Source: Bacteroidales bacterium (GTDB lineage Bacteria > Bacteroidota > Bacteroidia > Bacteroidales > F082). Taken from it: a stretch of 64,000 bases of DNA. The DNA lies in contig JAFXMK010000010.1 of assembly GCA_017530365.1 (NCBI GenBank), positions 89,306 through 153,305 on the forward strand. The letters are read 5' to 3'. The translations under genes and the position numbers were made by a program. Below are positions 1-64,000 of this stretch, piece by piece (within the stretch, counting starts at the first letter, position 1; every line of letters starts with the position of its first letter). The notes beneath the pieces were generated by a model. It was not told where the DNA came from and made no database searches. It saw only the letters and a list, made by a program, of their open reading frames with translations.

Positions 1-1
1 C

Positions 2-613
2 GGCCTTACCTTGGCGGTGGGTGCCACTTATGACCAAAAGATCAATCTTAAAGGGGCCCAGACGGTGTTTGTCCGCACCATCGAGGCTGATGAAACTATC
101 ACCTCTACCTCAACAGAATATCTGATTGACACGATAGCCTATCATAAAGACAAAAATGCCAACTTCACCATGCCTCATGGCTTTGGCTTTGGTGTTTCCT
201 TACAGAAGAACAATCGTTGGATGCTGGGGGCCGATTTCAACTGGACACAGTGGAGCGCCTTTGCCAGAAACGGCATCAACGAAGGTTTGCAAGACGCTTG
301 GAGTGTGGCTGTTGGCGGTGAATTCATACCTTCTTCCACTTCATTGTCAAGCTATTGGACCAGGGTATCCTACCGCTTGGGCGGCTTCTATGAACAGACC
401 TATCTCAATATCAATGGCCAATCTATTAATAAATTAGGTGTGGATTTCGGTATGAGTCTGCCTATCCCGCGTTCGATGTCGAAAGTGGACCTGGGATTGG
501 AGATCGGAAATTGTGGCACGAAATCTGCAAACCTGATCAGAGAAAGTTATGTAAACCTAACCGTCGGCGTCTCCATCTTTGAGCGCTGGTTCATCAAGAG
601 AAAGTATAAATAA
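2..613 (+). CDS. Outer-membrane beta-barrel protein, C-terminal part (5' end outside window)
   Basis: The frame is open from base 2 with no convincing start codon, so the gene begins before the window. The visible 203 residues are rich in alternating aromatic and polar residues and read as beta-strands of an outer-membrane barrel, for example the WMLGADFNWTQW stretch and the YEQTYLNINGQSINKLGVDF stretch. It ends 26 bases before a TPR protein and the lptC operon, an order I know from other Bacteroidales, which suggests a role in envelope biogenesis. It could be a FadL/OMPP1-type barrel, but the N-terminus needed to decide is missing. Confidence 0.7.
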   Translation, partial: GLTLAVGATYDQKINLKGAQTVFVRTIEADETITSTSTEYLIDTIAYHKDKNANFTMPHGFGFGVSLQKNNRWMLGADFNWTQWSAFARNGINEGLQDAWSVAVGGEFIPSSTSLSSYWTRVSYRLGGFYEQTYLNINGQSINKLGVDFGMSLPIPRSMSKVDLGLEIGNCGTKSANLIRESYVNLTVGVSIFERWFIKRKYK

Positions 614-639
614 AGTTAAACCATAAAAAGACAAGAGAG

Positions 640-2097
640 ATGAAAACTAAAAGATTTGCGATCCTGGCTGTTATCTTAGGAATAGCCTTCAGCGTTTCCG
701 CACAGGATGTCATGAACGAACCGAAGTATGGTGCCGACAGCGCTAACTGCGTCACCAAACTCTCGATCTATCGTGAGTACTACAAACAATGGGAAGCTGC
801 CAAGTTCGCTCCCGAGTCAGTCAGCAAAGAAATGATCTCCGCTTGGCGTGAAGTGTTCCTCACCGGCCCGCGTGCCAGCCAATACACCTACACGAACGGC
901 GAGAAGATTCTGGATTACCTCATCCGCCAGAACCCCAAGGACAAGGACGCTTACATCGACACGCTTGCCATGTTGATGGATACGAGAGCCAAGTATTTCC
1001 CGACTGATCCCAAGACAGGCGCTTCTCAAGTTGCCAACATCATGGGTAGAAAAGGACTCCTTATCTATACCTATAATAAGAACCGTTACGAAGAGGCTTA
1101 TAACGTGCTGAAGAATGCCGTCGCCTTGGATGCTTCGCAGCTGCAAGGCGCCTATATCGACGCTTATTTCAAGTCCACCATCGACATGGTGAACAACAAC
1201 AAGGAAGAGAAGATGACCATCATCAACGTCTATCAGGAACTCTCTGAGGTGCTTGACGACAACATCAAGGTCCAGGCCGAAAACATGGCACAGCTGGCTG
1301 AGGCAAAAGCCAATGCCGAAGAGTCGAACGACACCGATGCCATTGCTGGCTTTGACAAACAGATCGAGAAGAACGAGAAGAACATCAACATCTACAAGGG
1401 TGTGAAGAACAACATCGACAACCTCTTCCAGCCTTATGCCTCTTGCGATGATCTGATCAAGGTGTTTACTGCTAAGATGGCTGAAACCCCGGATGATATC
1501 AACTTGCTCAAGCGTATCACCACCATCCTCGACAAGAAGGAATGCACCGATTCGAAGCTCTTCCTCGATGCTAGTAAGAAGCTCTATGAGCTGGAGCCCA
1601 GCCCCGAAGCTGCCTACAACATTGGTATCAAGCTCTTCAAGGATGGAAAGAACGGCGAAGCTGCCAAGTACTTCGAACAAGCTACTTCAGCTACCAACAA
1701 TGACCGTGTCTATAGAGCCTACAGAAACCTGGCCTACTGCTACCTAAACATGGGTGCTTACGGCAAATGCCGCGATGCCGCTCGTCGCGCTGCCGCTGTT
1801 GACCCCACTGCGGGTGAGCCTTACATCCTCATCGGAACGGCTTACGCTTCATCGGCCAACTCCTTCTCCGACAGCAAGTTCGGCGGCAAGGAAGTCTATT
1901 GGGTTGCCGTTGACAAGTTCGCCAAGGCAGCAAGCATCGATCCTTCGGTCGCTGGCCGCGCCAATGGTCTGGCCGCTTCCTACAGACAACACTTCCCGAC
2001 AACCGAGACCATCTTCTTCAACGACTTTGCTGAAGGACAGTCTTACACTGTCGGTGGCTGGATCGGTGAGACCACCACGATCAGAGCCGCTAAATAA
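640..2097 (+). CDS. Secreted tetratricopeptide-repeat protein
   Basis: A 485-residue protein with a signal peptide of about 21 residues ending in VSAQ. The body is helical with TPR-like motifs at roughly residues 75-190 and 290-430; the clearest is AYRNLAYCYLNMGAYGKCRD followed by a second copy beginning AVDPTAGEPYILIG. A lysine and glutamate rich coiled segment near residues 200-260 separates the two blocks. It sits in one transcription unit with the barrel protein before it and lptC after it, so a periplasmic scaffold role in outer-membrane or LPS assembly is a reasonable inference. No catalytic motif is seen. Confidence 0.8.
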   Translation: MKTKRFAILAVILGIAFSVSAQDVMNEPKYGADSANCVTKLSIYREYYKQWEAAKFAPESVSKEMISAWREVFLTGPRASQYTYTNGEKILDYLIRQNPKDKDAYIDTLAMLMDTRAKYFPTDPKTGASQVANIMGRKGLLIYTYNKNRYEEAYNVLKNAVALDASQLQGAYIDAYFKSTIDMVNNNKEEKMTIINVYQELSEVLDDNIKVQAENMAQLAEAKANAEESNDTDAIAGFDKQIEKNEKNINIYKGVKNNIDNLFQPYASCDDLIKVFTAKMAETPDDINLLKRITTILDKKECTDSKLFLDASKKLYELEPSPEAAYNIGIKLFKDGKNGEAAKYFEQATSATNNDRVYRAYRNLAYCYLNMGAYGKCRDAARRAAAVDPTAGEPYILIGTAYASSANSFSDSKFGGKEVYWVAVDKFAKAASIDPSVAGRANGLAASYRQHFPTTETIFFNDFAEGQSYTVGGWIGETTTIRAAK

Positions 2098-2105
2098 CTT
2101 GCACG

Positions 2106-2660
2106 TTGAAGACGACTCGATTTCTAATCTACAACATCACAGCCTTGCTGGCTGTGATGTTGTTTTCGTGTGGTAACCCAACTTCTGTGATCAAGCAGTT
2201 GGCCTCCGATGACACGCTCTCTGGTGTCGTCGCATACGACATCGTGTTTTACCGAAGCGATTCGGGTGTCGTACAGGTGGAGCTGAAAGCCCCCATGATG
2301 GTGCGCGAAGGAAACGATTCCAGCCATTTGGAGTTCCCTCAGGGTTTCCATGCCTCCATCTTCGACCATAATCATCAGGTGACCTCCAACATCAGCGCTG
2401 ACTATGGCCTCAGCCATGACAACCCCAAGATGGTTGAAGCCAGAGGTAATGTTACGGTGGAAAACCATCAAAACGGACAAAGCATGTATTGCGATAAACT
2501 GTTTTGGTATCAAGATACGAAGATGATCTATACACGCTCCAAGGTGAGGATTATCATGCCCGATAAAGACATTACAGGCGACAGCTTGGTTTCTACAGAG
2601 AACTTTGAAGAATATACCATTTACAACGGACGAGCCTCTTTTGAGGTGGATGAAGATTGA
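2106..2660 (+). CDS. lptC: LPS export protein LptC
   Basis: A 184-residue inner-membrane-anchored periplasmic protein of the LptC family, which bridges the LptB2FG extractor and LptA during lipopolysaccharide transport. The N-terminus has one hydrophobic segment ending in MLFSCGN, a possible lipobox. The rest has the family's pattern of beta-strands (VVQVELKAPMMVREG, KMVEARGNVTVENHQNGQ, MIYTRSKVRIIMPDKDITG). The start is a TTG at 2106; the first in-frame ATG is at 2157 and would remove the membrane anchor, so TTG is preferred. It lies 8 bases after the TPR gene and 2 bases before the next gene, clearly one operon. Confidence 0.88.
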   Translation: MKTTRFLIYNITALLAVMLFSCGNPTSVIKQLASDDTLSGVVAYDIVFYRSDSGVVQVELKAPMMVREGNDSSHLEFPQGFHASIFDHNHQVTSNISADYGLSHDNPKMVEARGNVTVENHQNGQSMYCDKLFWYQDTKMIYTRSKVRIIMPDKDITGDSLVSTENFEEYTIYNGRASFEVDED

Positions 2661-2662
2661 CA

Positions 2663-3943
2663 ATGAGCGATTGGATTGTTGTAGCGGTCACCTTGTTTTT
2701 CTCAGCCCTCTGTTCAGGGCTTGAGATTGCATTTAACAGCACCAACCGTCTCCAGCTGGAGGTGGATCTGAAGAAGAACAAGTTCTCGGCAAAAATTGTC
2801 AGCCTTTTCTTCAAGAACCAATCCCGTTTCATCACCTCCTTGCTGATCGGCAACAATATCGCCAACGTCATCTATGGTATTGCCATAGCGCGTTTGTTGA
2901 AACCCGCCGTGCTCTGGATGCTACCCGCATCGCTTGAAGTCGAGTTCTTCATCTTGCTCCTGCAATCCATCATTTCCACCTTACTTGTACTGGTGCTGGC
3001 GGAATTTTTACCCAAGATACTGTTCCGCCTCAACCCCAACGCCATCCTCTCCTTTTTCGCTTTCCCCGCGGTGGTTTGCTATTATCTCCTCTATCCGCTC
3101 ACGCTGATCTATTCAGGTATCGCCAGCCTTATTATCCGGTTGTTCTTCGGCATGAAGATGGACCACCAGGAATACCAGATCAGCACGGTCGATTTTGACG
3201 ATTACATCACCGAATATGCCGATCCCAAAGAAGCTGACGAGGACATTCAGCAAGAGATACAGCTCTTTCAAAATGCCATGGATTTCAGATCGGTCAAGCT
3301 GCGTGAATGTATGGGACCCCGGAATGAAATCGAATCGGTCAAACTTACCGACGACATCCATTTCATCAAGGATCGGTTTGAGGAAACGAAACACTCCAAG
3401 TTGATTGTCTATTCCGAGAACATTGACAACATCATAGGTTACATCCATCTCAACGACGTGGTGGATGCCATCGCCAACGCCAAGAAAGTCACCACGGCTG
3501 ATCTGGTCCGGCCTATCGACTTCTTCCCCGAGACTTATACTGCTGACCGGCTGTTGAAGCATTTTATCCAGAAGCACCAAGGTGTGGCGGTCGTTGTGGA
3601 TGAGTTCGGAGGCACGGCGGGTATTGTGACCATGGAAGATGTCATTGAGGAGATTTTCGGTGAGATTGAGGATGAATACGACGAGGAAGACGAGACGGAA
3701 CAGAAGGTGAAAGAGGATACGTACGTGTTTTCCGCACGACTCGAGATAGACTATCTGAATGAGACTTACAAGCTCGACCTCCCCGTCTCGGATGACTATG
3801 AGACGCTGGCAGGCATGATCCTGCATTATTATGAGAGCATTCCTGAAGTAGGGAAGGAGCTCATCATCGGTGACTATCGGATCAAGGTGCTTAAAGCCAC
3901 CGACATGAAATTGGAAGAGGTTGAATTAAAGCGAGTTCCGTGA
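2663..3943 (+). CDS. CorC/HlyC-type CBS-domain membrane protein (DUF21)
   Basis: About 426 residues. Residues 1-170 carry four hydrophobic segments of the DUF21/CNNM type. A CBS pair follows at about 200-340, including VVVDEFGGTAGIVTMEDVIE, then a C-terminal CorC/HlyC transporter-associated domain. The family is linked to Mg2+/Co2+ homeostasis; Bacteroidota members are also called hemolysin-like or GldE-like. I choose the ATG at 2663, two bases after the lptC stop, rather than the in-frame TTG at 2657 that overlaps lptC. The short acidic linker DEYDEEDETEQ near residue 345 is typical. The gene closes the lptC operon, and a new promoter follows. Confidence 0.85.
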   Translation: MSDWIVVAVTLFFSALCSGLEIAFNSTNRLQLEVDLKKNKFSAKIVSLFFKNQSRFITSLLIGNNIANVIYGIAIARLLKPAVLWMLPASLEVEFFILLLQSIISTLLVLVLAEFLPKILFRLNPNAILSFFAFPAVVCYYLLYPLTLIYSGIASLIIRLFFGMKMDHQEYQISTVDFDDYITEYADPKEADEDIQQEIQLFQNAMDFRSVKLRECMGPRNEIESVKLTDDIHFIKDRFEETKHSKLIVYSENIDNIIGYIHLNDVVDAIANAKKVTTADLVRPIDFFPETYTADRLLKHFIQKHQGVAVVVDEFGGTAGIVTMEDVIEEIFGEIEDEYDEEDETEQKVKEDTYVFSARLEIDYLNETYKLDLPVSDDYETLAGMILHYYESIPEVGKELIIGDYRIKVLKATDMKLEEVELKRVP

Positions 3944-3993
3944 AAAGGAAAATAAAGTTTCACCAATTTTTACGCAGATTGAAATCCTTTTAC

Positions 3994-4001
3994 TAAATTT
4001 G
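3994..4001 (+). promoter_or_regulatory. Bacteroidota -7 element TAAATTTG
   Basis: TAAATTTG fits the TAnnTTTG consensus of the Bacteroidota housekeeping sigma factor and lies 49 bases before the PpiD-like gene. No clear TTTG -33 box is present at the expected distance; only a run of T is found there. Confidence 0.55.
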
Positions 4002-4050
4002 CAGGCTCAAATTTTGAATATTTAATTAATAGTATAGCAATAAAAGCATT

Positions 4051-6171
4051 ATGGCAGCAATTGAGAAAATCAGAAAGCGTTCAGGATTGTTGATCGCAAT
4101 CATCGGTCTTGCTTTGTTGGCATTCGTCCTGCAGGACCTTTTCCAGAGTACGGGAAGACACCGCGAGTACAACGTGGCCGTTATTGACGGAGAGAAGATC
4201 CCTTACAAAGATTTTGAGGATCTGAAGAACAAGAATCTGGAAAACATGAAGAGAAGCGCTGGCAACAGCCTTTCCTCTTCCCAAACCTATAACGTTTACA
4301 ACAGCACCCTTGAGCAGATGATCAAGGAGCATATCATGAACAAGGAATACAGCGCCATCGGCATGAATGTCTCTGCTGACGAGCTCTACGACCAATTCCT
4401 GGGTGAAGAGCCCCATCAGTGGGTCGTTCAGAACTTCTCTGACGCCAATGGCTTTAACAGAGAAGCCCTTGAGAACTATATGCAGAACCTGGATAATGCT
4501 CCTATCGAATACCGCAATCAGTGGCTCGATTTCGAGAACGCCATCAAGGACAACAGATTAGAGACCAAGTTCGACAATCTGGTAAAGGCTTCGTTCTTCA
4601 TGCCTTCCAAGCTTGCTCAGAAGTATTATGAGAACAAGAACGTCAAGGCTACTGCCGATGTCGTCGCTCTGCGTTATGCCACCATCCCGGATTCAACCGT
4701 GGTGGTCACCGATCAGGACAACAAGAAATTCTACGAAGAGAACAAATACAGATTCGAAACCGATGAGACCCGCGGTATTGAATATGTTGTTTTCGACATC
4801 AAGCCTTCCGCACAGGATGATCAGGACGCCCAGAAGTTCGTCAATGAGATGAAAGAAGATTTCGCCAACACGGATAATGTCGCCAGCTTCGTCAATGCCA
4901 ACTCTGATCAGCGTTACGACAGCACTTGGATGGCCAACACCGATGTGCCGGCAGTCATTGAAAGCGTGATCTTCGAAGGCGGTAACCAGCCCGGCTTCGT
5001 CTATGGTCCTTATTTCGATAACGAGGCCTATAACCTGGTCCGCATCGTGGATCTTCAGAACCGTGCCGACTCTCTGAAAGCCAGCCATATCCTCATCGCT
5101 TACCAAGGCGCTCTGCGCAGCGAGGATACCATTACCACCAAGGAAAGAGCTCAGGCCGTTGCCGACAGCTTGGCTGCCGTGCTGAAGAAGAACGTCAAGA
5201 AGACGGAACTCTTCGAAGAGCTTGCCACCAAGTTCTCCACCGACAAAGGTTCTGCTGAAAAAGGCGGTGATCTGGATTGGTTCACCGACGGCATGATGGT
5301 CTATAACTTCAATGAGTTTGTCATGAACAACCCAGTGGGAACCATCGGCGTCGTTGAGACTCCTTTCGGATACCATGTCATCAAAGTGACGGGCAAGACC
5401 GAGATGAAGCCCAAAGCCCGTTTGGCTTTCCTGAAGCATGAACTCACTCCGAGCACCAAGACCTATCAGGACGTGTTCGCTCAAGCCAACAAGTTTGTTA
5501 CCGAGAACCGTACCTATGATCAATTCAATGCTGCCATCGAGGCACAGGGAATGACCAAGCGCAACATGCCGAGAATGACGGCTTCGACCTACCAGATCAC
5601 TGGTATCGACAACCCACGTCAAATCGTCCGTTGGGCATTCGACGACAAGACCAAGGTCGGTGATGTGTCATCTATCTTTGAGCTTGACAATATGTTTGTC
5701 GTGGCCGCTCTGACCGACATGGTTCCTGAAGGCTACGCTCCGATGGAGAAGGTTCTGGACCAGTCCAAGTACCAGATCCTCAACAAGAAGAAGGGTGAGA
5801 TTGCCGTTGAGAAGATGAAGGCCTGTGGTACCGATTACGACCGCATGGTTAAAGAGTTGGGCGCTGAGAGCACATCTGTTTCCGATGTCAATATGGAAGC
5901 CCGTGCATTGGGTAACTTCGGTGTTGAAGCTGACATCATTGGAACCATCCTCGGTATGAAGGAAGGTGAAGTGGTCGGCCCAATCGCCGGTAACACCAGC
6001 GCCTTCGTGATCAAGAACGTCAAGGTCGCTAACGCGCCTGAAAATCCTGACCTCAGCTCCATTTTGAGAGACAGGACCGCTCAGTTCAACAACAAGGTGT
6101 TGAATAACGGCGTTTACAACGCTCTTAGAAACAACGCCAAGATTGAGGACAACAGAGTGGTGTTCTACTAA
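4051..6171 (+). CDS. Periplasmic peptidyl-prolyl isomerase, PpiD/SurA type
   Basis: A 706-residue membrane-anchored foldase. One transmembrane segment at residues 11-30 (SGLLIAIIGLALLAFVLQDL) is followed by a SurA_N-like chaperone region. A parvulin domain lies at about 340-450, recognised by ASHILIAYQG, then KGSAEKGGDLDWFTDG and FGYHVIKVTGK. A second, degenerate rotamase-like region occupies the last 200 residues. PpiD proteins help outer-membrane and secreted proteins fold as they leave the Sec channel. The gene has its own promoter upstream and a strong intrinsic terminator downstream, so it is transcribed alone or as an operon end. Confidence 0.88.
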   Translation: MAAIEKIRKRSGLLIAIIGLALLAFVLQDLFQSTGRHREYNVAVIDGEKIPYKDFEDLKNKNLENMKRSAGNSLSSSQTYNVYNSTLEQMIKEHIMNKEYSAIGMNVSADELYDQFLGEEPHQWVVQNFSDANGFNREALENYMQNLDNAPIEYRNQWLDFENAIKDNRLETKFDNLVKASFFMPSKLAQKYYENKNVKATADVVALRYATIPDSTVVVTDQDNKKFYEENKYRFETDETRGIEYVVFDIKPSAQDDQDAQKFVNEMKEDFANTDNVASFVNANSDQRYDSTWMANTDVPAVIESVIFEGGNQPGFVYGPYFDNEAYNLVRIVDLQNRADSLKASHILIAYQGALRSEDTITTKERAQAVADSLAAVLKKNVKKTELFEELATKFSTDKGSAEKGGDLDWFTDGMMVYNFNEFVMNNPVGTIGVVETPFGYHVIKVTGKTEMKPKARLAFLKHELTPSTKTYQDVFAQANKFVTENRTYDQFNAAIEAQGMTKRNMPRMTASTYQITGIDNPRQIVRWAFDDKTKVGDVSSIFELDNMFVVAALTDMVPEGYAPMEKVLDQSKYQILNKKKGEIAVEKMKACGTDYDRMVKELGAESTSVSDVNMEARALGNFGVEADIIGTILGMKEGEVVGPIAGNTSAFVIKNVKVANAPENPDLSSILRDRTAQFNNKVLNNGVYNALRNNAKIEDNRVVFY

Positions 6172-6207
6172 GAGAAGACAGAAGGAAGAATTAGACTCCT
6201 TATTTGG

Positions 6208-6243
6208 AAAGAGCTCGGTGTTGGACCGGGCTCTTTTTTTTGT
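6208..6243 (+). terminator. Intrinsic terminator after the PpiD-like gene
   Basis: AAAGAGCTCGG and CCGGGCTCTTT form an 11-pair stem with one G-T wobble around a 7-base loop, followed directly by a run of T. Confidence 0.85.
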
Positions 6244-6293
6244 CTTTTGGATGTTATGAAAATCGGGTTGATTATTACATTTATGCATTAAAA

Positions 6294-6325
6294 TTTGCAT
6301 AATTTGAAAATTTAGACTAATTTTG
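6294..6325 (+). promoter_or_regulatory. Complete Bacteroidota promoter (-33 TTTG, -7 TAATTTTG)
   Basis: TTTG at 6294-6297, 20 bases, then TAATTTTG at 6318-6325. This is close to the TTTG-N19-TAnnTTTG consensus. It lies 40 bases before the giant beta-helix gene. Confidence 0.7.
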
Positions 6326-6365
6326 CCGCCAATATTCGGGTAAAACAAACCTTTATACGGCAAAA

Positions 6366-9300
6366 ATGAAAACCATTTACAAACACTTACTTATCACATT
6401 CCTGTTTCTTGGGAATGTGTGTTTTTTACAAGCACAAACAACCGGGAATTTCACGACGCTGCAAAACTTGATCTCAGGAACGGCAGCCAATGGGACCCTG
6501 ACACTCACTAGGGATTATGTGGCCACCGCGGGCGAGAGGCGGCTAACCATCTCGAAAAACATCACCATCGACCTGAACGGCCACATCGTGAACCGGAGCT
6601 TAACGGATAGTATTCCCGATGGCAACGTGATTTTTGTCAACTCAAACGTTACCTTGACCATAAAAGACAGCAGACCCACGGCTACCCATTCGCCAGCTGT
6701 GACTTTCACCAACCCTCTTACCCAAGTAGAGGAGAGCATTGTTGGCGGCATCATCATGGGTGGTTATACTAAAGGGAACGGTGGCGGTATTGAGGTGGAA
6801 TCCCAAGGGCGATTGACCATGAACGGCGGAACCATCGCGAACAACAATTTAACAGGCTCCTATGGTGGAGGAATTTATTGTAAAGCCAACTGTACTTTAA
6901 AAATCAATGAAGGCAGGATTATCAACAACAGATTTATTAAAAAAGAAACTGATAGTGGCGGTAGTGGGGGTGGTATATATATAACAGGTGTAAGCGATGT
7001 GAGTATTACCAACAGTGAGATCTCATACAATTGGGCTATAGACGGAGGCGCTATTAATTTTTTCCATGGGTCAGGCAAACTTGAACTCATCGGGAACCAG
7101 ATTGTAGGAAATACAGGAAGAAGTACTTCTGGGGGTATCAACGTGGATGTATTAGGTGGCAACCTTGCCTTTACGTTGAAAAATTGTAACATCCAAGGTA
7201 ATGAGTCTGCCAACTGGGCCGGTGGCATTAGAATTATGAATGGCAACAATAGAATGACTTCTGAAATCAGTGGCAACAAGATACACGACAACAAATCCCT
7301 TAACGGTGGCGGAATCTACATGGCAGGTACAACGTTGGAATTGCGCAGCGACTCCATTTTCAATAATTCGGCCATATACGGTGGTGGGGGAATAAGCGTA
7401 GGAGGGGGCAATTCCATCTTAACCCTGAAAGAAGGTTTGGTAATAATGAATAACACGACTGATAATTTAGGAGGTGGAGTATTTTGTGCTCGGACTGTAA
7501 ATGCAACCGTCATTTTGGATGGGGCGACCATTGCAAACAACACCGCAAAAAATTATGGTGGTGGCGTTTATATCCACAATAAAGGCACTTTCACCATGAA
7601 AAGCGGATCCATTACGAACAATACGGCATCATACGGCGGTGGCGTATATATGGACAGAAATAGTATTATCTCAATCGAAGATGGATCCATTACGAACAAT
7701 ACGGCATCATACGGCGGTGGCGTGAGTGTCGGCTATACGCATAATGCGAATTATAATTCGACAATGACCATGACAGGCGGCACCATCGCCAACAATTCGG
7801 CCTCTTGGGGTGGCGGCGTGCATAACTGCAGCGCCCTTAACGTATCTGGCGGTACCATTGCCGACAATTCAGCCCAATACGGAGGCGGAGTGGCTAACAT
7901 GAGCGGACATACCTTCAACTTTGAGGGAGGCTCCATCCTACGCAACGAAGCAGTGCGGCAAGGAGGAGGCATAATGAACCAAGGCACCGTCAATTTCAGT
8001 AACGGAACGATTTCTTACAACCAAACGGCTGGCACAGACTTAAATTCTGGTGGTGGAGGCGTGTACAACCATGGGACCTTCTTCATGGAAAACGGCACAA
8101 TCTCAAACAACACCAGCGCAAGATTTGGTGGTGGGGTACATAACCATGTGACTTTTGAATTGAAAAACGGCTTGATTTCTGACAATACCGCCAAGGAATG
8201 TGGAGGTGGAGTTTACAACAGCAACAACGGAACCTTCACCATGGAAAACGGAACGATTTCCGGAAACTCAACGACGAGTAATAACACTAAACACAATGGT
8301 GGCGGCGTGTACAACGACAAAACCTTCACCCTCATTGGCGGTACAATAACCGAGAATACCTCCACCAGTTATGGAGGTGGGGTAAGTAACGCACGCGATT
8401 TTGTCATGCAAGGCGGAACGATTTCTTCAAACAGCTCACAGCTCGGCGGTGGAGTGTACAACTACTATATTCAGAATAACAATTCAGGTACAGGGACTGC
8501 GGTTTTCACCATGACGGCTGGACAAATCATTAACAACACGGCAAGCTCAGGCCAATCCAATGGCATATATCAGAGTGGCATCTTCAACCTGTCGGGAGCA
8601 CCTGAATTTACGGACCACGATGACATCTACCTTTATTCCAACAAAACAAAGGACGACAGCAACGGAATCAACCGAGTCATCACCAAGGCTGGCGACATCA
8701 ACCTCCCAGCCGGTTATCTCCATATTGTCCTCGGAAATGCACAAACGAACCTATACCACGGCCGCAACATCTTGGAGACTGGAGGCGGCACCGTCGTGGA
8801 AAGCGACAGGGTGCTGTTCACCATCGACAATTTCGACCAATGCAAATCGAAGTTCCTGTGGGACCGCTACCTAGCCAACGACCCCACCACGAGTGCACCC
8901 GTCGTCGAGCTGTTCAGCCCCACTTGGGTCGGCATCGTCACGCAACAGCCTACTGGCTTCAACCTCAACAACATCGACTCGAAGGAAGACCTGGCCTGGC
9001 TGATCTCATACGTGAACGGCTACAATGGCCAAACAGCGCATCCCAATGCCACAGCGGTTCTAACGGCCGATGTCGATATGGGAGAATATGAGTGGGTTCC
9101 CATCGGCACGGGATCGAGGCCTTTCGGCGGCACGTTCAACGGCCAAGGCAACACCATCAGCAACTTGCGCAACACCACCGAATACGTCAACCCTGGCATG
9201 TTCGGCAAGGTGAGTGGCACGGTGACGAACACCTTCGTGGCGAGCAGCAGCTTCGTCACCCGACCCGATGAGGAAGGCTACTACGGCATCATCGCCGACA

Positions 9301-11462
9301 CCCTCACCAACAGCGGCGAGGTCATCTATAGCGAGGCCTGCGGCACCTTGACGGCAAGCGCCTCCAACGCCCATATCGGCGGCATCGTCGGTCTGGTGTC
9401 GGGCATGAATTCAACGATGCATTCATGCACCTCCATCGCTGACCTGACGGGGTACGAGATGGGCGGACTGGCATGCAGGAACGAAGGCAGCGTCGCCAAC
9501 AGCCTCTCTTACCCCAAATTCACCTACAGCAGGCTGACCGGCGACTTTGTGGGAGGACTGGTCGCCGACAACTCGGGCTCGGTCTCGAACTGCTACTTGA
9601 GGCGCGACCGTGGCAACAGCGTCTCCAGTGCCAGCTACAATCCTTTGGTGGCAAACGGAACGGACGCCGCCGACAGCTACGAGCCTGCCGACTATAGTGG
9701 AACGCAGCGGCTGAATGGCAAATACAAATACGGGCAACAAGACCAGATGGCTGGTGACCAATGCCTGCTCGACAAGCTCAATGGCAAGGTGGTTGGCAAC
9801 CATGCGCGGTGGACCCGCACGATGGCCAGTACCATCAACAACGACTATCCCGTGTTGGCGCTCCCCGACTTCACCTGCATCGCCCAAATCGACACGGTGA
9901 ACAAGCTCTTCATGGAATACAAAGCCGACCTCAACGCAATGATCCGCAAATACAACGCAACGACTGAAGGGACGAATGTGTGTCTCTACGACGCCAACGG
10001 GTCGGCCATCGATACGGACAACAGCGACCAAGTCAAGGTATATGTCTGTGAAAATGTCGGCCTGCTGCAAGCCGAAGGCAACCGGCTGAATGCCACCGTG
10101 GGCGTCACCTTCGACAACAGCGACGCCTCCAACCTTGGCGGTAAGCCCTACGACTGGCACATGTTTGCCACGCCGCTGAAAAATGCCCCGATGGGCATAA
10201 GCTACGCCGACAACATCGCGCACGGCTACATGCAGGAACCCACGGCAATCACGCTTCAGGCGAACGGCTATTTCCCGACCGACTCGCCCTATGGCAGCAT
10301 GGACTTCTATTGCTATAGTGAACAGTACTACCATTGGATCAACTTCAAGCGCAACAGCGCCGACCACTGGCATCAGGACGGTGCCCACGACAACATCCCT
10401 TACACCAACGAGACCACAATGGTGCCTGCCAAGGGCTACATGATGGCTATTGACAAGCAGACCACGTTGATGAACAAGGGAACCCTAACCAATGGCGACA
10501 TCAGCTATTCGCTTTCTTACACTGATCTCACGGGCAACGAAACTCCATTCCGCGGCTGCAACCTCATTGGCAATCCCTACCAGAGCTACCTCGACTTCGA
10601 TGAACTGGTCAGCGGAGACATTGACTCCTATTACATTATCGATGCAGACCATCAAGGATATATCGCCTACACCAAAGGCGCCACCGAAAGTTCCAATACC
10701 GCACCACGGTATCTCCATCCTCACCAAGGGTTCTTCGTGCGCGCCACGGCAAGCGGCCAAAGTGTAAGATTCACCAATTCCATGCGTCAGGAAAGTGGTA
10801 CGACACACTCGAATTTCCGTGGAGGGGAGCCAATCCGTTATCCATTGGTCAACCTTGTTTGCACCGATCCCGAAGGCATGCGTGATTACGCCACCGTAGA
10901 GCTCGACCGTCCTGAAAAGGGCGGTGGCAAAAAGGTGAAAGAGTTGCGCACAGGCAATGCCTCCCTGCGCATTCACCTTGACGATACCGACTATCAAATC
11001 GCATTTGCTCCCATGGGCACCCAAGAGGTTCCAGTACACTTTGCGGCCTATGCCGAAGGCATCTACACACTTGGCTGGAGTACTGAAAATGGAGACTTCA
11101 GCTACCTACACCTGATTGATAACATCACGGGTGCTGACATTGACTGCTTGGAACGCTCGGAATACCAATTCGCAGCCAGCCCTTCTGATTATAAGTCCCG
11201 TTTCAAATTGAAACTCAGGTATTCGGAGGTGGAGGAGCCAACTGAAGTGAAAACAGACGGCTTTGCATTCCCAATGGGGGACGAGGTCCTTGTCAATGGA
11301 GAAGGCTTATTGGAGATTTTCGACATAAACGGACGACTTGTCAAGTCAGTATGGCTCTCGGGAATGCAAACGACGATCCACAAGCCTCAATCCAAAACGG
11401 GCCTCTTCTTGTTCCGATTGACGAATGACCATACATCGATGACTCAAAAAATTGTGCTCTGA
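6366..11462 (+). CDS. Giant secreted beta-helix adhesin-like protein with T9SS tail
   Basis: A 1698-residue surface protein. A signal peptide ends near residue 23. Residues about 130-740 hold some twenty degenerate repeats of the form GGTIxNNTAxxGGGVY, the pattern of Chlamydia-type polymorphic outer-membrane proteins and right-handed beta-helices. Residues about 880-1100 carry GLUG-like motifs (GTFNGQGNTISNLRN, IGGIVGLVSG, FVGGLVADNSGSVSNCYLR). The end resembles a T9SS sorting domain (LEIFDINGRLVKSVWLSG, then GLFLFRL and MTQKIVL). It is probably exported by T9SS and anchored or released at the surface; the ligand is unknown. The repeat half looks richer in A/T than the rest by eye, which may mean modular assembly. 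It has its own promoter. Confidence 0.85.
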   Translation: MKTIYKHLLITFLFLGNVCFLQAQTTGNFTTLQNLISGTAANGTLTLTRDYVATAGERRLTISKNITIDLNGHIVNRSLTDSIPDGNVIFVNSNVTLTIKDSRPTATHSPAVTFTNPLTQVEESIVGGIIMGGYTKGNGGGIEVESQGRLTMNGGTIANNNLTGSYGGGIYCKANCTLKINEGRIINNRFIKKETDSGGSGGGIYITGVSDVSITNSEISYNWAIDGGAINFFHGSGKLELIGNQIVGNTGRSTSGGINVDVLGGNLAFTLKNCNIQGNESANWAGGIRIMNGNNRMTSEISGNKIHDNKSLNGGGIYMAGTTLELRSDSIFNNSAIYGGGGISVGGGNSILTLKEGLVIMNNTTDNLGGGVFCARTVNATVILDGATIANNTAKNYGGGVYIHNKGTFTMKSGSITNNTASYGGGVYMDRNSIISIEDGSITNNTASYGGGVSVGYTHNANYNSTMTMTGGTIANNSASWGGGVHNCSALNVSGGTIADNSAQYGGGVANMSGHTFNFEGGSILRNEAVRQGGGIMNQGTVNFSNGTISYNQTAGTDLNSGGGGVYNHGTFFMENGTISNNTSARFGGGVHNHVTFELKNGLISDNTAKECGGGVYNSNNGTFTMENGTISGNSTTSNNTKHNGGGVYNDKTFTLIGGTITENTSTSYGGGVSNARDFVMQGGTISSNSSQLGGGVYNYYIQNNNSGTGTAVFTMTAGQIINNTASSGQSNGIYQSGIFNLSGAPEFTDHDDIYLYSNKTKDDSNGINRVITKAGDINLPAGYLHIVLGNAQTNLYHGRNILETGGGTVVESDRVLFTIDNFDQCKSKFLWDRYLANDPTTSAPVVELFSPTWVGIVTQQPTGFNLNNIDSKEDLAWLISYVNGYNGQTAHPNATAVLTADVDMGEYEWVPIGTGSRPFGGTFNGQGNTISNLRNTTEYVNPGMFGKVSGTVTNTFVASSSFVTRPDEEGYYGIIADTLTNSGEVIYSEACGTLTASASNAHIGGIVGLVSGMNSTMHSCTSIADLTGYEMGGLACRNEGSVANSLSYPKFTYSRLTGDFVGGLVADNSGSVSNCYLRRDRGNSVSSASYNPLVANGTDAADSYEPADYSGTQRLNGKYKYGQQDQMAGDQCLLDKLNGKVVGNHARWTRTMASTINNDYPVLALPDFTCIAQIDTVNKLFMEYKADLNAMIRKYNATTEGTNVCLYDANGSAIDTDNSDQVKVYVCENVGLLQAEGNRLNATVGVTFDNSDASNLGGKPYDWHMFATPLKNAPMGISYADNIAHGYMQEPTAITLQANGYFPTDSPYGSMDFYCYSEQYYHWINFKRNSADHWHQDGAHDNIPYTNETTMVPAKGYMMAIDKQTTLMNKGTLTNGDISYSLSYTDLTGNETPFRGCNLIGNPYQSYLDFDELVSGDIDSYYIIDADHQGYIAYTKGATESSNTAPRYLHPHQGFFVRATASGQSVRFTNSMRQESGTTHSNFRGGEPIRYPLVNLVCTDPEGMRDYATVELDRPEKGGGKKVKELRTGNASLRIHLDDTDYQIAFAPMGTQEVPVHFAAYAEGIYTLGWSTENGDFSYLHLIDNITGADIDCLERSEYQFAASPSDYKSRFKLKLRYSEVEEPTEVKTDGFAFPMGDEVLVNGEGLLEIFDINGRLVKSVWLSGMQTTIHKPQSKTGLFLFRLTNDHTSMTQKIVL
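7605..7723 (+). repeat. Recent internal duplication, 41-base exact copies 78 bases apart
   Basis: Bases 7605-7645 and 7683-7723 are identical over 41 bases, starting GGATCCATTACGAACAATAC. The 78-base period equals 26 codons, one beta-helix coil, so the reading frame is kept. Most other repeats in the gene are conserved only as protein. Confidence 0.85.
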
Positions 11463-11494
11463 ATTTTTTAAGAACAACCACGAAAGATCAAAAA

Positions 11495-11755
11495 ATGAAA
11501 AAGAAGATTATATCATTGTTCGTTTTTGCCATATTGCTTTCTGCTCCTTTGGCTATGCAAAAAGCGGTCGGACAGATTATTTTTATTAACGAGTTAGATG
11601 AAGATGGATACCTTCGTCAGCCTTCGGAAAACCCCAATCTTCCAGGAATACCACAACTTGGTGAGAATTACGACCAGTATGCACCGCTGGGAGGCTGTGG
11701 GTGTTTGCTAGGTTTGGGAGGCGCCTATTTGCTTTTCAAGCGCAGGAAGGATTAG
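11495..11755 (+). CDS. Small exported protein with PLGG/hydrophobic/basic C-tail
   Basis: An 86-residue protein with an N-terminal signal peptide (KKKIISLFVFAILLSAPLAM) and a C-terminus built as APLGG, a glycine-rich hydrophobic span CGCLLGLGGAYLLF, then KRRKD. That tripartite tail resembles the PID/PLGG-type CTERM signals seen on small Bacteroidota proteins. The acidic middle is short. It lies 32 bases after the giant T9SS protein and may be co-transcribed with it. Function unknown; the tail suggests membrane retention followed by processing. Confidence 0.65.
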   Translation: MKKKIISLFVFAILLSAPLAMQKAVGQIIFINELDEDGYLRQPSENPNLPGIPQLGENYDQYAPLGGCGCLLGLGGAYLLFKRRKD

Positions 11756-11767
11756 CTCCCTGCGCTT
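11738..11767. terminator. Inverted repeat between convergent genes
   Basis: AAGCGCAGG (11738-11746) and CCTGCGCTT (11759-11767) pair perfectly around a 12-base loop at the convergent ends of the small exported protein and the dipeptidase. It overlaps the last codons of the small gene. The T-run on either side is weak, so termination is inferred from position. Confidence 0.5.
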
Positions 11768-11773
11768 TCATGA

Positions 11774-13378
11774 TCAGAATCCCATCCCGAACCAGTACCA
11801 GAACTGGCTCTCCATCTCCTTCCATGTCTGACGGGTGGCAGCGGCGAAGTCCTTAGTATATTGGTTAAGCACCTTGGTGGCTTCGTCTTTTTTGCCGTCG
11901 TTGAGCAAGGCTTGAGCTTTCTTTTCAATAGTTGGGATCTCTTCCAGAGCTTTCTCTTCGAAACGGTTGGCGTTGCCGAGAAGGACGGGTTTGGTGCGTC
12001 CCCACATCACGGTGGCGAGCTTGTTGGCCCTACGGTAATGCCAGATCCAGGCTTCCTCGCGGTAACGTAGCTGGCCGCATTTGTCGAAGCCTTCGGGCAG
12101 GGTGGTGGAGCCGGAGAAGATCGGGATGCGGGGGCTCTGTCCTGGGTTGTCGCAAGCCATCCAACAGATGGCGCCAATCTCGTCAGGAACCCAGCTGCGG
12201 CATTGGATGATATGATGATAGCTGCTCCAAGCCACTGCCACGGTGCGTTGGAATTTCACTGTCTCAGGCGCCAAGAAATTTAAGGTGTTCTGTAGGGTTC
12301 CGGTCATCCAGGGGTTGGCGATGGGACTGATGATGGTGTCGTTTTTGACGCTGCCGTCGTCTTGGCGCTTCTTGGTCACCATCTTGATGTTACGCGTCAT
12401 ATCCATATCGGTGCCTTCGTAGGTGCTGCGGAAGAGCTCCATTACCTTGCGGACACTAACGTTCTCGTCAGGCTTCACCGAGAAGGGGAGCTCGGGCATG
12501 TCGCGGTTGAGATTCAGAGAAGGAGCCAGCTGGCTTAGGATGAAGAATTCGCGATCGCTGTAGTTCTTGCCGCCACCGTATTCAGCACGGAAGGCCTTCC
12601 AGAAAACAAACTCGTCTTTGCCGTCCCAGAGGCCGTATTTCTTGGCCACTTCCTCGCAGTTGTCAGAACAGTAGAAATCCTTGCTTTTGCGTTCTAATTT
12701 GCCGATACGGGCGATATTGGCGCTGACACCCACTTCGTCATCTGGGATACGTTTGGCCGCCCACACGCCGCCGATTTTGTCGGGACCTTCGCCGAGGATC
12801 TCCATCTGCCACACCTCGTTCTTGTCAGCAATGGTGATGCACTCGCCGCCGTCGCCGTAGCCATAGTCCTTCACTAGTTTTCCGATGAGTTGTATGGCGT
12901 CACGGGCGTTGTCGCAGCGCATCAGTGCCACGCGTTCGAGTTCCTCGATCAGGAACATGCCGTTTTTATTTACTAAGGTGTCGGGACCGGAGAAGGTCGT
13001 CTCGCCAATGGCCAGTTGTTTCTCGTTGAGGCATGGATAGGCCGTGTTGAGATAGGCGTAGGTGTGTGACACTTGAGGAATCTCGCCAGCGAGTTCCACC
13101 TTGCGGTTGTCGAAGGGGTCCTCGGTATGCATGGTGCCTTTATACACCTTGTGCATCTCGCCCTTTTCATGGTCGGCGGCGGCTTCCCAGCGCATCCAGG
13201 TGCGGTAGCGGCCGTCGCAAGTGTGAGAGGTGATGACAGAGCCGTCGGTGGATGCGTTCTTGCCTACCATGATGCTGGTGCAGTTGGCACCGACAAGTTG
13301 CTCTTGGTCTTCCTGGGCTTGGACATTCATTCCAACCAGCAGGAGACCAGCTAATAACAGTGATTTGAATTTGAACAT
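11774..13378 (-). CDS. Secreted C69-family dipeptidase
   Basis: A 534-residue N-terminal nucleophile hydrolase of peptidase family C69 (U34). The signal peptide ends near residue 21 (MNVQAQ). Cys33 in GANCTSIMVGKNASTDG is the expected catalytic residue exposed after processing, and SHTCDGRYRTW follows as in the family. Such enzymes cut dipeptides in the periplasm and fit a peptide-fermenting lifestyle together with the cysteine proteases further right. Length is normal for Bacteroidales members. It is transcribed alone from a TATCTTTG promoter just upstream. Confidence 0.88.
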   Translation of the reverse strand: MFKFKSLLLAGLLLVGMNVQAQEDQEQLVGANCTSIMVGKNASTDGSVITSHTCDGRYRTWMRWEAAADHEKGEMHKVYKGTMHTEDPFDNRKVELAGEIPQVSHTYAYLNTAYPCLNEKQLAIGETTFSGPDTLVNKNGMFLIEELERVALMRCDNARDAIQLIGKLVKDYGYGDGGECITIADKNEVWQMEILGEGPDKIGGVWAAKRIPDDEVGVSANIARIGKLERKSKDFYCSDNCEEVAKKYGLWDGKDEFVFWKAFRAEYGGGKNYSDREFFILSQLAPSLNLNRDMPELPFSVKPDENVSVRKVMELFRSTYEGTDMDMTRNIKMVTKKRQDDGSVKNDTIISPIANPWMTGTLQNTLNFLAPETVKFQRTVAVAWSSYHHIIQCRSWVPDEIGAICWMACDNPGQSPRIPIFSGSTTLPEGFDKCGQLRYREEAWIWHYRRANKLATVMWGRTKPVLLGNANRFEEKALEEIPTIEKKAQALLNDGKKDEATKVLNQYTKDFAAATRQTWKEMESQFWYWFGMGF

Positions 13379-13409
13379 GATGATAATTCTGTTTGATGAT
13401 TTGAACTTT

Positions 13410-13417
13410 CAAAGATA
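13410..13417 (-). promoter_or_regulatory. -7 element TATCTTTG for the dipeptidase
   Basis: On the minus strand TATCTTTG ends 31 bases before the dipeptidase ATG. No clear -33 box is seen. Confidence 0.5.
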
Positions 13418-13449
13418 GGAAAGAAAATGGTTTAATAGTTCTTTTTTTT

Positions 13450-13500
13450 GTTACTTTTGGATCAAGCCAAAAGTAACAAGAAACTCGCCCTTTAGGGCGC
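13450..13500. repeat. Intergenic inverted repeat plus small GC hairpin
   Basis: GTTACTTTTGG (13450-13460) and CCAAAAGTAAC (13467-13477) pair perfectly around a 6-base loop. A second hairpin, CGCCC-TTTA-GGGCG, follows at 13487-13500. This lies in the 349-base gap between the divergent dipeptidase and tryptophanase genes. A very similar inverted repeat occurs, from memory, in other Bacteroidota intergenic regions, so this may be a dispersed element. Confidence 0.6.
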
Positions 13501-13519
13501 TACAAAAAATCAAATCTTC

Positions 13520-13548
13520 TTGTTATTCAGAAAAATTTCGTATCTTTG
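13520..13548 (+). promoter_or_regulatory. Tryptophanase promoter
   Basis: TTG at 13520-13522, 18 bases, then TATCTTTG at 13541-13548. The transcript should start near 13553, giving a leader of about 175 bases before tnaA. Confidence 0.65.
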
Positions 13549-13573
13549 ACCGATTTTTGAAAGCATTAATTTC

Positions 13574-13633
13574 ATGCCTAAAGCTTTCGGTAAAGCAATC
13601 TACCTCAACGTCAAAGAACGTGACCGTTTCTGA
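13574..13633 (+). CDS. Candidate 19-residue leader peptide upstream of tryptophanase
   Basis: ATG at 13574 opens a 19-codon ORF reading MPKAFGKAIYLNVKERDRF and ending at TGA 13631-13633. It lies about 20 bases after the predicted transcription start. It has no Trp codon, unlike the TnaC leader of Escherichia coli. Its stop codon abuts the left arm of a hairpin followed by a T-rich run, so a ribosome at the end of the ORF would block that hairpin. Whether it is translated cannot be seen from sequence; the spacing relative to promoter and hairpin is the argument. Confidence 0.45.
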   Translation: MPKAFGKAIYLNVKERDRF

Positions 13634-13670
13634 GCTCCTGCTCGGGAATCGGAGGTCTTTTATTGTTTTT
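13632..13670 (+). terminator. Attenuator-like hairpin in the tnaA leader
   Basis: GAGCTCC (13632-13638) and GGAGGTC (13651-13657) pair with one mismatch around a 12-base loop, followed by the T-rich run to 13670. It starts inside the leader ORF stop codon and sits 58 bases before tnaA, where a terminator would stop tnaA expression unless overridden. Confidence 0.45.
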
Positions 13671-13684
13671 CTGCCCTAAAGAAA

Positions 13685-13724
13685 ATCATTAAATCTTTGA
13701 ATCATAAAATCTTTAAATCATAAA
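13685..13724 (+). repeat. Five tandem 8-mers upstream of tnaA
   Basis: The units are ATCATTAA, ATCTTTGA, ATCATAAA, ATCTTTAA and ATCATAAA, in register up to the base before ATTATGG, which contains the tnaA start. The same octamer type recurs at 52141. Confidence 0.8.
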
Positions 13725-13727
13725 ATT

Positions 13728-15104
13728 ATGGAATTACCATTTGCAGAAGCGTGGAAAATCAAGATGGTTGAACCCATTAAGAAATCCACCCGTGAACAAC
13801 GCGAAAAGTGGCTCAACGAAGCCCACCAGAATGTCTTCATGCTGAAGAGCGACTATGTTTACATCGATTTGCTGACCGATAGCGGCACTGGCGCCATGAG
13901 CGACCGCCAATGGGCTGCCATGATGCAAGGCGACGAAAGTTACGGTGGTGCCCGTTCATTCTATCACATGAAGGACACCATCACCGAGATCACCGGTTTC
14001 GAGTATGTCATTCCCACTCACCAAGGCCGTGCAGCTGAGAATGTGCTGTTCAGCTACTTGGTGAAGCCTGGTCAAGTCGTTCCTGGCAACGCCCACTTCG
14101 ACACCACCAAGGGTCACATCGAGAGCCGTAAAGCCTTCGCCATCGACGTCACTGTTCCTGAAGCTTACGACACCCAGCTGGAAGTGCCTTTCAAGGGTAA
14201 CGTCAGCCTCGAGAAGCTCGAGAAGGTGCTGCAAGAGAACAAGGGCAATGTGCCTTTCATGGTGCTTACCGTGACCAACAACACCGTTGGCGGCCAGCCC
14301 GTGAGCATGAAGAACATCCGCGAGACCTGTGAACTCTGTCACAAATACGGCGTGCCGGTCAACATCGACAGCGCCCGTTTCATCGAGAACGCCTACTTCA
14401 TCAAGACCCGCGAGGAAGGCTATGCCGACAAGACCCTCCGTGAGATCTGCAAAGAGATGTTCAGCTATGCCGATTCCATGACGATGTCAGCCAAGAAGGA
14501 CGGTCTCGTCAACATGGGCGGCTTCATCGCCACCAACAAGAAGGACTGGTACGAAGGTGCCAAGTTGTTCTGCATCCCCTTCGAGGGCTTCCTCACCTAC
14601 GGCGGTATGAACGGCCGTGACATGGACGCTCTGGCTGTCGGTCTCCAGGAAAACATCGAGTTCGACATGGTCGAAACCCGTATCAAGCAAGTGCACTATC
14701 TTGCCAAGAAACTTGACGAGTACGGCATTCCTTACCAACGTCCTGCCGGTGGCCACGCCATCTTCGTCGATGCCGACAAGGTGTTGACCAACATCCCGAA
14801 GGAAGAGTTCCCGGCTCAGACCCTGACCTGCGAGCTCTATCTTGAAGCTGGCATCCGCGCCTGCGAAATCGGTTATGTGCTTGCCGACCGTGATCCGGTC
14901 ACGCGTCAGAATCGTTTTGGTGGCAACGACTTCGTGCGTCTGTGCATCCCACGCCGTGTCTATACCAACAACCACATGGACGTGATTGCCGCTGCCCTGA
15001 AGAACGTGTACGACCGCCGCAATGAAATCAAACGCGGTTTGGAAATCACTTGGGAAGCCGAGCTGATGCGTCACTTCACCTGCCAGTTCAAGAGACTGGG
15101 ATAA
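13728..15104 (+). CDS. tnaA: Tryptophanase
   Basis: A 458-residue PLP enzyme that splits L-tryptophan to indole, pyruvate and ammonia. The N-terminus MELPFAEAWKIKMVEPI, the segment TDSGTGAMSDRQWAAMM and PTHQGRAAENVLFSYLVKPG match the Bacteroides tryptophanase type rather than tyrosine phenol-lyase. The PLP lysine is expected in MTMSAKKDGLVNMGG near residue 256. Length is normal. It stands alone behind its own promoter and a leader with a small ORF and hairpin, so expression is probably regulated by attenuation or a related mechanism (inferred). Indole production by this organism follows from the assignment. Confidence 0.9.
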   Translation: MELPFAEAWKIKMVEPIKKSTREQREKWLNEAHQNVFMLKSDYVYIDLLTDSGTGAMSDRQWAAMMQGDESYGGARSFYHMKDTITEITGFEYVIPTHQGRAAENVLFSYLVKPGQVVPGNAHFDTTKGHIESRKAFAIDVTVPEAYDTQLEVPFKGNVSLEKLEKVLQENKGNVPFMVLTVTNNTVGGQPVSMKNIRETCELCHKYGVPVNIDSARFIENAYFIKTREEGYADKTLREICKEMFSYADSMTMSAKKDGLVNMGGFIATNKKDWYEGAKLFCIPFEGFLTYGGMNGRDMDALAVGLQENIEFDMVETRIKQVHYLAKKLDEYGIPYQRPAGGHAIFVDADKVLTNIPKEEFPAQTLTCELYLEAGIRACEIGYVLADRDPVTRQNRFGGNDFVRLCIPRRVYTNNHMDVIAAALKNVYDRRNEIKRGLEITWEAELMRHFTCQFKRLG

Positions 15105-15130
15105 CGACGGGTGTCGAACGACGAAGTTTG

Positions 15131-15196
15131 AACGGCGAATTAAACGAATGAAGCGAAATTCCAATAAAGTTCGTAAAATTCGTTTAATTCGCCGTT
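15131..15196. repeat. 19-bp perfect inverted repeat downstream of tnaA
   Basis: AACGGCGAATTAAACGAAT (15131-15149) is repeated as its exact reverse complement at 15178-15196 with a 28-base spacer. It could fold as a long hairpin at the end of the tnaA transcript or be a small dispersed element; there is no terminal T-run of the usual kind. Confidence 0.75.
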
Positions 15197-15217
15197 ATTA
15201 ATCTGCCGTTTTATTAT

Positions 15218-15225
15218 TATCTTTG
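15218..15225 (+). promoter_or_regulatory. -7 element TATCTTTG, four bases before an ATG
   Basis: TATCTTTG ends at 15225 and the MntP-like gene starts at 15230. The predicted transcript start falls on or next to the ATG, so the mRNA should be leaderless. Confidence 0.6.
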
Positions 15226-15229
15226 CGGT

Positions 15230-15799
15230 ATGACTACTCCAGCAATCATCATCGGAATCATCTATGTGTTAGCGCTGACCACCTGTGTAGTGCCTTTGGC
15301 CGTTGGGTTGGAGCCGAAAGGGGAGAGCACGCCTTCCAGACAGTTGCTGGTGGCTTTGATCTTTGCCGCCACCCAGGCGTTGATGGCGTTTATCGGCTAT
15401 CTGTTGGGTAGAATGATCGGTTATCTGTTCAGCGACCTGATGCGTTATGTGACCTTTGGCATGATGCTCATTGTGGCTGTCAAGATGATCGTGGATTCGA
15501 TGAAGGTGCTGAAAGCCAAGCGCCTCTATGCCTTCACTTCCAATTGGGGTTTCTTGCTCTTGGGGATCCTCTCGGGAATGAACATCATGCTCGTGAGTAT
15601 TTGTACCCAAGGGTATATGCCGTTTGGCAATTGGTATTTCCTGGCCGTTGCAGTGGCAGGATTTTTGTGGGCTTTCTGGTCTATCAGGATCCCGTACTCC
15701 CCCAAGATGCTTCGCAATTCCAGTTTTATCGAATTCTCTGGTGCGGTGTTTTTAGTGGTGGTGGCGGTGTTGTTCCTGTTTACTGAGATTGTTAGATAA
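15230..15799 (+). CDS. MntP-like six-helix membrane protein lacking the acidic metal residues
   Basis: A 189-residue protein with about six hydrophobic helices arranged as two three-helix halves, as in MntP manganese exporters. Aligned by eye with E. coli MntP, the MDAFAAS motif is TCVVPLA here, the VETL glutamate is a glutamine (TQAL), and LDAMAVG is MNIMLVS. All three membrane carboxylates therefore appear replaced. Either it moves another substrate or it is not an ion pump. The assignment rests on fold pattern, length and partial alignment. Its stop codon lies inside a heptamer repeat that continues to the next gene. Confidence 0.55.
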   Translation: MTTPAIIIGIIYVLALTTCVVPLAVGLEPKGESTPSRQLLVALIFAATQALMAFIGYLLGRMIGYLFSDLMRYVTFGMMLIVAVKMIVDSMKVLKAKRLYAFTSNWGFLLLGILSGMNIMLVSICTQGYMPFGNWYFLAVAVAGFLWAFWSIRIPYSPKMLRNSSFIEFSGAVFLVVVAVLFLFTEIVR

Positions 15800-15825
15800 A
15801 AGATAAGAGATAAAAGATAAAAGTT
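15794..15825 (+). repeat. Heptamer array, unit AGATAAA
   Basis: Four units, AGATAAA, AGATAAG, AGATAAA and AGATAAA, then AGTT before the next ATG. The first unit supplies the TAA stop of the MntP-like gene; the TAA in each unit closes all three frames. Confidence 0.8.
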
Positions 15826-16899
15826 ATGAGAAGGAGATTGTTACTTTTAGGTTTTCTTGTGGTGGCGGTGATGGCTATGGCTCAGCCGCCAGCGAACTAT
15901 TACAATTCTGCCAATGGCTTGACTGGTAACCAGTTGAAAGTGGCTTTGCATAACATCATCAAAAACCATACTACTACATCATACGGCAATCTCTGGAACG
16001 CTTTCTGGAGCACGGACAATAAAGGCAATGGTGTTGTCTGGGATATGTATTCTGACATCCCGGGAGGAACACCACCCTATACTTATCAACTAGGCCAAGA
16101 CCAATGCGGAAGTGGCGGCTGTAATAATACCGAAGGCACCTGCTATAACCGTGAGCATTCATGGCCGCAGAGCTGGTTCAGCGAGCAGTCCACGCCTCGC
16201 ACCGATTTACATCATATTTTCCCGACAGATTGTCAAGTCAACCATGACCGCGGCAACTATCCATACGGAGAAGTACGTTCGGGCACTACGTTCCGTAATG
16301 GATCCAAACTGGGAAGCTGCAAAACTCCTGGCTATAGCGGAAAGGTCTTTGAACCCATCGATGAATACAAGGGCGATTTTGCCAGGGCTTATTTCTACAT
16401 GAGCGTCCGTTACTATGGAGAGGACTCCGGTTGGAAGTCGAGCGACATGACCGATAAATCGGTGATCAAGCCATGGGCACTCGCCATGCTGTTGCGTTGG
16501 AACAAGCAGGATCCTGTGAGTCAAAAAGAGATCGACCGTAACAATGTTATATATAATGATTATCAGCGTAACCGTAATCCATTTATCGATCATCCTGAGT
16601 ATGCTGATATGATATGGGATCCGAACTGGAGCGTGACAAATGACGAAATGGTGTCGGGTGTTTCAGTTTATCCCAACCCCCTTCGACCTGGCGCAACATT
16701 GTATCTGTTGGGGGATGTTAAGGAAGCGAACCAAGTGGTCATCTTTGATGTCAGTGGGAGACTGGTGTTGAAAATGGAGCTCAAAGATGCTAAAAATCCT
16801 TCCTTGGTGTTGCCGAATGATCTTCAAAAAGGTTTTTATCTGTTACAATTGCGCGATGGAAACATCGTCGTAATGAACAGGAAGCTGTTGATTATTTAA
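15826..16899 (+). CDS. Secreted endonuclease I with T9SS sorting domain
   Basis: A 357-residue nuclease. The signal peptide ends near residue 20 (MAMAQ). The central domain has the endonuclease I/NucM signature: NREHSWPQSWF, then DLHHIFPTDCQVNHDRGNYP with the metal-binding His and Asn. Residues about 270-357 form a T9SS type A sorting domain (VYPNPLRPG, VVIFDVSGRLVLKME, KGFYLLQLRDG). It probably degrades extracellular DNA or RNA for nutrients or to disperse biofilm matrix. It may be co-transcribed with the MntP-like gene through the repeat spacer. Confidence 0.87.
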   Translation: MRRRLLLLGFLVVAVMAMAQPPANYYNSANGLTGNQLKVALHNIIKNHTTTSYGNLWNAFWSTDNKGNGVVWDMYSDIPGGTPPYTYQLGQDQCGSGGCNNTEGTCYNREHSWPQSWFSEQSTPRTDLHHIFPTDCQVNHDRGNYPYGEVRSGTTFRNGSKLGSCKTPGYSGKVFEPIDEYKGDFARAYFYMSVRYYGEDSGWKSSDMTDKSVIKPWALAMLLRWNKQDPVSQKEIDRNNVIYNDYQRNRNPFIDHPEYADMIWDPNWSVTNDEMVSGVSVYPNPLRPGATLYLLGDVKEANQVVIFDVSGRLVLKMELKDAKNPSLVLPNDLQKGFYLLQLRDGNIVVMNRKLLII

Positions 16900-16944
16900 T
16901 ATAAAATATAGGCTGTTAAGCGGTCTTTCATCTAACATTTTATT

Positions 16945-16979
16945 TATCTTTGCGAGCATATAAATTGCAAAATATATGC
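16945..16979 (+). promoter_or_regulatory. purL promoter with adjoining inverted repeat
   Basis: TATCTTTG at 16945-16952 is the -7 element. GCATATA (16956-16962) and TATATGC (16973-16979) form a perfect 7-bp inverted repeat between the predicted start site and the ATG at 16984, placed where a repressor or RNA structure could act. Confidence 0.5.
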
Positions 16980-16983
16980 TATT

Positions 16984-19900
16984 ATGATATGCTTTTTCCA
17001 TTCTGGAAATCAACGCATTATCGCTGTTGATGCCGTATCGGAGCTTTCTGCAGAGCAGCTTTCCCGTTTGTCATGGCTTTTTGGTAAAGCCTCTTTGTCG
17101 AAAACAAAAACCATCAAAGGTTATTTTGTCGGTCCACGCCGTGAGATGATTACCCCATGGAGCACCAATGCCGTGGAGATCGCTCAAAACATGGGCGTTG
17201 ACGGCATCCTCCGTATCGAGGAATTCAAGCAGGTGGACTCGAAAGACACTCCCTTTGATCCGATGCTTCAGGCCATGTATCACAACCTTGATCAAAAGGT
17301 CTTCACGGTGAACCGCAAGCCTGAACCCTTGAAACATATTGACGACATTGCCGCCTACAATGCCCAGGAAGGCCTTGCCTTGAGTGATGAAGAGATCGCC
17401 TATCTGAATGGCATCTCGGAGAAGATCGGCCGCAAACTTACCGACAGTGAGGTGTACGGCTTCGCCCAGGTCAATTCGGAGCACTGCCGCCACAAGATCT
17501 TCAACGGCACCTTCATCATCGACGGAAAGAAGATGGGCAGCTCGCTGTTCGCCTTGATTAAGAAGACCTCCAAAGAGAACCCGAACAAGCTGGTTTCGGC
17601 TTACAAGGACAATGTGGCGTTCATCCTCGGTCCCAAGGTGGAGCAATTCGCACCCAAGGGCCAGTTTGAACCCGATTATTTCCAGATCAAAGATATCAAC
17701 ACCATCATCTCGCTGAAGGCTGAGACGCATAACTTTCCGACCACCGTGGAGCCTTTCAACGGCGCTGCCACGGGAACGGGCGGTGAGATCCGTGACCGTC
17801 TGGCAGGCGGACAAGGCAGCTTGCCTTTGGCCGGCACTGCCGTCTATATGACCTCCTATCCAAGGACCGAGAAAGACCGTAGCTGGGAACAAGGCACTGA
17901 GCCCCGCAAGTGGCTGTATCAGACCCCCGAGGAGATCCTGATCAAAGCCTCCAATGGTGCCTCCGACTTCGGCAACAAGTTCGGACAACCCTTGATCAAC
18001 GGCAGCTTGCTGACCTTTGAACATGAGGAGAAGCAGACCTTGGGTTACGACAAGGTGATCATGTTGGCGGGCGGTATCGGCTTTGCCAAGATGGAAAACG
18101 CCCAGAAGCTGGAGCCGGAACCCGGCGATGTGATCGTGGTGCTGGGCGGCGACAACTACCGCATCGGTATGGGCGGCGGTGCCGTGTCAAGTGTGGATAC
18201 AGGACAGTACAGCAACGCCATCGAGCTGAATGCCGTACAGCGCGCCAATCCAGAGATGCAGAAGCGCGTCAGCAACGTGATCCGCGCCATGGCCGAGATG
18301 AACAAGAACCCAATCCGCAGCATCCATGACCATGGTGCAGGCGGCCATCTGAACTGCCTCTCCGAATTGATCGAAGACGCCGGTGGCGTGGTCCATGTGG
18401 ATAAACTCCCCGTGGGCGATCCTACTTTGTCGGACAAGGAAATCATCGGTAATGAGTCACAGGAACGCATGGGACTGCTGGTGCGCAAGAAGGATCTGGA
18501 GCTGATTCGCAAGACCGCCGAGCGTGAACGCGCCCCGTATTACGAGGTTGGCGAGGTGACTGGCGATGAACGGCTTCGCTTTGTCCGTGACCACGGCGAG
18601 GCACCCATCGACCTGGCTTTGTCAGACTTCTTCGGAAGTGCGCCGAAAACGGTGCTGTATGACACCACCAAACCTTATCATTTCAAGAAAATCAGCTACA
18701 CCAAACGCGATATCCATAAGTATTTGGAAAAAGTGCTGCAGCTTGAAGCAGTGGCTTGTAAAGATTGGTTGACCAACAAGGTGGACCGTTCCGTGACGGG
18801 CCGTGTGGCACAACAGCAGTGCGTGGGTGAGATCCAGCTGCCGTTGAGCAATCTTGGCATCAGCGCCCTTGACTACAATGGCGTTCGCGGTATCGCTACA
18901 GCTTTGGGCCATGCCTCCATCCCGGCGCTGATTAATCCCGCCGCAGGCTCCAGGCTTTCGGTGTCTGAGGCGTTGACCAACTTGGTCTGGGCTCCCATCG
19001 AAGACAACCTGTCGGGCGTCTCGTTGAGCGCCAACTGGATGTGGCCTGCCAAGCAGGAGGGCGAGACCGCAAGGCTTTACCAAGCGGTAAAGGCCTTGAG
19101 CGACTATTGCGTTGCCCTGGGAGTCAACGTTCCGACGGGCAAGGATTCGCTTTCGATGACCCAGAAATATCCTAACGGGCAGAAAGTGGTGGCTCCAGGC
19201 ACCGTCATCGTTTCCGCCGCCGGCGAGGTGAGCAACATCCGCCAAACCGTGCGTCCCGTGATGAAGAACGATGTCAACACCGAGCTGCTGTATATCGACT
19301 TCTCAAAGGACGGCTTTGAATTGGGCGGTAGTAGCTTCGCACAAGCCATTGACGCCATCGGACAGAAGGCACCCGATGTGAAGAGCCCTGCCTATTTCAA
19401 GAAGGCTTTCAATGCCATCCAGCAACTGATTGAAGAGAACCTGATCTTGGCTGGACATGACGTTTCCGCTGGTGGTTTGATCACCACTTTGCTGGAGATG
19501 AACTTCGCCAATACGGAATATGGCATGGAACTCGATTTGAAGGACTTCGACAAGGAAGACCTCGTCGCCGTGCTGTTCTGCGAAAAGCCGTCAGTGGTCA
19601 TCCAAGTTGCCAACGACGGTGTCGCCAAGAAAAAGCTTCGTGAGCTAGGCGTCAGCTTCAAGATGATCGGCAAGCCATGCGAAAAGCGCAGGTTGACCAT
19701 CCGTCACGCTGGCCACGACCATCTCTTTGAAATCGACGCTTTGCGCGATATTTGGTACAGGTCATCCTATCTGCTCGACCGTAAGCAGAGCGGCGACCGC
19801 AAGGCCAAGGAACGTTATGAAAATTACAAGCAACAGTATCTGCACTACAGCTTTGGCCATGGATTCACAGGCAAGGCCGCTGACCTTGGCATCAAGATGA

Positions 19901-20673
19901 AACGCCGCAAGAAGTCGGGAATCAATGCCGCCATCATCCGTGAGAAAGGTTGCCAATGCGACCGTGAAATGGCATACGCATTGCATCTCGCCGGCTTCGA
20001 CGTGAAAGATGTCACGATGACCGACCTGGCTTCCGGTCGCGAGGATCTGAAGGATGTCAACATGATCGTGTTCGTGGGTGGCTTCTCCAACTCCGATGTC
20101 CTTGGCTCTGCCAAGGGCTGGGCGGGCGCTTTCCTCTACAACGAGAAGGCCAAGAAGGCCTTGGATGACTTCTACGCTCGCGAGGACACCTTGAGCCTTG
20201 GCGTATGTAACGGCTGCCAGCTGATGGTGGAATTGGGGCTCTTGTATCCCGACCATGAGGAACAACCGGTGATGAAACACAACGACTCCCGCAAGTTCGA
20301 GTCGGCCTTCCTGAACGTGGAGATCGCCCAGAACGAGAGCGTGATGCTGAAGTCGCTCTCAGGTCGCCGCCTTGGCGTTTGGGTGGCCCATGGCGAAGGC
20401 AGGTTCTACTTCCCCTATTACCGCGACAAGTACAAGATCGTGATGACTTACGGTCAGGACAGGTATCCAGGCAATCCCAACGGCAGCGACTGGTCCGTGG
20501 CAGGTATCTGCTCCAACAACGGCCGTCATCTCGCCATGATGCCCCATCTGGAGCGCGCCTTCCTGCCTTGGCAATGGGCACATTATCCCGACAACCGTAA
20601 GGACGATGAGGTCACTCCGTGGATCGAGGCTTTCGTGAATGCAAGGAAGTGGGTGGAAGAACATGTCAAATAA
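16984..20673 (+). CDS. purL: Phosphoribosylformylglycinamidine synthase, single-chain PurL
   Basis: A 1229-residue enzyme of de novo purine synthesis that converts FGAR, glutamine and ATP to FGAM. It has the long single-chain form: an N-terminal PurS-like region, two AIRS-type halves (SEHCRHKIFNGTF, ETHNFPTTVEPFNGAATGTG, then PTGKDSLSMTQKYPNGQ), and a C-terminal class I glutaminase with the nucleophile in LGVCNGCQLMVELG near residue 1073 and the VAHGEGRF segment near 1135. The start gives MICFFHSGNQ, similar to relatives that begin MIxFF. It is followed 14 bases later by nadE. Confidence 0.95.
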   Translation: MICFFHSGNQRIIAVDAVSELSAEQLSRLSWLFGKASLSKTKTIKGYFVGPRREMITPWSTNAVEIAQNMGVDGILRIEEFKQVDSKDTPFDPMLQAMYHNLDQKVFTVNRKPEPLKHIDDIAAYNAQEGLALSDEEIAYLNGISEKIGRKLTDSEVYGFAQVNSEHCRHKIFNGTFIIDGKKMGSSLFALIKKTSKENPNKLVSAYKDNVAFILGPKVEQFAPKGQFEPDYFQIKDINTIISLKAETHNFPTTVEPFNGAATGTGGEIRDRLAGGQGSLPLAGTAVYMTSYPRTEKDRSWEQGTEPRKWLYQTPEEILIKASNGASDFGNKFGQPLINGSLLTFEHEEKQTLGYDKVIMLAGGIGFAKMENAQKLEPEPGDVIVVLGGDNYRIGMGGGAVSSVDTGQYSNAIELNAVQRANPEMQKRVSNVIRAMAEMNKNPIRSIHDHGAGGHLNCLSELIEDAGGVVHVDKLPVGDPTLSDKEIIGNESQERMGLLVRKKDLELIRKTAERERAPYYEVGEVTGDERLRFVRDHGEAPIDLALSDFFGSAPKTVLYDTTKPYHFKKISYTKRDIHKYLEKVLQLEAVACKDWLTNKVDRSVTGRVAQQQCVGEIQLPLSNLGISALDYNGVRGIATALGHASIPALINPAAGSRLSVSEALTNLVWAPIEDNLSGVSLSANWMWPAKQEGETARLYQAVKALSDYCVALGVNVPTGKDSLSMTQKYPNGQKVVAPGTVIVSAAGEVSNIRQTVRPVMKNDVNTELLYIDFSKDGFELGGSSFAQAIDAIGQKAPDVKSPAYFKKAFNAIQQLIEENLILAGHDVSAGGLITTLLEMNFANTEYGMELDLKDFDKEDLVAVLFCEKPSVVIQVANDGVAKKKLRELGVSFKMIGKPCEKRRLTIRHAGHDHLFEIDALRDIWYRSSYLLDRKQSGDRKAKERYENYKQQYLHYSFGHGFTGKAADLGIKMKRRKKSGINAAIIREKGCQCDREMAYALHLAGFDVKDVTMTDLASGREDLKDVNMIVFVGGFSNSDVLGSAKGWAGAFLYNEKAKKALDDFYAREDTLSLGVCNGCQLMVELGLLYPDHEEQPVMKHNDSRKFESAFLNVEIAQNESVMLKSLSGRRLGVWVAHGEGRFYFPYYRDKYKIVMTYGQDRYPGNPNGSDWSVAGICSNNGRHLAMMPHLERAFLPWQWAHYPDNRKDDEVTPWIEAFVNARKWVEEHVK

Positions 20674-20687
20674 AACAACAGTGAGTT

Positions 20688-21434
20688 ATGAAAGAATTCG
20701 ATGTAAAAATAGTGAAGGACCAGGTGGTTCAGTGGATCCGTGACTGGTTTGAGCAGAACGGTCCTGGATGCAATGCTGTGATTGGCATCTCAGGCGGCAA
20801 GGACAGCAGCGTGGTGGCGGCTTTGTGTGCCGAAGCTCTGGGAACAGAGCGCGTCGTCGGCGTGACCATGCCCAATGGTGTGCAGCCCGATATCGACGAC
20901 AGCATGAAGCTGATCAACCATCTGGGAATCCGCCATTTCAATGTCAATATCGGCAGTGCCTATGATGCGCTGATGGAGACAGTGAAAGAAGAATTGGGAA
21001 GTCAGAATACAGAAGTCAGCAGGCAGACCATCATAAACATGCCTCCGAGACTGCGTATGACCACCTTGTATGCCGTCTCACAGTCGCTGAACGGCCGTGT
21101 GGCCAACACCTGCAACCTCTCGGAGGACTGGGTGGGCTATTCCACGCGTTATGGCGATGCTGCCGGCGACTTTGCTCCACTGGGTGGGTTGACCGTTCAG
21201 GAAGTCAAGGCGATCGGAAAAGAACTCGGATTGCCCATTGATCTGGTGGAGAAGACCCCTTCGGACGGGCTTTCCGGCAAGAGCGACGAGGATAATCTCG
21301 GCTTTACCTACGCTGTCCTTGACCGTTACATCCGCACCGGCGTTTGCGACGATCCCGACACGAAAGCGCGTATTGACGACAAACATGTGAAGAACCTGTT
21401 CAAGTTGCAACCCATACCTCATTTCGAATATTAA
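20688..21434 (+). CDS. nadE: NAD+ synthase, ammonia-dependent short form
   Basis: A 248-residue amidase-less NAD synthetase that adenylates and amidates deamido-NAD. The PP-loop motif SGGKDSSVVAALCAEALG is at about residue 35, with GYSTRYGDAAGDFAPLGGL and PSDGLSGKSDEDNLG further on, all typical of NadE. There is no N-terminal glutaminase domain, so it should use free ammonia. It is 14 bases behind purL and probably shares its transcript. Confidence 0.93.
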   Translation: MKEFDVKIVKDQVVQWIRDWFEQNGPGCNAVIGISGGKDSSVVAALCAEALGTERVVGVTMPNGVQPDIDDSMKLINHLGIRHFNVNIGSAYDALMETVKEELGSQNTEVSRQTIINMPPRLRMTTLYAVSQSLNGRVANTCNLSEDWVGYSTRYGDAAGDFAPLGGLTVQEVKAIGKELGLPIDLVEKTPSDGLSGKSDEDNLGFTYAVLDRYIRTGVCDDPDTKARIDDKHVKNLFKLQPIPHFEY

Positions 21435-21437
21435 TTG

Positions 21438-21445
21438 TATCTTTG
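21438..21445 (+). promoter_or_regulatory. -7 element TATCTTTG for mrp
   Basis: TATCTTTG lies three bases after the nadE stop and 21 bases before the mrp ATG, so mrp-nifU can be transcribed separately from purL-nadE. Confidence 0.5.
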
Positions 21446-21466
21446 CAAATCTAGCATTTTGAAATC

Positions 21467-22489
21467 ATGCTCAATAAAGAAAACGTTACCGAAGTACTGA
21501 AAGACGTCATCTATTTCCCCAAAGGCGACAACATCATTGCCTTGAATATGGTTGAAAACCTGATGGTGAACGAAAACGGCATCCGTTTCGACCTGATTGT
21601 GGAAAAAGCTGATGACCCCAAAAACGAGATTTTAACCAACGCAGCCAAGCGTACCCTTACCGGTGTGTTCGGTGACGTTGAAGTGGACATTAAGGTCAAG
21701 GAGGAGACGACAGCCCTCTCCAAGGTGAAGCACATCATCGCCGTGGCTTCCGGCAAAGGTGGCGTGGGTAAGTCAACCGTGGCCGCCAACCTCGCCGTGG
21801 CTTTGGCTCGTGCCAACCAGCGCGTAGGCTTGATCGATGCCGATATCTATGGCCCATCCGTGCCGATGATGTTCGGCGCCGAGGACGAGCGCCCCGCTTG
21901 CTTTGAAAAAGACGGCAAGACGGTGATGGTGCCAGTGGAGAAATACGGCATCAAGATGCTCTCCATCGGTTTTTTCGTCGATACCGACCGCCCATTGATC
22001 TGGAGAGGCCCCATGGCTACCAGTGCCCTCAACCAGCTGATGAACGACACCCTTTGGGGTGAACTCGACTGGATGGTGGTGGACATGCCTCCTGGGACAG
22101 GCGACATCCAGCTGACCCTGGCACAGCAATACAACGTGACAGGTGCCGTCATTGTGACCACCCCGCAAAAGGTGGCTTTCGCCGATGTGTTGCGCGCTGC
22201 CATGATGTTCAAGGAAGAAGCCTTGCAGATCCCGATCTATGGTCTGGTGGAGAACATGGCTTATTTCACTCCTTCCGACATGCCCGAAAAGAAATACTAC
22301 ATCTTCGGAAAAGAGACCGGAAAGCAGTTTGCGGATCAGCTGAACGTCCCGTTGCTGGGACAGATCCCAATAGTGGAGAAGATCGCTGAGAGCGGCGACA
22401 ACGGCACGCCTCTCGCATTGGATGCCGATTCACCTGTGACCAAGGCTTTCGACCAGATTGCCAACTCAATTCTGTCTTCTGACTTCTAA
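21467..22489 (+). CDS. mrp: Mrp/ApbC-type P-loop ATPase for Fe-S cluster handling
   Basis: A 340-residue protein. Residues about 5-85 are a MIP18/DUF59 domain, then a deviant Walker A, SGKGGVGKSTVAANLA, near residue 100 and the VVDMPPGTGD motif. These ATPases carry or transfer Fe-S clusters as dimers. The CPxC cluster ligands usual in the family are absent: after LVENMAYF the sequence is TPSDMPEKKYYIFG. I believe this is usual in Bacteroidota. The C-terminal ILSSDF and the TAA are written in a heptamer repeat. It is directly followed by the nifU-like gene, a logical partner. Confidence 0.88.
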   Translation: MLNKENVTEVLKDVIYFPKGDNIIALNMVENLMVNENGIRFDLIVEKADDPKNEILTNAAKRTLTGVFGDVEVDIKVKEETTALSKVKHIIAVASGKGGVGKSTVAANLAVALARANQRVGLIDADIYGPSVPMMFGAEDERPACFEKDGKTVMVPVEKYGIKMLSIGFFVDTDRPLIWRGPMATSALNQLMNDTLWGELDWMVVDMPPGTGDIQLTLAQQYNVTGAVIVTTPQKVAFADVLRAAMMFKEEALQIPIYGLVENMAYFTPSDMPEKKYYIFGKETGKQFADQLNVPLLGQIPIVEKIAESGDNGTPLALDADSPVTKAFDQIANSILSSDF

Positions 22490-22501
22490 ATTCTGAATTC
22501 T
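22470..22501 (+). repeat. Heptamer array, unit TTCTGAC
   Basis: TTCTGTC, TTCTGAC, TTCTAAA, TTCTGAA and TTCT run from inside the mrp coding end to the base before the nifU ATG. The array encodes the last residues and the stop of mrp and is the whole spacer to nifU. Confidence 0.8.
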
Positions 22502-22744
22502 ATGGAAAAAGAACTTTTGGAAAAGCGGATCAAGAACATCTTGGAACAGATACGTCCCTATCTTCAGGCCGACGGCGGTGATGTGAACTTCGTGGAACTC
22601 ACCGACGACTTGGTGGTGATGGTGGAACTGACCGGCGCTTGCGGAAGCTGCCCCTACAGCACCATGACCTTGAAAAACGGCATCGAAAGTGTCATGAAGA
22701 AATCCATCCCTGAGATAAAATCAGTGGAACAAATAAAGATCTAA
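22502..22744 (+). CDS. NifU C-terminal domain protein (NFU-type Fe-S scaffold)
   Basis: An 80-residue NFU domain. IRPYLQADGGDVNFVEL and GACGSCPYSTMTLKNGIE are the family signature; the CxxC in GSCPYS-type context binds a [4Fe-4S] cluster at the dimer interface. It is a stand-alone domain without NifU N-terminal parts. It begins right after the repeat that ends mrp, so the two are almost certainly expressed together and cooperate in cluster assembly or delivery. Confidence 0.9.
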   Translation: MEKELLEKRIKNILEQIRPYLQADGGDVNFVELTDDLVVMVELTGACGSCPYSTMTLKNGIESVMKKSIPEIKSVEQIKI

Positions 22745-22768
22745 TCATATCAATTAAAATCAATCATT

Positions 22769-24439
22769 ATGAGAAAAAATCTACTTTCATTCTTTGCAGT
22801 GGCAGTGCTGATGCTCATCGCAGCTGTCGGCTACGCCCAGACGACATTCACAAAGATTACCTCCGCCTCTGAACTCGAGGCTGGAGCTAACTATCTCATC
22901 GTGGCCCATTATGATGATTTGGGCGTTCTTGCGATGGGTAAGCAGAACAATAACAACCGTAAGGCTGTGGTGGTTTCGGAAAACGGCGAATCCATCACTG
23001 TTACTCCCGGAACGGATCCCGATAGTGAAACGGAAGTGTTCCAATTCACGTTGGGTGGCAGTGCCAATGCTTGGACCTTTTTCGATGAAGTGAAGGGCGG
23101 TTATCTGTATGCAGCCAGCAGCAATAGCAACCATCTGAAGACTCAGACCACACTTGATTCCAACGGACAATGGGCCATTACTTTCGGCGCTGACGGTACT
23201 GCAGAAGTGGTCGCTCAAGGCGAGAATACACGCAATCACATGCGTTTTAACCCCAACACCCAAAACAACGCTCCTCTCTTCGGTGCCTATTCTGAATCCT
23301 CAACTGTTGGTGCCCTCGTCAGCTTCTACAAGGCTGGTGGTGCTCCAGTCATCGATGTTGAACCGACTAACTATCCCACCAACTTCGGAGCTGTAGTGGA
23401 TGGAGTTGACGTGACCCTTAATTGGACTGATGCCATTGGTGACCAATTGCCTTCCAGGTATTTGGTTGTGGGTTCCACAGGCGACATCACTGTTCCTACC
23501 GACGGTTCCCCCGTCGCCAATGGTGATCTTGTCATGAATGTGAACTATGGAGTTGAGACTGTCAGCTTCAACGGTTTGGAGGCTGGCACTACCTATCATT
23601 TTGCCATCTTCCCTTATACCAATAGTGGGGAAAATATCGATTACAAGACCGATGGAACCTATCCAATGGTTCATCCTGTAACAGCCAATATCCATTTCCT
23701 GTTAAATGAGGGTTTCGATGTTCCTGAGAGTCTCGGCGTTTTCACGGCAGTCAATGTTGCTGGCGAACAGGGATGGATTCAGGCTACACATGCTGCGAGT
23801 GGTACAAATTATGCCTATATGAACGGCTTTGCTGATGGTGCTCCTCATGCTAACGAAGACTGGCTTGTCAGCCCTGCTATTTCAGGCGACGGCTTTAACG
23901 ACATCTTCCTGGAGTTCCGTACTGCTATGAAATTCGACGGAAATCCGCTTAGCGTAAAGCTTTCGTTGAATTACAATGGCAATGTTTCAAGCGCTACTTG
24001 GGAAGATCTGACAGATGCGTTCGACTTCTCGACTGGCAACTATGAATGGGTTGAATCCGGCCGTTTCAACATCGGTTCGATGGTTCATGGCAAAGGCAAT
24101 TTCTATATCGCATTTGTCTATACCTGCACCGATGATGCTGCAGCATCATGGGAGGTTGATTACGTTAAAGTGACAGGCGAAGGAGAAGTCTCCGTCGGTG
24201 AGAACGCACTCTCAACGGTCAGCGTCTATCCGAATCCTGCTAAGGATGTGGTTTCATTCGTCCTTGAAAACGACGCTCAAGTCAGCATCTTCGATATGAC
24301 GGGTCGTGTGGTTTGCTCCATGGACATGACTGCTGGACAGGCCAATCTTCAGATTGCCAACTTCGATAACGGCGTCTATTTCCTGAACATCCGTTATGCC
24401 GACGGCAAGAAGGAAGTCGCTAGATTCGTGAAATTATAA
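22769..24439 (+). CDS. Secreted T9SS protein with cleaved-adhesin/choice-of-anchor domain
   Basis: A 556-residue exported protein. The signal peptide ends near residue 23 (VGYAQ). Residues about 30-195 form a beta-rich domain. A fibronectin-like segment follows at about 200-305, then a jelly-roll of the cleaved-adhesin/choice-of-anchor J type (LNEGFDVPESLGVFTAVNVA, NEDWLVSPAISG, WEVDYVKVTGEG). A T9SS type A sorting domain ends it (VYPNPAKDVVSFVLEND, GVYFLNIRYADG). The binding target is unknown; such modules usually bind carbohydrate or peptide. It overlaps the next gene by one base. Confidence 0.82.
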   Translation: MRKNLLSFFAVAVLMLIAAVGYAQTTFTKITSASELEAGANYLIVAHYDDLGVLAMGKQNNNNRKAVVVSENGESITVTPGTDPDSETEVFQFTLGGSANAWTFFDEVKGGYLYAASSNSNHLKTQTTLDSNGQWAITFGADGTAEVVAQGENTRNHMRFNPNTQNNAPLFGAYSESSTVGALVSFYKAGGAPVIDVEPTNYPTNFGAVVDGVDVTLNWTDAIGDQLPSRYLVVGSTGDITVPTDGSPVANGDLVMNVNYGVETVSFNGLEAGTTYHFAIFPYTNSGENIDYKTDGTYPMVHPVTANIHFLLNEGFDVPESLGVFTAVNVAGEQGWIQATHAASGTNYAYMNGFADGAPHANEDWLVSPAISGDGFNDIFLEFRTAMKFDGNPLSVKLSLNYNGNVSSATWEDLTDAFDFSTGNYEWVESGRFNIGSMVHGKGNFYIAFVYTCTDDAAASWEVDYVKVTGEGEVSVGENALSTVSVYPNPAKDVVSFVLENDAQVSIFDMTGRVVCSMDMTAGQANLQIANFDNGVYFLNIRYADGKKEVARFVKL

Positions 24440-25998
24440 TGCGTAGGATTCTCCTTACCGCAATTCTCCTTGTCTCCGCCTGCTGTGGTTTTGCCCAACA
24501 GGCGGAGACATCTCGTTTTGAGGTCAGCCGTTGGTCGAAGAACCAGAGCTGTCAGTTTGTATCTTTTCAGGAAAAAGGCGGCATGATGGTTTATGAGACT
24601 GACAAGACCGACGAGGATAAGAACCGGCTGTGGAACTTTGTCGCTCTTGACACCAGCCTTTACGAGCAACGCAGCGACTTGATCCCTTTGCCTGACAAGC
24701 TGAAGCTCTTTGATGCCAAGAGCTCAGCGCAGTGGGCAGCTTTTGTCTTTACCTACGAAAAAGCTTCCCGTTCCGATTCTGTTACGTTTTACGTGGTGAC
24801 TTTTCACCGTTTGGAACAGACGTTCACCACATTCTCCGGACAGCTTCCTGAACGCTCCTTGCTCCAGTCAGTCGCCTTGATTGACGGCACTTTGATGCTT
24901 TCGGTCAACTCCAAGTCGGGAGGCGGTTTTCTTGAGCAATACGACTTGAGCCATCACACCCAACGGACGATCACTCCGAATCTCAATAACGATTTCATCC
25001 TGTTTCAGTTCGAAGCCATTCCCGAAGCGCGAGTGTTTGTGCTCGCTGCCCGCGAGTTCGTGGAGAAACGCTATAAGGCGACATCGTTTATGGTCTATTC
25101 ACCAAGCGGCAACCTGTTGCAATCGCACCGTTTTGAAAATGGCGAAAACGCTGGGTTGGGCCGTATGTGCTTCGCTTTGGATGATCAGCGTCAGCTGAGC
25201 GTGTATGCCACATTGGAGCGGGAGAGCAACAAGAAAGTTAGTGTGGAAGGCATGACGGAGGACTTCAGCAAGATTGCCGTGGGCGTGACCTGGATTAAAT
25301 TTGCGTCGAGCGGCATGCAAACCAAGACCTATCTCTTCAAGAACCTTCCTGAAATAGAGAATGCCCTTACCGCTTCGGATCGGTTGAAGGTGAAGAAGGA
25401 GCTGCTGAAGATGAAGCAGGGCAAGAAGAAAGAGAAGGGAGAGATCACTTTCCAATTCTATGCTCCCCGTTTGGTGAAGTTTGGCGGCAATCAGGTTTTC
25501 GTGGCAGAAGCCTTTCAGCCTGTTTTCCATAACGAGACCCGCATGGATCATGGCTATTATGGCTTCTACAACACTTATCCGGTGTCCTATACCGTCTTCG
25601 ACGGATACGACTTTTTCAGTGAGATCCTCCTGGCTTTTGATCAAAATGGTGAGCTGAAATGGTATAATTCGGTCCGCTTCGAGAACGATTTGTGTGAAAC
25701 ACTGTCCGATCATGCCTCTGAGTCGGTGTGTCACAACGAGCTGGTGGTGGCTTCGCCAAGCCGTAACATCTTGCGTTACGAGGTTTTCGATACAGATGGC
25801 ACCTTGCTGCTCGACCAGCAGTATGCGTCTTTGGATTTCCTTTATGGTACCGATTCAATTGATGATGAGTATGAGGCCGGTATCTACAAATGGTTTGGCA
25901 GTCGGTTTTTGATCCATGGTTGCCAGATCGTGCAGAATCCCCTTCTTCGCGACACGCGAAGGACCGTTTTCTATGTCCAGAAAGTGCAGTATGAGTGA
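24439..25998 (+). CDS. Exported protein of unknown function
   Basis: A 519-residue protein with a signal peptide ending near FAQQAE. The rest is rich in beta-strands and repeats phrases such as FMVYSPSGNLLQSHRF, ILLAFDQNGELKWYNS and YEVFDTDGTLLLDQQY about 100-150 residues apart, which suggests a beta-propeller. A lysine-rich helix (KVKKELLKMKQGKKKEKG) interrupts it near residue 315. No catalytic motif is recognised. The ATG overlaps the stop of the T9SS gene by one base, and its own stop overlaps the next ATG, so translation of the three genes is probably coupled. Confidence 0.7.
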   Translation: MRRILLTAILLVSACCGFAQQAETSRFEVSRWSKNQSCQFVSFQEKGGMMVYETDKTDEDKNRLWNFVALDTSLYEQRSDLIPLPDKLKLFDAKSSAQWAAFVFTYEKASRSDSVTFYVVTFHRLEQTFTTFSGQLPERSLLQSVALIDGTLMLSVNSKSGGGFLEQYDLSHHTQRTITPNLNNDFILFQFEAIPEARVFVLAAREFVEKRYKATSFMVYSPSGNLLQSHRFENGENAGLGRMCFALDDQRQLSVYATLERESNKKVSVEGMTEDFSKIAVGVTWIKFASSGMQTKTYLFKNLPEIENALTASDRLKVKKELLKMKQGKKKEKGEITFQFYAPRLVKFGGNQVFVAEAFQPVFHNETRMDHGYYGFYNTYPVSYTVFDGYDFFSEILLAFDQNGELKWYNSVRFENDLCETLSDHASESVCHNELVVASPSRNILRYEVFDTDGTLLLDQQYASLDFLYGTDSIDDEYEAGIYKWFGSRFLIHGCQIVQNPLLRDTRRTVFYVQKVQYE

Positions 25999-26345
25999 TG
26001 TTGAAGAGCTACCTCAAATACCTTTTTCGCAGGAAAAACGAGTTCCATATCCATTCTCCTTTTGTGTATGAGCTCTACACGAAGGTGATTCGCGGGGGAG
26101 ACGAAGAGGCTTTGAAGTCCTTGGGCATTGAGCGTTCAGAGCTAGTGAGGGAAGGGGAGATCCCTGCGATTGTTGACAAGGTGATGTATGTAATGGAAGA
26201 TATCCATCGCGATGAAAAGAAAGAAGTGTGGTGGAATACGATTTGCGCCCTTCCCGACGTTACCTTGACGATAGATCTTTACAAGAAAGGACTGTTTTTT
26301 TACCGGGAGGGGATGGAGAAGCAGGGCTTTGTGTTAAGAAGTTAG
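25998..26345 (+). CDS. Remnant methyltransferase-like protein missing the SAM-binding core
   Basis: A 115-residue ORF. The first 35 residues (YLKYLFRRKNEFHIHSPFVY, then ELYTKVIRGG) match the start of a Bacteroidota class I methyltransferase of about 250 residues. The last 50 (VMYVMEDIHRDEKKEVWW, then VTLTIDLYKKGLFFYREG) match its end. The central Rossmann part with the SAM-binding glycine motif is absent, while the frame is open throughout. I infer an in-frame internal deletion; methyltransferase activity is not expected. The ATG overlaps the stop of the upstream gene by one base (TGATG). The TAG stop lies in a heptamer repeat. Confidence 0.65.
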   Translation: MLKSYLKYLFRRKNEFHIHSPFVYELYTKVIRGGDEEALKSLGIERSELVREGEIPAIVDKVMYVMEDIHRDEKKEVWWNTICALPDVTLTIDLYKKGLFFYREGMEKQGFVLRS

Positions 26346-26370
26346 GAGTGGGGAGTTAGGAGTTAGGAGT
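26341..26370 (+). repeat. Heptamer array, unit GTTAGGA
   Basis: GTTAGGA, GTGGGGA, GTTAGGA, GTTAGGA and GT. The first unit supplies the TAG stop of the methyltransferase remnant. Confidence 0.8.
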
Positions 26371-26384
26371 AAAATATTAAAGAG

Positions 26385-26945
26385 ATGAAGAATATTACTT
26401 ATACGAAGACGGGGGACAAGGGCATGACCTCGTTGATTGGAGGACGTCGGGTGCCCAAGTATGATGACAAGGTGGAAGCTTACGGCACGGTGGATGAGCT
26501 GAGTGCGGTCATCGGTGTATTGTACGACCTTGAAGGTGTTTCGGAGTCAATCCATGAGACATTGGGTGTGATTCAGAACAAGTTGTTTACGTTGGAGTCG
26601 CATTTTGCGATGGACAAGGACACGGAGATCGGGAAGATGATCCCAGTCTTGGCTGATGACGATGTGGCTTTTTTGGAGCGCCATATCGATGCCATGAACG
26701 CCGAGCTGCCCGAATTGAGGGCTTTTGTGATTCCTGGTGGAAACCTGAAGGCGTCGGTGAGTCATGTATGCCGCACGGTATGCCGTCGGGCGGAGCGTCA
26801 GGGATGGCGTTTGGCCTCTCACGATGAAGTGGATGCTATTGACTTACGGTATTTGAATCGGCTGTCGGATTACTTTTTTGTTTTGGCCCGTTATTTCGAC
26901 TATTTGGAGAATCGGAATGAAACTTGTTGGGATTCAAACAAATAG
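26385..26945 (+). CDS. Cob(I)alamin adenosyltransferase, PduO type
   Basis: A 186-residue enzyme that transfers the adenosyl group of ATP to cob(I)alamin, making coenzyme B12. The N-terminus has YTKTGDKGMTSLIGGRRVPK, followed by EAYGTVDELSAVIG. The C-terminal part has CRTVCRRAERQGWRL and LNRLSDYFFVLARY. All are PduO hallmarks. Length is normal for a single-domain enzyme. It implies B12-dependent metabolism such as methylmalonyl-CoA mutase elsewhere in the genome. It is separated from the previous gene by a heptamer repeat and is probably in the same unit. Confidence 0.92.
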   Translation: MKNITYTKTGDKGMTSLIGGRRVPKYDDKVEAYGTVDELSAVIGVLYDLEGVSESIHETLGVIQNKLFTLESHFAMDKDTEIGKMIPVLADDDVAFLERHIDAMNAELPELRAFVIPGGNLKASVSHVCRTVCRRAERQGWRLASHDEVDAIDLRYLNRLSDYFFVLARYFDYLENRNETCWDSNK

Positions 26946-26972
26946 GCTAGAAAAAATTTTTTCAAAAAACAC

Positions 26973-27002
26973 TTGACAATTGTCCGATTTGGTGTATTTT
27001 TG
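26973..27002 (+). promoter_or_regulatory. Promoter TTG-N19-TATTTTTG
   Basis: TTG at 26973-26975 and TATTTTTG at 26995-27002, 19 bases apart, stand 26 bases before the DUF2795 gene. Confidence 0.65.
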
Positions 27003-27028
27003 CACCCTCAATTAAAAACCGAAAAACT

Positions 27029-27250
27029 ATGTATTGGACACTGGAATTAGCATCGAAATTGGAAGACGCACCATGGCCAGCAACTCGCGATGAGCTTTTG
27101 GACTGGGCCTTACGTACGGGTGCGCCTCAGGAGGTGATAGAGAACCTTCAGGAGATTGAAGACGAGGGTGACGTTTACGAGCGTATTGAGGACTTATGGC
27201 CCGACTATCCCACGAAGGATGACTTCTTCTTCCACGAAGATGAGTATTAA
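27029..27250 (+). CDS. DUF2795-family small protein
   Basis: A 73-residue acidic protein beginning MYWTLELASKLEDAPWPATR, then DELLDWALRTGAPQEVIENL, which is the DUF2795 pattern (a small helical domain of unknown role common in Bacteroidota). The last 20 residues are strongly acidic and aromatic. It has its own promoter and terminator, so it is a one-gene unit, consistent with a constitutively expressed small factor. I cannot assign a function. Confidence 0.85.
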   Translation: MYWTLELASKLEDAPWPATRDELLDWALRTGAPQEVIENLQEIEDEGDVYERIEDLWPDYPTKDDFFFHEDEY

Positions 27251-27296
27251 GCGGTTTTTCCGCCTTATTCCCTAATTTTTAGGACTTTATAAACTT

Positions 27297-27330
27297 GGGT
27301 GTCAGTTGTTTCTGATGCCCATTTTTATTT
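27297..27330 (+). terminator. Intrinsic terminator after the DUF2795 gene
   Basis: GGGTGTCAG (27297-27305) and CTGATGCCC (27312-27320) form nine pairs with two wobbles around a 6-base loop, followed by ATTTTTATTT. Confidence 0.7.
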
Positions 27331-27396
27331 GTTAGATTGCGAAAAAAGTGCTTTTTTTGCGCCAGATAGTAGTGCCAAATAATTTAATTTTTTGCT

Positions 27397-27774
27397 ATGC
27401 AGAATGATGAAGAAGTCATGAAGACTCTCAATGAGTTAGTCAAGGAAATCAAAGAGCTCAAAGAACAGTTAGGCTTACAGAGGAAGCCAATCTATACAAA
27501 TAAAGAGCTGCTAGAGTTATTAAATGTGTCGTCTGCCACATTGAAGAAGTGGCGAAATTATGGTTATCTGGGTTATACTCAGGTGGGATCAACGTATTTC
27601 TACTCTCCTGCCGATATTAAGCAGTTGTTTTTTGCTAGCCTTGTGATTCGTTTTTTCATTTTCAAGTGGATAGGAAATCCTCCCCAGCGCCTCCTTCACG
27701 ATCTTTCGGGGACAACCGATGTTCATGCGGACAAATCCTTCTCCGCCTTGACCGTAAGCGGCACCGTTGCTTAA
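27397..27774 (+). CDS. Excisionase-like HTH protein with a foreign 3' end
   Basis: The first 77 or so residues are a coiled start (LNELVKEIKELKEQLG) and a MerR/excisionase-like helix-turn-helix (YTNKELLELLNVSSATLKKW, then YFYSPADIKQLF). Relatives known to me end about 15-20 residues later. Here the frame continues 48 residues through sequence that is antisense to the end of the convergent aminotransferase (FFIFKWIGNPPQ and on). I read this as a truncated gene fused by a rearrangement near 27630. Proteins of this type usually accompany integrases or mobilization genes; none is present, so it is probably a remnant. Confidence 0.6.
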   Translation: MQNDEEVMKTLNELVKEIKELKEQLGLQRKPIYTNKELLELLNVSSATLKKWRNYGYLGYTQVGSTYFYSPADIKQLFFASLVIRFFIFKWIGNPPQRLLHDLSGTTDVHADKSFSALTVSGTVA

Positions 27775-28938
27775 CACGAGTCCAACTTCGTCAGTGAAAA
27801 AACGCATGAGTTGCTCTTGGGATAGGCCTAGGGCACGGCAGTCTAACCAAGCCAGGAAGGAAGCTTGGGGCGCAATGGCTTTGATGCCCAAGTCGTTCGT
27901 GGAAAAGAAATCGAGGACCTCCTGGATGTTGCCTTGAAGGTATTCCCTAAGAGATCGTAGCCATGGCGCCCCATGGGTATAGGCGGCGATGGTCGCTACC
28001 AAGCTGGGGATGGGAGCCTCGTCGAGTTTCAGATCCGCAAGATGCTTCAGATAGGGTTCCCGTAACGCTTTGTTGGGGATGACACAATAAGCGGTCGGCG
28101 AGAGTCCGGCTAGGTTGAATGACTTACTGGGACTGGCGAAGACCATGCCGACAGCAGCGGCATCTTCGCTGACGCTGCAAAACGGGATGTGTTGTTGCCC
28201 CGGTAAGGTGAGGTCAGCGTGAATCTCATCGGAGATGACAAGCACGCCCTTCTGACGGCAGAGTGTGGCGATCCGCTCTAGTGAATTATGGTCCCAGACG
28301 ATGCCGACTGGATTGTGGGGATTGCAAAGAACAAGAATCTTGGCATCGGTACTAGAGAGGATCTTCTCTAATCCGTTGAGATCCATCCGGTAATGTTCGC
28401 CGTCGAAAAGCAGGGGACTATCGACGACCTTGCGCCCCAGCCTTTCGGCATACAGCCGGAAGAGGTTGTAAACGGGAGGCATGACGACGATGCTGTCACC
28501 TGGTTCGGTAAAGGTGAGATAGGCTTGGTTGATGGAGGTGATGACGCCTGGGCAATAGGCGACCCATTCTTTTTCGACCTGCCATTGGTGCATCTCTTTT
28601 TCCCAACCGACGATGCTTTGATAAAACGCCTCGGGGGTCGAGGTATATCCCAGCACATCCCGGTCCAACCGTTCTTTCAAGGCAGCTGAAACCGCCGGTG
28701 CCGTCCGAAAGTCCATGTCAGCAATCCACATCGGGATCTGCCCTTCAGAAGCCCTTCCATACTTGATGCTCCAGGTTCCGGACCGGTCAACCAGTTCGTC
28801 GAAGTCCCATCCTTCAAGGATCGGCTTTTTGGGGGTGACGGGACGGCTGCATCCCGTCACGAAACTACCGGCAGCGGGGAGCAAGGTCATGGCACAAGCT
28901 GCTGCCGAAACACCTTTGATAAAGTCTCGTCTTTTCAT
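27589..28938 (-). CDS. MalY/PatB-type PLP aminotransferase or C-S lyase, exported form
   Basis: A 449-residue class I/II aminotransferase-fold protein of the MalY/PatB group, many of which cleave cystathionine or other C-S bonds. YCPGVITSINQAYLTFTEPG, LCNPHNPVGIVWD, VISDEIHADLTL and FASPSKSFNLAGL (PLP lysine) are clear. The N-terminus is unusual for the family: a twin-arginine-like KRRDFIKG, a hydrophobic span and VTGCS, which looks like a lipoprotein or Tat signal. The last 20 or so residues run into the convergent HTH gene and do not look like family sequence, so the 3' end was probably rearranged. It overlaps that gene by 186 bases. Confidence 0.8.
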   Translation of the reverse strand: MKRRDFIKGVSAAACAMTLLPAAGSFVTGCSRPVTPKKPILEGWDFDELVDRSGTWSIKYGRASEGQIPMWIADMDFRTAPAVSAALKERLDRDVLGYTSTPEAFYQSIVGWEKEMHQWQVEKEWVAYCPGVITSINQAYLTFTEPGDSIVVMPPVYNLFRLYAERLGRKVVDSPLLFDGEHYRMDLNGLEKILSSTDAKILVLCNPHNPVGIVWDHNSLERIATLCRQKGVLVISDEIHADLTLPGQQHIPFCSVSEDAAAVGMVFASPSKSFNLAGLSPTAYCVIPNKALREPYLKHLADLKLDEAPIPSLVATIAAYTHGAPWLRSLREYLQGNIQEVLDFFSTNDLGIKAIAPQASFLAWLDCRALGLSQEQLMRFFTDEVGLVLSNGAAYGQGGEGFVRMNIGCPRKIVKEALGRISYPLENEKTNHKASKKQLLNIGRRVEIR

Positions 28939-28997
28939 GCTATTCGTTTGCGGAAATTAAAAATTAAAAAGAGTTTGAAAAAACACAAAAGGGATGT

Positions 28998-29423
28998 TTA
29001 TGGTTTCCATAAAAAAAGACCTTCCGCGGTGGCTAATGCTCGCAGCAGATCCAATAGGGAATCATTGGGATTGTAAACCGTCATATAATGGTCATCTCCG
29101 TTGAAGGTGATCAACGTGTCAGCGGATTTTAGCGCTATAAGTAGGTTTTTCCTTTCCTTGAACCCTTCTGCGACTTTTATCTCGATGGTTTCCGGATCCG
29201 GGTCTTGAATCCATTCCTCCGATGGATTACCAAGGTCAAAGTCCTCGTAGCAGTTGAGTTTGATCAGCGTTTGGGCGAATCTGGGATATAGTCGTTCCGG
29301 GTGGCTCAGGAAGTGTCTTTCCACTTTGAAATACTGACCTTTACCGTTCTCGGAGACCTGCTTCGGCAGGATGTCGAGAATCCAATAGGGTTTGTCGAAA
29401 TAGAGATTTATATCGTCTTTCAT
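28998..29423 (-). CDS. Hypothetical cytoplasmic protein
   Basis: A 141-residue acidic protein with no signal peptide or membrane segment. It has an N-terminal YFDKPYWILDILPKQV, a central LIKLNCYEDFDLG and a C-terminal DSLLDLLRALATAEGLFLWK. I recognise it only as a type seen as a conserved hypothetical in Bacteroidales. It lies 59 bases upstream of the aminotransferase on the same strand and downstream of a decayed ATPase, inside the accessory stretch. No function is proposed. Confidence 0.65.
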   Translation of the reverse strand: MKDDINLYFDKPYWILDILPKQVSENGKGQYFKVERHFLSHPERLYPRFAQTLIKLNCYEDFDLGNPSEEWIQDPDPETIEIKVAEGFKERKNLLIALKSADTLITFNGDDHYMTVYNPNDSLLDLLRALATAEGLFLWKP

Positions 29424-29460
29424 TGTTATTAAGCTAACCTAAAGTTGTAAATGGTTACCG

Positions 29461-29757
29461 TTAATAGAGGAATCCGAAAGCCCAAAGCGGTATCTTGTGG
29501 AAGGTTGCACTTTCAATATCGTCGGCGGCAACATAGCCGTTTCCCTCATCTTTTACTTGACGCAACCCCTTGTCGGCTCCACCCACTTCGATAACCAGCT
29601 TGCCGTCAACATTGTACCAATCTCAGGCTACTTGTCCGACAGAGTGTAAAGTAAGTTGCTGTTATCAAGCAATATCTTGCCAGGTTTTTGTATGTCGGTG
29701 ATAGTGTTTATTTCGGTGAAGAATGTCCTGTATTTTGTATTGCACTGCAAATATATG
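29461..29757 (-). pseudogene. Decayed DUF4143-type AAA ATPase, 3' fragment
   Basis: Read on the minus strand, one frame gives FFTEINTITDIQKPGKILLD, then NSNLLYTLSDK, a TAG, and EIGTM. Another frame gives NVDGKLVIEVGGADKG, then LRQVKDEGNGYVAADDIES and KIPLWAFGFLY with a TAA at 29461-29463. These match, in order, the last 110 or so residues of the DUF4143 AAA-type ATPases common in Bacteroidota, with a premature stop, a frameshift and a missing block between them. The upstream two thirds of the gene are gone. It fills most of the 430-base gap between its neighbours. Confidence 0.75.
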
Positions 29758-29821
29758 TGTTTTTTGTAAAATACAAAAATCTACTCTGTCAAATATGCAG
29801 TGTTCCAACAGAGAAGTTTGT

Positions 29822-29829
29822 TATCTTTG
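29822..29829 (+). promoter_or_regulatory. -7 element TATCTTTG
   Basis: TATCTTTG stands 24 bases before the small membrane protein gene at 29854. No convincing -33 box. Confidence 0.5.
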
Positions 29830-29853
29830 CCGCTATAAGAAAGAGATAATGGC

Positions 29854-30252
29854 ATGAAAAACAGGGTTAAGAACAAAATACAAAGAATTGTACTGTTGGT
29901 TTTGGGCGCCATCGCCTTGCTTCTTTTGGCGGCTTGCGCTTTCGGTGTGCTTCCGAACGAGAGGCTACCTCTTCTAAGCCATTGGATAACAACACCTTGG
30001 ATCTCATTTCTTGTTGTTGTATTAGCGGGAACGGCTATTTGGCTTTTCTTCTATTATGTCGTAGGCGTTCGCGGTAAAGGTTTGAAATATGTTACCATAG
30101 TCATCCTTTTTACCATCATGTGTATTTGGCTGTACAAGAATTTCGGTCCCATTACTGAATTCCTGGAAACAAACCTTGGCACGTGGGGTATGATAGGTGT
30201 GCTGGCAGTGCTTATCATTGTAGTCGGGGTTGGCCTGTATGTTTTATTCTAA
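29854..30252 (+). CDS. Small integral membrane protein, unknown
   Basis: A 132-residue protein with four hydrophobic segments at about residues 12-32, 48-70, 77-92 and 108-131, a basic N-terminus (KNRVKNKIQR) and few charged residues otherwise. I do not recognise the family. It has its own promoter and its end overlaps the convergent esterase gene by four bases, so it is probably expressed alone. A membrane-structural role or a small accessory immunity-type role are both possible; nothing in the sequence decides. Confidence 0.6.
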   Translation: MKNRVKNKIQRIVLLVLGAIALLLLAACAFGVLPNERLPLLSHWITTPWISFLVVVLAGTAIWLFFYYVVGVRGKGLKYVTIVILFTIMCIWLYKNFGPITEFLETNLGTWGMIGVLAVLIIVVGVGLYVLF

Positions 30253-30902
30253 TGAACGCATCTTGGAAATACGATGTCGAAAGCGCGCTCCAACCTTGGC
30301 GTGATAGGGGAGAAGTGCGTTCCTTCGACCAGTTCAAAGGTAACCAGTGCTTGACTATCATTTTTCAGGATGTCGGCAGCAGCCATAGTTTGCTCCTCTA
30401 CGGAAGCCATCCGTTTTTCCTTGGCGTTCTTTTCCTTTTCGCCCAGGAGCATGCAAACCTTTCTCAGCCGATGCGACGGCGTCTGTCCTTTCATCCAATC
30501 CGTGAATCCATCATACCAAAGCGACCCAGATAGGCTGATGATGTTGGTGAAAGCGTCCGTGTTGAAAGCGGACCATACCGCAAACAGACCCGACAACGAA
30601 ACGCCTAAGAGGGTCCGTTCGGCATCTTTGATTCCCAGTTCCTCTTCGGTTTTGGGAATGATTTCGTTTGTCAGTTTCTCAAGGAAAGACGCAGATTTCC
30701 CTCCGAAAGGTTTCGCTTTTTTAAACACGCCCTTCGCAGGCCATGGTGTCAGGTCGTCGTTCCAGTTGGCTGCATCAATTACGGCTATGGAAACACCGTA
30801 TTGTTTCGACAAGCCTTCCAATCCATCAAACAAATCCCCCTTGATTCCTTCGGGTAGGATCATGTAGCAAATCATGCCAGTATCTTGCTTGAGGTAGGCC
30901 AT
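30249..30902 (-). CDS. Alpha/beta-hydrolase, esterase D-like
   Basis: A 217-residue cytoplasmic enzyme. The nucleophile elbow is LLGVSLSGLFAVWSAF (GxSxS variant, Ser near residue 122), followed by NIISLSGSLWYDGF. The catalytic His is expected in VEGTHFSPITPRL close to the C-terminus. The pattern matches the esterase D / IroE-type hydrolase group, though the chain is a little short and no signal peptide is present. Substrate unknown. It sits on the minus strand and converges with the small membrane protein. Confidence 0.75.
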   Translation of the reverse strand: MAYLKQDTGMICYMILPEGIKGDLFDGLEGLSKQYGVSIAVIDAANWNDDLTPWPAKGVFKKAKPFGGKSASFLEKLTNEIIPKTEEELGIKDAERTLLGVSLSGLFAVWSAFNTDAFTNIISLSGSLWYDGFTDWMKGQTPSHRLRKVCMLLGEKEKNAKEKRMASVEEQTMAAADILKNDSQALVTFELVEGTHFSPITPRLERAFDIVFPRCVH

Positions 30903-30948
30903 CTGTGTTACTTCGATAACAAGGCTGTAAAAATAATGAAAAAATGAT

Positions 30949-30956
30949 TATCTTTG
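30949..30956 (+). promoter_or_regulatory. -7 element TATCTTTG
   Basis: TATCTTTG lies 31 bases before the winged-helix gene at 30988, in the divergent region shared with the esterase. Confidence 0.5.
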
Positions 30957-30987
30957 CCTGATTGTTATTCACCAAAAATTTTAGATT

Positions 30988-31167
30988 ATGGAAGCAAAAG
31001 AACAAGTGCTGAAAGCCATGCGTGAAATCGGTGAACCCGTGAATGCTGGCAAGATCGCTGAAATAACAGGCCTCGACCGCAAAGTGGTTGACAAAGCCTT
31101 TGACGCACTGAAAAAGGAAGGTGCCATTGTGTCGCCCGTCCGCTGCAAGTGGGAGCCTGCTAAATGA
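30988..31167 (+). CDS. 59-residue winged-helix DNA-binding protein
   Basis: A short ORF starting MEAKEQVLKAMREIGEPVNA. It is a compact winged helix: a first helix with VLKAMREIG, then AGKIAEITGLDRKVVDKAFD as helix-turn-helix, and a beta-wing, EGAIVSPVRCKWEPAK. The phrasing (NAGKIAEITGLDRKVVDKA) recalls small MarR/ArsR-like regulators found as stand-alone genes in Bacteroidota and methanogens. It has its own TATCTTTG promoter. A transcription factor or nucleoid-type role is inferred; targets are unknown. Confidence 0.75.
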   Translation: MEAKEQVLKAMREIGEPVNAGKIAEITGLDRKVVDKAFDALKKEGAIVSPVRCKWEPAK

Positions 31168-31378
31168 TTGTACGCTGGCCGATCAAGAGGCTTTGAAAGT
31201 ATATGCTCATCATTCCGAGCATTTAGCGGTGGCCAACACAAAGGTGCGGCCCTTCACCGCCCAGCGGGAATTACAAATCATCGAAGGCATGCAGCTTAAT
31301 ACTGGATTGGTTCGGCTCACTTATTTCGACAAAGCAAGTGTCGATAAAACCCAAAACTCGGCAATAGACGATTTGTAA
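31163..31378 (+). pseudogene. Dabb (stress-responsive A/B barrel) C-terminal fragment
   Basis: Starting at the stop of the winged-helix gene, the frame reads DQEALKVYAHHSEHLAVANT, then KVRPFTAQREL. That is the C-terminal half of a Dabb-domain protein (usual form EALxxYAxHPxHxxVAxxKVRPFTxxRxxxDYE). The N-terminal half and a start codon are missing; the next 30 residues match nothing I know before the stop at 31376-31378. It is therefore a fragment left by deletion. Confidence 0.55.
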
Positions 31379-31394
31379 AGTAAAAATTTTTTTT

Positions 31395-31402
31395 TATTTT
31401 TG
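31395..31402 (+). promoter_or_regulatory. -7 element TATTTTTG
   Basis: TATTTTTG ends 13 bases before the acyltransferase ATG; the leader would be under ten bases. Confidence 0.5.
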
Positions 31403-31415
31403 CCGCAAAATTGAT

Positions 31416-33203
31416 ATGAGGCAGGTCGTAACCAGATCGGATCTAAAAAAAGCCTTGGGTTTGAAAGGCTTCTTCGGCACCTGTGTGGCGGGGATGGCTT
31501 ATGGTTACCTGCGTCTGGGCAAAATTAACCGCCTCTTTGATGCAGCCGCTGATTATCAGGGACGTGAGTTCGCCGACCATCTGTTGGAGAACATGAACAT
31601 CCGCATCGAAGTCAGTCCTGAACAACTGGAAAACATCCCTAAGGAAGGTGGCTTCGTGATGGTCAGCAACCATCCTTTCGGAGGCATCGAGGGGGTGATG
31701 CTGTTGAGCGCCATCGCCAAGGTGCGTCCTGATTTCAAGCTGATGGCCAACTTTATTCTCTCCCACATCCCGAATCTCAAAGAATGCTTCTTCTCGGTGA
31801 ATCCTTTTGAGAAAAATCCTGAATGGAAGAGCAGTGTGGGCGGGATCAAAGGCGCCGTGCAACATATCGCCGCCGGTAACGGCTTGGGCGTTTTCCCGGC
31901 AGGGGAGGTGTCACGCTACCATGGCAATGACTTCCCTGAAGATTTGCCATGGAGTAACTCCATCGCCCGTATCATCAAAAGCGCTGGCGTCCCGGTGATC
32001 CCTGTTTTCTGGGACGGCCGTAACTCGAAATGGTTCTATACGGTTGACAAGATCCATAGCATGCTGGGTACGGGAAGGCTGACGAAAGAGCTGATCAACA
32101 AGCATGACAAATGCTTCAACCTGCAGATCGGGAAACCTATCTCGTCTGCTGAGATCGAGACCTATGAAAAACCCGCTGATCTGGCAGCGTACCTCCGCAG
32201 CCGTTCGTATGCATTGGAGGCTAACGTCAAAAATGAAAAGCCTGCCGTTGTCAATGAGAAATGGGCTCCCGTAGAGCCACCAAGAGATCGCCAACTTCTC
32301 ATCCAAGAACTTGAAACGATTCGAGAGAATGGTCTGTTGTTCTCAGCCGCGACATACGACTGCTATCTGGCCGATTACAAGGAGATTCCCAACCTGATGC
32401 ATGAATTGGCCCGTCTTCGCGAAGAAGCCTTCCGTTTCATTGGTGAAGGCACAGGCAAGAGTCTCGATACCGACGAATTCGATTGCCACTACAAGCACTT
32501 GATTCTTTGGGACAACAAGAAGCAGCAAGTCGCTGGTGCCTACCGACTTGGTTTAGGTAACGAGATCATGAAGGAAAAAGGTATCCGCGGTTTCTATATC
32601 AGCACCTTGTTTGGGTTTGACCCGGCTTTTGGAGAGACCTTGGAGAAGACCATCGAATTGGGTCGCTCATTTGTCACTGTCGATTATCAACGCGAGGTGC
32701 TGCCCCTGGTGCTGCTGTTGCGTGGCTTGGCCGCCGTGGTGATTAAGCATCCCGAGATAGAGCATTTCATTGGACCGGTCAGCATCAGCTCGTGGTATCC
32801 GAAGTTCTACCAGAGCATGATCGTCAGGTATGTCACCGAGAAACATCCCGTGAATCCAGAGCTGGCTAATATGGCCAAGCCGACTACGCCTTTCCATGAG
32901 GACTTCCTCAAAGTGGATGCAGACGTGCTGATGAAGGAAAACATGGAATCCATCGATAAGTTCGACAAGTTCATGTTCCGCCTCAGTAATGGCGAATACC
33001 GTTTGCCCACCTTGTTTAAGAAATACCTGAAGCTGAATGCCAAATTCTTGTGCTTCAACGTGGATCCTGATTTCAACGACACCCTCGACGCTTTGCTGTT
33101 CCTGACGTTCACCGATTTCCCGGAAAACGAAGTGATGCCATTGTTCAGGGATGGCACCGAAGAAGAACAAAAAGAAGTCAGGAAGCGTTTCGGCTACTCC
33201 TAA
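31416..33203 (+). CDS. Bifunctional PlsC-GNAT acyltransferase, OlsF/GlsF-like (aminolipid synthesis)
   Basis: A 595-residue fusion. Residues about 60-280 are a PlsC/LPLAT domain with VSNHPFGGIEGV (His near 85), VFPAGEVSRYHG and PVIPVFWDGRNS. Residues about 290-500 are an OlsB-like N-acyltransferase with LIQELETIRENGLLFSAATY, CHYKHLILWDNKKQQVAGAY and ELGRSFVTVDYQRE. Proteins with both activities (OlsF; the separate GlsB and GlsA of Bacteroides) make N- and O-acylated ornithine or glycine lipids. The order here, O-acyltransferase first, fits OlsF. The substrate amino acid cannot be read from the sequence. The stop lies in a heptamer repeat. Confidence 0.8.
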   Translation: MRQVVTRSDLKKALGLKGFFGTCVAGMAYGYLRLGKINRLFDAAADYQGREFADHLLENMNIRIEVSPEQLENIPKEGGFVMVSNHPFGGIEGVMLLSAIAKVRPDFKLMANFILSHIPNLKECFFSVNPFEKNPEWKSSVGGIKGAVQHIAAGNGLGVFPAGEVSRYHGNDFPEDLPWSNSIARIIKSAGVPVIPVFWDGRNSKWFYTVDKIHSMLGTGRLTKELINKHDKCFNLQIGKPISSAEIETYEKPADLAAYLRSRSYALEANVKNEKPAVVNEKWAPVEPPRDRQLLIQELETIRENGLLFSAATYDCYLADYKEIPNLMHELARLREEAFRFIGEGTGKSLDTDEFDCHYKHLILWDNKKQQVAGAYRLGLGNEIMKEKGIRGFYISTLFGFDPAFGETLEKTIELGRSFVTVDYQREVLPLVLLLRGLAAVVIKHPEIEHFIGPVSISSWYPKFYQSMIVRYVTEKHPVNPELANMAKPTTPFHEDFLKVDADVLMKENMESIDKFDKFMFRLSNGEYRLPTLFKKYLKLNAKFLCFNVDPDFNDTLDALLFLTFTDFPENEVMPLFRDGTEEEQKEVRKRFGYS

Positions 33204-33227
33204 CTCATACTCCTCACTCCTCACTAT
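33195..33227. repeat. Heptamer array, unit CTCCTCA / TGAGGAG, at a convergent junction
   Basis: On the plus strand the array runs ACTCCTA, ACTCATA, CTCCTCA, CTCCTCA, CTA. It carries the TAA stop of the acyltransferase on the plus strand and the TGA stop and last codons (Ser-Glu-Glu) of rsmD on the minus strand. Confidence 0.75.
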
Positions 33228-33765
33228 AAAGCGTTTGCGCAAAGAAGGTGAAGTTCACCTTCCCATAATGGCGTTGATCCATGAATTGGGGGTGATCCTC
33301 GAAATGGATGGTTTTGTCATGTTCCAGCACAAACATGCCGTCTTCATTCAATAGTTCATTGTCGAAGATGAGCCGTACCAGCTCGTTGTAATGCTGGCAG
33401 TCGTAAGGCGGGTCGGCAAAGATGAGATCATACTTCATCTTATGGCTTGCAAGGAAACGGAACACATCGGCACGGACCGCCATAAGCTCCTTCATTTCAA
33501 GTTTGTTTGCGGTTTCACGGATGAAACGTATGCAGCCATTGTCTTGGTCAATGGAAGTCACTTTGGGGCAGCCTCGGGAGACCAGCTCGTAGGAGATGTT
33601 GCCTGTGCCGGCAAACAAGTCGAGGGCGGTGACTTCCTCGAAGTCCATGTAGTTCTCCAGGATGTTGAACAAGCTTTCCTTGGCCATGTCGGTCGTAGGA
33701 CGGACAGGCAAGTTGTTGGGGGCGATGATCTGCCTCCTTTGGTATCTGCCTCTTATGATTCGCAT
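33214..33765 (-). CDS. rsmD: 16S rRNA m2G966 methyltransferase RsmD
   Basis: A 183-residue SAM-dependent methyltransferase. MRIIRGRYQRRQI and RPTTDMAKESLFNIL open it. LDLFAGTGNISYELVSRG is the SAM site and LIFADPPYDCQHYNEL holds the catalytic DPPY motif for exocyclic guanine N2. It modifies G966 of 16S rRNA. It overlaps the upstream DUF3822 gene by 13 bases. The C-terminal SEE and the stop come from a heptamer repeat. Confidence 0.93.
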   Translation of the reverse strand: MRIIRGRYQRRQIIAPNNLPVRPTTDMAKESLFNILENYMDFEEVTALDLFAGTGNISYELVSRGCPKVTSIDQDNGCIRFIRETANKLEMKELMAVRADVFRFLASHKMKYDLIFADPPYDCQHYNELVRLIFDNELLNEDGMFVLEHDKTIHFEDHPQFMDQRHYGKVNFTFFAQTLYSEE

Positions 33766-34580
33766 GACAAAGATTTATAGGGAAGGTAATAGTATTGGAA
33801 CGGGGTGCCGTTCAAGGCCATGTCAACATTGACGCTGCCGTCGGGCCTGATGAAGCGGATCTTCTTGATATAGCGCTCGCAGAGCTTGAGAATTTCGGAG
33901 TTTCCGGTAATTAACCCTGTGAAATATACGGGAATGTCTTGTGCTGGCAGCTGTTGTTGTTCCAAGGCAAACATCAAATAATAGACGAAGTCGTCCTTGC
34001 TGTCGAACTTAAAGTTGTTAAAGAACACAAGTTTGCCTTCTGTGACGATGGCAAGATCAAAGCTGCGGCTATTGACGTTGACATACACATTGGTCTTTTC
34101 TTCGTAAGGATCCTCTTTCATGATGGCGTTCAAGAAGACAGTGGAGCGATGGGTGATCTGTACGTTTTCCCAAAGCTTTCTGACACGTGCTTCTTGTTGC
34201 GTTGACAAGGCATACACATTGACTGCCTTGAGGCTCGGCAGGGTCACCGACTTCACGGTATGGCCTTGTGGAAGACGGTGGTTGAACAGCAGATGGGCTT
34301 CGAGATGCTGCTCGTTGAAGAGTTCTTCGGGGACCAGCGTGTTGAAGCGGTTGCCAGCAATGAAACGCACGGAATGAAAAGGTTTTTCATACAACCCTTT
34401 TTTGAAAATGGCCCTCTCCAAGGCATCCATGATGATGCTTTCATCCCCGCTATCCGAGGTTTGGTAGAGCTCAATGTCAATGATTTTGTTCTCTTCAATG
34501 TCGTAGAGAACAAAACAAAAACCATCCAATGAGCATTGGATGGTTATGTTGTATGAAAGGCTTTTCGTGGGATCGATCAT
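33753..34580 (-). CDS. DUF3822 family protein
   Basis: A 275-residue protein of the Bacteroidota-specific DUF3822 family. It starts LSYNITIQCSLDGFCFVLYD and contains VNVNSRSFDLAIVTEGKLVF, then NNFKFDSKDDFVYYLMFAL. The layout resembles an ASKHA (actin-like ATPase) fold of the type seen in PilM-like proteins, but this is a weak impression. It is usually found next to rsmD, as here, and overlaps both neighbours. The following pilin-like membrane protein makes a PilM-type partnership an idea, not a finding. Confidence 0.82.
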   Translation of the reverse strand: MIDPTKSLSYNITIQCSLDGFCFVLYDIEENKIIDIELYQTSDSGDESIIMDALERAIFKKGLYEKPFHSVRFIAGNRFNTLVPEELFNEQHLEAHLLFNHRLPQGHTVKSVTLPSLKAVNVYALSTQQEARVRKLWENVQITHRSTVFLNAIMKEDPYEEKTNVYVNVNSRSFDLAIVTEGKLVFFNNFKFDSKDDFVYYLMFALEQQQLPAQDIPVYFTGLITGNSEILKLCERYIKKIRFIRPDGSVNVDMALNGTPFQYYYLPYKSLSCES

Positions 34581-35224
34581 TAGAGTTTCTCCCAGTTGCC
34601 GTCGGTTGAAGCTTCCTCCAGTGAGCCGACCTTCAAACCGGCGTATTTGTCGATTTGTTCCATCTCAGCCTTGATGTTCTGCACGCGAGTATTCCACTCT
34701 TTTTCGGAGAATTTTTCGCCTGGAGTGGCAAGATACACTTCGTATGGGGTCTTGACCTCGAACACCGGAACGGAGATACCGCCGCGCTTGATGATGCTGT
34801 CATGGATCTCAAAGGTGGTGGTGGGGTCGCTGAAAGGAACAATGCTCAAGTCTCTGATGTTGAAGTTAGGTCTTTTCCCGAAGAGAGAGTCCAACACTTT
34901 AACATAACCAATGGTGTCGTTGATACTCTTGGTGAAGGTGGTGTCGTTCGGGTCGGGAACCATCTTGACAATAGGAATCTCGTAGTTGGAGCAGAAGTTG
35001 ATCAAGGAATCGAAGTCGGAGGTGTACTTGCTGTTTGCTTGCTTGTACTGGATCTCGGCGTCGCGGATGTCCTTCAGACGCTGGACGACCTGAGCCTCAC
35101 GGGTGCTCTTTTCATTACCGAAATCAATAGGAGCCTTGATGCTCTGGATAACCTTGATGGCCAAAAACACAACAACGGCGAACAATACGATGTTGATGAG
35201 AATGCTTTTCAGTTTTGAATTCAT
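34580..35224 (-). CDS. Single-pass membrane protein with pseudopilin-like N-terminus
   Basis: A 214-residue protein. Residues 7-29 are a membrane segment (SILINIVLFAVVVFLAIKVI), followed by a helical STREAQVVQRLKDIRDAEIQ, then a segment YKQANSKYTSDFDSLINF resembling the alpha-helical spine and substrate-facing start of pseudopilins. The rest is periplasmic without cysteines in pairs. It is widespread in Bacteroidota as an unknown protein. It is first in a three-gene unit with DUF3822 and rsmD, transcribed from a TACCTTTG promoter. Confidence 0.7.
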   Translation of the reverse strand: MNSKLKSILINIVLFAVVVFLAIKVIQSIKAPIDFGNEKSTREAQVVQRLKDIRDAEIQYKQANSKYTSDFDSLINFCSNYEIPIVKMVPDPNDTTFTKSINDTIGYVKVLDSLFGKRPNFNIRDLSIVPFSDPTTTFEIHDSIIKRGGISVPVFEVKTPYEVYLATPGEKFSEKEWNTRVQNIKAEMEQIDKYAGLKVGSLEEASTDGNWEKL

Positions 35225-35270
35225 TGTCTTATATTTTTCTGATTATTATTATCCATTATCAGCGGTGCTG

Positions 35271-35278
35271 CAAAGGTA
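35271..35278 (-). promoter_or_regulatory. -7 element TACCTTTG for the DUF3822-rsmD unit
   Basis: On the minus strand TACCTTTG ends 46 bases before the ATG at 35224. Confidence 0.5.
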
Positions 35279-35325
35279 TTATTTTTTTCGCTTGGTTGAA
35301 ACAAATTTTTCTTGAATTATTTTAG

Positions 35326-35333
35326 TATCTTTG
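35326..35333 (+). promoter_or_regulatory. -7 element TATCTTTG for amn
   Basis: TATCTTTG ends 19 bases before the AMP nucleosidase ATG. Confidence 0.5.
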
Positions 35334-35352
35334 CAAAAAAAGAGCTTAAACC

Positions 35353-36123
35353 ATGAAGACTAAGAAAGAAATAGTGGAGAACTGGCTCCCTCGCTATACA
35401 GGGTTGCCTTTGGAAAAGTTTGGGAAATATATTTTGCTGACCAATTTCCAGAACTATGTGGACCGTTTTGCCGCTTGGCAAGGTGTAGAGGTGGTTGGGA
35501 AGGACAAGCCCATGCCTTGCGCCACCGATGGAGAGATCACTATTATCAACTTCAGCATGGGTAGCGCCAATGCGGCCACCATCATGGACCTGCTTGGCGC
35601 CATACATCCTAAGGCGGTGCTGTTTCTTGGGAAATGCGGAGCCGTAAGGAAAAACCACGTGGGCGACTTCATCCTGCCGATCGCAGCCATCAGGGGTGAA
35701 GGTGCCTCTAACGACTATTTTCCACCCGAAGTCCCCGCACTGCCGGCATTTAACTTGGAGAAAGCAATCTCTACTACGATCCGCGACTACGGTCGTGACT
35801 ATTGGACGGGTACCGTCTATACTACCAACCGTCGAGTGTGGGAACATGACGAGGAGTTTAAGAACTACCTGCGTAGGATACGCTGCCTGGCAGTGGATAT
35901 GGAAACCGCAACGCTGTTCTCTGTTGGCTTTTACAATGAGATTCCTACAGGCGCCCTGTTGCTCGTCTCTGATGAGCCGATGACGCCCGAAGGAGTCAAA
36001 ACGGCTGAAAGCGACAAATTGGTGAGCAGTAATTTCGTCGGCGACCATCTGCGTATCGGTGTCGATTCGTTGCGTCAGCTCATCAACAACGGTATTACGG
36101 TGAAACACTTGAGATTCGACTGA
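35353..36123 (+). CDS. amn: AMP nucleosidase
   Basis: A 256-residue phosphorylase-fold enzyme that hydrolyses AMP to adenine and ribose 5-phosphate. It is the short Bacteroidota form without the N-terminal domain of the enterobacterial enzyme. FSMGSANAATIMDLLGAIHP, LGKCGAVRKNHVGDFILPIA and LAVDMETATLFSVGF are the nucleoside-binding signatures. The stop overlaps the holA ATG by one base (TGATG). It may balance adenylate pools. Confidence 0.9.
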   Translation: MKTKKEIVENWLPRYTGLPLEKFGKYILLTNFQNYVDRFAAWQGVEVVGKDKPMPCATDGEITIINFSMGSANAATIMDLLGAIHPKAVLFLGKCGAVRKNHVGDFILPIAAIRGEGASNDYFPPEVPALPAFNLEKAISTTIRDYGRDYWTGTVYTTNRRVWEHDEEFKNYLRRIRCLAVDMETATLFSVGFYNEIPTGALLLVSDEPMTPEGVKTAESDKLVSSNFVGDHLRIGVDSLRQLINNGITVKHLRFD

Positions 36124-37121
36124 TGACTTTCGAACAGATTCTTTCCGATATCCATAACAAGAAATACGCTCCGATCTATTTCCTGATGGGGGAGGAGCCC
36201 TATTTCATCGACGTGATCTCCGATACCATCGAAGAGGAAGTCCTCGATGAGGCAGAGAAAGCCTTCAACCAGATTGTGGTCTATGGCCGTGATGTGGATA
36301 TTGACACGGTAGCTACGCATGCCAAAAGCTTCTCCATGATGGGCGGCTATATGGTGGTCATCGTCAAAGAAGCTCAGGACTTGAAAAACATTGAGGATTT
36401 TGAGAAGTATCTCGATGTGATTCCCCCCACGACGATTTTGGTCTTTGATTACAAATACAAGAAGTTGGACAAACGGCGCGCTTTGGCCAAGAAAATCGAC
36501 AAGATGGGTGTGCTGTTCGAATCCAAGAAATTGTACGAAAACAACATCCCGGGGTGGATTCAATCTTATCTATCCGACAAAGGCTATTCCATTACACCGA
36601 AGGCAACGCAGATGCTCACCGATTTCTTGGGCACCGACCTGCATAAGGTCCGCAACGAGCTTGACAAATTGATTATCGCCCTGCCGAAATCGAAAAAGAT
36701 CGACGATGCCGATGTGGAATACAACATTGGCATCTCAAAGGACTACAATGTGTTCGAACTGCAGAATGCCATCGGCCGGAGGGATGTTATGAAAGCCAAC
36801 CAGATTGTGAACTATTTCGGTGACAACGGAAAGGATAACCCGCTGCTGGTCACGGCTATCAGCCTTTATGGTTATTTCACCAAAATCCTGAAGGTGCATT
36901 ATGCTACCGATCCTTCGCAAAATGCCCTTGCTGCCGCTTTGGGCGTCAATCCTTACTTTGTTCGGGATTACCAACTGGCGGCACGCAATTTCTCCATTGG
37001 AGATTGTGTCAGATGTATCTCGGTCTTGAGGGAATTCGACTTGAAATCAAAAGGTTACAACAGTGGCGAGGTGTCTGAGAAAGACCTTTATCGCGAAATG
37101 ATCTTTAAATTATTACATTGA
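36123..37121 (+). CDS. holA: DNA polymerase III delta subunit
   Basis: A 332-residue clamp-loader subunit that opens the beta clamp. PIYFLMGEEPYFIDVISDTI at the N-terminus and the C-terminal collar region (NPYFVRDYQLAARNF, EFDLKSKGYNSGE) are typical of HolA. The middle AAA-like module lacks an active Walker A, as expected for delta. It is translationally coupled to amn. A heptamer array begins at the base after its stop. Confidence 0.9.
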   Translation: MTFEQILSDIHNKKYAPIYFLMGEEPYFIDVISDTIEEEVLDEAEKAFNQIVVYGRDVDIDTVATHAKSFSMMGGYMVVIVKEAQDLKNIEDFEKYLDVIPPTTILVFDYKYKKLDKRRALAKKIDKMGVLFESKKLYENNIPGWIQSYLSDKGYSITPKATQMLTDFLGTDLHKVRNELDKLIIALPKSKKIDDADVEYNIGISKDYNVFELQNAIGRRDVMKANQIVNYFGDNGKDNPLLVTAISLYGYFTKILKVHYATDPSQNALAAALGVNPYFVRDYQLAARNFSIGDCVRCISVLREFDLKSKGYNSGEVSEKDLYREMIFKLLH

Positions 37122-37156
37122 TTCTTACTTCTTTCTTCTAACTTCTGACTTCTAAA
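37122..37156 (+). repeat. Heptamer array, unit TTCTNAC
   Basis: TTCTTAC, TTCTTTC, TTCTAAC, TTCTGAC and TTCTAAA fill the holA-dtd spacer exactly, starting at the base after the holA TGA and ending 3 bases before the dtd ATG. Confidence 0.85.
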
Positions 37157-37159
37157 AAT

Positions 37160-37612
37160 ATGAGAATTGTCGCACAAAGAGTGAGTCGGGCCTCTGTCAC
37201 GATTGGAGGCAAGCTGAAATCGGAGATCGGTTTGGGCATGATGATTCTGTTGGGTATCGAAGAAGCTGACAATGAAGAGGATGTAGATTGGCTTTGTGCC
37301 AAGCTCACCAAATTGCGCATCTTCTCAGATGAAAACGAAGCGATGAACCTTGATATCAATCAGGTGGAGGGTGCTTTTCTTGTAGTGAGCCAGTTTACCT
37401 TGCATGCCCTGACCAAGAAGGGTAATCGTCCGAGCTTTATCCGCGCTGCCCGTCCAGAACATGCCATCCCGTTGTATGAGCTGTTCCTGAATCGACTTGC
37501 TGAGATCTCTGGCCGTAAGGTGCTGAGCGGTGAATTCGGCGCCTTGATGGAAGTGGAGTTGATTAATGACGGCCCGGTGACTATCCTGATGGACTCAAAA
37601 CACCGTGAATAA
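37160..37612 (+). CDS. dtd: D-aminoacyl-tRNA deacylase
   Basis: A 150-residue enzyme that removes D-amino acids (and glycine from tRNA-Ala) mischarged onto tRNA. MRIVAQRVSRASVTI, LVVSQFTLHALTKKGNRPSF and NDGPVTILMDS are diagnostic; the SQFTLHA and NxGPVT motifs line the active site. Length is normal for the family. It follows holA through a repeat spacer and precedes rbfA, which has its own -7 element. Confidence 0.94.
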   Translation: MRIVAQRVSRASVTIGGKLKSEIGLGMMILLGIEEADNEEDVDWLCAKLTKLRIFSDENEAMNLDINQVEGAFLVVSQFTLHALTKKGNRPSFIRAARPEHAIPLYELFLNRLAEISGRKVLSGEFGALMEVELINDGPVTILMDSKHRE

Positions 37613-37623
37613 AAAGAAATGCC

Positions 37624-37631
37624 TATTTTTG
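37624..37631 (+). promoter_or_regulatory. -7 element TATTTTTG for rbfA
   Basis: TATTTTTG is 42 bases before the rbfA ATG. A looser AACTGAT/AACTGAA repeat follows it in the leader at 37634-37647. Confidence 0.45.
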
Positions 37632-37673
37632 CAAACTGATAACTGAATAACTAAACAACTCCAAACTGTTACC

Positions 37674-38012
37674 ATGGATTCAAAGCGACTTGATAAAATC
37701 AACAAACTGATATTAAAGGAATTGGGAGATATCTTCCAGAAGGAATTGAAGCCTGCAGTGCCTTCGCTCATGATTACGGTGACCCACGTGAAGGTCACCT
37801 CCGACTTGGGTTATGCCAATGTGTATCTGAGCATCTTTGGCGTTGACGACAAGAAAAAAGTAGTGGAGGAGGTTGGGCAAAACGCCCGTGCCATTCGTGG
37901 GATGCTCGGTAACCGTGTCCGTCATCAGATGCGTGTCATCCCAGAGTTGCGTTTCTTTGAGGATGACTCCTTGGACTATATCGAGAATATTGACAACCTG
38001 CTCCGTTCCTGA
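37674..38012 (+). CDS. rbfA: Ribosome-binding factor A
   Basis: A 112-residue KH-fold factor that matures the 5' end of 16S rRNA. KRLDKINKLILKELGDIFQK starts it; LMITVTHVKVTSDLGYANVY and RVRHQMRVIPELRFFEDDSL, then DYIENIDNLL, follow the family pattern. Length is normal. It is followed two bases later by the LolC/E-like permease, with which it shares a transcript. Confidence 0.92.
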   Translation: MDSKRLDKINKLILKELGDIFQKELKPAVPSLMITVTHVKVTSDLGYANVYLSIFGVDDKKKVVEEVGQNARAIRGMLGNRVRHQMRVIPELRFFEDDSLDYIENIDNLLRS

Positions 38013-38014
38013 AA

Positions 38015-39250
38015 GTGAACCTTCCCTTTTTCATAGCGAAACGGTATCTGCTGGCGAAAAAAAGCCACAACCTCATCAATATCATCACATGGATCTCCAT
38101 CATTGGTATTAGTGTGGGAGCCTTTGCGCTGATCGTGGTGCTATCGGCCTTCAATGGACTTGAAAAGGTGGTTTCTTCCATGAGCAATCGCCTTACTCCC
38201 GATCTGCAGGTGGCCCCTGTGAAGGGTAAAACCATCGATCTGGCTATGTTCCCTTTGGAACGTGTCAAAGGCATTGAAGGAGTTGACATTGTGGTTCCGA
38301 CGATTACAGAGGACGCGTTGTTTCGAGCCAATGACAAGCAGCATATCGGTCAGGTGAAGGGCGTTGGTTTGGAATACCAGCAAGTGAAAAGGATGGATGA
38401 TGTCATCATGGGGGATGGAGGCCTATTGCTCTCCGATGGTGTCTCTGACTTTGCAGTTCCTGGTGTGGGTGTGGCATGGCATCTCGGCATTAGCGTTTAC
38501 AGTCCCTATGCAATGGTGAGGGTGTATGTGCCCAAGCGTGGCAATGCATCGCAGATGTCCATGGAGAATAGCTTCAATTCCGGTGTGCTGACGGTGCAAA
38601 GTGTGTTTTCTACCGATCAGGACGTGGATGAGAATATGGTGATGGTGCCCTTGGAGTGGCTGTCAGAATTGCTTGAATATGAAGATAAAGCCTCTAACGT
38701 GGAGTTGTTTTTGACTTCAACAGCCGATGTGAAAAAGGTGAAGAAAGAAGTGAAAGCTGTGTTGGGCGAAGAATTTGCAGTTAAAGACCAGCAGGAGCAA
38801 CAAGAGACCCTGTATAGGGTGATGCGTTCTGAAAAATGGGCCGTTTATGTCATCCTTACTTTCATTTTGATCTTGGCAACCTTCAATGTGGTTGGCTCGC
38901 TGTCAATGCTGATGATTGATAAAAGGAAGGACACAGAGATCTTGAAGGCCATGGGCGCAGACAACCGTCTGATCAAGAAAATCTTCATGAATGAAGGCAT
39001 GCTCATCGCTGTGGCGGGTGGCATCATAGGGCTGTTGTTAGGCATCATCGTGGTGCTCTTGCAGCAGGAATTCGGCTTCGTGAAGTTCGGGACGGGTGGC
39101 AATTATGTCGTGGATGCCTATCCTGTCCAATTGAAACTCAAGGAAGTGCTGCTGACCTTTGTGACGATCTTGGTGGTAGGAGGTACCTCGGCTTATCTTA
39201 CTGTACGCCATGCGATGCGTCAGCGCCAATCAGATTGGTCAAATCAATAA
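38015..39250 (+). CDS. LolC/E-like (FtsX-family) lipoprotein-release permease
   Basis: A 411-residue ABC permease. It has an N-terminal helix (IITWISIIGISVGAFALIVV), a large periplasmic MacB/LolE-like domain to about residue 265, then three C-terminal helices (VILTFILILATFNVVGSLSM, MLIAVAGGIIGLLLGIIVVL and VLLTFVTILVVGGTSAYLT). The start is GTG at 38015, directly after the rbfA stop. In Bacteroidota these permeases are thought to extract lipoproteins with an unlinked LolD. The 3' end overlaps the convergent ksgA gene by 53 bases. Confidence 0.87.
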   Translation: MNLPFFIAKRYLLAKKSHNLINIITWISIIGISVGAFALIVVLSAFNGLEKVVSSMSNRLTPDLQVAPVKGKTIDLAMFPLERVKGIEGVDIVVPTITEDALFRANDKQHIGQVKGVGLEYQQVKRMDDVIMGDGGLLLSDGVSDFAVPGVGVAWHLGISVYSPYAMVRVYVPKRGNASQMSMENSFNSGVLTVQSVFSTDQDVDENMVMVPLEWLSELLEYEDKASNVELFLTSTADVKKVKKEVKAVLGEEFAVKDQQEQQETLYRVMRSEKWAVYVILTFILILATFNVVGSLSMLMIDKRKDTEILKAMGADNRLIKKIFMNEGMLIAVAGGIIGLLLGIIVVLLQQEFGFVKFGTGGNYVVDAYPVQLKLKEVLLTFVTILVVGGTSAYLTVRHAMRQRQSDWSNQ

Positions 39251-40007
39251 ATTCTTGCACCGACAGCTGCTCAGGTCTTTTGTTGAAGACCTCGTTGTCG
39301 ATGATTTCAGGACCGATTAATGGGCGCAATGAGTTGCGCATGGTCTTGCGGCGTTGGTTGAAAGCTTGTTTCACGATGTTCACGAACAACTTCTCGTCGC
39401 ATCCTAAATCAGTAACGGCGTTACGACGCATCTTGATGACGGCAGATTTCACTTTGGGTGGCGGATTGAATACGTTCTCGTGAACCGTAAAGAGATAGTC
39501 GATATCGTACCAAGCTTGCATCAGCACGCTGAGGATGCCGTAGGTCTTGCTGCCTTCCTTGGCGGCCATGCGTTCTGCCATCTCCTTCTGCACCATGCCG
39601 ACCACCTCCACGACCTGTTCCTTGTATTTCAGTACCTGGAAAAAGATCTGGCTGCTGATGTTGTAGGGGAAGTTGCCGATGATGGCCATGTTTTGTTTGC
39701 CATATTGGCTGAGGTCAGCCTTCAAGAAATCGCCCTCGATCAGCCGTTCGCCCAGCTTGGGGAAATGGGTCTCCAAATAGGCGATGGATTCCTTGTCGAT
39801 CTCAATGACGTAGAATTTGTCCAATATGTCTTGAACCATGTATTGGGTCAGCACCCCAGTCCCGGCGCCCACTTCGATGACAGTCTCCACATCGGGCGAA
39901 AGTTGATCTACAATCTTCTTGGCGATATTTTGGTCGGTCAAAAAGTGCTGTCCCAGCGCCTTTTTTGGCCTGACTTCTGACTTCTGTCTTCTATCTTCTT
40001 TCTTCAT
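39198..40007 (-). CDS. rsmA: 16S rRNA dimethyladenosine transferase KsgA
   Basis: A 269-residue enzyme that dimethylates A1518 and A1519 of 16S rRNA. KKALGQHFLTDQNIAKKIVD, VIEVGAGTGVLTQYMV (SAM site) and IIGNFPYNISSQIFFQVL (catalytic NFPY) are clear. The first 13 residues, MKKEDRRQKSEVR, are extra: they are encoded by a heptamer repeat read in frame. No other start lies between them and the conserved part. The gene follows the TPR gene with a 4-base ATGA overlap, and its 3' end overlaps the convergent permease. Confidence 0.93.
   Translation of the reverse strand: MKKEDRRQKSEVRPKKALGQHFLTDQNIAKKIVDQLSPDVETVIEVGAGTGVLTQYMVQDILDKFYVIEIDKESIAYLETHFPKLGERLIEGDFLKADLSQYGKQNMAIIGNFPYNISSQIFFQVLKYKEQVVEVVGMVQKEMAERMAAKEGSKTYGILSVLMQAWYDIDYLFTVHENVFNPPPKVKSAVIKMRRNAVTDLGCDEKLFVNIVKQAFNQRRKTMRNSLRPLIGPEIIDNEVFNKRPEQLSVQEFIDLTNLIGADASHGVQ
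39970..40007 (-). repeat. Heptamer array inside the ksgA start
   Basis: On the plus strand: TTCTGAC, TTCTGTC, TTCTATC, TTCTTTC, TTCAT. On the coding (minus) strand the unit becomes GTCAGAA-like and has no in-frame stop, so it is translated as the KsgA N-terminus. Confidence 0.82.
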
Positions 40008-41815
40008 AACTTCCTGTAGTTCTTTTTGGCTTGTGCCGTGTAGAGGCTGGTCGGGTATTGGTCAATCAGCTGTTCATAGTGGGTTTTGGCCGCCTCTCGG
40101 GCCTTCAATTGCTGGTGCTCGAGCAGGGCTGCATGCATCAGGGCGTCATCCGCCATGTAACTGTCAGGGAATTGTTCCACGATCTTCAGATACAAGCTGT
40201 CAGCAGTAGGGTAATCTTGTCCTTTTTCTTTGATTTCGGCGATGCGATACAGGGCATGGGGCTTGCTGATTTCGTTGCCATCGATACAGATCGAATCGAG
40301 GATGGACAAGGCTTCCAGGGTCTTATGCTGGTAGATCTTGTAATCTGCTCTTGACAGGCGCTTGAGTTCAACGCCAGTAGTGTCGTACTCGAGGTTGTCC
40401 TCGATGATGAGGGCCAGACTCATGGCATCGTTGGCGACGAGCTTTGAAGTGGCAGCCTTGAGTACATTGAGTTGTGTCTGAGCCCATGCAAACTCACCGA
40501 TAAAATAGCGCAGTTGGGCGTTTCTGAAACGGGCTTCATGTCCCAGGGGCTCTTCTTTCATGCTTTTATCGACTTGGCTATAGAGCAAGGTGGCCTCCCA
40601 CACTTCGTCATTGTATAGGTAGATGTCGGCTAACTTGAGTTTAAGCTGGCATTGTTGGATCTTATTGTTGACTAGGCTAATGGCTTGTTGCAGTAAAGTG
40701 ACGGCTTGGTCTGACTGTCCAAGATGATAGGCCAAGATGTCAGCTTGTATTTCAACTAAGCCAGGATACTCTTTGGATCCAACCTCCGTGCAGGCATCTT
40801 CAATCCTTTGGTTTAGCCGCTCATATTGCCTCGTCTCTGTGTTGGGGTTGAGCTTGTATAATTGGCTTTCTGTTTTGATGGCACCGATGACAGCATCCCC
40901 ATAATAGGGATTGATCTTCCCCTTGGAAATGATATGGTTAAAAGCTTCCTTGGCAAGTTCGTATTGTCTATTATCAAGACAAATTTGAGCCAAGTTGATG
41001 ATGTGAGCATCTTGATCGTTATGTCGGCGGTCAAGACTCTTGCATTGGGCAAGTGCGATATCATAGTCCTCATGTTGGAGTGCAAACCACATCAGCAGCT
41101 GGGCAAACTCTTCGTTGTCAGGTTTTTCCTGTGTCTTCTTCAGCAGTGCGATGCGCATTTCGTCGGAGATGCTTTTATTCACATCATATAGTAGCAAGGT
41201 CTGGAGCTTGTTCTTTACGATGTTGTAATGATCTGGATGTGCCTCGAGTTCTAGGAAATAGTATTCGAAAGCCTGCTGGTAGTTGAGCATTGACTGGTAG
41301 AGGTTGGCTCTTTCCATGTATAGAGGATCGCCTTCTGCATTGGTCTTAGCGCCTTTCTCAAGAACGGTAATGGCATAGTCGTTCAACAACCTTCCTCGAA
41401 GCATGTTGCTTATGTTAACGATTTGGTTTTTGCTTTCAGGAAGGTTTTTGAGAATTTCATTGAAAAGCTCGTCGGCTTTGTTTTTCTTGTCGTTCGATGC
41501 GTAATCGTAGATCAAATCGATACGCGCCTTGCCGTTACTTGGATTCTTTTTGATGTAGCTTTTGAGTTCTTTTTCGGCTGTGTCAAAATCTCCTAGTCGG
41601 AAGAGACATTCCACATATTGGTTGAAATGATGGTTTTGTTTCTTTTTTTCATAGAGCTGTAAGTAGAGGGCTCTTGCCTGCTCGTAGTCTTGACTTTGGA
41701 ACGCTTTTCCGGCGAGTTGTTCATCCAAAAGCAGCTGTGGATCTTTGTTTTGTGCAAAGATCGGCACCGTCAACATGGTGATGAGCAAACACAAAAAGCG
41801 GTAGGCGTTCTTCAT
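40004..41815 (-). CDS. Periplasmic tetratricopeptide-repeat protein
   Basis: A 603-residue protein with a signal peptide ending near residue 21 (TVPIFAQ). TPR motifs run through most of the chain, for example ARALYLQLYEKKKQNHHFNQ, YVECLFRLGDFDTAEKELKS near residue 50-90, and ADSLYLKIVEQFPDSYMADD near the C-terminus. It is similar in outline to YbgF/BamD-like periplasmic scaffolds but much longer. It overlaps both neighbours by four bases, forming a coupled lipoprotein-TPR-ksgA unit. Confidence 0.82.
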   Translation of the reverse strand: MKNAYRFLCLLITMLTVPIFAQNKDPQLLLDEQLAGKAFQSQDYEQARALYLQLYEKKKQNHHFNQYVECLFRLGDFDTAEKELKSYIKKNPSNGKARIDLIYDYASNDKKNKADELFNEILKNLPESKNQIVNISNMLRGRLLNDYAITVLEKGAKTNAEGDPLYMERANLYQSMLNYQQAFEYYFLELEAHPDHYNIVKNKLQTLLLYDVNKSISDEMRIALLKKTQEKPDNEEFAQLLMWFALQHEDYDIALAQCKSLDRRHNDQDAHIINLAQICLDNRQYELAKEAFNHIISKGKINPYYGDAVIGAIKTESQLYKLNPNTETRQYERLNQRIEDACTEVGSKEYPGLVEIQADILAYHLGQSDQAVTLLQQAISLVNNKIQQCQLKLKLADIYLYNDEVWEATLLYSQVDKSMKEEPLGHEARFRNAQLRYFIGEFAWAQTQLNVLKAATSKLVANDAMSLALIIEDNLEYDTTGVELKRLSRADYKIYQHKTLEALSILDSICIDGNEISKPHALYRIAEIKEKGQDYPTADSLYLKIVEQFPDSYMADDALMHAALLEHQQLKAREAAKTHYEQLIDQYPTSLYTAQAKKNYRKL

Positions 41816-42327
41816 TTCGAAGTGGCTTTGCTGATGGTTCCCATCAGTGACGTGAGCTCTTTGTCTTGTTGTGAAAGTCTGTCTTGGAAATATAGAATCC
41901 TATTGTGGAGTGTATCGGCTACAGCGATCTCGTCATTGAGATAAATGGCAGCGAGTGAATCGCTGATGAATTTTGTGTCGATGTCGTTCTGCAGATTGGT
42001 GAGCTGTTGCTTGGTATAGCTTAAAGTGTGTTTCATGACGGGCACAGTCTCGTCGAACTGGCGCAGGTAGGCCTGGGCGAGGTTGAGGACATCGAAGCAT
42101 TCGCCGATTTGTTCTTCTGGGATGAACTGCAACATGGAATCGCACCAACGAAAGTTGGTCTGCATTCTAGCTGGATAATGCTGCTGGATCTTCTCGAGAG
42201 CTATGCTGTCTTTTTCAAGTTGTCTCAGCAGTTGTGGGATAGAATCGGCTTTCTTGCTCTGGCAGGCTGAGCCCACCAGGAGCAAGAAGCTGATAATAGC
42301 CGTGAATATTTTACGAAATGATGTCAA
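41812..42327 (-). CDS. Small coiled lipoprotein
   Basis: A 171-residue protein. The open frame extends to 42432 inside serS, but a TTG at 42325-42327 gives a proper lipoprotein signal (FTAIISFLLLVGSAC), so I take that start; it overlaps the serS end by 17 bases. The mature part is helical with several heptad-like stretches (IPQLLRQLEKDSIALEKIQQ, then a C-terminal LYFQDRLSQQDKELTSLMGT). It overlaps the next TPR gene by 4 bases. The pairing with a TPR protein suggests an envelope complex; the function is unknown. Confidence 0.7.
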   Translation of the reverse strand: MTSFRKIFTAIISFLLLVGSACQSKKADSIPQLLRQLEKDSIALEKIQQHYPARMQTNFRWCDSMLQFIPEEQIGECFDVLNLAQAYLRQFDETVPVMKHTLSYTKQQLTNLQNDIDTKFISDSLAAIYLNDEIAVADTLHNRILYFQDRLSQQDKELTSLMGTISKATSK

Positions 42328-43582
42328 AGCCGGTATATTTTTGGAGGGCTTTCGGGATTCGGATGCCCTCTGGAGTTTGATGGTCTTCAAGCAGAGCGGC
42401 CACGATGCGGGGTAGTGCGAGGGCGCTACCATTGAGTGTGTGGACGAGTTGGATGTTGCCGTTCTTGTCCTTGAAGCGGAGCTTCAGGCGGTTGGCCTGG
42501 AAGGTCTCGAAGTTGGATACTGAACTCACCTCGAGCCATAGCTGCTGTGCTGCCGACCAAACCTCGAAGTCGTAGGTAGTGGCGGAGGTGAAACTCATGT
42601 CGCCGCCGCAAAGATGCAAGATGCGGAAGGGCAGTTCCAACTTGCGGAGCAGTCCGGCAACGTGGTTCTTCATGGCCTCAAGACGGTCGTAGGAACCTAC
42701 AGGGTTGGCGATCTCTACAATCTCCACTTTGTCGAACTGGTGCAGACGGTTCAGCCCACGGACGTTCTTGCCGTAGGAACCGGCCTCGCGGCGGAAGCAG
42801 TTGGAATACCCCACGGTCTTGATGGGTAGCTGTTCCTCCTTGACGATGGTGTCGCGGAACATGTTGGTCAGCGGCACTTCGGCAGTGGGGATGAGGTAGA
42901 AGCCGTCCAACGGAACGGCGTACATCTGGGCTTCCTTGTCGGGAAGTTGTCCAGTGGCATAAGCGGAGGCTTCGTTTACTACGACAGGCGGCTGGGTTTC
43001 GTTGTAGCCAGCAGCGCTGGCCTCATCGAGGAAGAAGTTGATGAGGGCGCGTTGCAGCTTTGCGCCTTTGCCTTTATAAAAAGGAAAACCGGCACCGGTG
43101 ACCTTGTTGCCGAGGTCGAAGTCGGCGAGGCCGTATTGGTTGAGTAGCTCCCAGTGAGGCTTGGCGCCTTCGTAGAGCTGAGGCATCTCGCCTTCCTGGT
43201 GTACGTTGACGTTGTCGGCGGCCGAAGTGCCCCTAGGCACGTCGATACGGGGCGTATTGGGTATCTCCACGAGCTTGGTTTGGATTTCCTTCTTGATTTC
43301 TTCAAGGCGTTCGGCTAGGGTCTTGCCCAACTCTTTCAGCTCGTTGTTCTTTGCTTTCATTTCGTTGGCCTCGGCGGCTTTGCCTTGCTTGTAAAGGTCG
43401 CCGATGACGCGTGCGTTGTTGTTGAGCGCAGCCAACGTCTCGTCACATTGCTTCTGTGTGGCGCGGCGTTCATCGTCCAGTTTCAAGATCTCGTCGATCA
43501 GGGCGACGTTGTTGAAGTTCTTGATGGACAGACGTTCGATCACCTCTTCTTTGTGATCACGGATGTAGGATAATACTAACAT
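42311..43582 (-). CDS. serS: Seryl-tRNA synthetase
   Basis: A 423-residue class II synthetase that charges tRNA-Ser. The N-terminal coiled-coil arm (about residues 30-105) is followed by the catalytic core with motif 2 (NCFRREAGSYGKNVRGLNRL) and motif 3 (TLNGSALALPRIVAALLED). Length is normal. It has a TATTTTTG promoter and heads the unit with the lipoprotein, TPR protein and ksgA. Confidence 0.95.
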   Translation of the reverse strand: MLVLSYIRDHKEEVIERLSIKNFNNVALIDEILKLDDERRATQKQCDETLAALNNNARVIGDLYKQGKAAEANEMKAKNNELKELGKTLAERLEEIKKEIQTKLVEIPNTPRIDVPRGTSAADNVNVHQEGEMPQLYEGAKPHWELLNQYGLADFDLGNKVTGAGFPFYKGKGAKLQRALINFFLDEASAAGYNETQPPVVVNEASAYATGQLPDKEAQMYAVPLDGFYLIPTAEVPLTNMFRDTIVKEEQLPIKTVGYSNCFRREAGSYGKNVRGLNRLHQFDKVEIVEIANPVGSYDRLEAMKNHVAGLLRKLELPFRILHLCGGDMSFTSATTYDFEVWSAAQQLWLEVSSVSNFETFQANRLKLRFKDKNGNIQLVHTLNGSALALPRIVAALLEDHQTPEGIRIPKALQKYTGFDIIS

Positions 43583-43608
43583 TGCTTGACGCGGTTTGAA
43601 ATTTTTCG

Positions 43609-43616
43609 CAAAAATA
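43609..43616 (-). promoter_or_regulatory. -7 element TATTTTTG for serS
   Basis: On the minus strand TATTTTTG ends 26 bases before the serS ATG. Confidence 0.5.
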
Positions 43617-43620
43617 AACG

Positions 43621-43650
43621 AAAAAAACCGGCTATCAGTCGATAGCCGGC
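43621..43650 (-). terminator. Intrinsic terminator after rpmA
   Basis: CCGGCTATC and GATAGCCGG form nine perfect pairs with a 4-base loop (43628-43649). On the minus strand a run of seven T follows, on the plus strand another, so it can work both ways. It separates rplU-rpmA from serS. Confidence 0.9.
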
Positions 43651-43675
43651 AAAAAAATGTATCTTATGAAAAAAA

Positions 43676-43948
43676 TTATTCGGCGATTGTGCCTTCCACG
43701 GGGAGGACGGAGACGAATGACTTGTTGTCTTTCTTCTTCACGAACTCCACGATACCGTCGCACTTGGCATAGAGGGTGTGGTCCTTGCCCATACCGACGT
43801 TTTTGCCAGGATTGTGCTTGGTGCCGCGCTGACGGACGATGATGTTGCCAGCAATAGCAGCTTGTCCACCGAAAATTTTCACTCCGAGTCGCTTACTTGC
43901 GGACTCACGACCGTTCTCGGAACTACCGACGCCTTTCTTGTGTGCCAT
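43676..43948 (-). CDS. rpmA: 50S ribosomal protein L27
   Basis: A 90-residue ribosomal protein near the peptidyl-transferase centre. [20 protein letters not shown], then [20 protein letters not shown] and [18 protein letters not shown], is diagnostic. It starts directly with MAHKKG, so no N-terminal cleavage of the Firmicutes type is expected. It lies 23 bases after rplU. Confidence 0.97.
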
Positions 43949-43971
43949 ATCTTTTCAGTTTTTTCGGGTTT

Positions 43972-44283
43972 TTACATGATGATGTTGTCGATAACGACCT
44001 TGCTCAGATATTGACGGTGGCCGTTAGAGGTCTGATAACCTTTTCTTCTCTTCTTTTTGAAAACGATGACCTTCTTGCCCTTGCAGTGCTCCTTAATCGT
44101 CGCCTCGACGTTGGCACCGGCAACTGTGGGAGCTCCCACTTGGGTAGCGCCGTCGTTGTCAATCAATAATACTCTGTCGAAAGAAACTTTGCTTCCTTCT
44201 TCACCTTGCAGTCTGTTGACGAAGATCTCCTGACCGTTCGTGACTTTGAACTGCTGTCCTGCTATTTCTACAATTGCGTACAT
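43972..44283 (-). CDS. rplU: 50S ribosomal protein L21
   Basis: A 103-residue ribosomal protein. The start is the ATG at 44281-44283 ([20 protein letters not shown]); the open frame extends 11 codons further, but that part covers the promoter side and is not conserved. [20 protein letters not shown], then [11 protein letters not shown], is typical. It is co-transcribed with rpmA from a good promoter. Confidence 0.96.
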
Positions 44284-44303
44284 GTCTCTAAATTTTCGGA
44301 CTG

Positions 44304-44332
44304 CAAAATTACACATTTTTTTGATTGTGCAA
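44304..44332 (-). promoter_or_regulatory. rplU-rpmA promoter
   Basis: On the minus strand TTG at 44330-44332, 18 bases, then TAATTTTG at 44304-44311, ending 20 bases before the rplU ATG. Confidence 0.65.
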
Positions 44333-44355
44333 CCATTTCTCCGAATTTTTCCGAA

Positions 44356-45660
44356 TTATTTTTTCATCAGTCTGTCCAAAACATTGCCGACATCCTCTTT
44401 GGTAAAGCCAATTGGGAAGATGTGGGAGGGTTCTAAATAATGGATTTCGTGGGTCTCCATGAAGTGCTTCTCACCGCCACCGGTGATGTTGAGCATGATG
44501 ACATCATCACTTTGCACCTTATTAATATAAATGGCTTGGATGAGCGATGCCAGTGCTACGCCGGCAGCATGGTAGATGTCGATGCCTTCAGTCTCTTCAA
44601 ACAGGTTCTTGGCAGCGTTGGCTTCCTCATTGCTGACAGCGAAGATGTCGCCTTCTGTGTCTTTCAGCGCATCGTACAGTCCGCCCGCCAATGAATAAGG
44701 TGGCTTGCGGTTGGAGAGCACGGGGGCGCAGATCTCTGCAGCGTCTTTGCGTGCCTGATCGGCATCGTATGGCAGCATGGCACGTGAGTCGGCGCGCCAG
44801 GCGTTGTACATCGGGACGAAGGGTTTGTTCTGCGACACAAAAAGCTTGGCTTTCTTGTTGCCGAAACGCCCGTCTTCAAGGAAACGAAGGTTCGCCTCCC
44901 ATGCGGCGATGGCACCGGTGCCACTGCCGACAGCTTGGAAATAGTAGTCTGGAATCTGTCCAATGAAGGTCACGGCCGACATCATGGTGGTGCTCATGCC
45001 GTCGCGGCGGGCGATGTTTTTGGCACCGCCTTCAGCAAGGAATCCCGGTAGCTCGCATACGTAGTTGGAGAGCTGGATGGCATCGAAATAGTCGCTGCCA
45101 GAAGCGGTGGTGATGAGCTTGACACAAGGATTCAGCGGCTTGTCGAACCACAGCGCCTTGATGTTGTCCTGTGGCACGCAAAGCAATAACTTGATGCCAT
45201 TATCGGAACAAACTTTGGCGAACGCACGTGCAGTATTTCCTGCCGAAGCTACCACCAGCACTTGGTCCTGTTGTTCTTTACCCAGACGGGCACACACGGA
45301 ATATGCTTCGGTCTCCTTGAATGAGCAGGTGCTCATCTTGGCTCCGATCTTTGGCCACCAACCGCTGAAAGTGACGTAGAGGTTGTTCAAGCCAAGGTGT
45401 TTTGCCAGCTTCTCGCTTTTGTAGGTGACAGGGCAGGAGGGATGTTCCAGGGTTCTTTGTATCGGCATCCAATCAGCGAATCTGTAAAGCCCCAAGTTCT
45501 CATCTTCAGCTACGTGCAGTTGTTTTTGATCATAAATGGCTCTCACCAAGCTCGGTGAGGTTCCTTGTGGATCATCCAAAATCCAACCTTTGTCTTCAAA
45601 AATGCGGCCATCGGCCACGTTCAGCAGTTGATATTTCCCCATGATTACAATTTTTGACAT
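44356..45660 (-). CDS. Cysteate synthase (threonine synthase-like PLP enzyme)
   Basis: A 434-residue fold-type II PLP enzyme. Threonine synthase would be the routine call, but the landmarks fit cysteate synthase (O-phosphoserine plus sulfite to cysteate): DWMPIQ, CPVTYKSEKLAKHLGLNNLY, SGWWPKIGAKMSTCSFKETE (PLP lysine), VASAGNTARAFA, AEGGAKNIARRDGMSTTMMS and YFQAVGSGTGAIAAWEANLR, as I recall them in the methanogen enzyme. In Bacteroidota cysteate would feed capnine-type sulfonolipids. It is a single-gene unit with its own promoter, a long structured leader and a 19-bp palindrome near the start. The start could also be the in-frame ATG at 45640-45642 (MGKYQLLN). Confidence 0.75.
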   Translation of the reverse strand: MSKIVIMGKYQLLNVADGRIFEDKGWILDDPQGTSPSLVRAIYDQKQLHVAEDENLGLYRFADWMPIQRTLEHPSCPVTYKSEKLAKHLGLNNLYVTFSGWWPKIGAKMSTCSFKETEAYSVCARLGKEQQDQVLVVASAGNTARAFAKVCSDNGIKLLLCVPQDNIKALWFDKPLNPCVKLITTASGSDYFDAIQLSNYVCELPGFLAEGGAKNIARRDGMSTTMMSAVTFIGQIPDYYFQAVGSGTGAIAAWEANLRFLEDGRFGNKKAKLFVSQNKPFVPMYNAWRADSRAMLPYDADQARKDAAEICAPVLSNRKPPYSLAGGLYDALKDTEGDIFAVSNEEANAAKNLFEETEGIDIYHAAGVALASLIQAIYINKVQSDDVIMLNITGGGEKHFMETHEIHYLEPSHIFPIGFTKEDVGNVLDRLMKK

Positions 45661-45674
45661 GCAAAAATAGTAAA

Positions 45675-45693
45675 TATACTTACAGTAAGTATA
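45675..45693. promoter_or_regulatory. 19-bp perfect palindrome before the cysteate synthase gene
   Basis: TATACTTACAGTAAGTATA is a perfect palindrome with one central base. It ends 14 bases before the ATG at 45660, over the ribosome-binding region and inside the leader. It could be a dimeric repressor operator or a translation-blocking hairpin. Confidence 0.6.
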
Positions 45694-45724
45694 GATACTT
45701 TATAAAAGTTGTTTTAAACAACAA

Positions 45725-45760
45725 CCGTGGCTGCCTGGGAGTTGTCTCCCAGCGCCACGG
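45725..45760. promoter_or_regulatory. Strong leader hairpin of the cysteate synthase transcript
   Basis: CCGTGGC (45725-45731) pairs with GCCACGG (45754-45760), and CTGGGAG pairs with CTCCCAG inside it, with a TGC/C internal bulge and TTGT loop. A small palindrome, GTTGTTTTAAACAAC, follows towards the gene. There is no clean T-run, so it is not an ordinary terminator. Confidence 0.65.
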
Positions 45761-45790
45761 TTAACATGGAAAAACCAAGATTTGTCGCTG

Positions 45791-45820
45791 CAAAGGTAGA
45801 ACGTTAAATCATCGTCCAAA
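45791..45820 (-). promoter_or_regulatory. Cysteate synthase promoter
   Basis: On the minus strand TTTG at 45817-45820, 18 bases, then TACCTTTG at 45791-45798. The predicted leader is about 125 bases and holds the hairpin and the palindrome. Confidence 0.65.
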
Positions 45821-45920
45821 CTGACATCCAAACTATTATCGACAAATCCGTTTTTAAGTAATTGATAAGTAATTCGATAGCAAATCAACCATCCAAACTT
45901 TTTTCATCATAATCCAAACT
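45815..45920 (-). repeat. Four copies of AGTTTGGA around the promoter
   Basis: AGTTTGGA occurs on the minus strand at 45815-45822, 45827-45834, 45892-45899 and 45913-45920. The two nearest the promoter are 12 bases apart and cover the -33 box; the other two are in the end of the regulator gene, where they encode the SLD in KSLDYDEKSLDG. Confidence 0.6.
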
Positions 45921-46733
45921 TTTCAGCTTTCGAATCTTGCCTCGAACCTTGTCGAGGACACTGGTGCTTATCCCTAAGAGGGCCGCTTCGTCGGTGCGTG
46001 ACAGCTTGAAAGGTGATAGAAGCAAGACTTTTTTCTCCAACTCACTTATTGAAGGATAATCCTTGTTGATGCGATCATACGATCCGGGATAAACCATTTC
46101 AATTAACTCGAGCATTACCTTCCAATGATCCTGTCCCGCAAAAAACTGCTGCTCCAAGTCGTTGAGCGCAGATAGGTTTCTCCTGTCTTTGAGATATACT
46201 TCCAGTTTCTGAATGTTTTTGATTTTTTCTTTTTGCGTGACAGATAGTTGCTCAATCAGTTTGAACCATTCTTGCTCTTCATGAAGCCGCTTTTGAATAT
46301 AACGGTAATGGTGGAAGAGTGTAATACTTAAAATAACAACTATTGTTATATGTACAATTAAAATGGAACGTCTCTTCTGCTGAATATTATTACTCGTTCC
46401 TTGCTGGAGATTCTCATCGTGGTTGTTTTGTTGGATGTTGTATAGTCCTTGCTCCCCGTTTTCGGTGTTAATTGATCTTAAGTATCTGAGGGCATTTCGA
46501 AGATAGTACACTGCACTATCTAGTTGGTAATACAACACTTGGCAGTTGGTAGTCCTGTCCGAAAGACACTGTGCGTTGGCTTTTTCAAGCGACTCTATGG
46601 CCGATTCCTTTTCGTATTCCTGCTCGGAGTCAAAGTGAAACGCTGCTACCATTTGAACAAATTTGGAAGTGTTTGAATAGTAGGAAATTAAAAATAGAAC
46701 TGATAGTATAAAGAACCCTTGGATTTGTTTCAT
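45885..46733 (-). CDS. Membrane-anchored helix-turn-helix regulator
   Basis: A 282-residue protein. There is an N-terminal hydrophobic segment (residues 6-20), a short helical extracytoplasmic part with a single TPR-like helix pair, a transmembrane segment near 122-142 (SILIVHITIVVILSITLFHH), a coiled coil, then a C-terminal helix-turn-helix (ISELEKKVLLLSPFKLSRTD, then EAALLGISTSVLDKVRGKIR). The layout matches Bacteroidota membrane regulators with a TPR sensor, but the sensor is much shorter than usual. It stands divergent from the C10 protease gene and just upstream of the cysteate synthase, either of which may be its target. Confidence 0.72.
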   Translation of the reverse strand: MKQIQGFFILSVLFLISYYSNTSKFVQMVAAFHFDSEQEYEKESAIESLEKANAQCLSDRTTNCQVLYYQLDSAVYYLRNALRYLRSINTENGEQGLYNIQQNNHDENLQQGTSNNIQQKRRSILIVHITIVVILSITLFHHYRYIQKRLHEEQEWFKLIEQLSVTQKEKIKNIQKLEVYLKDRRNLSALNDLEQQFFAGQDHWKVMLELIEMVYPGSYDRINKDYPSISELEKKVLLLSPFKLSRTDEAALLGISTSVLDKVRGKIRKLKSLDYDEKSLDG

Positions 46734-46738
46734 AAGTG

Positions 46739-46746
46739 CAAAAATA
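46739..46746 (-). promoter_or_regulatory. -7 element TATTTTTG five bases before the regulator ATG
   Basis: On the minus strand TATTTTTG ends at 46739 and the ATG begins at 46733, so the regulator mRNA is predicted to be leaderless. Confidence 0.55.
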
Positions 46747-46781
46747 ATGTTTTATTTTATGATTTGAAAGAATTATTTTTT

Positions 46782-46789
46782 TACCTTTG
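46782..46789 (+). promoter_or_regulatory. -7 element TACCTTTG for the C10 protease
   Basis: TACCTTTG ends 21 bases before the protease ATG. A TTTG at 46763 is only 15 bases upstream, short of the usual spacing. Confidence 0.5.
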
Positions 46790-46810
46790 GCACCTTAATA
46801 ATATAGGTAA

Positions 46811-49603
46811 ATGCTCATGAATAAAAGGTTACTCTTTGTTTTGCTCCTGTTACTCGGCGTGGGACAACTGGCGGCAGCTCCTGTAGAGCTTTCGGTGGCG
46901 CGCAAGGCAGCAGAAAGTTTTGTCCGCTCAAATTTCGCTTGTGGATCCAAGACTTCTGACTTAAGTCTTGTAATGACAACTCCTGCTTTCTATGTGTTTA
47001 ATGTAAGCAGCTCGGGTTTCATAATTGTTTCTTCTGACGATAGTTTCCGTCCGGTGGTCGGTTATTCTGACGAAGGCGTCTTCCCAACGGAAGACCCATC
47101 GCCTGAAATGATGTATTATCTTGATAACATTAGACAGGGACGCCAAGCTGCGCTTCGTGCCGCTGCTCAACCCAATCCTGAAATTGTGGAGGAATGGTCG
47201 GCCTTGCTCGATGAAGACCGCGCTCCTTCCATTCAAGATAGGAAAAACTCGTTTTATTTGGTCAAGACGAAATGGAATCAAGATTTTCCTTACAACAAGT
47301 TTTGTCCTAGGGAAGACAATGGTGCGTACACTTATGCCGGCTGTGTCGCAACCGCGATGTCGCAGGTAATGAACTATTGGAAACACCCGACACATGGTTA
47401 TGGCAGTCATTCATATACCCATTATCAGTTTGGAGAGTTGTCGGCCGACTTTTCTGCTGCTCAATATGATTTCGACATGATGCCGAACATTATCTCGGAC
47501 ATGTCGCCAGAAGAAAACATCGATCCTATAGCACTCTTTATGTATCATTGTGGTATTGCTGTTGATATGAGCTATTCCTCCGATGGCAGTGGCGCTTATT
47601 CCCAGGATGTGCCTGAAGCTGTGCTGAAATACTTTGGCTACTCAAATTGCTGCCGCTTGCTTTCTCGCGATTTCTATTCTTTGGAAGAGTTTCAAGCTAT
47701 CTTGAAAAACCAGTTTGATTTGGGATGGCCATGTTATTATTCAGGACAGGATACTGGCGGTGGTGGCGGCCATGCTTTTGTTTGCGACGGCTATGACGAC
47801 AAAGACATGTTCCATTTCAATTGGGGATGGGGCGGTTCCGGAGATGGCTTTTTTGCGATAGATGGTCTTGATGTCTCTAGTTATGCTTTTAATTCAGATC
47901 AGGCTGTCATTGTCAACTTTGTGCCAACGGATGTCTTCATTCATACGTCAAAAGCCCCTGATGGTTTTACGGCAGTTCCCAATGGTGACGATGATTTCTC
48001 GGTTACTCTTTCATGGACCAATCCTGTCGCTACCGTTGAAGGACGTCCCCTTGATACCATCGATTACATTGAGATCAGTCGTGATGGTGAGATGATACAA
48101 GTTGTCGAGAATGTGTTGCCTGGAGAAGCCGTGTCATTTGTTGACAAGGCAGGAAAACCTGTGTTGGTGACCTATTCGATCTGTGCTGTTAGTCATGGCG
48201 TTAAAGGACATAAAGCTACGGTAGGTGGTGTCAATCTCGGTCCCACCTGTCCGTGGACGGTCAGATTGTTCTCGGATCAAGTGGATGGCTGGGGCGACGG
48301 CAGCCTCGTTTTCATGAATTCATCGAACATGAAGGTCGCTGAAGTTGCTGCTGATAAAGGTGAGTCGGAATTTCAGGTGGAAATACCACAAGGCTGGATC
48401 TCTTTCCAATGGAAAGCTCCTAGCGACAGCCTGGAATTGGGAATTGAGATTTTCGATGCCAATGAAAAGCCTGTGTTCTCCTACCATGGCCCCTCGTATC
48501 GTATGCCTCAAGGCCTGTTCTATGAAATGGTCAATACCTGCGAAGGACAAATTGGTGAGGATAAACCATCGGACCTTCAAGCTGAAATCGTCGGAAACAA
48601 CGTAGTGCTGCATTGGAAGGGCGTTGCCTCACCCGGCTATGGATATAATGTTTATCGTGATGGAGTGTTTTATGCTATGGTGAGCGATACCAACTTCACC
48701 GATGCTGATGTGGCCGACGATTTCCATGGCTACTATGTGACATCGTTCCATAAGGAAGGCGAGACAGAACCCTCTAATACGGTTTGCGCCTCCACAGGTA
48801 TAGATGAATATGCACCGCGCTACTTTGATTTCGAATACCTTCCAAACAAAAAAGTCAAATTGAGATGGGAGAAACCCGAGAATGAAGAGGGCTTGGTGGG
48901 TTTTGAGATCTTCCGCATGATTCCAGGTGAAAACTATAAAAGCCTCGATGTGTGTGGTGCCAGCCAGACTTACTATACTGAGACAAAGAGGTTGCCTGAT
49001 GGCTGTAGGTATTATTACAAAGTGGTGAGTGCCTATCAAGGAGGAGCTGTCGAATCAACACCGGCACATGCCGCCAATCATCCTGAACTGCTCTTTGTCG
49101 AGGTAAACCGGACTCATATCCCTTCTGGCCTCACGCTGGAAGTGATGCGAGAGAATCAGCTGTTGCTGCAATGGGAAACTGCCATGTTGGCGGAGACATA
49201 CAACGTCTATTGTAATGGGGAACTCGTGGCAGAAGGCCTGACCGAACCGTCGTTTATCGACTCACCCAGAGGCGATGCTTTGATGTATCAGGTTACTGGC
49301 GTTCTTAATGGCGTGGAGTCAAGTCCCTCCCATAAGGCTTATTATGGCAATTACTCCGTCAACGAGAATAATGAGTCATTTGCAAAGCTGTTCCCCAATC
49401 CAGCAAATCGTTCCGTAACAGTGCAAGCCGAAGGCATCAAGGAAGTTGTGATTTACAACTTGACTGGTCAACAACTGATGCGACGTGTCGGGGAAGGTAA
49501 CGAATGGAATATGGATCTCTCCAATTTGGATGCAGGTGTCTATTACTTCAGGATCAAGACAGATCTCGGATGTCAGGTCCAGAAAGTGGTTTTGGTGAAA
49601 TAA
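46811..49603 (+). CDS. Secreted C10 (streptopain-like) cysteine protease with T9SS tail
   Basis: A 930-residue protease. The signal peptide ends near residue 21; the prodomain (about 22-145) is of the Spi/PrtT type (VSSSGFIIVSSDDSFRPVVG). The catalytic Cys178 lies in YAGCVATAMSQVMNYWKHP and His321 in GGGGHAFVCDGYDDKDMFHF, followed by NWGWGGSGDGFF. Fibronectin III-like domains follow, and the end is a T9SS sorting domain (KLFPNPANRSVTV, AGVYYFRIKTDLG). Relatives include PrtT and interpain. It probably degrades host or dietary protein outside the cell. ATG 46817 is an alternative start. Confidence 0.9.
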   Translation: MLMNKRLLFVLLLLLGVGQLAAAPVELSVARKAAESFVRSNFACGSKTSDLSLVMTTPAFYVFNVSSSGFIIVSSDDSFRPVVGYSDEGVFPTEDPSPEMMYYLDNIRQGRQAALRAAAQPNPEIVEEWSALLDEDRAPSIQDRKNSFYLVKTKWNQDFPYNKFCPREDNGAYTYAGCVATAMSQVMNYWKHPTHGYGSHSYTHYQFGELSADFSAAQYDFDMMPNIISDMSPEENIDPIALFMYHCGIAVDMSYSSDGSGAYSQDVPEAVLKYFGYSNCCRLLSRDFYSLEEFQAILKNQFDLGWPCYYSGQDTGGGGGHAFVCDGYDDKDMFHFNWGWGGSGDGFFAIDGLDVSSYAFNSDQAVIVNFVPTDVFIHTSKAPDGFTAVPNGDDDFSVTLSWTNPVATVEGRPLDTIDYIEISRDGEMIQVVENVLPGEAVSFVDKAGKPVLVTYSICAVSHGVKGHKATVGGVNLGPTCPWTVRLFSDQVDGWGDGSLVFMNSSNMKVAEVAADKGESEFQVEIPQGWISFQWKAPSDSLELGIEIFDANEKPVFSYHGPSYRMPQGLFYEMVNTCEGQIGEDKPSDLQAEIVGNNVVLHWKGVASPGYGYNVYRDGVFYAMVSDTNFTDADVADDFHGYYVTSFHKEGETEPSNTVCASTGIDEYAPRYFDFEYLPNKKVKLRWEKPENEEGLVGFEIFRMIPGENYKSLDVCGASQTYYTETKRLPDGCRYYYKVVSAYQGGAVESTPAHAANHPELLFVEVNRTHIPSGLTLEVMRENQLLLQWETAMLAETYNVYCNGELVAEGLTEPSFIDSPRGDALMYQVTGVLNGVESSPSHKAYYGNYSVNENNESFAKLFPNPANRSVTVQAEGIKEVVIYNLTGQQLMRRVGEGNEWNMDLSNLDAGVYYFRIKTDLGCQVQKVVLVK

Positions 49604-49620
49604 CTTAAAAAAATGACGTT

Positions 49621-51000
49621 ATGAGAAAATCATTCCTTATCATATTATTGACCGTTGCTGCTTTTAGTCTGAAAGCACAAAAACAGTCGCCTTTGTTTTT
49701 CCACAACCATCTGGAATACATGAACTATCAGATGGAACATCCTGAAAGGATTCCTTTCAAAGCTACCGGAATCATTCGTGGTCAATATACCCAAAAGCTT
49801 GACAGCGTCATCGGCGCTGACAACTTCGACTGGACACGGTGGAAGAATGTGTACTCTTATACAGAGGTGGACGGACAGCCTTCCGATCTCGTCAGGAGGG
49901 AAACCCATTATGTGTGGGAAAACGAGACTTGGGTGCCATCGGTATTGACCGAGACCGAAAAAAATGCAGAAACAGATTTGTTGGAGCAAGACCAGTCTTT
50001 TAGCTGGAATGGAACGGGATGGGAACCTTCTTCCAAGACATTGTATTATTACAACGCCAATAACTTGCTGGATAGCATCATCATGTATCGCCTCAACGAT
50101 ACGGTTTGGGAAGGTTATAACCGGGTGGCCTACGGATATGATGCTGACGGCCACCTCTCGACTTGCCTCATGAGTAGTGGGCAAAACGCTCAGGGTGAAT
50201 GGAATGACTATTCCAAATATGAGAACTCCTACATTGAAGACGGAAAGCTTTCCTACACAATCGTCTATACTATACGCAACGGGGCTTGGCGGGAATATCT
50301 AAAAGATACGTTGTCGTATAACGAACAAGGTCAATGTGTCGTTTATCTGAGTAAGAGGAAAAGCATGTGGCCCGGAGGAGGTCAGAGCTGGATGGATTCG
50401 GAAAGGTATGAATTTGAGTACCAAGACGGCCAATTGGTGTCAGAGATCTGCTATACTGGTGGATCGGGCTGGTTCAGCTCGGAGCTGAGCCTCGACAATA
50501 AAACAGAATACCTACTTGACTTCCAAGGGAACATGTGCAAAAAAACTGCCAGCGTCTATAACGAGATAGACTGGATGGTTCGCGATGTCTATGAGAACAG
50601 CTTCGATCTCACCGTGGACGCCAACGCCATCTTGGGCATGAGGCAAGTTTGGGAATCTACCCTTTCCAATGGCATGGGCTATTTTTTGGAACAGGAGATG
50701 CCCGTTATGAACCAATGGAATTCCTGCACTATCGTCTCTACAGGTCTCGATACGGAATATTGTCTCTATTACTCGGGATTTGCCGCTGTAAATGAGATGG
50801 AAACCCTACCGCTCGATGTCATAGGCGGGGAAGGTCAACTGCGGGTGAATAGTCCCGAAGCATGTGACATAACAGTGTATGACCTTCTCGGCAGAACCAT
50901 AGCAACACGGTTCCATACCCAATCTGCGGCTTTTTCCTTAAGCCCTGGACTTTATATCGTGGGTAATGGAACGCAAAGAGTCAAAACCATCGTCCGATAA
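49621..51000 (+). CDS. Secreted T9SS-type protein of unknown function
   Basis: A 459-residue exported protein. The signal peptide ends near FSLKAQ. The middle has short tyrosine-rich repeats such as YSYTEVDGQPSDLVRRETHY, YYYNANNLLDSIIMYRLND, VAYGYDADGHLSTCLMSSG and LSYNEQGQCVVYLSKR, each about 45 residues apart, which read as a beta-meander like YD/RHS-type strands. The end (ITVYDLLGRTIATRF, LSPGLYIVGNGTQRVKTIVR) is T9SS-like though the PNP motif is missing. It follows the C10 protease by 17 bases and is probably co-expressed with it. Confidence 0.75.
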   Translation: MRKSFLIILLTVAAFSLKAQKQSPLFFHNHLEYMNYQMEHPERIPFKATGIIRGQYTQKLDSVIGADNFDWTRWKNVYSYTEVDGQPSDLVRRETHYVWENETWVPSVLTETEKNAETDLLEQDQSFSWNGTGWEPSSKTLYYYNANNLLDSIIMYRLNDTVWEGYNRVAYGYDADGHLSTCLMSSGQNAQGEWNDYSKYENSYIEDGKLSYTIVYTIRNGAWREYLKDTLSYNEQGQCVVYLSKRKSMWPGGGQSWMDSERYEFEYQDGQLVSEICYTGGSGWFSSELSLDNKTEYLLDFQGNMCKKTASVYNEIDWMVRDVYENSFDLTVDANAILGMRQVWESTLSNGMGYFLEQEMPVMNQWNSCTIVSTGLDTEYCLYYSGFAAVNEMETLPLDVIGGEGQLRVNSPEACDITVYDLLGRTIATRFHTQSAAFSLSPGLYIVGNGTQRVKTIVR

Positions 51001-51016
51001 TAAATATCCTGATATC

Positions 51017-52156
51017 ATGAATAAAGTGCTAAAAAGTGTTTTTGTATGTCTCTTGATGATCACTGCCACAGTGGTCTGTGCACAGGAGACAAAGGAAGAA
51101 AAAGAAACCGTCTATCAGTTTACCGAGACTGTCAATGTGCCGCACACTCCGGTCGATAACCAAGGCAGTTCCGGTACTTGCTGGTGCTTCGCTGGCATTG
51201 GCTTCGTAGAGGCAGAGATCTTGCGTATGTATGGCAAGGAGCTTAACCTTTCCGAGATGTTTACGGTGCGTCAAGCTTGGACGGAAAAAGTGGCGAAGTT
51301 TGTCCGCATGCACGGCGGCAGTTCGCTCAGCCAAGGCGGTGAGGTGTGCGATGTGTTGTATATGATCGACAAATACGGCATGATGCCCGAAGCTGACTAC
51401 AGCGGCAAAGTCATCGGCGAGGAACGCCACATGCACAGTGAGATGAACGAGGTCATCTCTTCTGTTGCCCGCGCCATCATCAAGAACGGCAACAAAAAAA
51501 TCTCTCCCGCAGGTCCCAAGGCTGTCCAAGGTGTCTTGGACGCTTATCTTGGCGATGTGCCGGAGGAATTCACCGTGGATGGAAAGAAATACACTCCCAA
51601 ATCGTTTGCCGCCGCTTATCCGATCGATCCTGCCAACTATATCGAAATCTGCTCTTTCACTAGCGATCCCTACTACAAGCCTTGCATGGTGGAGATCCCG
51701 GACAATTGGACTTGGACCCCTGCCTACAACATGCCGCTCGACGAGCTGATGCAGGCTGTCGATTATGCGCTGGAACATGGCTATACTCTTGGCTGGGCCC
51801 AAGATGTCAGCAACCCGGGCTTCTCACGTAAGGAAGGGGTTGGCATTGTGCCCGAAGACCCCAAAGACGAAAAGCTTTGGAAAGAAATCGTTGCCGAAAA
51901 GCAGGTGACCGATGAAATCCATCAGCAGGCTTACGACAACTGGGATGCCGGTGACGATCACAGCATGTTGGTTGTCGGTATCGCCAAAGACCAGAATGGT
52001 AACAAATACTATAAGATAAAGAACTCTTGGGGCGATGCAGGTCCCCATGAAGGCTATTGGTACTGCTCCGAACAGTATCTCCGCCAATATACCATCTTCT
52101 TTACCTTGCATAAAGATGGCCTATCCAAATCCATGAAAAAATCTTTAAATCTTTAA
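51017..52156 (+). CDS. Exported C1-family cysteine peptidase (aminopeptidase C-like), copy 1
   Basis: About 379 residues from ATG 51017; the longer open frame would add 17 residues before the signal peptide (VFVCLLMITATVVCAQ). Cys55 lies in VDNQGSSGTCWCFAGIGFVE with the oxyanion Gln, the His in GDDHSMLVVGIAKDQNG and the Asn in KIKNSWGDAGPHEGYW, which is the bleomycin hydrolase/aminopeptidase C type of papain-fold peptidase. It is paralogous to the next gene with the same layout. The stop lies in an octamer repeat. Confidence 0.88.
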   Translation: MNKVLKSVFVCLLMITATVVCAQETKEEKETVYQFTETVNVPHTPVDNQGSSGTCWCFAGIGFVEAEILRMYGKELNLSEMFTVRQAWTEKVAKFVRMHGGSSLSQGGEVCDVLYMIDKYGMMPEADYSGKVIGEERHMHSEMNEVISSVARAIIKNGNKKISPAGPKAVQGVLDAYLGDVPEEFTVDGKKYTPKSFAAAYPIDPANYIEICSFTSDPYYKPCMVEIPDNWTWTPAYNMPLDELMQAVDYALEHGYTLGWAQDVSNPGFSRKEGVGIVPEDPKDEKLWKEIVAEKQVTDEIHQQAYDNWDAGDDHSMLVVGIAKDQNGNKYYKIKNSWGDAGPHEGYWYCSEQYLRQYTIFFTLHKDGLSKSMKKSLNL

Positions 52157-52171
52157 ATATTAAATCATTAA
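52141..52171 (+). repeat. Octamer array, unit ATCTTTAA
   Basis: ATCTTTAA, ATCTTTAA, ATATTAA, ATCATTAA, then ATTATG. The second unit supplies the TAA stop of the first C1 peptidase and the array runs to the start of the second. Same type as upstream of tnaA. Confidence 0.8.
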
Positions 52172-52174
52172 ATT

Positions 52175-53404
52175 ATGAAATTCAGACATTTTGTTACTGC
52201 CGCTGCCGTGATGCTCAGCGTCGCCGCCGTGGCCCAACCGCAAGCCAAACCTGCAGAAAAAGAAGAGGAAGGCTTCAAGTTTGAAACCATCAAGGAACTT
52301 CCAATTACATCTGTGAAAGACCAAAACCAGGCTGGTACCTGCTGGTGCTATTCCTCCTTGGCATTCTTCGAGGCTGAATTGCTCCGTATGGGCAAGCCGG
52401 AATACGACTTTTCAGAGATGTACATTGTTTATAAGACCTATTTGGATCGTGCCGAAGCCGCTATTCGTACCCATGGTGACGTGTCATTCTCACAGGGTGG
52501 ATCTTTTGGCGATGTCCTTTATGCCATCAGACACTACGGCCTCGTTCCCGATAGCGAGATGCCTGCCGGTGCCATGCACGGCGACTCTTTGTCAAACTTC
52601 ACCGAACTCTCCGCAGTGACCGATCCGCTGGTCGAAGGCGTCGTAAAGAGCCGTAAGATCCAGATGGACAAGGACGGTAACCCGCTTTGGAAAAAGGCCT
52701 TGGCTGGCGTGTATGACGCTTACCTCGGTGTGCCTCCTACTGAGTTCACCTACAAAGGCAAGAAATATACACCCATGAGCTTTGCCGAATCCACTGGCCT
52801 CAACATGGATGACTATGTCAACCTTACCTCCTTCACCCACCATCCTTTCTATGAGCCCTTCGTCATCGAAGTTCAGGACAACTGGCGCTGGGGACAGGCT
52901 TTGAACCTTCCCATCGATGAGTTGATGCAAGTCATGGACAACGCCATCGACAAAGGCTATCCGATCGCTTGGGGTTCTGACGTGAGTGAAGCTGGTTGGC
53001 TCCGCGGCAAGATGGCTGGCATCGCCGTGCTGCCCGACCTGGAAGCCAAAGAGAAGGATCTGCAAGGTAGCGATATGGCCCACTGGCTGGGCATGAGCGC
53101 CGCCGACCGTAAGAAAGAGGCAATGAACAAGCCCACACCTCAGAAATGGGTCACCCAAAAGGAACGCCAGATCGCTTACGACAACTATGAGACTGGCGAC
53201 GACCACGGCATGTTGATCTATGGCACCGCCAAAGACCAAACTGGTAACGAATACTTCATTGTGAAGAATAGTTGGGGCGATGCCGGACAATATCATGGCA
53301 TTTGGTACGTTTCCAAGGCATTCGTTCGCTACAAAACCTTGAACATCGTGGTGCATAAAGACGCACTGCCAAAAGATATCGCCAAGAAATTAGGCATTAA
53401 GTAA
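52175..53404 (+). CDS. Exported C1-family cysteine peptidase, copy 2
   Basis: A 409-residue paralog of the preceding gene. The signal peptide ends near residue 20 (VAAVAQ). Cys56 lies in KDQNQAGTCWCYSSLAFFEA, the His in GDDHGMLIYGTAKDQTG, the Asn in VKNSWGDAGQYHGIWYV. Between them the two proteins share the same inserts (DAYLG, the KKYTP motif, PIDELMQ in this copy and PLDELMQ in the other), so they arose by tandem duplication. Both should act in the periplasm or outside the cell on peptides. Confidence 0.88.
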   Translation: MKFRHFVTAAAVMLSVAAVAQPQAKPAEKEEEGFKFETIKELPITSVKDQNQAGTCWCYSSLAFFEAELLRMGKPEYDFSEMYIVYKTYLDRAEAAIRTHGDVSFSQGGSFGDVLYAIRHYGLVPDSEMPAGAMHGDSLSNFTELSAVTDPLVEGVVKSRKIQMDKDGNPLWKKALAGVYDAYLGVPPTEFTYKGKKYTPMSFAESTGLNMDDYVNLTSFTHHPFYEPFVIEVQDNWRWGQALNLPIDELMQVMDNAIDKGYPIAWGSDVSEAGWLRGKMAGIAVLPDLEAKEKDLQGSDMAHWLGMSAADRKKEAMNKPTPQKWVTQKERQIAYDNYETGDDHGMLIYGTAKDQTGNEYFIVKNSWGDAGQYHGIWYVSKAFVRYKTLNIVVHKDALPKDIAKKLGIK

Positions 53405-53430
53405 GAAGACAGAAGAAAGAAGTAAGAATA
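53404..53430 (+). repeat. Heptamer array, unit AGAAGAC
   Basis: AGAAGAC, AGAAGAA, AGAAGTA and AGAATAT bridge the second C1 peptidase stop and the next ATG. The unit is the complement of the TTCTNAC type. Confidence 0.75.
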
Positions 53431-54275
53431 TGTTGAAGACAATGGTTTTAATGGCTAGCTTGTTGTCGCTGTTCGGTTGCTCGTCAGGAAACACTCCGGT
53501 GAATGAAAACGACACCATTACTCATTTTTCCTTGTCGGAAGGAGGAGGGATGAATCGTTTCTCGGGATATAGCTATATCGTTGAGGAAACCAAGGAAGGA
53601 AAAGTGCATTTCATTTTCGATGAGGGCTATCCTGATGAAAAAGAACTGATGATTGACGACCACGCTGTTTTCGATTCACTCCAGGCTATCATCCTGAAGT
53701 ATAAGATGTACAAGTACAAAGACCATTACCAACCAATCTTCGATGTTTTGGATGGGACCTCATGGCATTTGTATGTGACGTATACTTCAGGAAAAGATTT
53801 CAGCACAGGAGGCTATATGGCCGGTCCTGATGGATATAGGGCTGCTATCAGCGAAATCATCCAGTGTCTTCAACATTGGAAAGACATGCCTGGTGTAAGC
53901 AACGATGTGGTGTCGTTCATCTATGAATACGGTCCGGAACGCTACACGATGGAGCGCAAAGACGATCATGTGGCGATCACGGTTGATAATGAAAAGACTG
54001 GAGAACACCAAGTAATTGAGCGAGAGCTGACAGTGCTTGATGACCTAAGAGTTCTTTTCAATATCGATAGACTTAAGATGAATGGGACCAGAAGCGAGAA
54101 CCTCGATTTTGAATATACTCCGTGGATGTATGATATCACTTACAGCAATGGCATGCATTACCACTATGAGAGCTACGACCGCGATTACAAATGCGGTTAC
54201 ACGGAGTCCCTGCAGTTTTTCATCTCCAACTGTATCGAAGGAAAAGGAGAAAGAGACCATTATATTTATTACTAA
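53430..54275 (+). CDS. Lipoprotein of unknown function
   Basis: A 281-residue protein with a lipobox (LLSLFGCSSG, Cys17). The mature part is beta-rich and acidic, with aromatic patches (YKMYKYKDHYQPIFDVLDGT, MYDITYSNGMHYHYESYDRD). No family is recognised. It lies in the same direction between the C1 peptidases and a porin, with a repeat spacer in front and 15 bases behind, so it is probably in the same unit. Confidence 0.65.
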   Translation: MLKTMVLMASLLSLFGCSSGNTPVNENDTITHFSLSEGGGMNRFSGYSYIVEETKEGKVHFIFDEGYPDEKELMIDDHAVFDSLQAIILKYKMYKYKDHYQPIFDVLDGTSWHLYVTYTSGKDFSTGGYMAGPDGYRAAISEIIQCLQHWKDMPGVSNDVVSFIYEYGPERYTMERKDDHVAITVDNEKTGEHQVIERELTVLDDLRVLFNIDRLKMNGTRSENLDFEYTPWMYDITYSNGMHYHYESYDRDYKCGYTESLQFFISNCIEGKGERDHYIYY

Positions 54276-54290
54276 TCAATACTAACAATT

Positions 54291-55682
54291 ATGAAAAGAC
54301 TATCTTTTTTGATGGCTGCCCTGTTCCTTGTGGGAGCAGCGGCATTTGCTCAGAAGACTGATCAGGCTATTGACCAGTATGGCAACAAAGTGGATGTGCA
54401 AGAAGTGAATGCCACCGAACGTGATGGCATCCTCGTCTTCGAATCCAAGGACAAAGACTTCAAGTTTTGGTTCGACTCAAGAGTCCAGGTGGACTTTGGC
54501 CACTATTTCGGTGCTCAGGAATGGGCTGACCCGATCGGTTCAGGTGCCAGCATCCGTCGTGCCCGTTTTGCCGTGAAGACCCAAATCAACCGTGATTGGT
54601 ATGGTGAGGTCGATATGGAATTGGCCAACGGTTCCTTTGAACTGAAAGACGCTATCGTCCGCTACACGGGTGTTGAAAACTGGCAGTTCAGCGTTGGTAG
54701 CCAAAAGCCCGACTTCTCTCTCTCCCGTAACACCTCTTCGCGTTACCTCGAGTTCATGGAGCGCCCGATGGTGGTCAGCGCTTTTGCACCCAGCCGTCAC
54801 CTTGGTATCTTCGCCAAGTATAGCAACAAGTACTTCTTTGGAAGTGGCAGCGTGCTGTTCCAAGAGATCGAAGGACAAGAGACCCGTGACTATGTTGAGA
54901 GCAACAACAAGGACTACGGCATGGACGAAGGTCTGTCCTACATCGGTAAGATCGTGGTGCGCCCCGTCAATGAGGCCGATTATGGCATCCATATCGGTGG
55001 TGCTGTCATGTATGACGCTCCGAAGACTTCTGATGAGACGGGCGTTTATGGTGGTACTCGTTTCAGTTGCCGCAATGCCACCAACATCAGCCGCAAGAAG
55101 TATCTTGACACAGACGATATCAAGAACACCAAGTACAACCTCATCGCTACTGCTGAATTGGCTGGTCACTATGAGGGTCTCCGTGTTGAAAGCGCATGGT
55201 TGTCTGACTGGACCTATATGGATCCTGAAAAGGTCGTCCTTGACAAGCCTTACCATTTCCATGGCTGGTATGTCGAAGGCGGCTGCCTCATATTCGGTGG
55301 TAAGCAGACTTACGATTCTGGTAGTGCCAAATTCAACCGTGTCCGCAATGGACAAGATTGGGGCGATGTGGAATTGGCTTTCAAGTATGAATACCTTAAC
55401 TTGAACGACTATGAAGGTCGCTCTACTGATCAAGCCATCTTTGGCGGTTCAGCTGATCTTTTCGGCGTCGGCCTCAATTTCTACCTTGGAAAGAATACCA
55501 AGATTGCGCTCAACTATCAGTATGTCAACAACGACCGCTATGCCAACGGCAAGGGCAAACTCTTTGTGGGTCTCGATGCCGACGGAAACAAGACCAAGGA
55601 CTTCACCAAAGTGGTTGACGAAGCTGGCAAGGCTGGCGTGAACTACCACATGTTGCTTGCTCGTTTCCAGGTCGCTTTCTAA
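54291..55682 (+). CDS. Porin of the OprO/OprP (phosphate-selective) type
   Basis: A 463-residue outer-membrane barrel. The signal peptide ends near residue 21 (AAFAQ). A short coiled segment is followed by a barrel with RRARFAVKTQINRDWYGEVD near residue 90 and strands such as WQFSVGSQKPDFSLSRNTSS, VELAFKYEYLNLNDYEGRS and KIALNYQYVNNDRYANGKG, ending in LARFQVAF with a terminal Phe, the OM insertion signature. The family conducts phosphate or polyphosphate in Pseudomonas; substrate here is inferred only by family and by the phosphate-related neighbours. Confidence 0.83.
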   Translation: MKRLSFLMAALFLVGAAAFAQKTDQAIDQYGNKVDVQEVNATERDGILVFESKDKDFKFWFDSRVQVDFGHYFGAQEWADPIGSGASIRRARFAVKTQINRDWYGEVDMELANGSFELKDAIVRYTGVENWQFSVGSQKPDFSLSRNTSSRYLEFMERPMVVSAFAPSRHLGIFAKYSNKYFFGSGSVLFQEIEGQETRDYVESNNKDYGMDEGLSYIGKIVVRPVNEADYGIHIGGAVMYDAPKTSDETGVYGGTRFSCRNATNISRKKYLDTDDIKNTKYNLIATAELAGHYEGLRVESAWLSDWTYMDPEKVVLDKPYHFHGWYVEGGCLIFGGKQTYDSGSAKFNRVRNGQDWGDVELAFKYEYLNLNDYEGRSTDQAIFGGSADLFGVGLNFYLGKNTKIALNYQYVNNDRYANGKGKLFVGLDADGNKTKDFTKVVDEAGKAGVNYHMLLARFQVAF

Positions 55683-55718
55683 ATCAACTCAATGTCTAAC
55701 TATTAAAAACGAACTAAT

Positions 55719-57071
55719 ATGAAAAAGATATTATTTGCGGCATTAGCTCTTATCGTTATGATGGTATCCTGTGTGAAGGATCCTCAATATCCTGGTGTTA
55801 CCATTTCCGACCTCTCCTATAATCCTACGGCTGTCCAGGACATGGATGAAGTTACTGTTACCGCTACCATCACCAGCTTCGATGCATTCACTGCCAAGTT
55901 GTTTTATGTAGCTGGTGATGCAAAAGAAGTTGAACTTCCCATGACGGCTAATTTAGCTGAGAAAGACGTTTATGCAGCTGTGATTCCTGGCCAACCTGAC
56001 GGCACTACCGTAAAGTTCTACGTTGTTGCAGAAGGCTCTTTGGTGACCACTTCCCCCTCAAAGGAATACACGGTGGGTGCTGTCGCTATCGACTATAGTG
56101 GGCTTCGTCTCAATGAGCTCAATGGTAACGACAAGTTCATCGAGATCTTCAATGCCGGTAATGATCCCGTTAACATGAAAGGTGTTTATATTGAGAAAGA
56201 CGGCGGACAAAACTGGGTCGGCAGCAGTGCCGTTACCGTAGAAGCCGGTGGCTACATCGTGCTCTGGGGCGAGGATAAAGTGCTCGATCATCTGGATATT
56301 GACACGGCTAACTATATCTTCCATAGCGGCCTTTCAGCCAAGAAGAATGTTCGCATTCAAATCTTTACCCCTGCTGGTGAAAGCATCGATGACTTCAACC
56401 TGACCAATATCGACTTGAACGGCGAAGCTTACGGCTATGAAGGCAACCAAGCTCCTGCATCCTACAGCCGCAATGCCGATGGCAACTGGTACTATGCCGA
56501 TGCTACTCCTGGTGCGGCCAATGTGGACGGCGAGAATATCGTCCTCGGTCTTGAAGGTGGTGTGACACCAGAACCTCCAACTCCAGAAGAACCTGACTAC
56601 ACCAACCTGATACTCAACGAGCTGAACGGCTCCAAGGGCAAGAAGTTCATTGAGATCTACAACAAGGGCGATCTCCCGCTTTCGATGGAAGGTATGTATA
56701 TCGAGAAAGACGACAAGGTGGATCCGATTTGGGTTGGTGATGCGACGAATGTCGTTCCGGCTCATGGCTATATAGTGCTTTACAGCGCGGATGTCGCAGC
56801 TGACCATCCTGAACTGGAGGGAACCAACTTGTTCTTCGGCAGCGGTTTGTCGTCGAAGAAGACGGTCCGCATAGAACTCTTCATGCCTGACCAGACTTCA
56901 AGAGATCTCTTTACGAGAGGCGACCCGTCGGTGGGTTGGAACTTGGACCTGACCACCGATGTCTCTCCCATGTCGTTTGCACGTACTCCCGACGGCGGTG
57001 ACTGGATGCTTGCTTTGGATACCCCAGGCGCAGCCAATCCGGATTCCGGCGAACCGATCCCTCAAGAATAA
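55719..57071 (+). CDS. Lipoprotein with two lamin-tail domains
   Basis: A 450-residue protein with a lipobox (MMVSCVKDP, Cys18). Residues about 22-120 are an Ig-like domain. Two lamin-tail (LTD) domains follow: LRLNELNGNDKFIEIFNAGN near residue 130 and LILNELNGSKGKKFIEIYNK near residue 298, each with a VYIEKDG or MYIEKDD element, separated by a proline-rich linker (TPEPPTPEEPDY). LTD domains bind surfaces or DNA in other proteins; here an outer-surface binding role is likely. It follows the porin by 36 bases. Confidence 0.82.
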   Translation: MKKILFAALALIVMMVSCVKDPQYPGVTISDLSYNPTAVQDMDEVTVTATITSFDAFTAKLFYVAGDAKEVELPMTANLAEKDVYAAVIPGQPDGTTVKFYVVAEGSLVTTSPSKEYTVGAVAIDYSGLRLNELNGNDKFIEIFNAGNDPVNMKGVYIEKDGGQNWVGSSAVTVEAGGYIVLWGEDKVLDHLDIDTANYIFHSGLSAKKNVRIQIFTPAGESIDDFNLTNIDLNGEAYGYEGNQAPASYSRNADGNWYYADATPGAANVDGENIVLGLEGGVTPEPPTPEEPDYTNLILNELNGSKGKKFIEIYNKGDLPLSMEGMYIEKDDKVDPIWVGDATNVVPAHGYIVLYSADVAADHPELEGTNLFFGSGLSSKKTVRIELFMPDQTSRDLFTRGDPSVGWNLDLTTDVSPMSFARTPDGGDWMLALDTPGAANPDSGEPIPQE

Positions 57072-57107
57072 TTGTCTTTAATACCAAACAAAATTCAACA
57101 TCTAACG

Positions 57108-57752
57108 ATGGCAAAAGAAGAAATGAAAATCGGCGAAGTTTCAAAGCCGAGATTTGAGTTCCGCTCCTTCGGACAGTGCTTCTGCGAGGCCCACAAACGC
57201 ATGGCCCGCCTCTCCGCACCTGTCCCCGAGAAGGTTTGGGAGCGCCTTAGCGACGAGATCTACATCATCTCCCGCAAGAACGACATCAACAACACCAAGA
57301 TACGCGACGGCAAGATGGATATCAAGACCTATGTCCAGACCGTTGAAGGCCTTGAGCAATGGAATCCCCTCATGAAAGGCGAGTTCCCCATCAGCCGCGA
57401 AGTGCTCGAGAAGGAAGTGTTCCCCGCTTTCATGGTCGAAATGCCTAAGCTTGATAAGGATACCTATACCTATGACGAATTCATCGCCATGGTAAAGGCC
57501 AATCCCGATCTGGCTGCTGTCCGCGTCCACAAACGCCGCTTCGGCTATATGGTCAACGACACCATCTGCGAGTTCGGCGAGGTGCTCATCAACGGCGCCA
57601 AGGTGGTGACCATCAACTCGGAATCCACCGAGATCGAAGACATCAAGAAGACCATAAAGGACGTTGGCCTCGAAGGTGTCGAGAATATCAACTATTTACA
57701 GGCTATCAAGCGCGTCATCGGCATGTCCGACAAACCGCTCGCAAACGAATAA
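57108..57752 (+). CDS. CYTH/tunnel-fold-like protein
   Basis: About 214 residues from ATG 57108; the open frame extends 12 codons upstream without conservation. NNTKIRDGKMDIKTYVQTVE, EQWNPLMKGEFPISREV, VRVHKRRFGYMVNDTICEFG and EDIKKTIKDVGLEGVENINY recall the strand order of triphosphate-tunnel proteins and unnamed relatives that stand beside CYTH or CHAD proteins. The match is by pattern only. It sits 5 bases before a clear CYTH gene, which supports a shared substrate. The first 40 residues are an extra helical part. Confidence 0.55.
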   Translation: MAKEEMKIGEVSKPRFEFRSFGQCFCEAHKRMARLSAPVPEKVWERLSDEIYIISRKNDINNTKIRDGKMDIKTYVQTVEGLEQWNPLMKGEFPISREVLEKEVFPAFMVEMPKLDKDTYTYDEFIAMVKANPDLAAVRVHKRRFGYMVNDTICEFGEVLINGAKVVTINSESTEIEDIKKTIKDVGLEGVENINYLQAIKRVIGMSDKPLANE

Positions 57753-57757
57753 GCACT

Positions 57758-58231
57758 ATGGCACAAGAAATCGAAAAGAAATTTTTGGTGAAGGGTGACT
57801 TCAAAGCCGAGGCTTTCAAGGCCACGCGCATCACCCAAGGCTACCTCTCCAGCGTGCCGGAACGCACCGTTCGTGTGAGAGTGAAAGGCGACAAGGGCTT
57901 CATTACCATCAAGGGCATCGGCAACGCCTCTGGCGCCGCCCGCTTTGAATGGGAAAAGGAAATCCCTGTCGAGGAAGTGCAAAGCCTGCTTGAGATCTGC
58001 GAACCTGGTGTGATCGACAAGACCCGCTATCTCGTCAAGAACACCGATGGTAAACACACTTGGGAAGTGGATGAGTTCTATGGCGACAACGACGGCCTTA
58101 TCGTCGCTGAAGTCGAACTCGCCAATGAGAATGAACCCTTCGACAAGCCCGCTTGGCTCGGCGAAGAGGTCACTGGCGACCCCAAGTACTTCAACTCCAT
58201 GTTGATGAAGAATCCTTATAGGAACTGGTAA
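57758..58231 (+). CDS. CYTH-domain protein (triphosphate tunnel metalloenzyme)
   Basis: A 157-residue protein starting MAQEIEKKFLVKG, the ExExK signature of the CYTH fold. TVRVRVKGDKGFITIKG, ARFEWEKEIPVEE, KTRYLVKN and WEVDEFYGDNDGLIVAEVEL supply the alternating basic and acidic tunnel residues. Bacterial members are mostly inorganic triphosphatases; adenylate cyclase activity is rare. It lies behind the CYTH-like gene and is closed by a hairpin terminator. Confidence 0.9.
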   Translation: MAQEIEKKFLVKGDFKAEAFKATRITQGYLSSVPERTVRVRVKGDKGFITIKGIGNASGAARFEWEKEIPVEEVQSLLEICEPGVIDKTRYLVKNTDGKHTWEVDEFYGDNDGLIVAEVELANENEPFDKPAWLGEEVTGDPKYFNSMLMKNPYRNW

Positions 58232-58238
58232 TCTTAAT

Positions 58239-58266
58239 AATGGTGGGGCGAAAGCCCCACCATTTT
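58239..58266 (+). terminator. Hairpin terminator after the CYTH gene
   Basis: TGGTGGGGC and GCCCCACCA form nine perfect pairs with a GAAA tetraloop, extended by A-T pairs and followed by TTTTAA. It lies between the CYTH gene and the SLC13 gene. Confidence 0.7.
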
Positions 58267-58276
58267 AACTAATACT

Positions 58277-59860
58277 ATGGCTTTCGATCCTCTGGATATG
58301 AACAACTACAAGGTGGAAAAACTGCCCAAGATGCAGAAATCCTCCTTCGAGAAGTGGATGGCCCGCCTTGGCGGCCCTCTCGCTCTCATCGCTTTTGTCT
58401 TACTCTATTGGTTTGTCCCGATCGGGTTTATCGACAACCTCAACCCCGATCTGCTGACAGCCAAGGCACTGAAACGCGCCAACGAAATCGGCATGGACGC
58501 ATTCATCCGTTCCAACTACGCCATGTTCGCCATCTTTGTCGCAAGTCTCATCTTATGGATGACGGAGGCCATCCCCAATTATCTCACTTCACTGTTGCTG
58601 ATCCTCGGCACGGTGCTCTGCAACGTCACCACGCAGAAAGAAGCGCTGGCACAGTTGGGACATCCGGTCATGTGGCTGAACATCCTTTCGTTCGTGTTGG
58701 CCAGCATGTTGGTCAAGACACAGTTCGCCAAACGATTGGCGCTGGCTTTTGTGATCAAGTTCGGTAAGAAGGCGAAAGGAGTGCTTTGGAGTTTCCTGAT
58801 CATCAACCTTGTGTTGTCGGCCTTCATCTCCGCCACTACGGTGAAAGCCACCATCATGCTCCCCATCTTCATGACGGTGTGTGCTATCTATGGAGCATCT
58901 GGCGACAACCGTAACAACTTCGGACGAAACCTCGTCATCCAAAACCTTTTCCAAGTGAATGTCGGTGCCAATGCATTTTATACTGGCAGTGGCGCTCACT
59001 TGTTGGCAATTTCACTGATTGCCGGTTTCATCGGTAGTTGTGATTTCGGTTACGCTGACTGGCTTATAGCAGTCGGCCCGATGAGTGTCATCATTCTGGT
59101 GGTAGGCCTGCTGCTGGGTATGTACCTCTTCTTCCCGATGAAAAAAGAAGAGCAGCATCCTCAGATCGAAGGTGGTCTGGACAGACTGAAAAAAGAACTC
59201 GATGCCATGGGCAAGATGAAGGCGGAGGAATACAAAGCCGTCGGCATCTTTGTGCTGGTGCTCTTCCTGTGGGTCACCAAAGGCACCTTCCATAACATCG
59301 ACGAGACCATCGTCGCGCTTTTGGGTGCCATCATCGCCCTGATCCCTGGCATTGGGGTGGTGAAATGGAACGATGTGGATATTCCCTGGCACTTGATGCT
59401 GTTCTCGGCTGGTGCCTATACCCTAGGCTCAGGTCTTAATGCCACCGACCTGCCGAATACCATGGTCAACGCGGGCTTTGACAGCCTCGGCATTACCTCA
59501 AACACCCCCTTCTGGGTGCTGTACGTCATCCTTACTTTCTTGATGATGTACTCTGGACTGGTGTTCCAAAGCAAAACAATCCGTACCATGGTGTTCGTCC
59601 CCATCGCTCTCGGCGTGGAGTCTCGTTTCGGCTTCCCTGCAATGAGCCTTGCCCTCCCGGTGTCCATGCTGATCGAGCACTGCTATGTGTTGCCTTTCAA
59701 CAGCAAACCCGCCGCATTGCTCTACAATACCAATATGTACAGCCAAACGGATGCCTTTAAATATGGTATTACCATGATGACCTTCTCTTGGATTTTGATC
59801 CTGGTTTGGGGCGAAACTGTGCTTAAATGGCTGGGCATTACGCCTGGACTGTTCTTCTAA
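58277..59860 (+). CDS. SLC13/DASS-family anion transporter
   Basis: A 527-residue membrane protein with about 12-14 helices in the two-repeat layout of divalent anion:Na+ symporters. FVASLILWMTEAIPNYLTSL, FISATTVKATIMLPIFMTVC and VPIALGVESRFGFPAMSLAL carry the clamshell signatures. Substrates in the family are dicarboxylates, sulfate or phosphate; it cannot be told here which. It has no clear promoter besides the region after the hairpin, so read-through from the CYTH gene is possible. The next gene starts 12 bases later. Confidence 0.82.
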   Translation: MAFDPLDMNNYKVEKLPKMQKSSFEKWMARLGGPLALIAFVLLYWFVPIGFIDNLNPDLLTAKALKRANEIGMDAFIRSNYAMFAIFVASLILWMTEAIPNYLTSLLLILGTVLCNVTTQKEALAQLGHPVMWLNILSFVLASMLVKTQFAKRLALAFVIKFGKKAKGVLWSFLIINLVLSAFISATTVKATIMLPIFMTVCAIYGASGDNRNNFGRNLVIQNLFQVNVGANAFYTGSGAHLLAISLIAGFIGSCDFGYADWLIAVGPMSVIILVVGLLLGMYLFFPMKKEEQHPQIEGGLDRLKKELDAMGKMKAEEYKAVGIFVLVLFLWVTKGTFHNIDETIVALLGAIIALIPGIGVVKWNDVDIPWHLMLFSAGAYTLGSGLNATDLPNTMVNAGFDSLGITSNTPFWVLYVILTFLMMYSGLVFQSKTIRTMVFVPIALGVESRFGFPAMSLALPVSMLIEHCYVLPFNSKPAALLYNTNMYSQTDAFKYGITMMTFSWILILVWGETVLKWLGITPGLFF

Positions 59861-59871
59861 TATCGAATGAA

Positions 59872-61323
59872 ATGATTGATATTCAGACAAAAATACACGA
59901 CAAATTTGCCATTGAGTTCAAGGTGGGATTCAGCGGCAGGGAAGACGTCAAGGATGAGCATTTTGATGTCAATACCTGGATTTTTATCCCTAATGGCCTG
60001 GATATCAATAAAAACACCTATAGCAAGGACCGCTTCTATACCGACATGAAGTCGAATGTCCGACTCATCACGCCTTCCTTTACTTTGAAAGACATGGTAG
60101 GGGAGCAGTCGGTTCCGTTCAGGAACTTGAAAAAGGCCGTGACCGACGTAGTGGCCTCCGACACTCCGGAGCATCGCAGTGAGTTCGAGTTCCAGCTCAA
60201 GCTGTTCGGCTCCATCTTCAAGAGCTCGATCCGTGATGCGGCAACTGCCATCAGTAAGAACCTGTCCGATGCCTCTACCTTGGAGAATTGCACATCCTTT
60301 GCTGCTGAACTGCGACGGGTGTTGACGGACTTCAGAAGCCTTAAGGACCAGATGAATGGCCTTTCACAAGAGTTGCTTTCAAAATATGCCTTCGCCGATG
60401 AATACATGAGCCATCAGGTGGAAATAAGGTCCTTGCGTATCATTAGGGCGATAGACCAGCGAAAAGACTTGAACCTCGACTTGGCCAGAAAGGAGTTGGA
60501 ACAGCTCTTTGTGGAGGAAGAGACGTACAAAATCAAGCAAGGTTACAGTCATGCTGTCATCGATGACGAGAAAAACAACCGTCAGCTGGTGTATCGACAC
60601 AGCTTATTGAAAAAATATATCGAGAGCGCCTTGTTCCTTAAGGTGAATACTACTCAGGACGGGAAGGCTGTCAAGCAGATCTCTTTCAGCTTAGCTGCTG
60701 GATTGGCGATGATGGTCTCCATGTTGGTGACCTTGCCGTTCCAGAAATACCTGGGCAACTATCCCTATTTGATCTTCATCATCCTTATCTTGATTTACAT
60801 GCTGAAGGACCGCATCAAGGAGCTTACCCGTTGGTTGTTCGCCTATCAGCTGAAGGACAAGTATTACGATAACAAGACCGTGGTGAACATCAAGGACAAA
60901 AAGGTGGGATGGATCAAAGAGGGCATGGACTTTATCACGGACGACAAAGTGCCTGCCGAAGTGATGACGCTACGTGGGCGCTCCACGCTGGAATCCGACA
61001 ATGCCTTCCTAGAGGAAAAGATCATCTTGTACCGCAAGAAGGTGGAAGTTGACCAGGACTTGCTGAAAAACCATTACAATTATGATTTCAAGGGTATCAA
61101 CGATATCATGCGTTACCATATCAACTTCCTGACCAAGAAGATGGACAACCCCGAGTCGCTGGTACATTGCCTTGACGAGGAGCACCGCGTTCATTCCCTG
61201 AAGGCCGATCGGGTTTATACCCTGTTCTTTGTCCTGCAGTTTAAGTGGGCGGAGCAAGTTGAATACAAGTCGTTCCGCGTGGTGGTCAATCGCAATGGCA
61301 TTCTCGAAATCAACCCAAGATAA
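59872..61323 (+). CDS. Unknown two-helix membrane protein with large soluble domains
   Basis: About 483 residues from ATG 59872. Residues 1-260 are soluble, with DVNTWIFIPNGLDINKNTYS near the N-terminus and a helical region with RVLTDFRSLKDQMNGLSQEL. Two adjacent membrane helices lie at about 271-291 and 297-312, followed by a 170-residue soluble tail ending in FKWAEQVEYKSFRVVVNRNG. Both soluble parts would lie on the same side, probably the cytoplasm. I do not recognise the family and see no catalytic motif. It is between SLC13 and YitT genes in one unit. Confidence 0.6.
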   Translation: MIDIQTKIHDKFAIEFKVGFSGREDVKDEHFDVNTWIFIPNGLDINKNTYSKDRFYTDMKSNVRLITPSFTLKDMVGEQSVPFRNLKKAVTDVVASDTPEHRSEFEFQLKLFGSIFKSSIRDAATAISKNLSDASTLENCTSFAAELRRVLTDFRSLKDQMNGLSQELLSKYAFADEYMSHQVEIRSLRIIRAIDQRKDLNLDLARKELEQLFVEEETYKIKQGYSHAVIDDEKNNRQLVYRHSLLKKYIESALFLKVNTTQDGKAVKQISFSLAAGLAMMVSMLVTLPFQKYLGNYPYLIFIILILIYMLKDRIKELTRWLFAYQLKDKYYDNKTVVNIKDKKVGWIKEGMDFITDDKVPAEVMTLRGRSTLESDNAFLEEKIILYRKKVEVDQDLLKNHYNYDFKGINDIMRYHINFLTKKMDNPESLVHCLDEEHRVHSLKADRVYTLFFVLQFKWAEQVEYKSFRVVVNRNGILEINPR

Positions 61324-61325
61324 CT

Positions 61326-62222
61326 ATGAAGACTGACAAAACTACCATTCTTGCCGAGATCCGGCGCTACGTCATCATCACCTTGGCTTTGTTGATGATG
61401 GCTTTCGGCTGGACGGGCTTTTTGATTCCCCACCATGTGCTGGGTGGCGGCGTGAGCGGTATCGCCACCCTGATCTTTTATGCCACGGGCATCTCCACGG
61501 GTATCTCCGTGTTTGTGATCAACGGCATCCTGGTGCTGATTTCACTCAAGGTGCTGGGACCTTCTTTCGGCATCAAAACGGTGTATTCCATCATCATGGC
61601 GTCGGTGTTTTTCTCGATCTTGCAGCATTACATCACCGATCCGATATTGGCTGGAGAAATGGCGCCGCTGGTGGATGACAAGTTCCTCTCTTCGCTGATC
61701 GGTGGCGCTTTGGCAGGTACAGCCATCGGCATCGCCTTTACCCAGGGCGGTAGTACCGGCGGCACCGACATCGTGGCGATGATGGTGTGCAAATACCGCA
61801 ACATCTCGCAGGGCAAGGTGATCCTCTTCCTCGACGTGATCATCATCGCCTGTTCCTACTTTGTGGTGGAGTCAGACAAGATCCAAACCATCATCTATGG
61901 CTTCGTGGTGATGGGCGTGTGCAGCTACTGCATCGACCTGGTGCTAACAGGTAATAAGCAGACGGTACAGGCTTTCATTTTCACCTCGGAACCGGCGAAA
62001 GTGGCTGAACGTATCGGTAATGAGATGCACCGCGGTGTTACCTTGATTAAGGGCACTGGCTGGTACACCAAGCGCGAAGGCGACATTCTGATGGTGGTCA
62101 CCCACAAACGGGAATCGCAGCAGATCCTCCGCATTGTGAAGGAGGAAGACCCCAAGGCCTTCATGACGATGAACACCGTGATGGGAGCATACGGAAAAGG
62201 ATTTGAGGTTATTAAAAGCTGA
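61326..62222 (+). CDS. YitT-family membrane protein with DUF2179 domain
   Basis: A 298-residue protein. Residues 1-205 are the YitT/DUF161 membrane part with five or six helices (GWTGFLIPHHVLGGGVSGIA, TQGGSTGGTDIVAMMVCKYR). Residues about 215-295 are the cytoplasmic DUF2179 domain (AERIGNEMHRGVTLIKGTGW, ending KGFEVIKS). The family is widespread and of unknown function; the GG(S/T)GGTD motif suggests transport. The ATG is two bases after the previous stop; its TGA is the first unit of a heptamer array. Confidence 0.9.
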   Translation: MKTDKTTILAEIRRYVIITLALLMMAFGWTGFLIPHHVLGGGVSGIATLIFYATGISTGISVFVINGILVLISLKVLGPSFGIKTVYSIIMASVFFSILQHYITDPILAGEMAPLVDDKFLSSLIGGALAGTAIGIAFTQGGSTGGTDIVAMMVCKYRNISQGKVILFLDVIIIACSYFVVESDKIQTIIYGFVVMGVCSYCIDLVLTGNKQTVQAFIFTSEPAKVAERIGNEMHRGVTLIKGTGWYTKREGDILMVVTHKRESQQILRIVKEEDPKAFMTMNTVMGAYGKGFEVIKS

Positions 62223-62240
62223 AAGTTGAAAGTTGAAAAC
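62220..62240 (+). repeat. Heptamer array, unit TGAAAGT
   Basis: TGAAAGT, TGAAAGT and TGAAAAC. The first TGA is the stop codon of the YitT gene. Confidence 0.7.
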
Positions 62241-62258
62241 AAATTATAATTATTAGAA

Positions 62259-63224
62259 ATGAAACGTATTGCATTATTGTCATTAGGCGTGCTGTTGTTG
62301 GCGACAGCTTGCAACAACCCTTCAACAAACGGAAAACCTGAAAATGCTCAGTCCGAGCCACAACCCGCGACCGTGACGGAAATTGTTCCGGTACGGGCAA
62401 TGGATTATTATCTCTGGAATGACGAGAAACCTGCTATCAAGGGTGAGATCAAAGATGGATCGGTGTGGCTGACCTTCGACAAGGAGCAGATCATGCCTGT
62501 GACGGTAGTCGATGAAGATGTTTATCGGCTTCCCGACTGGCCCGTTGAGGTCGAAGGACTCCTGGCTGAACCGCAAAGCATCATGATCAGCGATATCGGT
62601 CAGGATTTCAATCCCATCCTTTGTGTGCTGTTGCCTGAAGGCAAGGTCCAGGTTTTGAGTCTTTGGAATAGTGTTGAAACTGGAGACCTTACGGCAAATC
62701 AGATTCCTATGGAAGGGATGATTGGTTTTGAAGCAGGTCCTGGCGGCGAATATGAAACCGAAGATGGCGAGATCGGCTTCGATTATGTAACCATTTATGC
62801 CTTTGACGCACAGGGTGTCAAAGAGGAAATCCCGATGTATCTGCTGGACCATAATCTCGAATACAGCGAGAAATATGATGAGCTGGTGTTTCGCTTGTAC
62901 CTTACCGAGGATTGGAAAATGTCGTATGTAGTGGAAAACTTAGTGGACAATAAGATTGAAGAGGAACGTGGCCGTTTCTGGGAAATTGAATCCGACTGGG
63001 ATAACATGGTTTTCCGCTTCGGTTATGAATTGACGGAAGCCTTTGTGTATTCGATGGATGGCGTCAAAGGGAATGAGGAGATCTGCAAGGGTATTTTTGA
63101 AGTCCGCAAGAATGATGGCGAATGGGAGGCCACTTATGTCACTCCAATCGAAGGAATCGATTTCTGCCAAAAGGGGATGAACAATCCCGTGAGATTTGAG
63201 CAGGGTTCTGCATACGGGGGATAA
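62259..63224 (+). CDS. Lipoprotein of unknown function
   Basis: A 321-residue protein with a lipobox (LLLATACNNPS, Cys18) and a proline and glutamate rich linker before residue 50. The mature part is acidic and strand-rich (YYLWNDEKPAIKGEIKDGSV, MSYVVENLVDNKIEEERGRF). I recognise no family. Its position between the YitT and cyclo-ligase genes with repeat spacers on both sides suggests one transcription unit. Confidence 0.62.
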   Translation: MKRIALLSLGVLLLATACNNPSTNGKPENAQSEPQPATVTEIVPVRAMDYYLWNDEKPAIKGEIKDGSVWLTFDKEQIMPVTVVDEDVYRLPDWPVEVEGLLAEPQSIMISDIGQDFNPILCVLLPEGKVQVLSLWNSVETGDLTANQIPMEGMIGFEAGPGGEYETEDGEIGFDYVTIYAFDAQGVKEEIPMYLLDHNLEYSEKYDELVFRLYLTEDWKMSYVVENLVDNKIEEERGRFWEIESDWDNMVFRFGYELTEAFVYSMDGVKGNEEICKGIFEVRKNDGEWEATYVTPIEGIDFCQKGMNNPVRFEQGSAYGG

Positions 63225-63230
63225 AATAGA

Positions 63231-63265
63231 TGAGAGGTTAGAGGTTAAAGGTTAGAGGTGAGAGA
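63231..63265 (+). repeat. Heptamer array, unit TTAGAGG
   Basis: TGAGAGG, TTAGAGG, TTAAAGG, TTAGAGG, TGAGAGA, the last unit ending in the A of the next ATG. It fills the lipoprotein to cyclo-ligase spacer. Confidence 0.85.
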
Positions 63266-63792
63266 TGGATAAAAAAGAGTTAAGAGCGCAGATCAGAGCG
63301 CTGAAGAAGCAACACACCAAGGAGCAGCTGATGGAGCAATCCGAGCTGATTCTTGCCAAATTGGAGCAACATCCCGACTTCATCAAGGCAGAGCGTGTGA
63401 TGCTTTATAGCGCGCTTCCCGACGAGGTGCAGACCCAGATGTTCTTGGAGAAATGGCACCTGAAGAAAACCATCATCCTGCCCACTGTGGTCGGCGATGA
63501 CATCGTTCCAGTGGAATATGGCAAGGACACCAATTTCGCTGTGGGCGATTTCAATATTCTGGAGCCTCAAAACGATCCCTACACGGGAGATTTCGACTTG
63601 ATTGTTGTTCCAGGGGTGGCTTTTGACCGCCAAGGCAACCGCATCGGACGGGGGAAAGGATATTACGATCGTTTCCTTTGCCAGCATCTCGACGTGAAAC
63701 GCATCGGCATCTGTTTCGATTTCCAGCTAGTCGATGAAGTCCCCACAGAACCGTTGGATATCCGCATGGACGAGGTCCTAACTGTTAACTGA
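63265..63792 (+). CDS. 5-formyltetrahydrofolate cyclo-ligase
   Basis: A 175-residue ATP-dependent enzyme that converts 5-formyl-THF to 5,10-methenyl-THF. KKELRAQIRALKKQHTKEQL at the start, VMLYSALPDEVQTQMFLEKW in the middle, and the C-terminal FDLIVVPGVAFDRQGNRIGR, then GKGYYDRFL, are the family signature with the ATP-binding GKGYYDR. The last residues and the TGA come from a heptamer repeat. Length is normal. Confidence 0.93.
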   Translation: MDKKELRAQIRALKKQHTKEQLMEQSELILAKLEQHPDFIKAERVMLYSALPDEVQTQMFLEKWHLKKTIILPTVVGDDIVPVEYGKDTNFAVGDFNILEPQNDPYTGDFDLIVVPGVAFDRQGNRIGRGKGYYDRFLCQHLDVKRIGICFDFQLVDEVPTEPLDIRMDEVLTVN

Positions 63793-63814
63793 CAACTGCT
63801 AACTGTCAACTAAA
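63780..63814 (+). repeat. Heptamer array, unit AACTGNC
   Basis: AACTGTT, AACTGAC, AACTGCT, AACTGTC and AACTAAA. It encodes the last residues and the stop of the cyclo-ligase gene and runs into the terminator stem. Confidence 0.83.
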
Positions 63815-63842
63815 AAAGGAGGTGTTCAGCACCTCCTTTTTT
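63812..63842 (+). terminator. Intrinsic terminator after the cyclo-ligase gene
   Basis: AAAAAAGGAGGTG and CACCTCCTTTTTT form thirteen perfect pairs around a 5-base loop. It is A-rich before and T-rich after, so it can also terminate the opposing tRNA transcript. Confidence 0.9.
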
Positions 63843-63844
63843 AG

Positions 63845-63929
63845 TACCCGAGGCCGGGATCGAACCGGCACGCCTTTAAAGGGCAAGGGATTTTAAGTCC
63901 CTCGTGTCTACCAATTCCACCACTCAGGC
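63845..63929 (-). tRNA. tRNA-Leu (TAA anticodon)
   Basis: An 85-base class II tRNA with a long variable arm. The acceptor stem GCCTGAG pairs with CTCGGGT (two wobbles), the D-arm includes TGGTGGAATTGGTAGACAC, the anticodon loop is CTTAAAA with anticodon TAA, and the T-arm is CCGGTTCGATCCCGG. The 3' CCA is not encoded. Confidence 0.93.
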
Positions 63930-63934
63930 ACTTA

Positions 63935-63961
63935 CACAAAAAATCCCGATTTCACTCGGGA
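63935..63961 (-). terminator. Hairpin between the two tRNA genes
   Basis: TCCCGA and TCGGGA (six pairs, 6-base loop), with a run of T on the minus strand. It ends the tRNA-Gly transcript before tRNA-Leu or marks a processing site. Confidence 0.65.
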
Positions 63962-63966
63962 CCTTG

Positions 63967-64000
63967 TGGAGCGGAAAACGAGACTCGAACTCGCGACCCC
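63967..64000 (-). tRNA. tRNA, 3' part only, probably tRNA-Gly
   Basis: The minus strand ends with a T-arm (GCGAGTTCGAGTCTCGT), the acceptor half TTTCCGC, discriminator T and an encoded CCA. The acceptor half would pair with GCGGAAA, as in the tRNA-Gly (GCC) of Bacteroidota. The anticodon is outside the window, so the identity is a strong guess. Confidence 0.7.

Follow-up and report, generated by a model that had tools for sequence, protein, structure and literature searches.

Heptanucleotide tandem repeats are known from cyanobacteria, Xanthomonas and Beggiatoaceae. According to Rehm (2015, PMC4692102), the GGGAATC and GGGGA(C/T)T heptamers of Xanthomonas and Nostoc occupy the same position in two Xanthomonas in 83% of cases, while their length and sequence vary. 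MacGregor (2015, PMC4679880) describes TAACTGA direct repeats in Beggiatoaceae, Cyanobacteria and five Bacteroidetes. These are intergenic, have copy numbers of two to six in the main genome and were noted to carry stops in three frames. In some species other heptamers are mixed in, and indels between two Cyanothece mostly come in 7-nt increments. As told in the same paper, long simple sequence repeats with 7-nt units were surveyed before and polymerase-footprint slippage was proposed (Mrazek, 2007). REP elements of E. coli are short and dispersed as well, and part of them lie no more than 15 nt from an upstream stop codon (PMC12306157). Our literature search for intergenic 7-bp tandem repeats at stop codons of Bacteroidetes found no paper.

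Results

The window analysed here is a stretch of 64,000 nucleotides from a Bacteroidales genome. An earlier note on this DNA had listed ten gene borders with period-7 arrays (15794, 22470, 26341, 33195, 37122, 39970, 53404, 62220, 63231 and 63780, by which we name them). Such arrays are present at 10/10 sites, based on the sequence and Tandem Repeats Finder (rows at 15794, 22468, 26340, 33196, 37122, 39970, 53399, 62215, 63233 and 63779), and 10/10 sit at a stop codon or at most 9 nt from one. An autocorrelation scan of the window (score of at least 10) gave 11 period-7 arrays, namely these ten and an A/T-rich array at 28954 outside the listed borders. Other periods from 4 to 21 gave 0–2 arrays each, the multiples 14 and 21 excepted, and the dinucleotide-shuffled window a mean of 0.10 period-7 arrays in the same scan. 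A weak GAAGTCA-like run of period 14 (20998..21027, plus strand), detected by Tandem Repeats Finder inside the ORF 20688–21434, is under the scan threshold and was left out of the array count.

As the earlier note had it, the upstream stop codon lies inside the array at six loci (15794, 22470, 26341, 33195, 62220 and 63780); at 53404 this is marginally so. On the plus strand, the 33-nt AGATAAA array (15794..15826) contains the stop of an Mntp-like gene (15230–15799), the TTCTGAC-type array (22470..22501) that of a ParA/NUBPL-like gene (21467–22489), the GTTAGGA array (26337..26370) that of gene 25998–26345 and the TGAAAGT array (62215..62238) that of a YitT family gene (61326–62222). The AACTGAC array (63779..63811, plus strand), whose word is close to the TAACTGA word of MacGregor, contains the stop of a 5-FTHF cyclo-ligase gene (63265–63792). 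At a convergent junction, the CTCCTCA array (33195..33225, without strand) contains both stops, those of 31416–33203 (plus) and 33214–33765 (minus). The sense strand of the array at 39970..40013 (minus strand) has a GTCAGAA-type word; this array includes the stop of a minus-strand TPR gene (40004–41815) if the Tandem Repeats Finder extent to 40013 is used, the gene ending at 40004. Three further plus-strand arrays border on stops: AGAAGAC (53399..53428) at the stop of a peptidase C1-like gene (52175–53404), TTCTTAC (37122..37153) directly 3' of that of a DNA polymerase III delta-like gene (36123–37121), and TTAGAGG (63233..63267) between the genes 62259–63224 and 63265–63792, where the array start at 63231 is 8 nt past the upstream stop. 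Pfam matches were obtained for 8/10 genes upstream of the arrays, all different, and no gene class stands out.

Throughout the scanned 736 kb of the 2.67-Mb source genome (G000), we found 105 period-7 arrays, about 1 per 7 kb, vs 0–16 for any other period from 4 to 13. Reversed-pattern controls in this genome gave 2 vs 48 matches and, in a second set, 4 vs 103; period 7 is thus far above chance. Array length peaks at 31–33 nt (39/105 arrays). Among 98 arrays, 23 have three anchor copies, 41 four, 27 five and 7 six or more, a preference for about four units. The commonest anchors are AGAAG, ACTCC (= GGAGT), AGGAG and AGATA/GATAA. The statement that the period is fixed while the word differs by locus holds, but the words of the window are only a sample of a larger lexicon, many words being found within one genome. 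The repeated units are imperfect copies, many of them rich in A/T or purines. Their variation is concentrated in few columns (4.74 invariant columns vs 3.96 by chance, 230 arrays), with 518 transversions vs 320 transitions.

To look beyond this genome we used 80 loci, each drawn by one period-7 array, with phylum labels assigned by us from record titles. With the drawn array masked, period 7 accounted for 96 arrays vs at most 10 for any other period in cyanobacterial loci (n = 32) and for 30 vs at most 6 in loci of other phyla (n = 32), while Bacteroidota loci (n = 16) held only 2 further period-7 arrays. A three-copy AGAAG-type pattern was present in 62/296 sampled Bacteroidota genomes.

Genes were taken from our own caller (hexamer score), which gives exact stops and approximate starts. 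In G000, 68/105 arrays touch a stop or start at most 9 nt from one. At tandem borders, 53/59 arrays start at most 9 nt downstream of the stop (null mean 35.6, maximum 47 in 5000), which bears out the enrichment near stops that had been proposed as a check; the next start codon, its call being approximate, lies within about 9 nt for 17/59. The same anchoring is seen in spacers of at least 75 nt (22/28, null 9.7) and in the relative G034 (106/123, null 79.5, maximum 95). A few arrays were counted twice because some kilobases are shared among G034 pieces L101, L108 and L116 and with the analysed part of contig C1, and because loci L102–L160 overlap in their flanks. Counts from G000, G034 and other species are not independent because they have orthologous arrays in common. 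Arrays occur at 63/372 tandem, 13/79 convergent and 4/81 divergent borders. Coding sequence makes up 91% of the DNA, yet only 34/132 arrays lie at least 90% inside ORFs; in-ORF arrays number 27/104 in G000 and 43 in G034. In cyanobacterial loci only 23/73 tandem arrays are at a stop. We rejected added spacer length as the arrays' contribution (median 64 vs 56 nt with vs without array in G000, 62 vs 63 in G034), as well as a model in which arrays shorten genes, since the stop stays put in four clean comparisons by eye (53404, 62220, 63231 and C1_61591).

The purine-rich strand is usually the sense strand of the abutted gene: at tandem borders in 50/59 arrays of G000, 97/123 of G034 and 30/43 of other species, and at convergent borders in 12/15, 36/39 and 8/9, respectively. 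Generally purine-rich 3' flanks were rejected as the source of this rule, since array-free gene ends comprise 0.50–0.53 purine over the first 30 nt past the stop. Three arrays of the window break the rule with a pyrimidine-rich sense strand (22470, 37122 and, slightly, 63780). Arrays inside genes are without strand preference (purine-sense 11/27 in G000, 19/43 in G034), and purine-sense is found in only 3/13 arrays not overlapping a stop from other genus members and in 34/59 from cyanobacterial loci.

Across six related species, an array is kept at 31/47 sites vs 11/82 borders (P=2.6e-9), and 15/31 of the sites keeping one carry another word; the word switching at orthologous spacers that the earlier note had proposed to look for does take place between species. 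Among 132 comparisons with flanks at least 82% identical, 15 gave no array (a few of these retain a degenerate one) and 11 another word. Within the window, the 33195 array is about 30 nt longer in the relative G020, and those at 53399 and 62215 have one more unit in G034, while in G020 the former is absent and the latter shorter. The 63233 array is absent in G020, where by our reading its flanking genes overlap; GGATAAAA is found on both of its flanks and as a single copy in the array-free relative. At C1_61591 the word was swapped at nearly unchanged length between flanks 96% identical, AGATAAA stands for AACTGCC in a whole-array swap without shared anchor, and at C22_120975 the loop between paired arrays is inverted. 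At one border where G000 carries an array, some sister species show unrelated palindromes.

The earlier note had proposed spread by slippage or an unknown copying mechanism. Copying to other loci is evident for at least one array: the first 30 nt of the AGATAAA array recur exactly, with 11 copies in G000, 16 in G034, 14 in G020 and 10 in G023, and this dispersed 30–33-mer sits in unrelated flanks. Identical ACTCC-family arrays were set aside as proof, because, with two states per unit, arrays of four or five units match by chance, and copying was retained for AGATAAA only. Slippage fits part of the length changes, as multiples of 7 make up 18/33 from G000 to G034 and 16/40 in the reverse comparison, about half of the changes being other lengths. 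In lower-threshold sets (137 arrays in G000, 267 in G034), 7/15 and 14/21 adjacent pairs are inverted, with the purine arm first in 21/21. Two inverted pairs folded with z of -5.2 and -10.4, while four single arrays yielded weak structure or none (0 to -2.5 kcal/mol).

Discussion

The period-7 arrays belong to the class of heptanucleotide tandem repeats also found in cyanobacteria, Xanthomonas and Beggiatoaceae; in this genome they are dense and use many words. They share with this class the 7-nt excess, the enrichment outside genes with few arrays at divergent borders, and about four units. The heptamer class itself is already known; what is found here is the many words, the stop anchoring and the replacement of the word at kept sites. 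The earlier note knew of no function described for such spacers, which stands, but the class was already in print (PMC4679880, PMC4692102). The repeats of Rehm are one G-quadruplex-forming word type with GGG in each unit (PMC4692102), whereas most words here lack G-tracts, as the anchors show, and are replaced at orthologous sites, unlike the former. With the repeats of MacGregor they have the intergenic location and the 7-nt steps in common; however, a single word is favoured there and, in the main genome, lies for the most part shortly before start codons (PMC4679880), in contrast to many words at stops. The survey of Mrazek, as recounted there, scored repeats longer than statistically expected (PMC4679880), while the present arrays are short and imperfect. 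REPs are palindromes (PMC12306157), whereas single heptamer arrays are not and inverted adjacent pairs are few (7 in G000, 14 in G034).

Chance or low-complexity drift, to which imperfect, A/T- or purine-rich units might point, is refuted by the period test and by shuffled and reversed-pattern controls, and we give it practically no credence. The earlier note had suggested that arrays serve, or originated, as translation stops in all frames, a unit with one stop closing all three frames. We consider this very improbable. Arrays are close to stops, and closure of all frames is commoner on the sense than on the antisense strand (27 vs 9 of 56; 91 vs 35 of 200 overlapping arrays), but sense-strand composition suffices to explain the latter. 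Because units vary, the sense strand is closed in all frames at just 5/10 window borders (15794, 22470, 62220, 63231 and 63780). When unit columns were permuted, closure showed no excess (27 vs a mean of 25.8 of 56; for arrays starting 0–9 nt past a stop, 22 vs 25.4 of 65). Furthermore, arrays exist inside ORFs, and in three data sets 14/14 arrays whose purine-rich strand is stop-free obey the strand rule. Stop codons in arrays thus look like a by-product, not a purpose.

Cyanobacterial small dispersed repeats are mobile, a short sequence of defined type being scattered over the genome. It is conceivable, if rather unlikely, that, as with these repeats and REPs, some enzyme inserts complete arrays of about 32 nt, or hairpin pairs, beside stop codons. 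The length peak, the exact 30–33-mer in unrelated flanks, presence/absence and whole swaps between close genomes, the doubled GGATAAAA and the palindromes of sister species would all fit, but units vary inside arrays, multiples of 7 account for about half of the length changes, and the single candidate target duplication stands where gene overlap would demand it anyway. No carrier gene for the arrays was found. RAYTs belong to the Y1 transposase family. A Y1 transposase has 2 matches in G000 and none in 8/36 genus genomes, several genomes being incomplete; among those 8 are G005 and G017, which contain heptamer runs by eye (L059, L056). Its distribution is patchy, and a role as array maker seems doubtful. 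Alternatively, a purine-rich, unstructured heptamer run past the stop might aid termination, recycling or re-initiation, or bind an RNA-binding protein, with the site and not the word under selection. Persistence of sites despite word replacement, stop anchoring, the strand rule and the weak folding of single arrays speak for such a role. However, array-free gene ends lack a purine excess, thus there is no general demand for a purine-rich 3' element, close relatives differ by gains and losses of arrays, and no class stands out among the ten upstream genes of the window. We therefore regard it as unlikely.

As a whole, an origin by slippage and template switching with a conjectured R-loop step, followed by selection, explains the data best, although we hold it only tentatively, at somewhat below even chances. 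Some process of replication or repair that keeps an inherent 7-nt register would create and rewrite the arrays through primer slippage and template switching, also across strands and loci. One might speculate that it is most efficient on the ribosome-free transcript just past stop codons, where pairing of purine-rich RNA with a pyrimidine-rich template would favour R-loops and so account for the strand rule. Selection would then retain arrays at the least harmful places, i.e., gene ends and tolerant protein sites. Stops, as by-products of purine- and A/T-rich units, would make arrays tolerable at a gene end. The copy number peak at four anchors instead of a decay argues against simple slippage, and the AGATAAA-for-AACTGCC swap is difficult to obtain by slippage alone and would also be compatible with insertion. 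Counted against this origin are also the length changes that are not multiples of 7, the in-gene arrays without strand bias, the three rule-breakers of the window, the purine-sense fractions of 3/13 for arrays off the stop in other genus members and 34/59 in cyanobacterial loci, the 23/73 tandem arrays at a stop in the latter, and the non-independent counts of G000 and G034. A broader proposal appears doubtful: a class of gene-3'-end elements across several phyla, in which stop position, purine-sense strand and 7-nt register are passed on but words are exchanged at will, and which an as yet unrecognised copying process with 7-nt register would write at the ribosome-free transcript.

The findings bear on the preference of bacterial short repeats for seven-letter units. 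Dozens of species (36 genomes searched) and many arrays are available in the genus, with genome pairs close enough to follow individual events such as gain of a unit, swap of a whole word, inversion of a loop and copying to other loci. For annotation, a warning follows: some C-termini are encoded by the repeat and may therefore differ between species (e.g., at 33195). Together, the strand rule and the stop anchoring lead to testable predictions on where, and on which strand, heptamers arise.

Results

Period and position of the heptamer arrays

All ten period-7 arrays that the earlier note had placed at gene borders (15794, 22470, 26341, 33195, 37122, 39970, 53404, 62220, 63231 and 63780) were confirmed in the window sequence. 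An autocorrelation scan (score at least 10) returned 11 period-7 arrays there, against 0–2 for other periods except 14 and 21 and a mean of 0.10 in a shuffled control. In 736,340 bases of the genome carrying the window, G000 (contig 1, 200 kb of contig 9, contig 22 and 84 kb of contig 50; genome total 2.67 Mb), we counted 105 period-7 arrays versus 9 and 8 for periods 6 and 9, the comparison suggested by the note; periods 4, 5, 8, 10, 11, 12 and 13 gave 0, 1, 16, 3, 0, 6 and 0. The two-copy pattern GTYAGRRGTYAGRR matched 48 times across the whole of G000 and its reverse twice. Array length in G000 has its mode at 31–33 nt (39/105), and the conserved four-letter anchor occurs in three (23 arrays), four (41), five (27) or six or more copies (7; n = 98).

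The predicted enrichment near stop codons was borne out. In G000, 68/105 period-7 arrays overlap a stop or start at most 9 nt from one (period 6: 0/9; period 9: 1/8), and in the close relative G034 143/218 do so (0/13 and 5/20). Array starts lie at most 9 nt past the upstream stop in 53/59 tandem spacers of G000, where random placement gave a mean of 35.6 and a maximum of 47 in 5000 trials; for spacers of at least 75 nt the figures are 22/28 versus 9.7, and for G034 106/123 versus 79.5 (maximum 95). The next start codon attracts less, with 17/59 tandem arrays within about 9 nt, start calls being approximate. Arrays occupy 63/372 tandem, 13/79 convergent and 4/81 divergent borders of G000. Period 8 forms a minor class (16 arrays in 736 kb of G000, 6 near stops; 39 in G034, 16 near stops); in the window, period-8 arrays of AAATCATT lie at 13683–13726 and 52139–52181. 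A tRNA-Leu (TAA) gene (63844–63929, minus strand) adjoins the last array.

Stop-proximal heptamers as such are already known. TAACTGA repeats, which place a stop in every frame and show 7-nt indels, are reported by MacGregor (2015; PMC4679880), with the TAACTGA finding repeated for Thiomargarita (PMC4853749). Rehm (2015; PMC4692102) reports G-rich heptamers that occur preferentially as four units, at tandem borders and on the sense strand close to stops, and regards their functional role as still to be elucidated. In the open-licence literature searched, we found no lexicon of many words in which the word is replaced while the site is kept, no stop-versus-composition test of heptamer arrays and no strand rule for words without G-tracts.

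Stop content and strand

The proposal that the arrays work, or arose, as all-frame stops was not supported. All three frames are closed on the sense strand of 27/56 tandem arrays and on the antisense strand of 9/56; when the seven columns of each array were shuffled, leaving composition unchanged, a mean of 25.8/56 closed all frames and 411/1000 permutations reached 27. All-frame closure of the sense strand likewise showed no excess over permuted controls in two samples pooling G000, G034 and other loci: 22/65 (antisense 16, permuted 25.4) for arrays starting 0–9 nt past a stop, a class that by definition needs none, and 91/200 (antisense 35, permuted 93.2) for stop-overlapping arrays. In the window, closure of all three frames by the units was true of five of the ten borders and untrue of the other five. 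Purine strands without any stop codon were sense-oriented in 14/14 cases (G000, G034 and other loci). Within G000, 34/132 arrays (score at least 10) lie at least 90% within predicted ORFs; in the array at C1:57064 (contig 1), inside a 1117-residue ORF, unit three reads by eye GTGAGGA, not GTTAGGA, where TAG would be in frame. Stop codons in the arrays are thus accepted where genes end and missing in frame within genes, and we see no sign that the arrays are made for the sake of these codons.

In tandem arrays, the upstream gene has the purine-rich strand as its sense strand in 50/59 cases in G000, 97/123 in G034 and 30/43 among loci from other species. Where genes converge, the rule fits the nearer gene in 12/15, 36/39 and 8/9. 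No general purine excess 3' of stops was found at array-free gene ends, where the purine fraction is 0.50–0.53 across the first 30 nt. Exceptions are the arrays at 22470, 37122 and 63780, three of the window's ten, and in other species only 3/13 arrays not overlapping a stop follow the rule, or 6/9 when restricted to at most 9 nt from it.

Unit variation, word exchange and dispersed copies

By eye, the unit consists of four or five fixed and two or three variable letters (TTCT-NN-C, GGAGT-NN, AGATA-AA/AG). In the 230 G000 and G034 arrays that contain two or more mismatches, 4.74 of seven columns per array are invariant, versus 3.96 with random mismatches (highest of 200 trials 4.04); variants within arrays of both genomes comprise 518 transversions and 320 transitions. 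In 12 orthologous arrays of equal length with fully aligned flanks, 10/400 positions differ between G000 and G034 (flanks 26/720), seven of the ten by transversion. Judged from this small sequence sample, these differences look more like unit-state exchange than like ordinary point mutation.

Collinear pieces of G034, 87–96% identical with some at 69–75%, cover most of the window, and all ten arrays are present in G034, with one extra unit in two. Over 1.69 Mb of G034 and with flanks at least 82% identical, 62/119 G000 arrays have an orthologous place; length is unchanged at 29 and differs at 33, where the difference is a multiple of 7 in 18 cases. The reverse direction gives 70/232 (30, 40 and 16); random lengths would give multiples of 7 in 1/7. 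Across the 132 comparisons, in which the two directions overlap, the word was kept in 106, another word stood in 11, and no array was scored in 15, part of which are merely degenerate. At C1_61591, an AGATAAA array in G000 corresponds to an AACTGCC array of near-equal length in G034, with flanks 96% identical. At C22:120975–121033 (contig 22), the 15-nt loop between inverted heptamer arrays is itself inverted between the two genomes. G000 also lacks a 66-nt inverted pair that G034 carries. In the G034 ortholog of C9:139896 (contig 9), an in-gene AACTGCC array is replaced, with 96 nt added that carry a palindromic GCGAGG...CCTCGC element ending GCAATGAC.

Word switching at orthologous spacers, a comparison proposed in the note, is frequent in more distant species. 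Over roughly half the window plus two 20-kb regions, six species (G020, G004, G013, G023, G008, G010) have an array at 31/47 borders with a G000 array versus 11/82 without (Fisher P = 2.6e-9; the comparisons all share G000 and are not independent), and the word is changed at 15 of the 31 kept borders. G034, outside this sum, has arrays at 8/10 versus 1/22 borders, with the same word in 8/8. Border C9_35634 reads TATCTTT in G000 and G020, TTACTTC in G008 and ATTCTAA in G010; in-gene C9_37279 shows CAGTTGG, GAGTTGA or CGGAAAA-type runs, and in the relatives displayed its length departs from that in G000 by a multiple of 3. In G020 (78–79% identical there), 53404 and 63231 have no array and the genes, by reading, overlap instead; in the window, GGATAAAA flanks the 63231 array on both sides. 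In sister species (L044, L045), an unrelated repeat uses border 62220: the corresponding gene end carries palindromic sequence around CCTTCGACAGGCTCAGGGACC. Three further loci (L056, L057, L059) carry, 3' of the 63265–63792 orthologs, TTTAGAC and CTTTAGT runs as inverted pairs enclosing a hairpin-like sequence with A and T runs, terminator-like by eye.

Exact copies of the 30-mer AGATAAAAGATAAGAGATAAAAGATAAAAG number 11 in G000, 14 in G020, 16 in G034 and 10 in G023. Allowing two mismatches, the 30-mer is present in 10/36 genus genomes (reversed control 0/36). Several G000 copies run, by reading, from the upstream stop (AGA TAA) to the next ATG. Among adjacent array pairs, 7/15 in G000 and 14/21 in G034 are inverted, purine arm first in all; two folded as RNA gave -33.5 and -54.8 kcal/mol (z -5.2 and -10.4).

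Taxonomic reach

CTTCTNNCTTCTNNCTTCT matches 62/296 sampled Bacteroidota genomes, with 103 matches in G000 (reversed control 4). Low counts in single genomes mean little, because in some the reversed control is more frequent: G209, of the same class, has 242 matches to TCTTCNNTCTTCNNTCTTC and none to the pattern itself, and from its sequence seems to favour another heptamer word. In a distant Bacteroidota family, G070 and G075 have the same anchor CTTCT with varying dinucleotides, and the 26-mer CTTCTCACTTCTATCTTCTAACTTCT occurs at several places in G070 and also in G075. In the GTDB collection, the matches listed for the four-copy pattern include cyanobacteria, Bacteroidota, Acidobacteria, Deltaproteobacteria, Planctomycetes and others. 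In 80 loci among the matches listed, with the drawn arrays masked, period 7 leads in cyanobacteria (96 versus at most 10) and in other phyla (30 versus at most 6); among the 16 Bacteroidota loci there is almost no lead (2 versus at most 1). In 32 cyanobacterial loci, 23/73 tandem arrays lie at the stop versus 8.9 expected, and the strand trend is weaker (48/73). Bacteroidales MAG loci align to G000 at 77% over 6.5 kb (L231) and 74% over 3.2 kb (L162); L162 is labelled as goat abomasum, and the RUG code of L231 presumably stands for rumen, so a relative living in the ruminant gut may be the source of the window.

Discussion

The data establish a register of 7, anchoring at stops, a strand rule that holds in this genus, length changes by whole units, word swaps, dispersed copies and one inversion. 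Mobile insertion of arrays is the main rival explanation and the better account of whole swaps and of the length peak. A 3' function independent of the word accounts best for the persistence of sites. The note had attributed the spread to slippage or copying; the unit steps and exact 30-mer copies are seen, while the copying process itself we infer. Such a process would have a 7-nt register and may combine slippage inside arrays with template switching between strands and between loci. One might conjecture that this copying is favoured where ribosomes come off the transcript, with purine-rich RNA remaining on the template.
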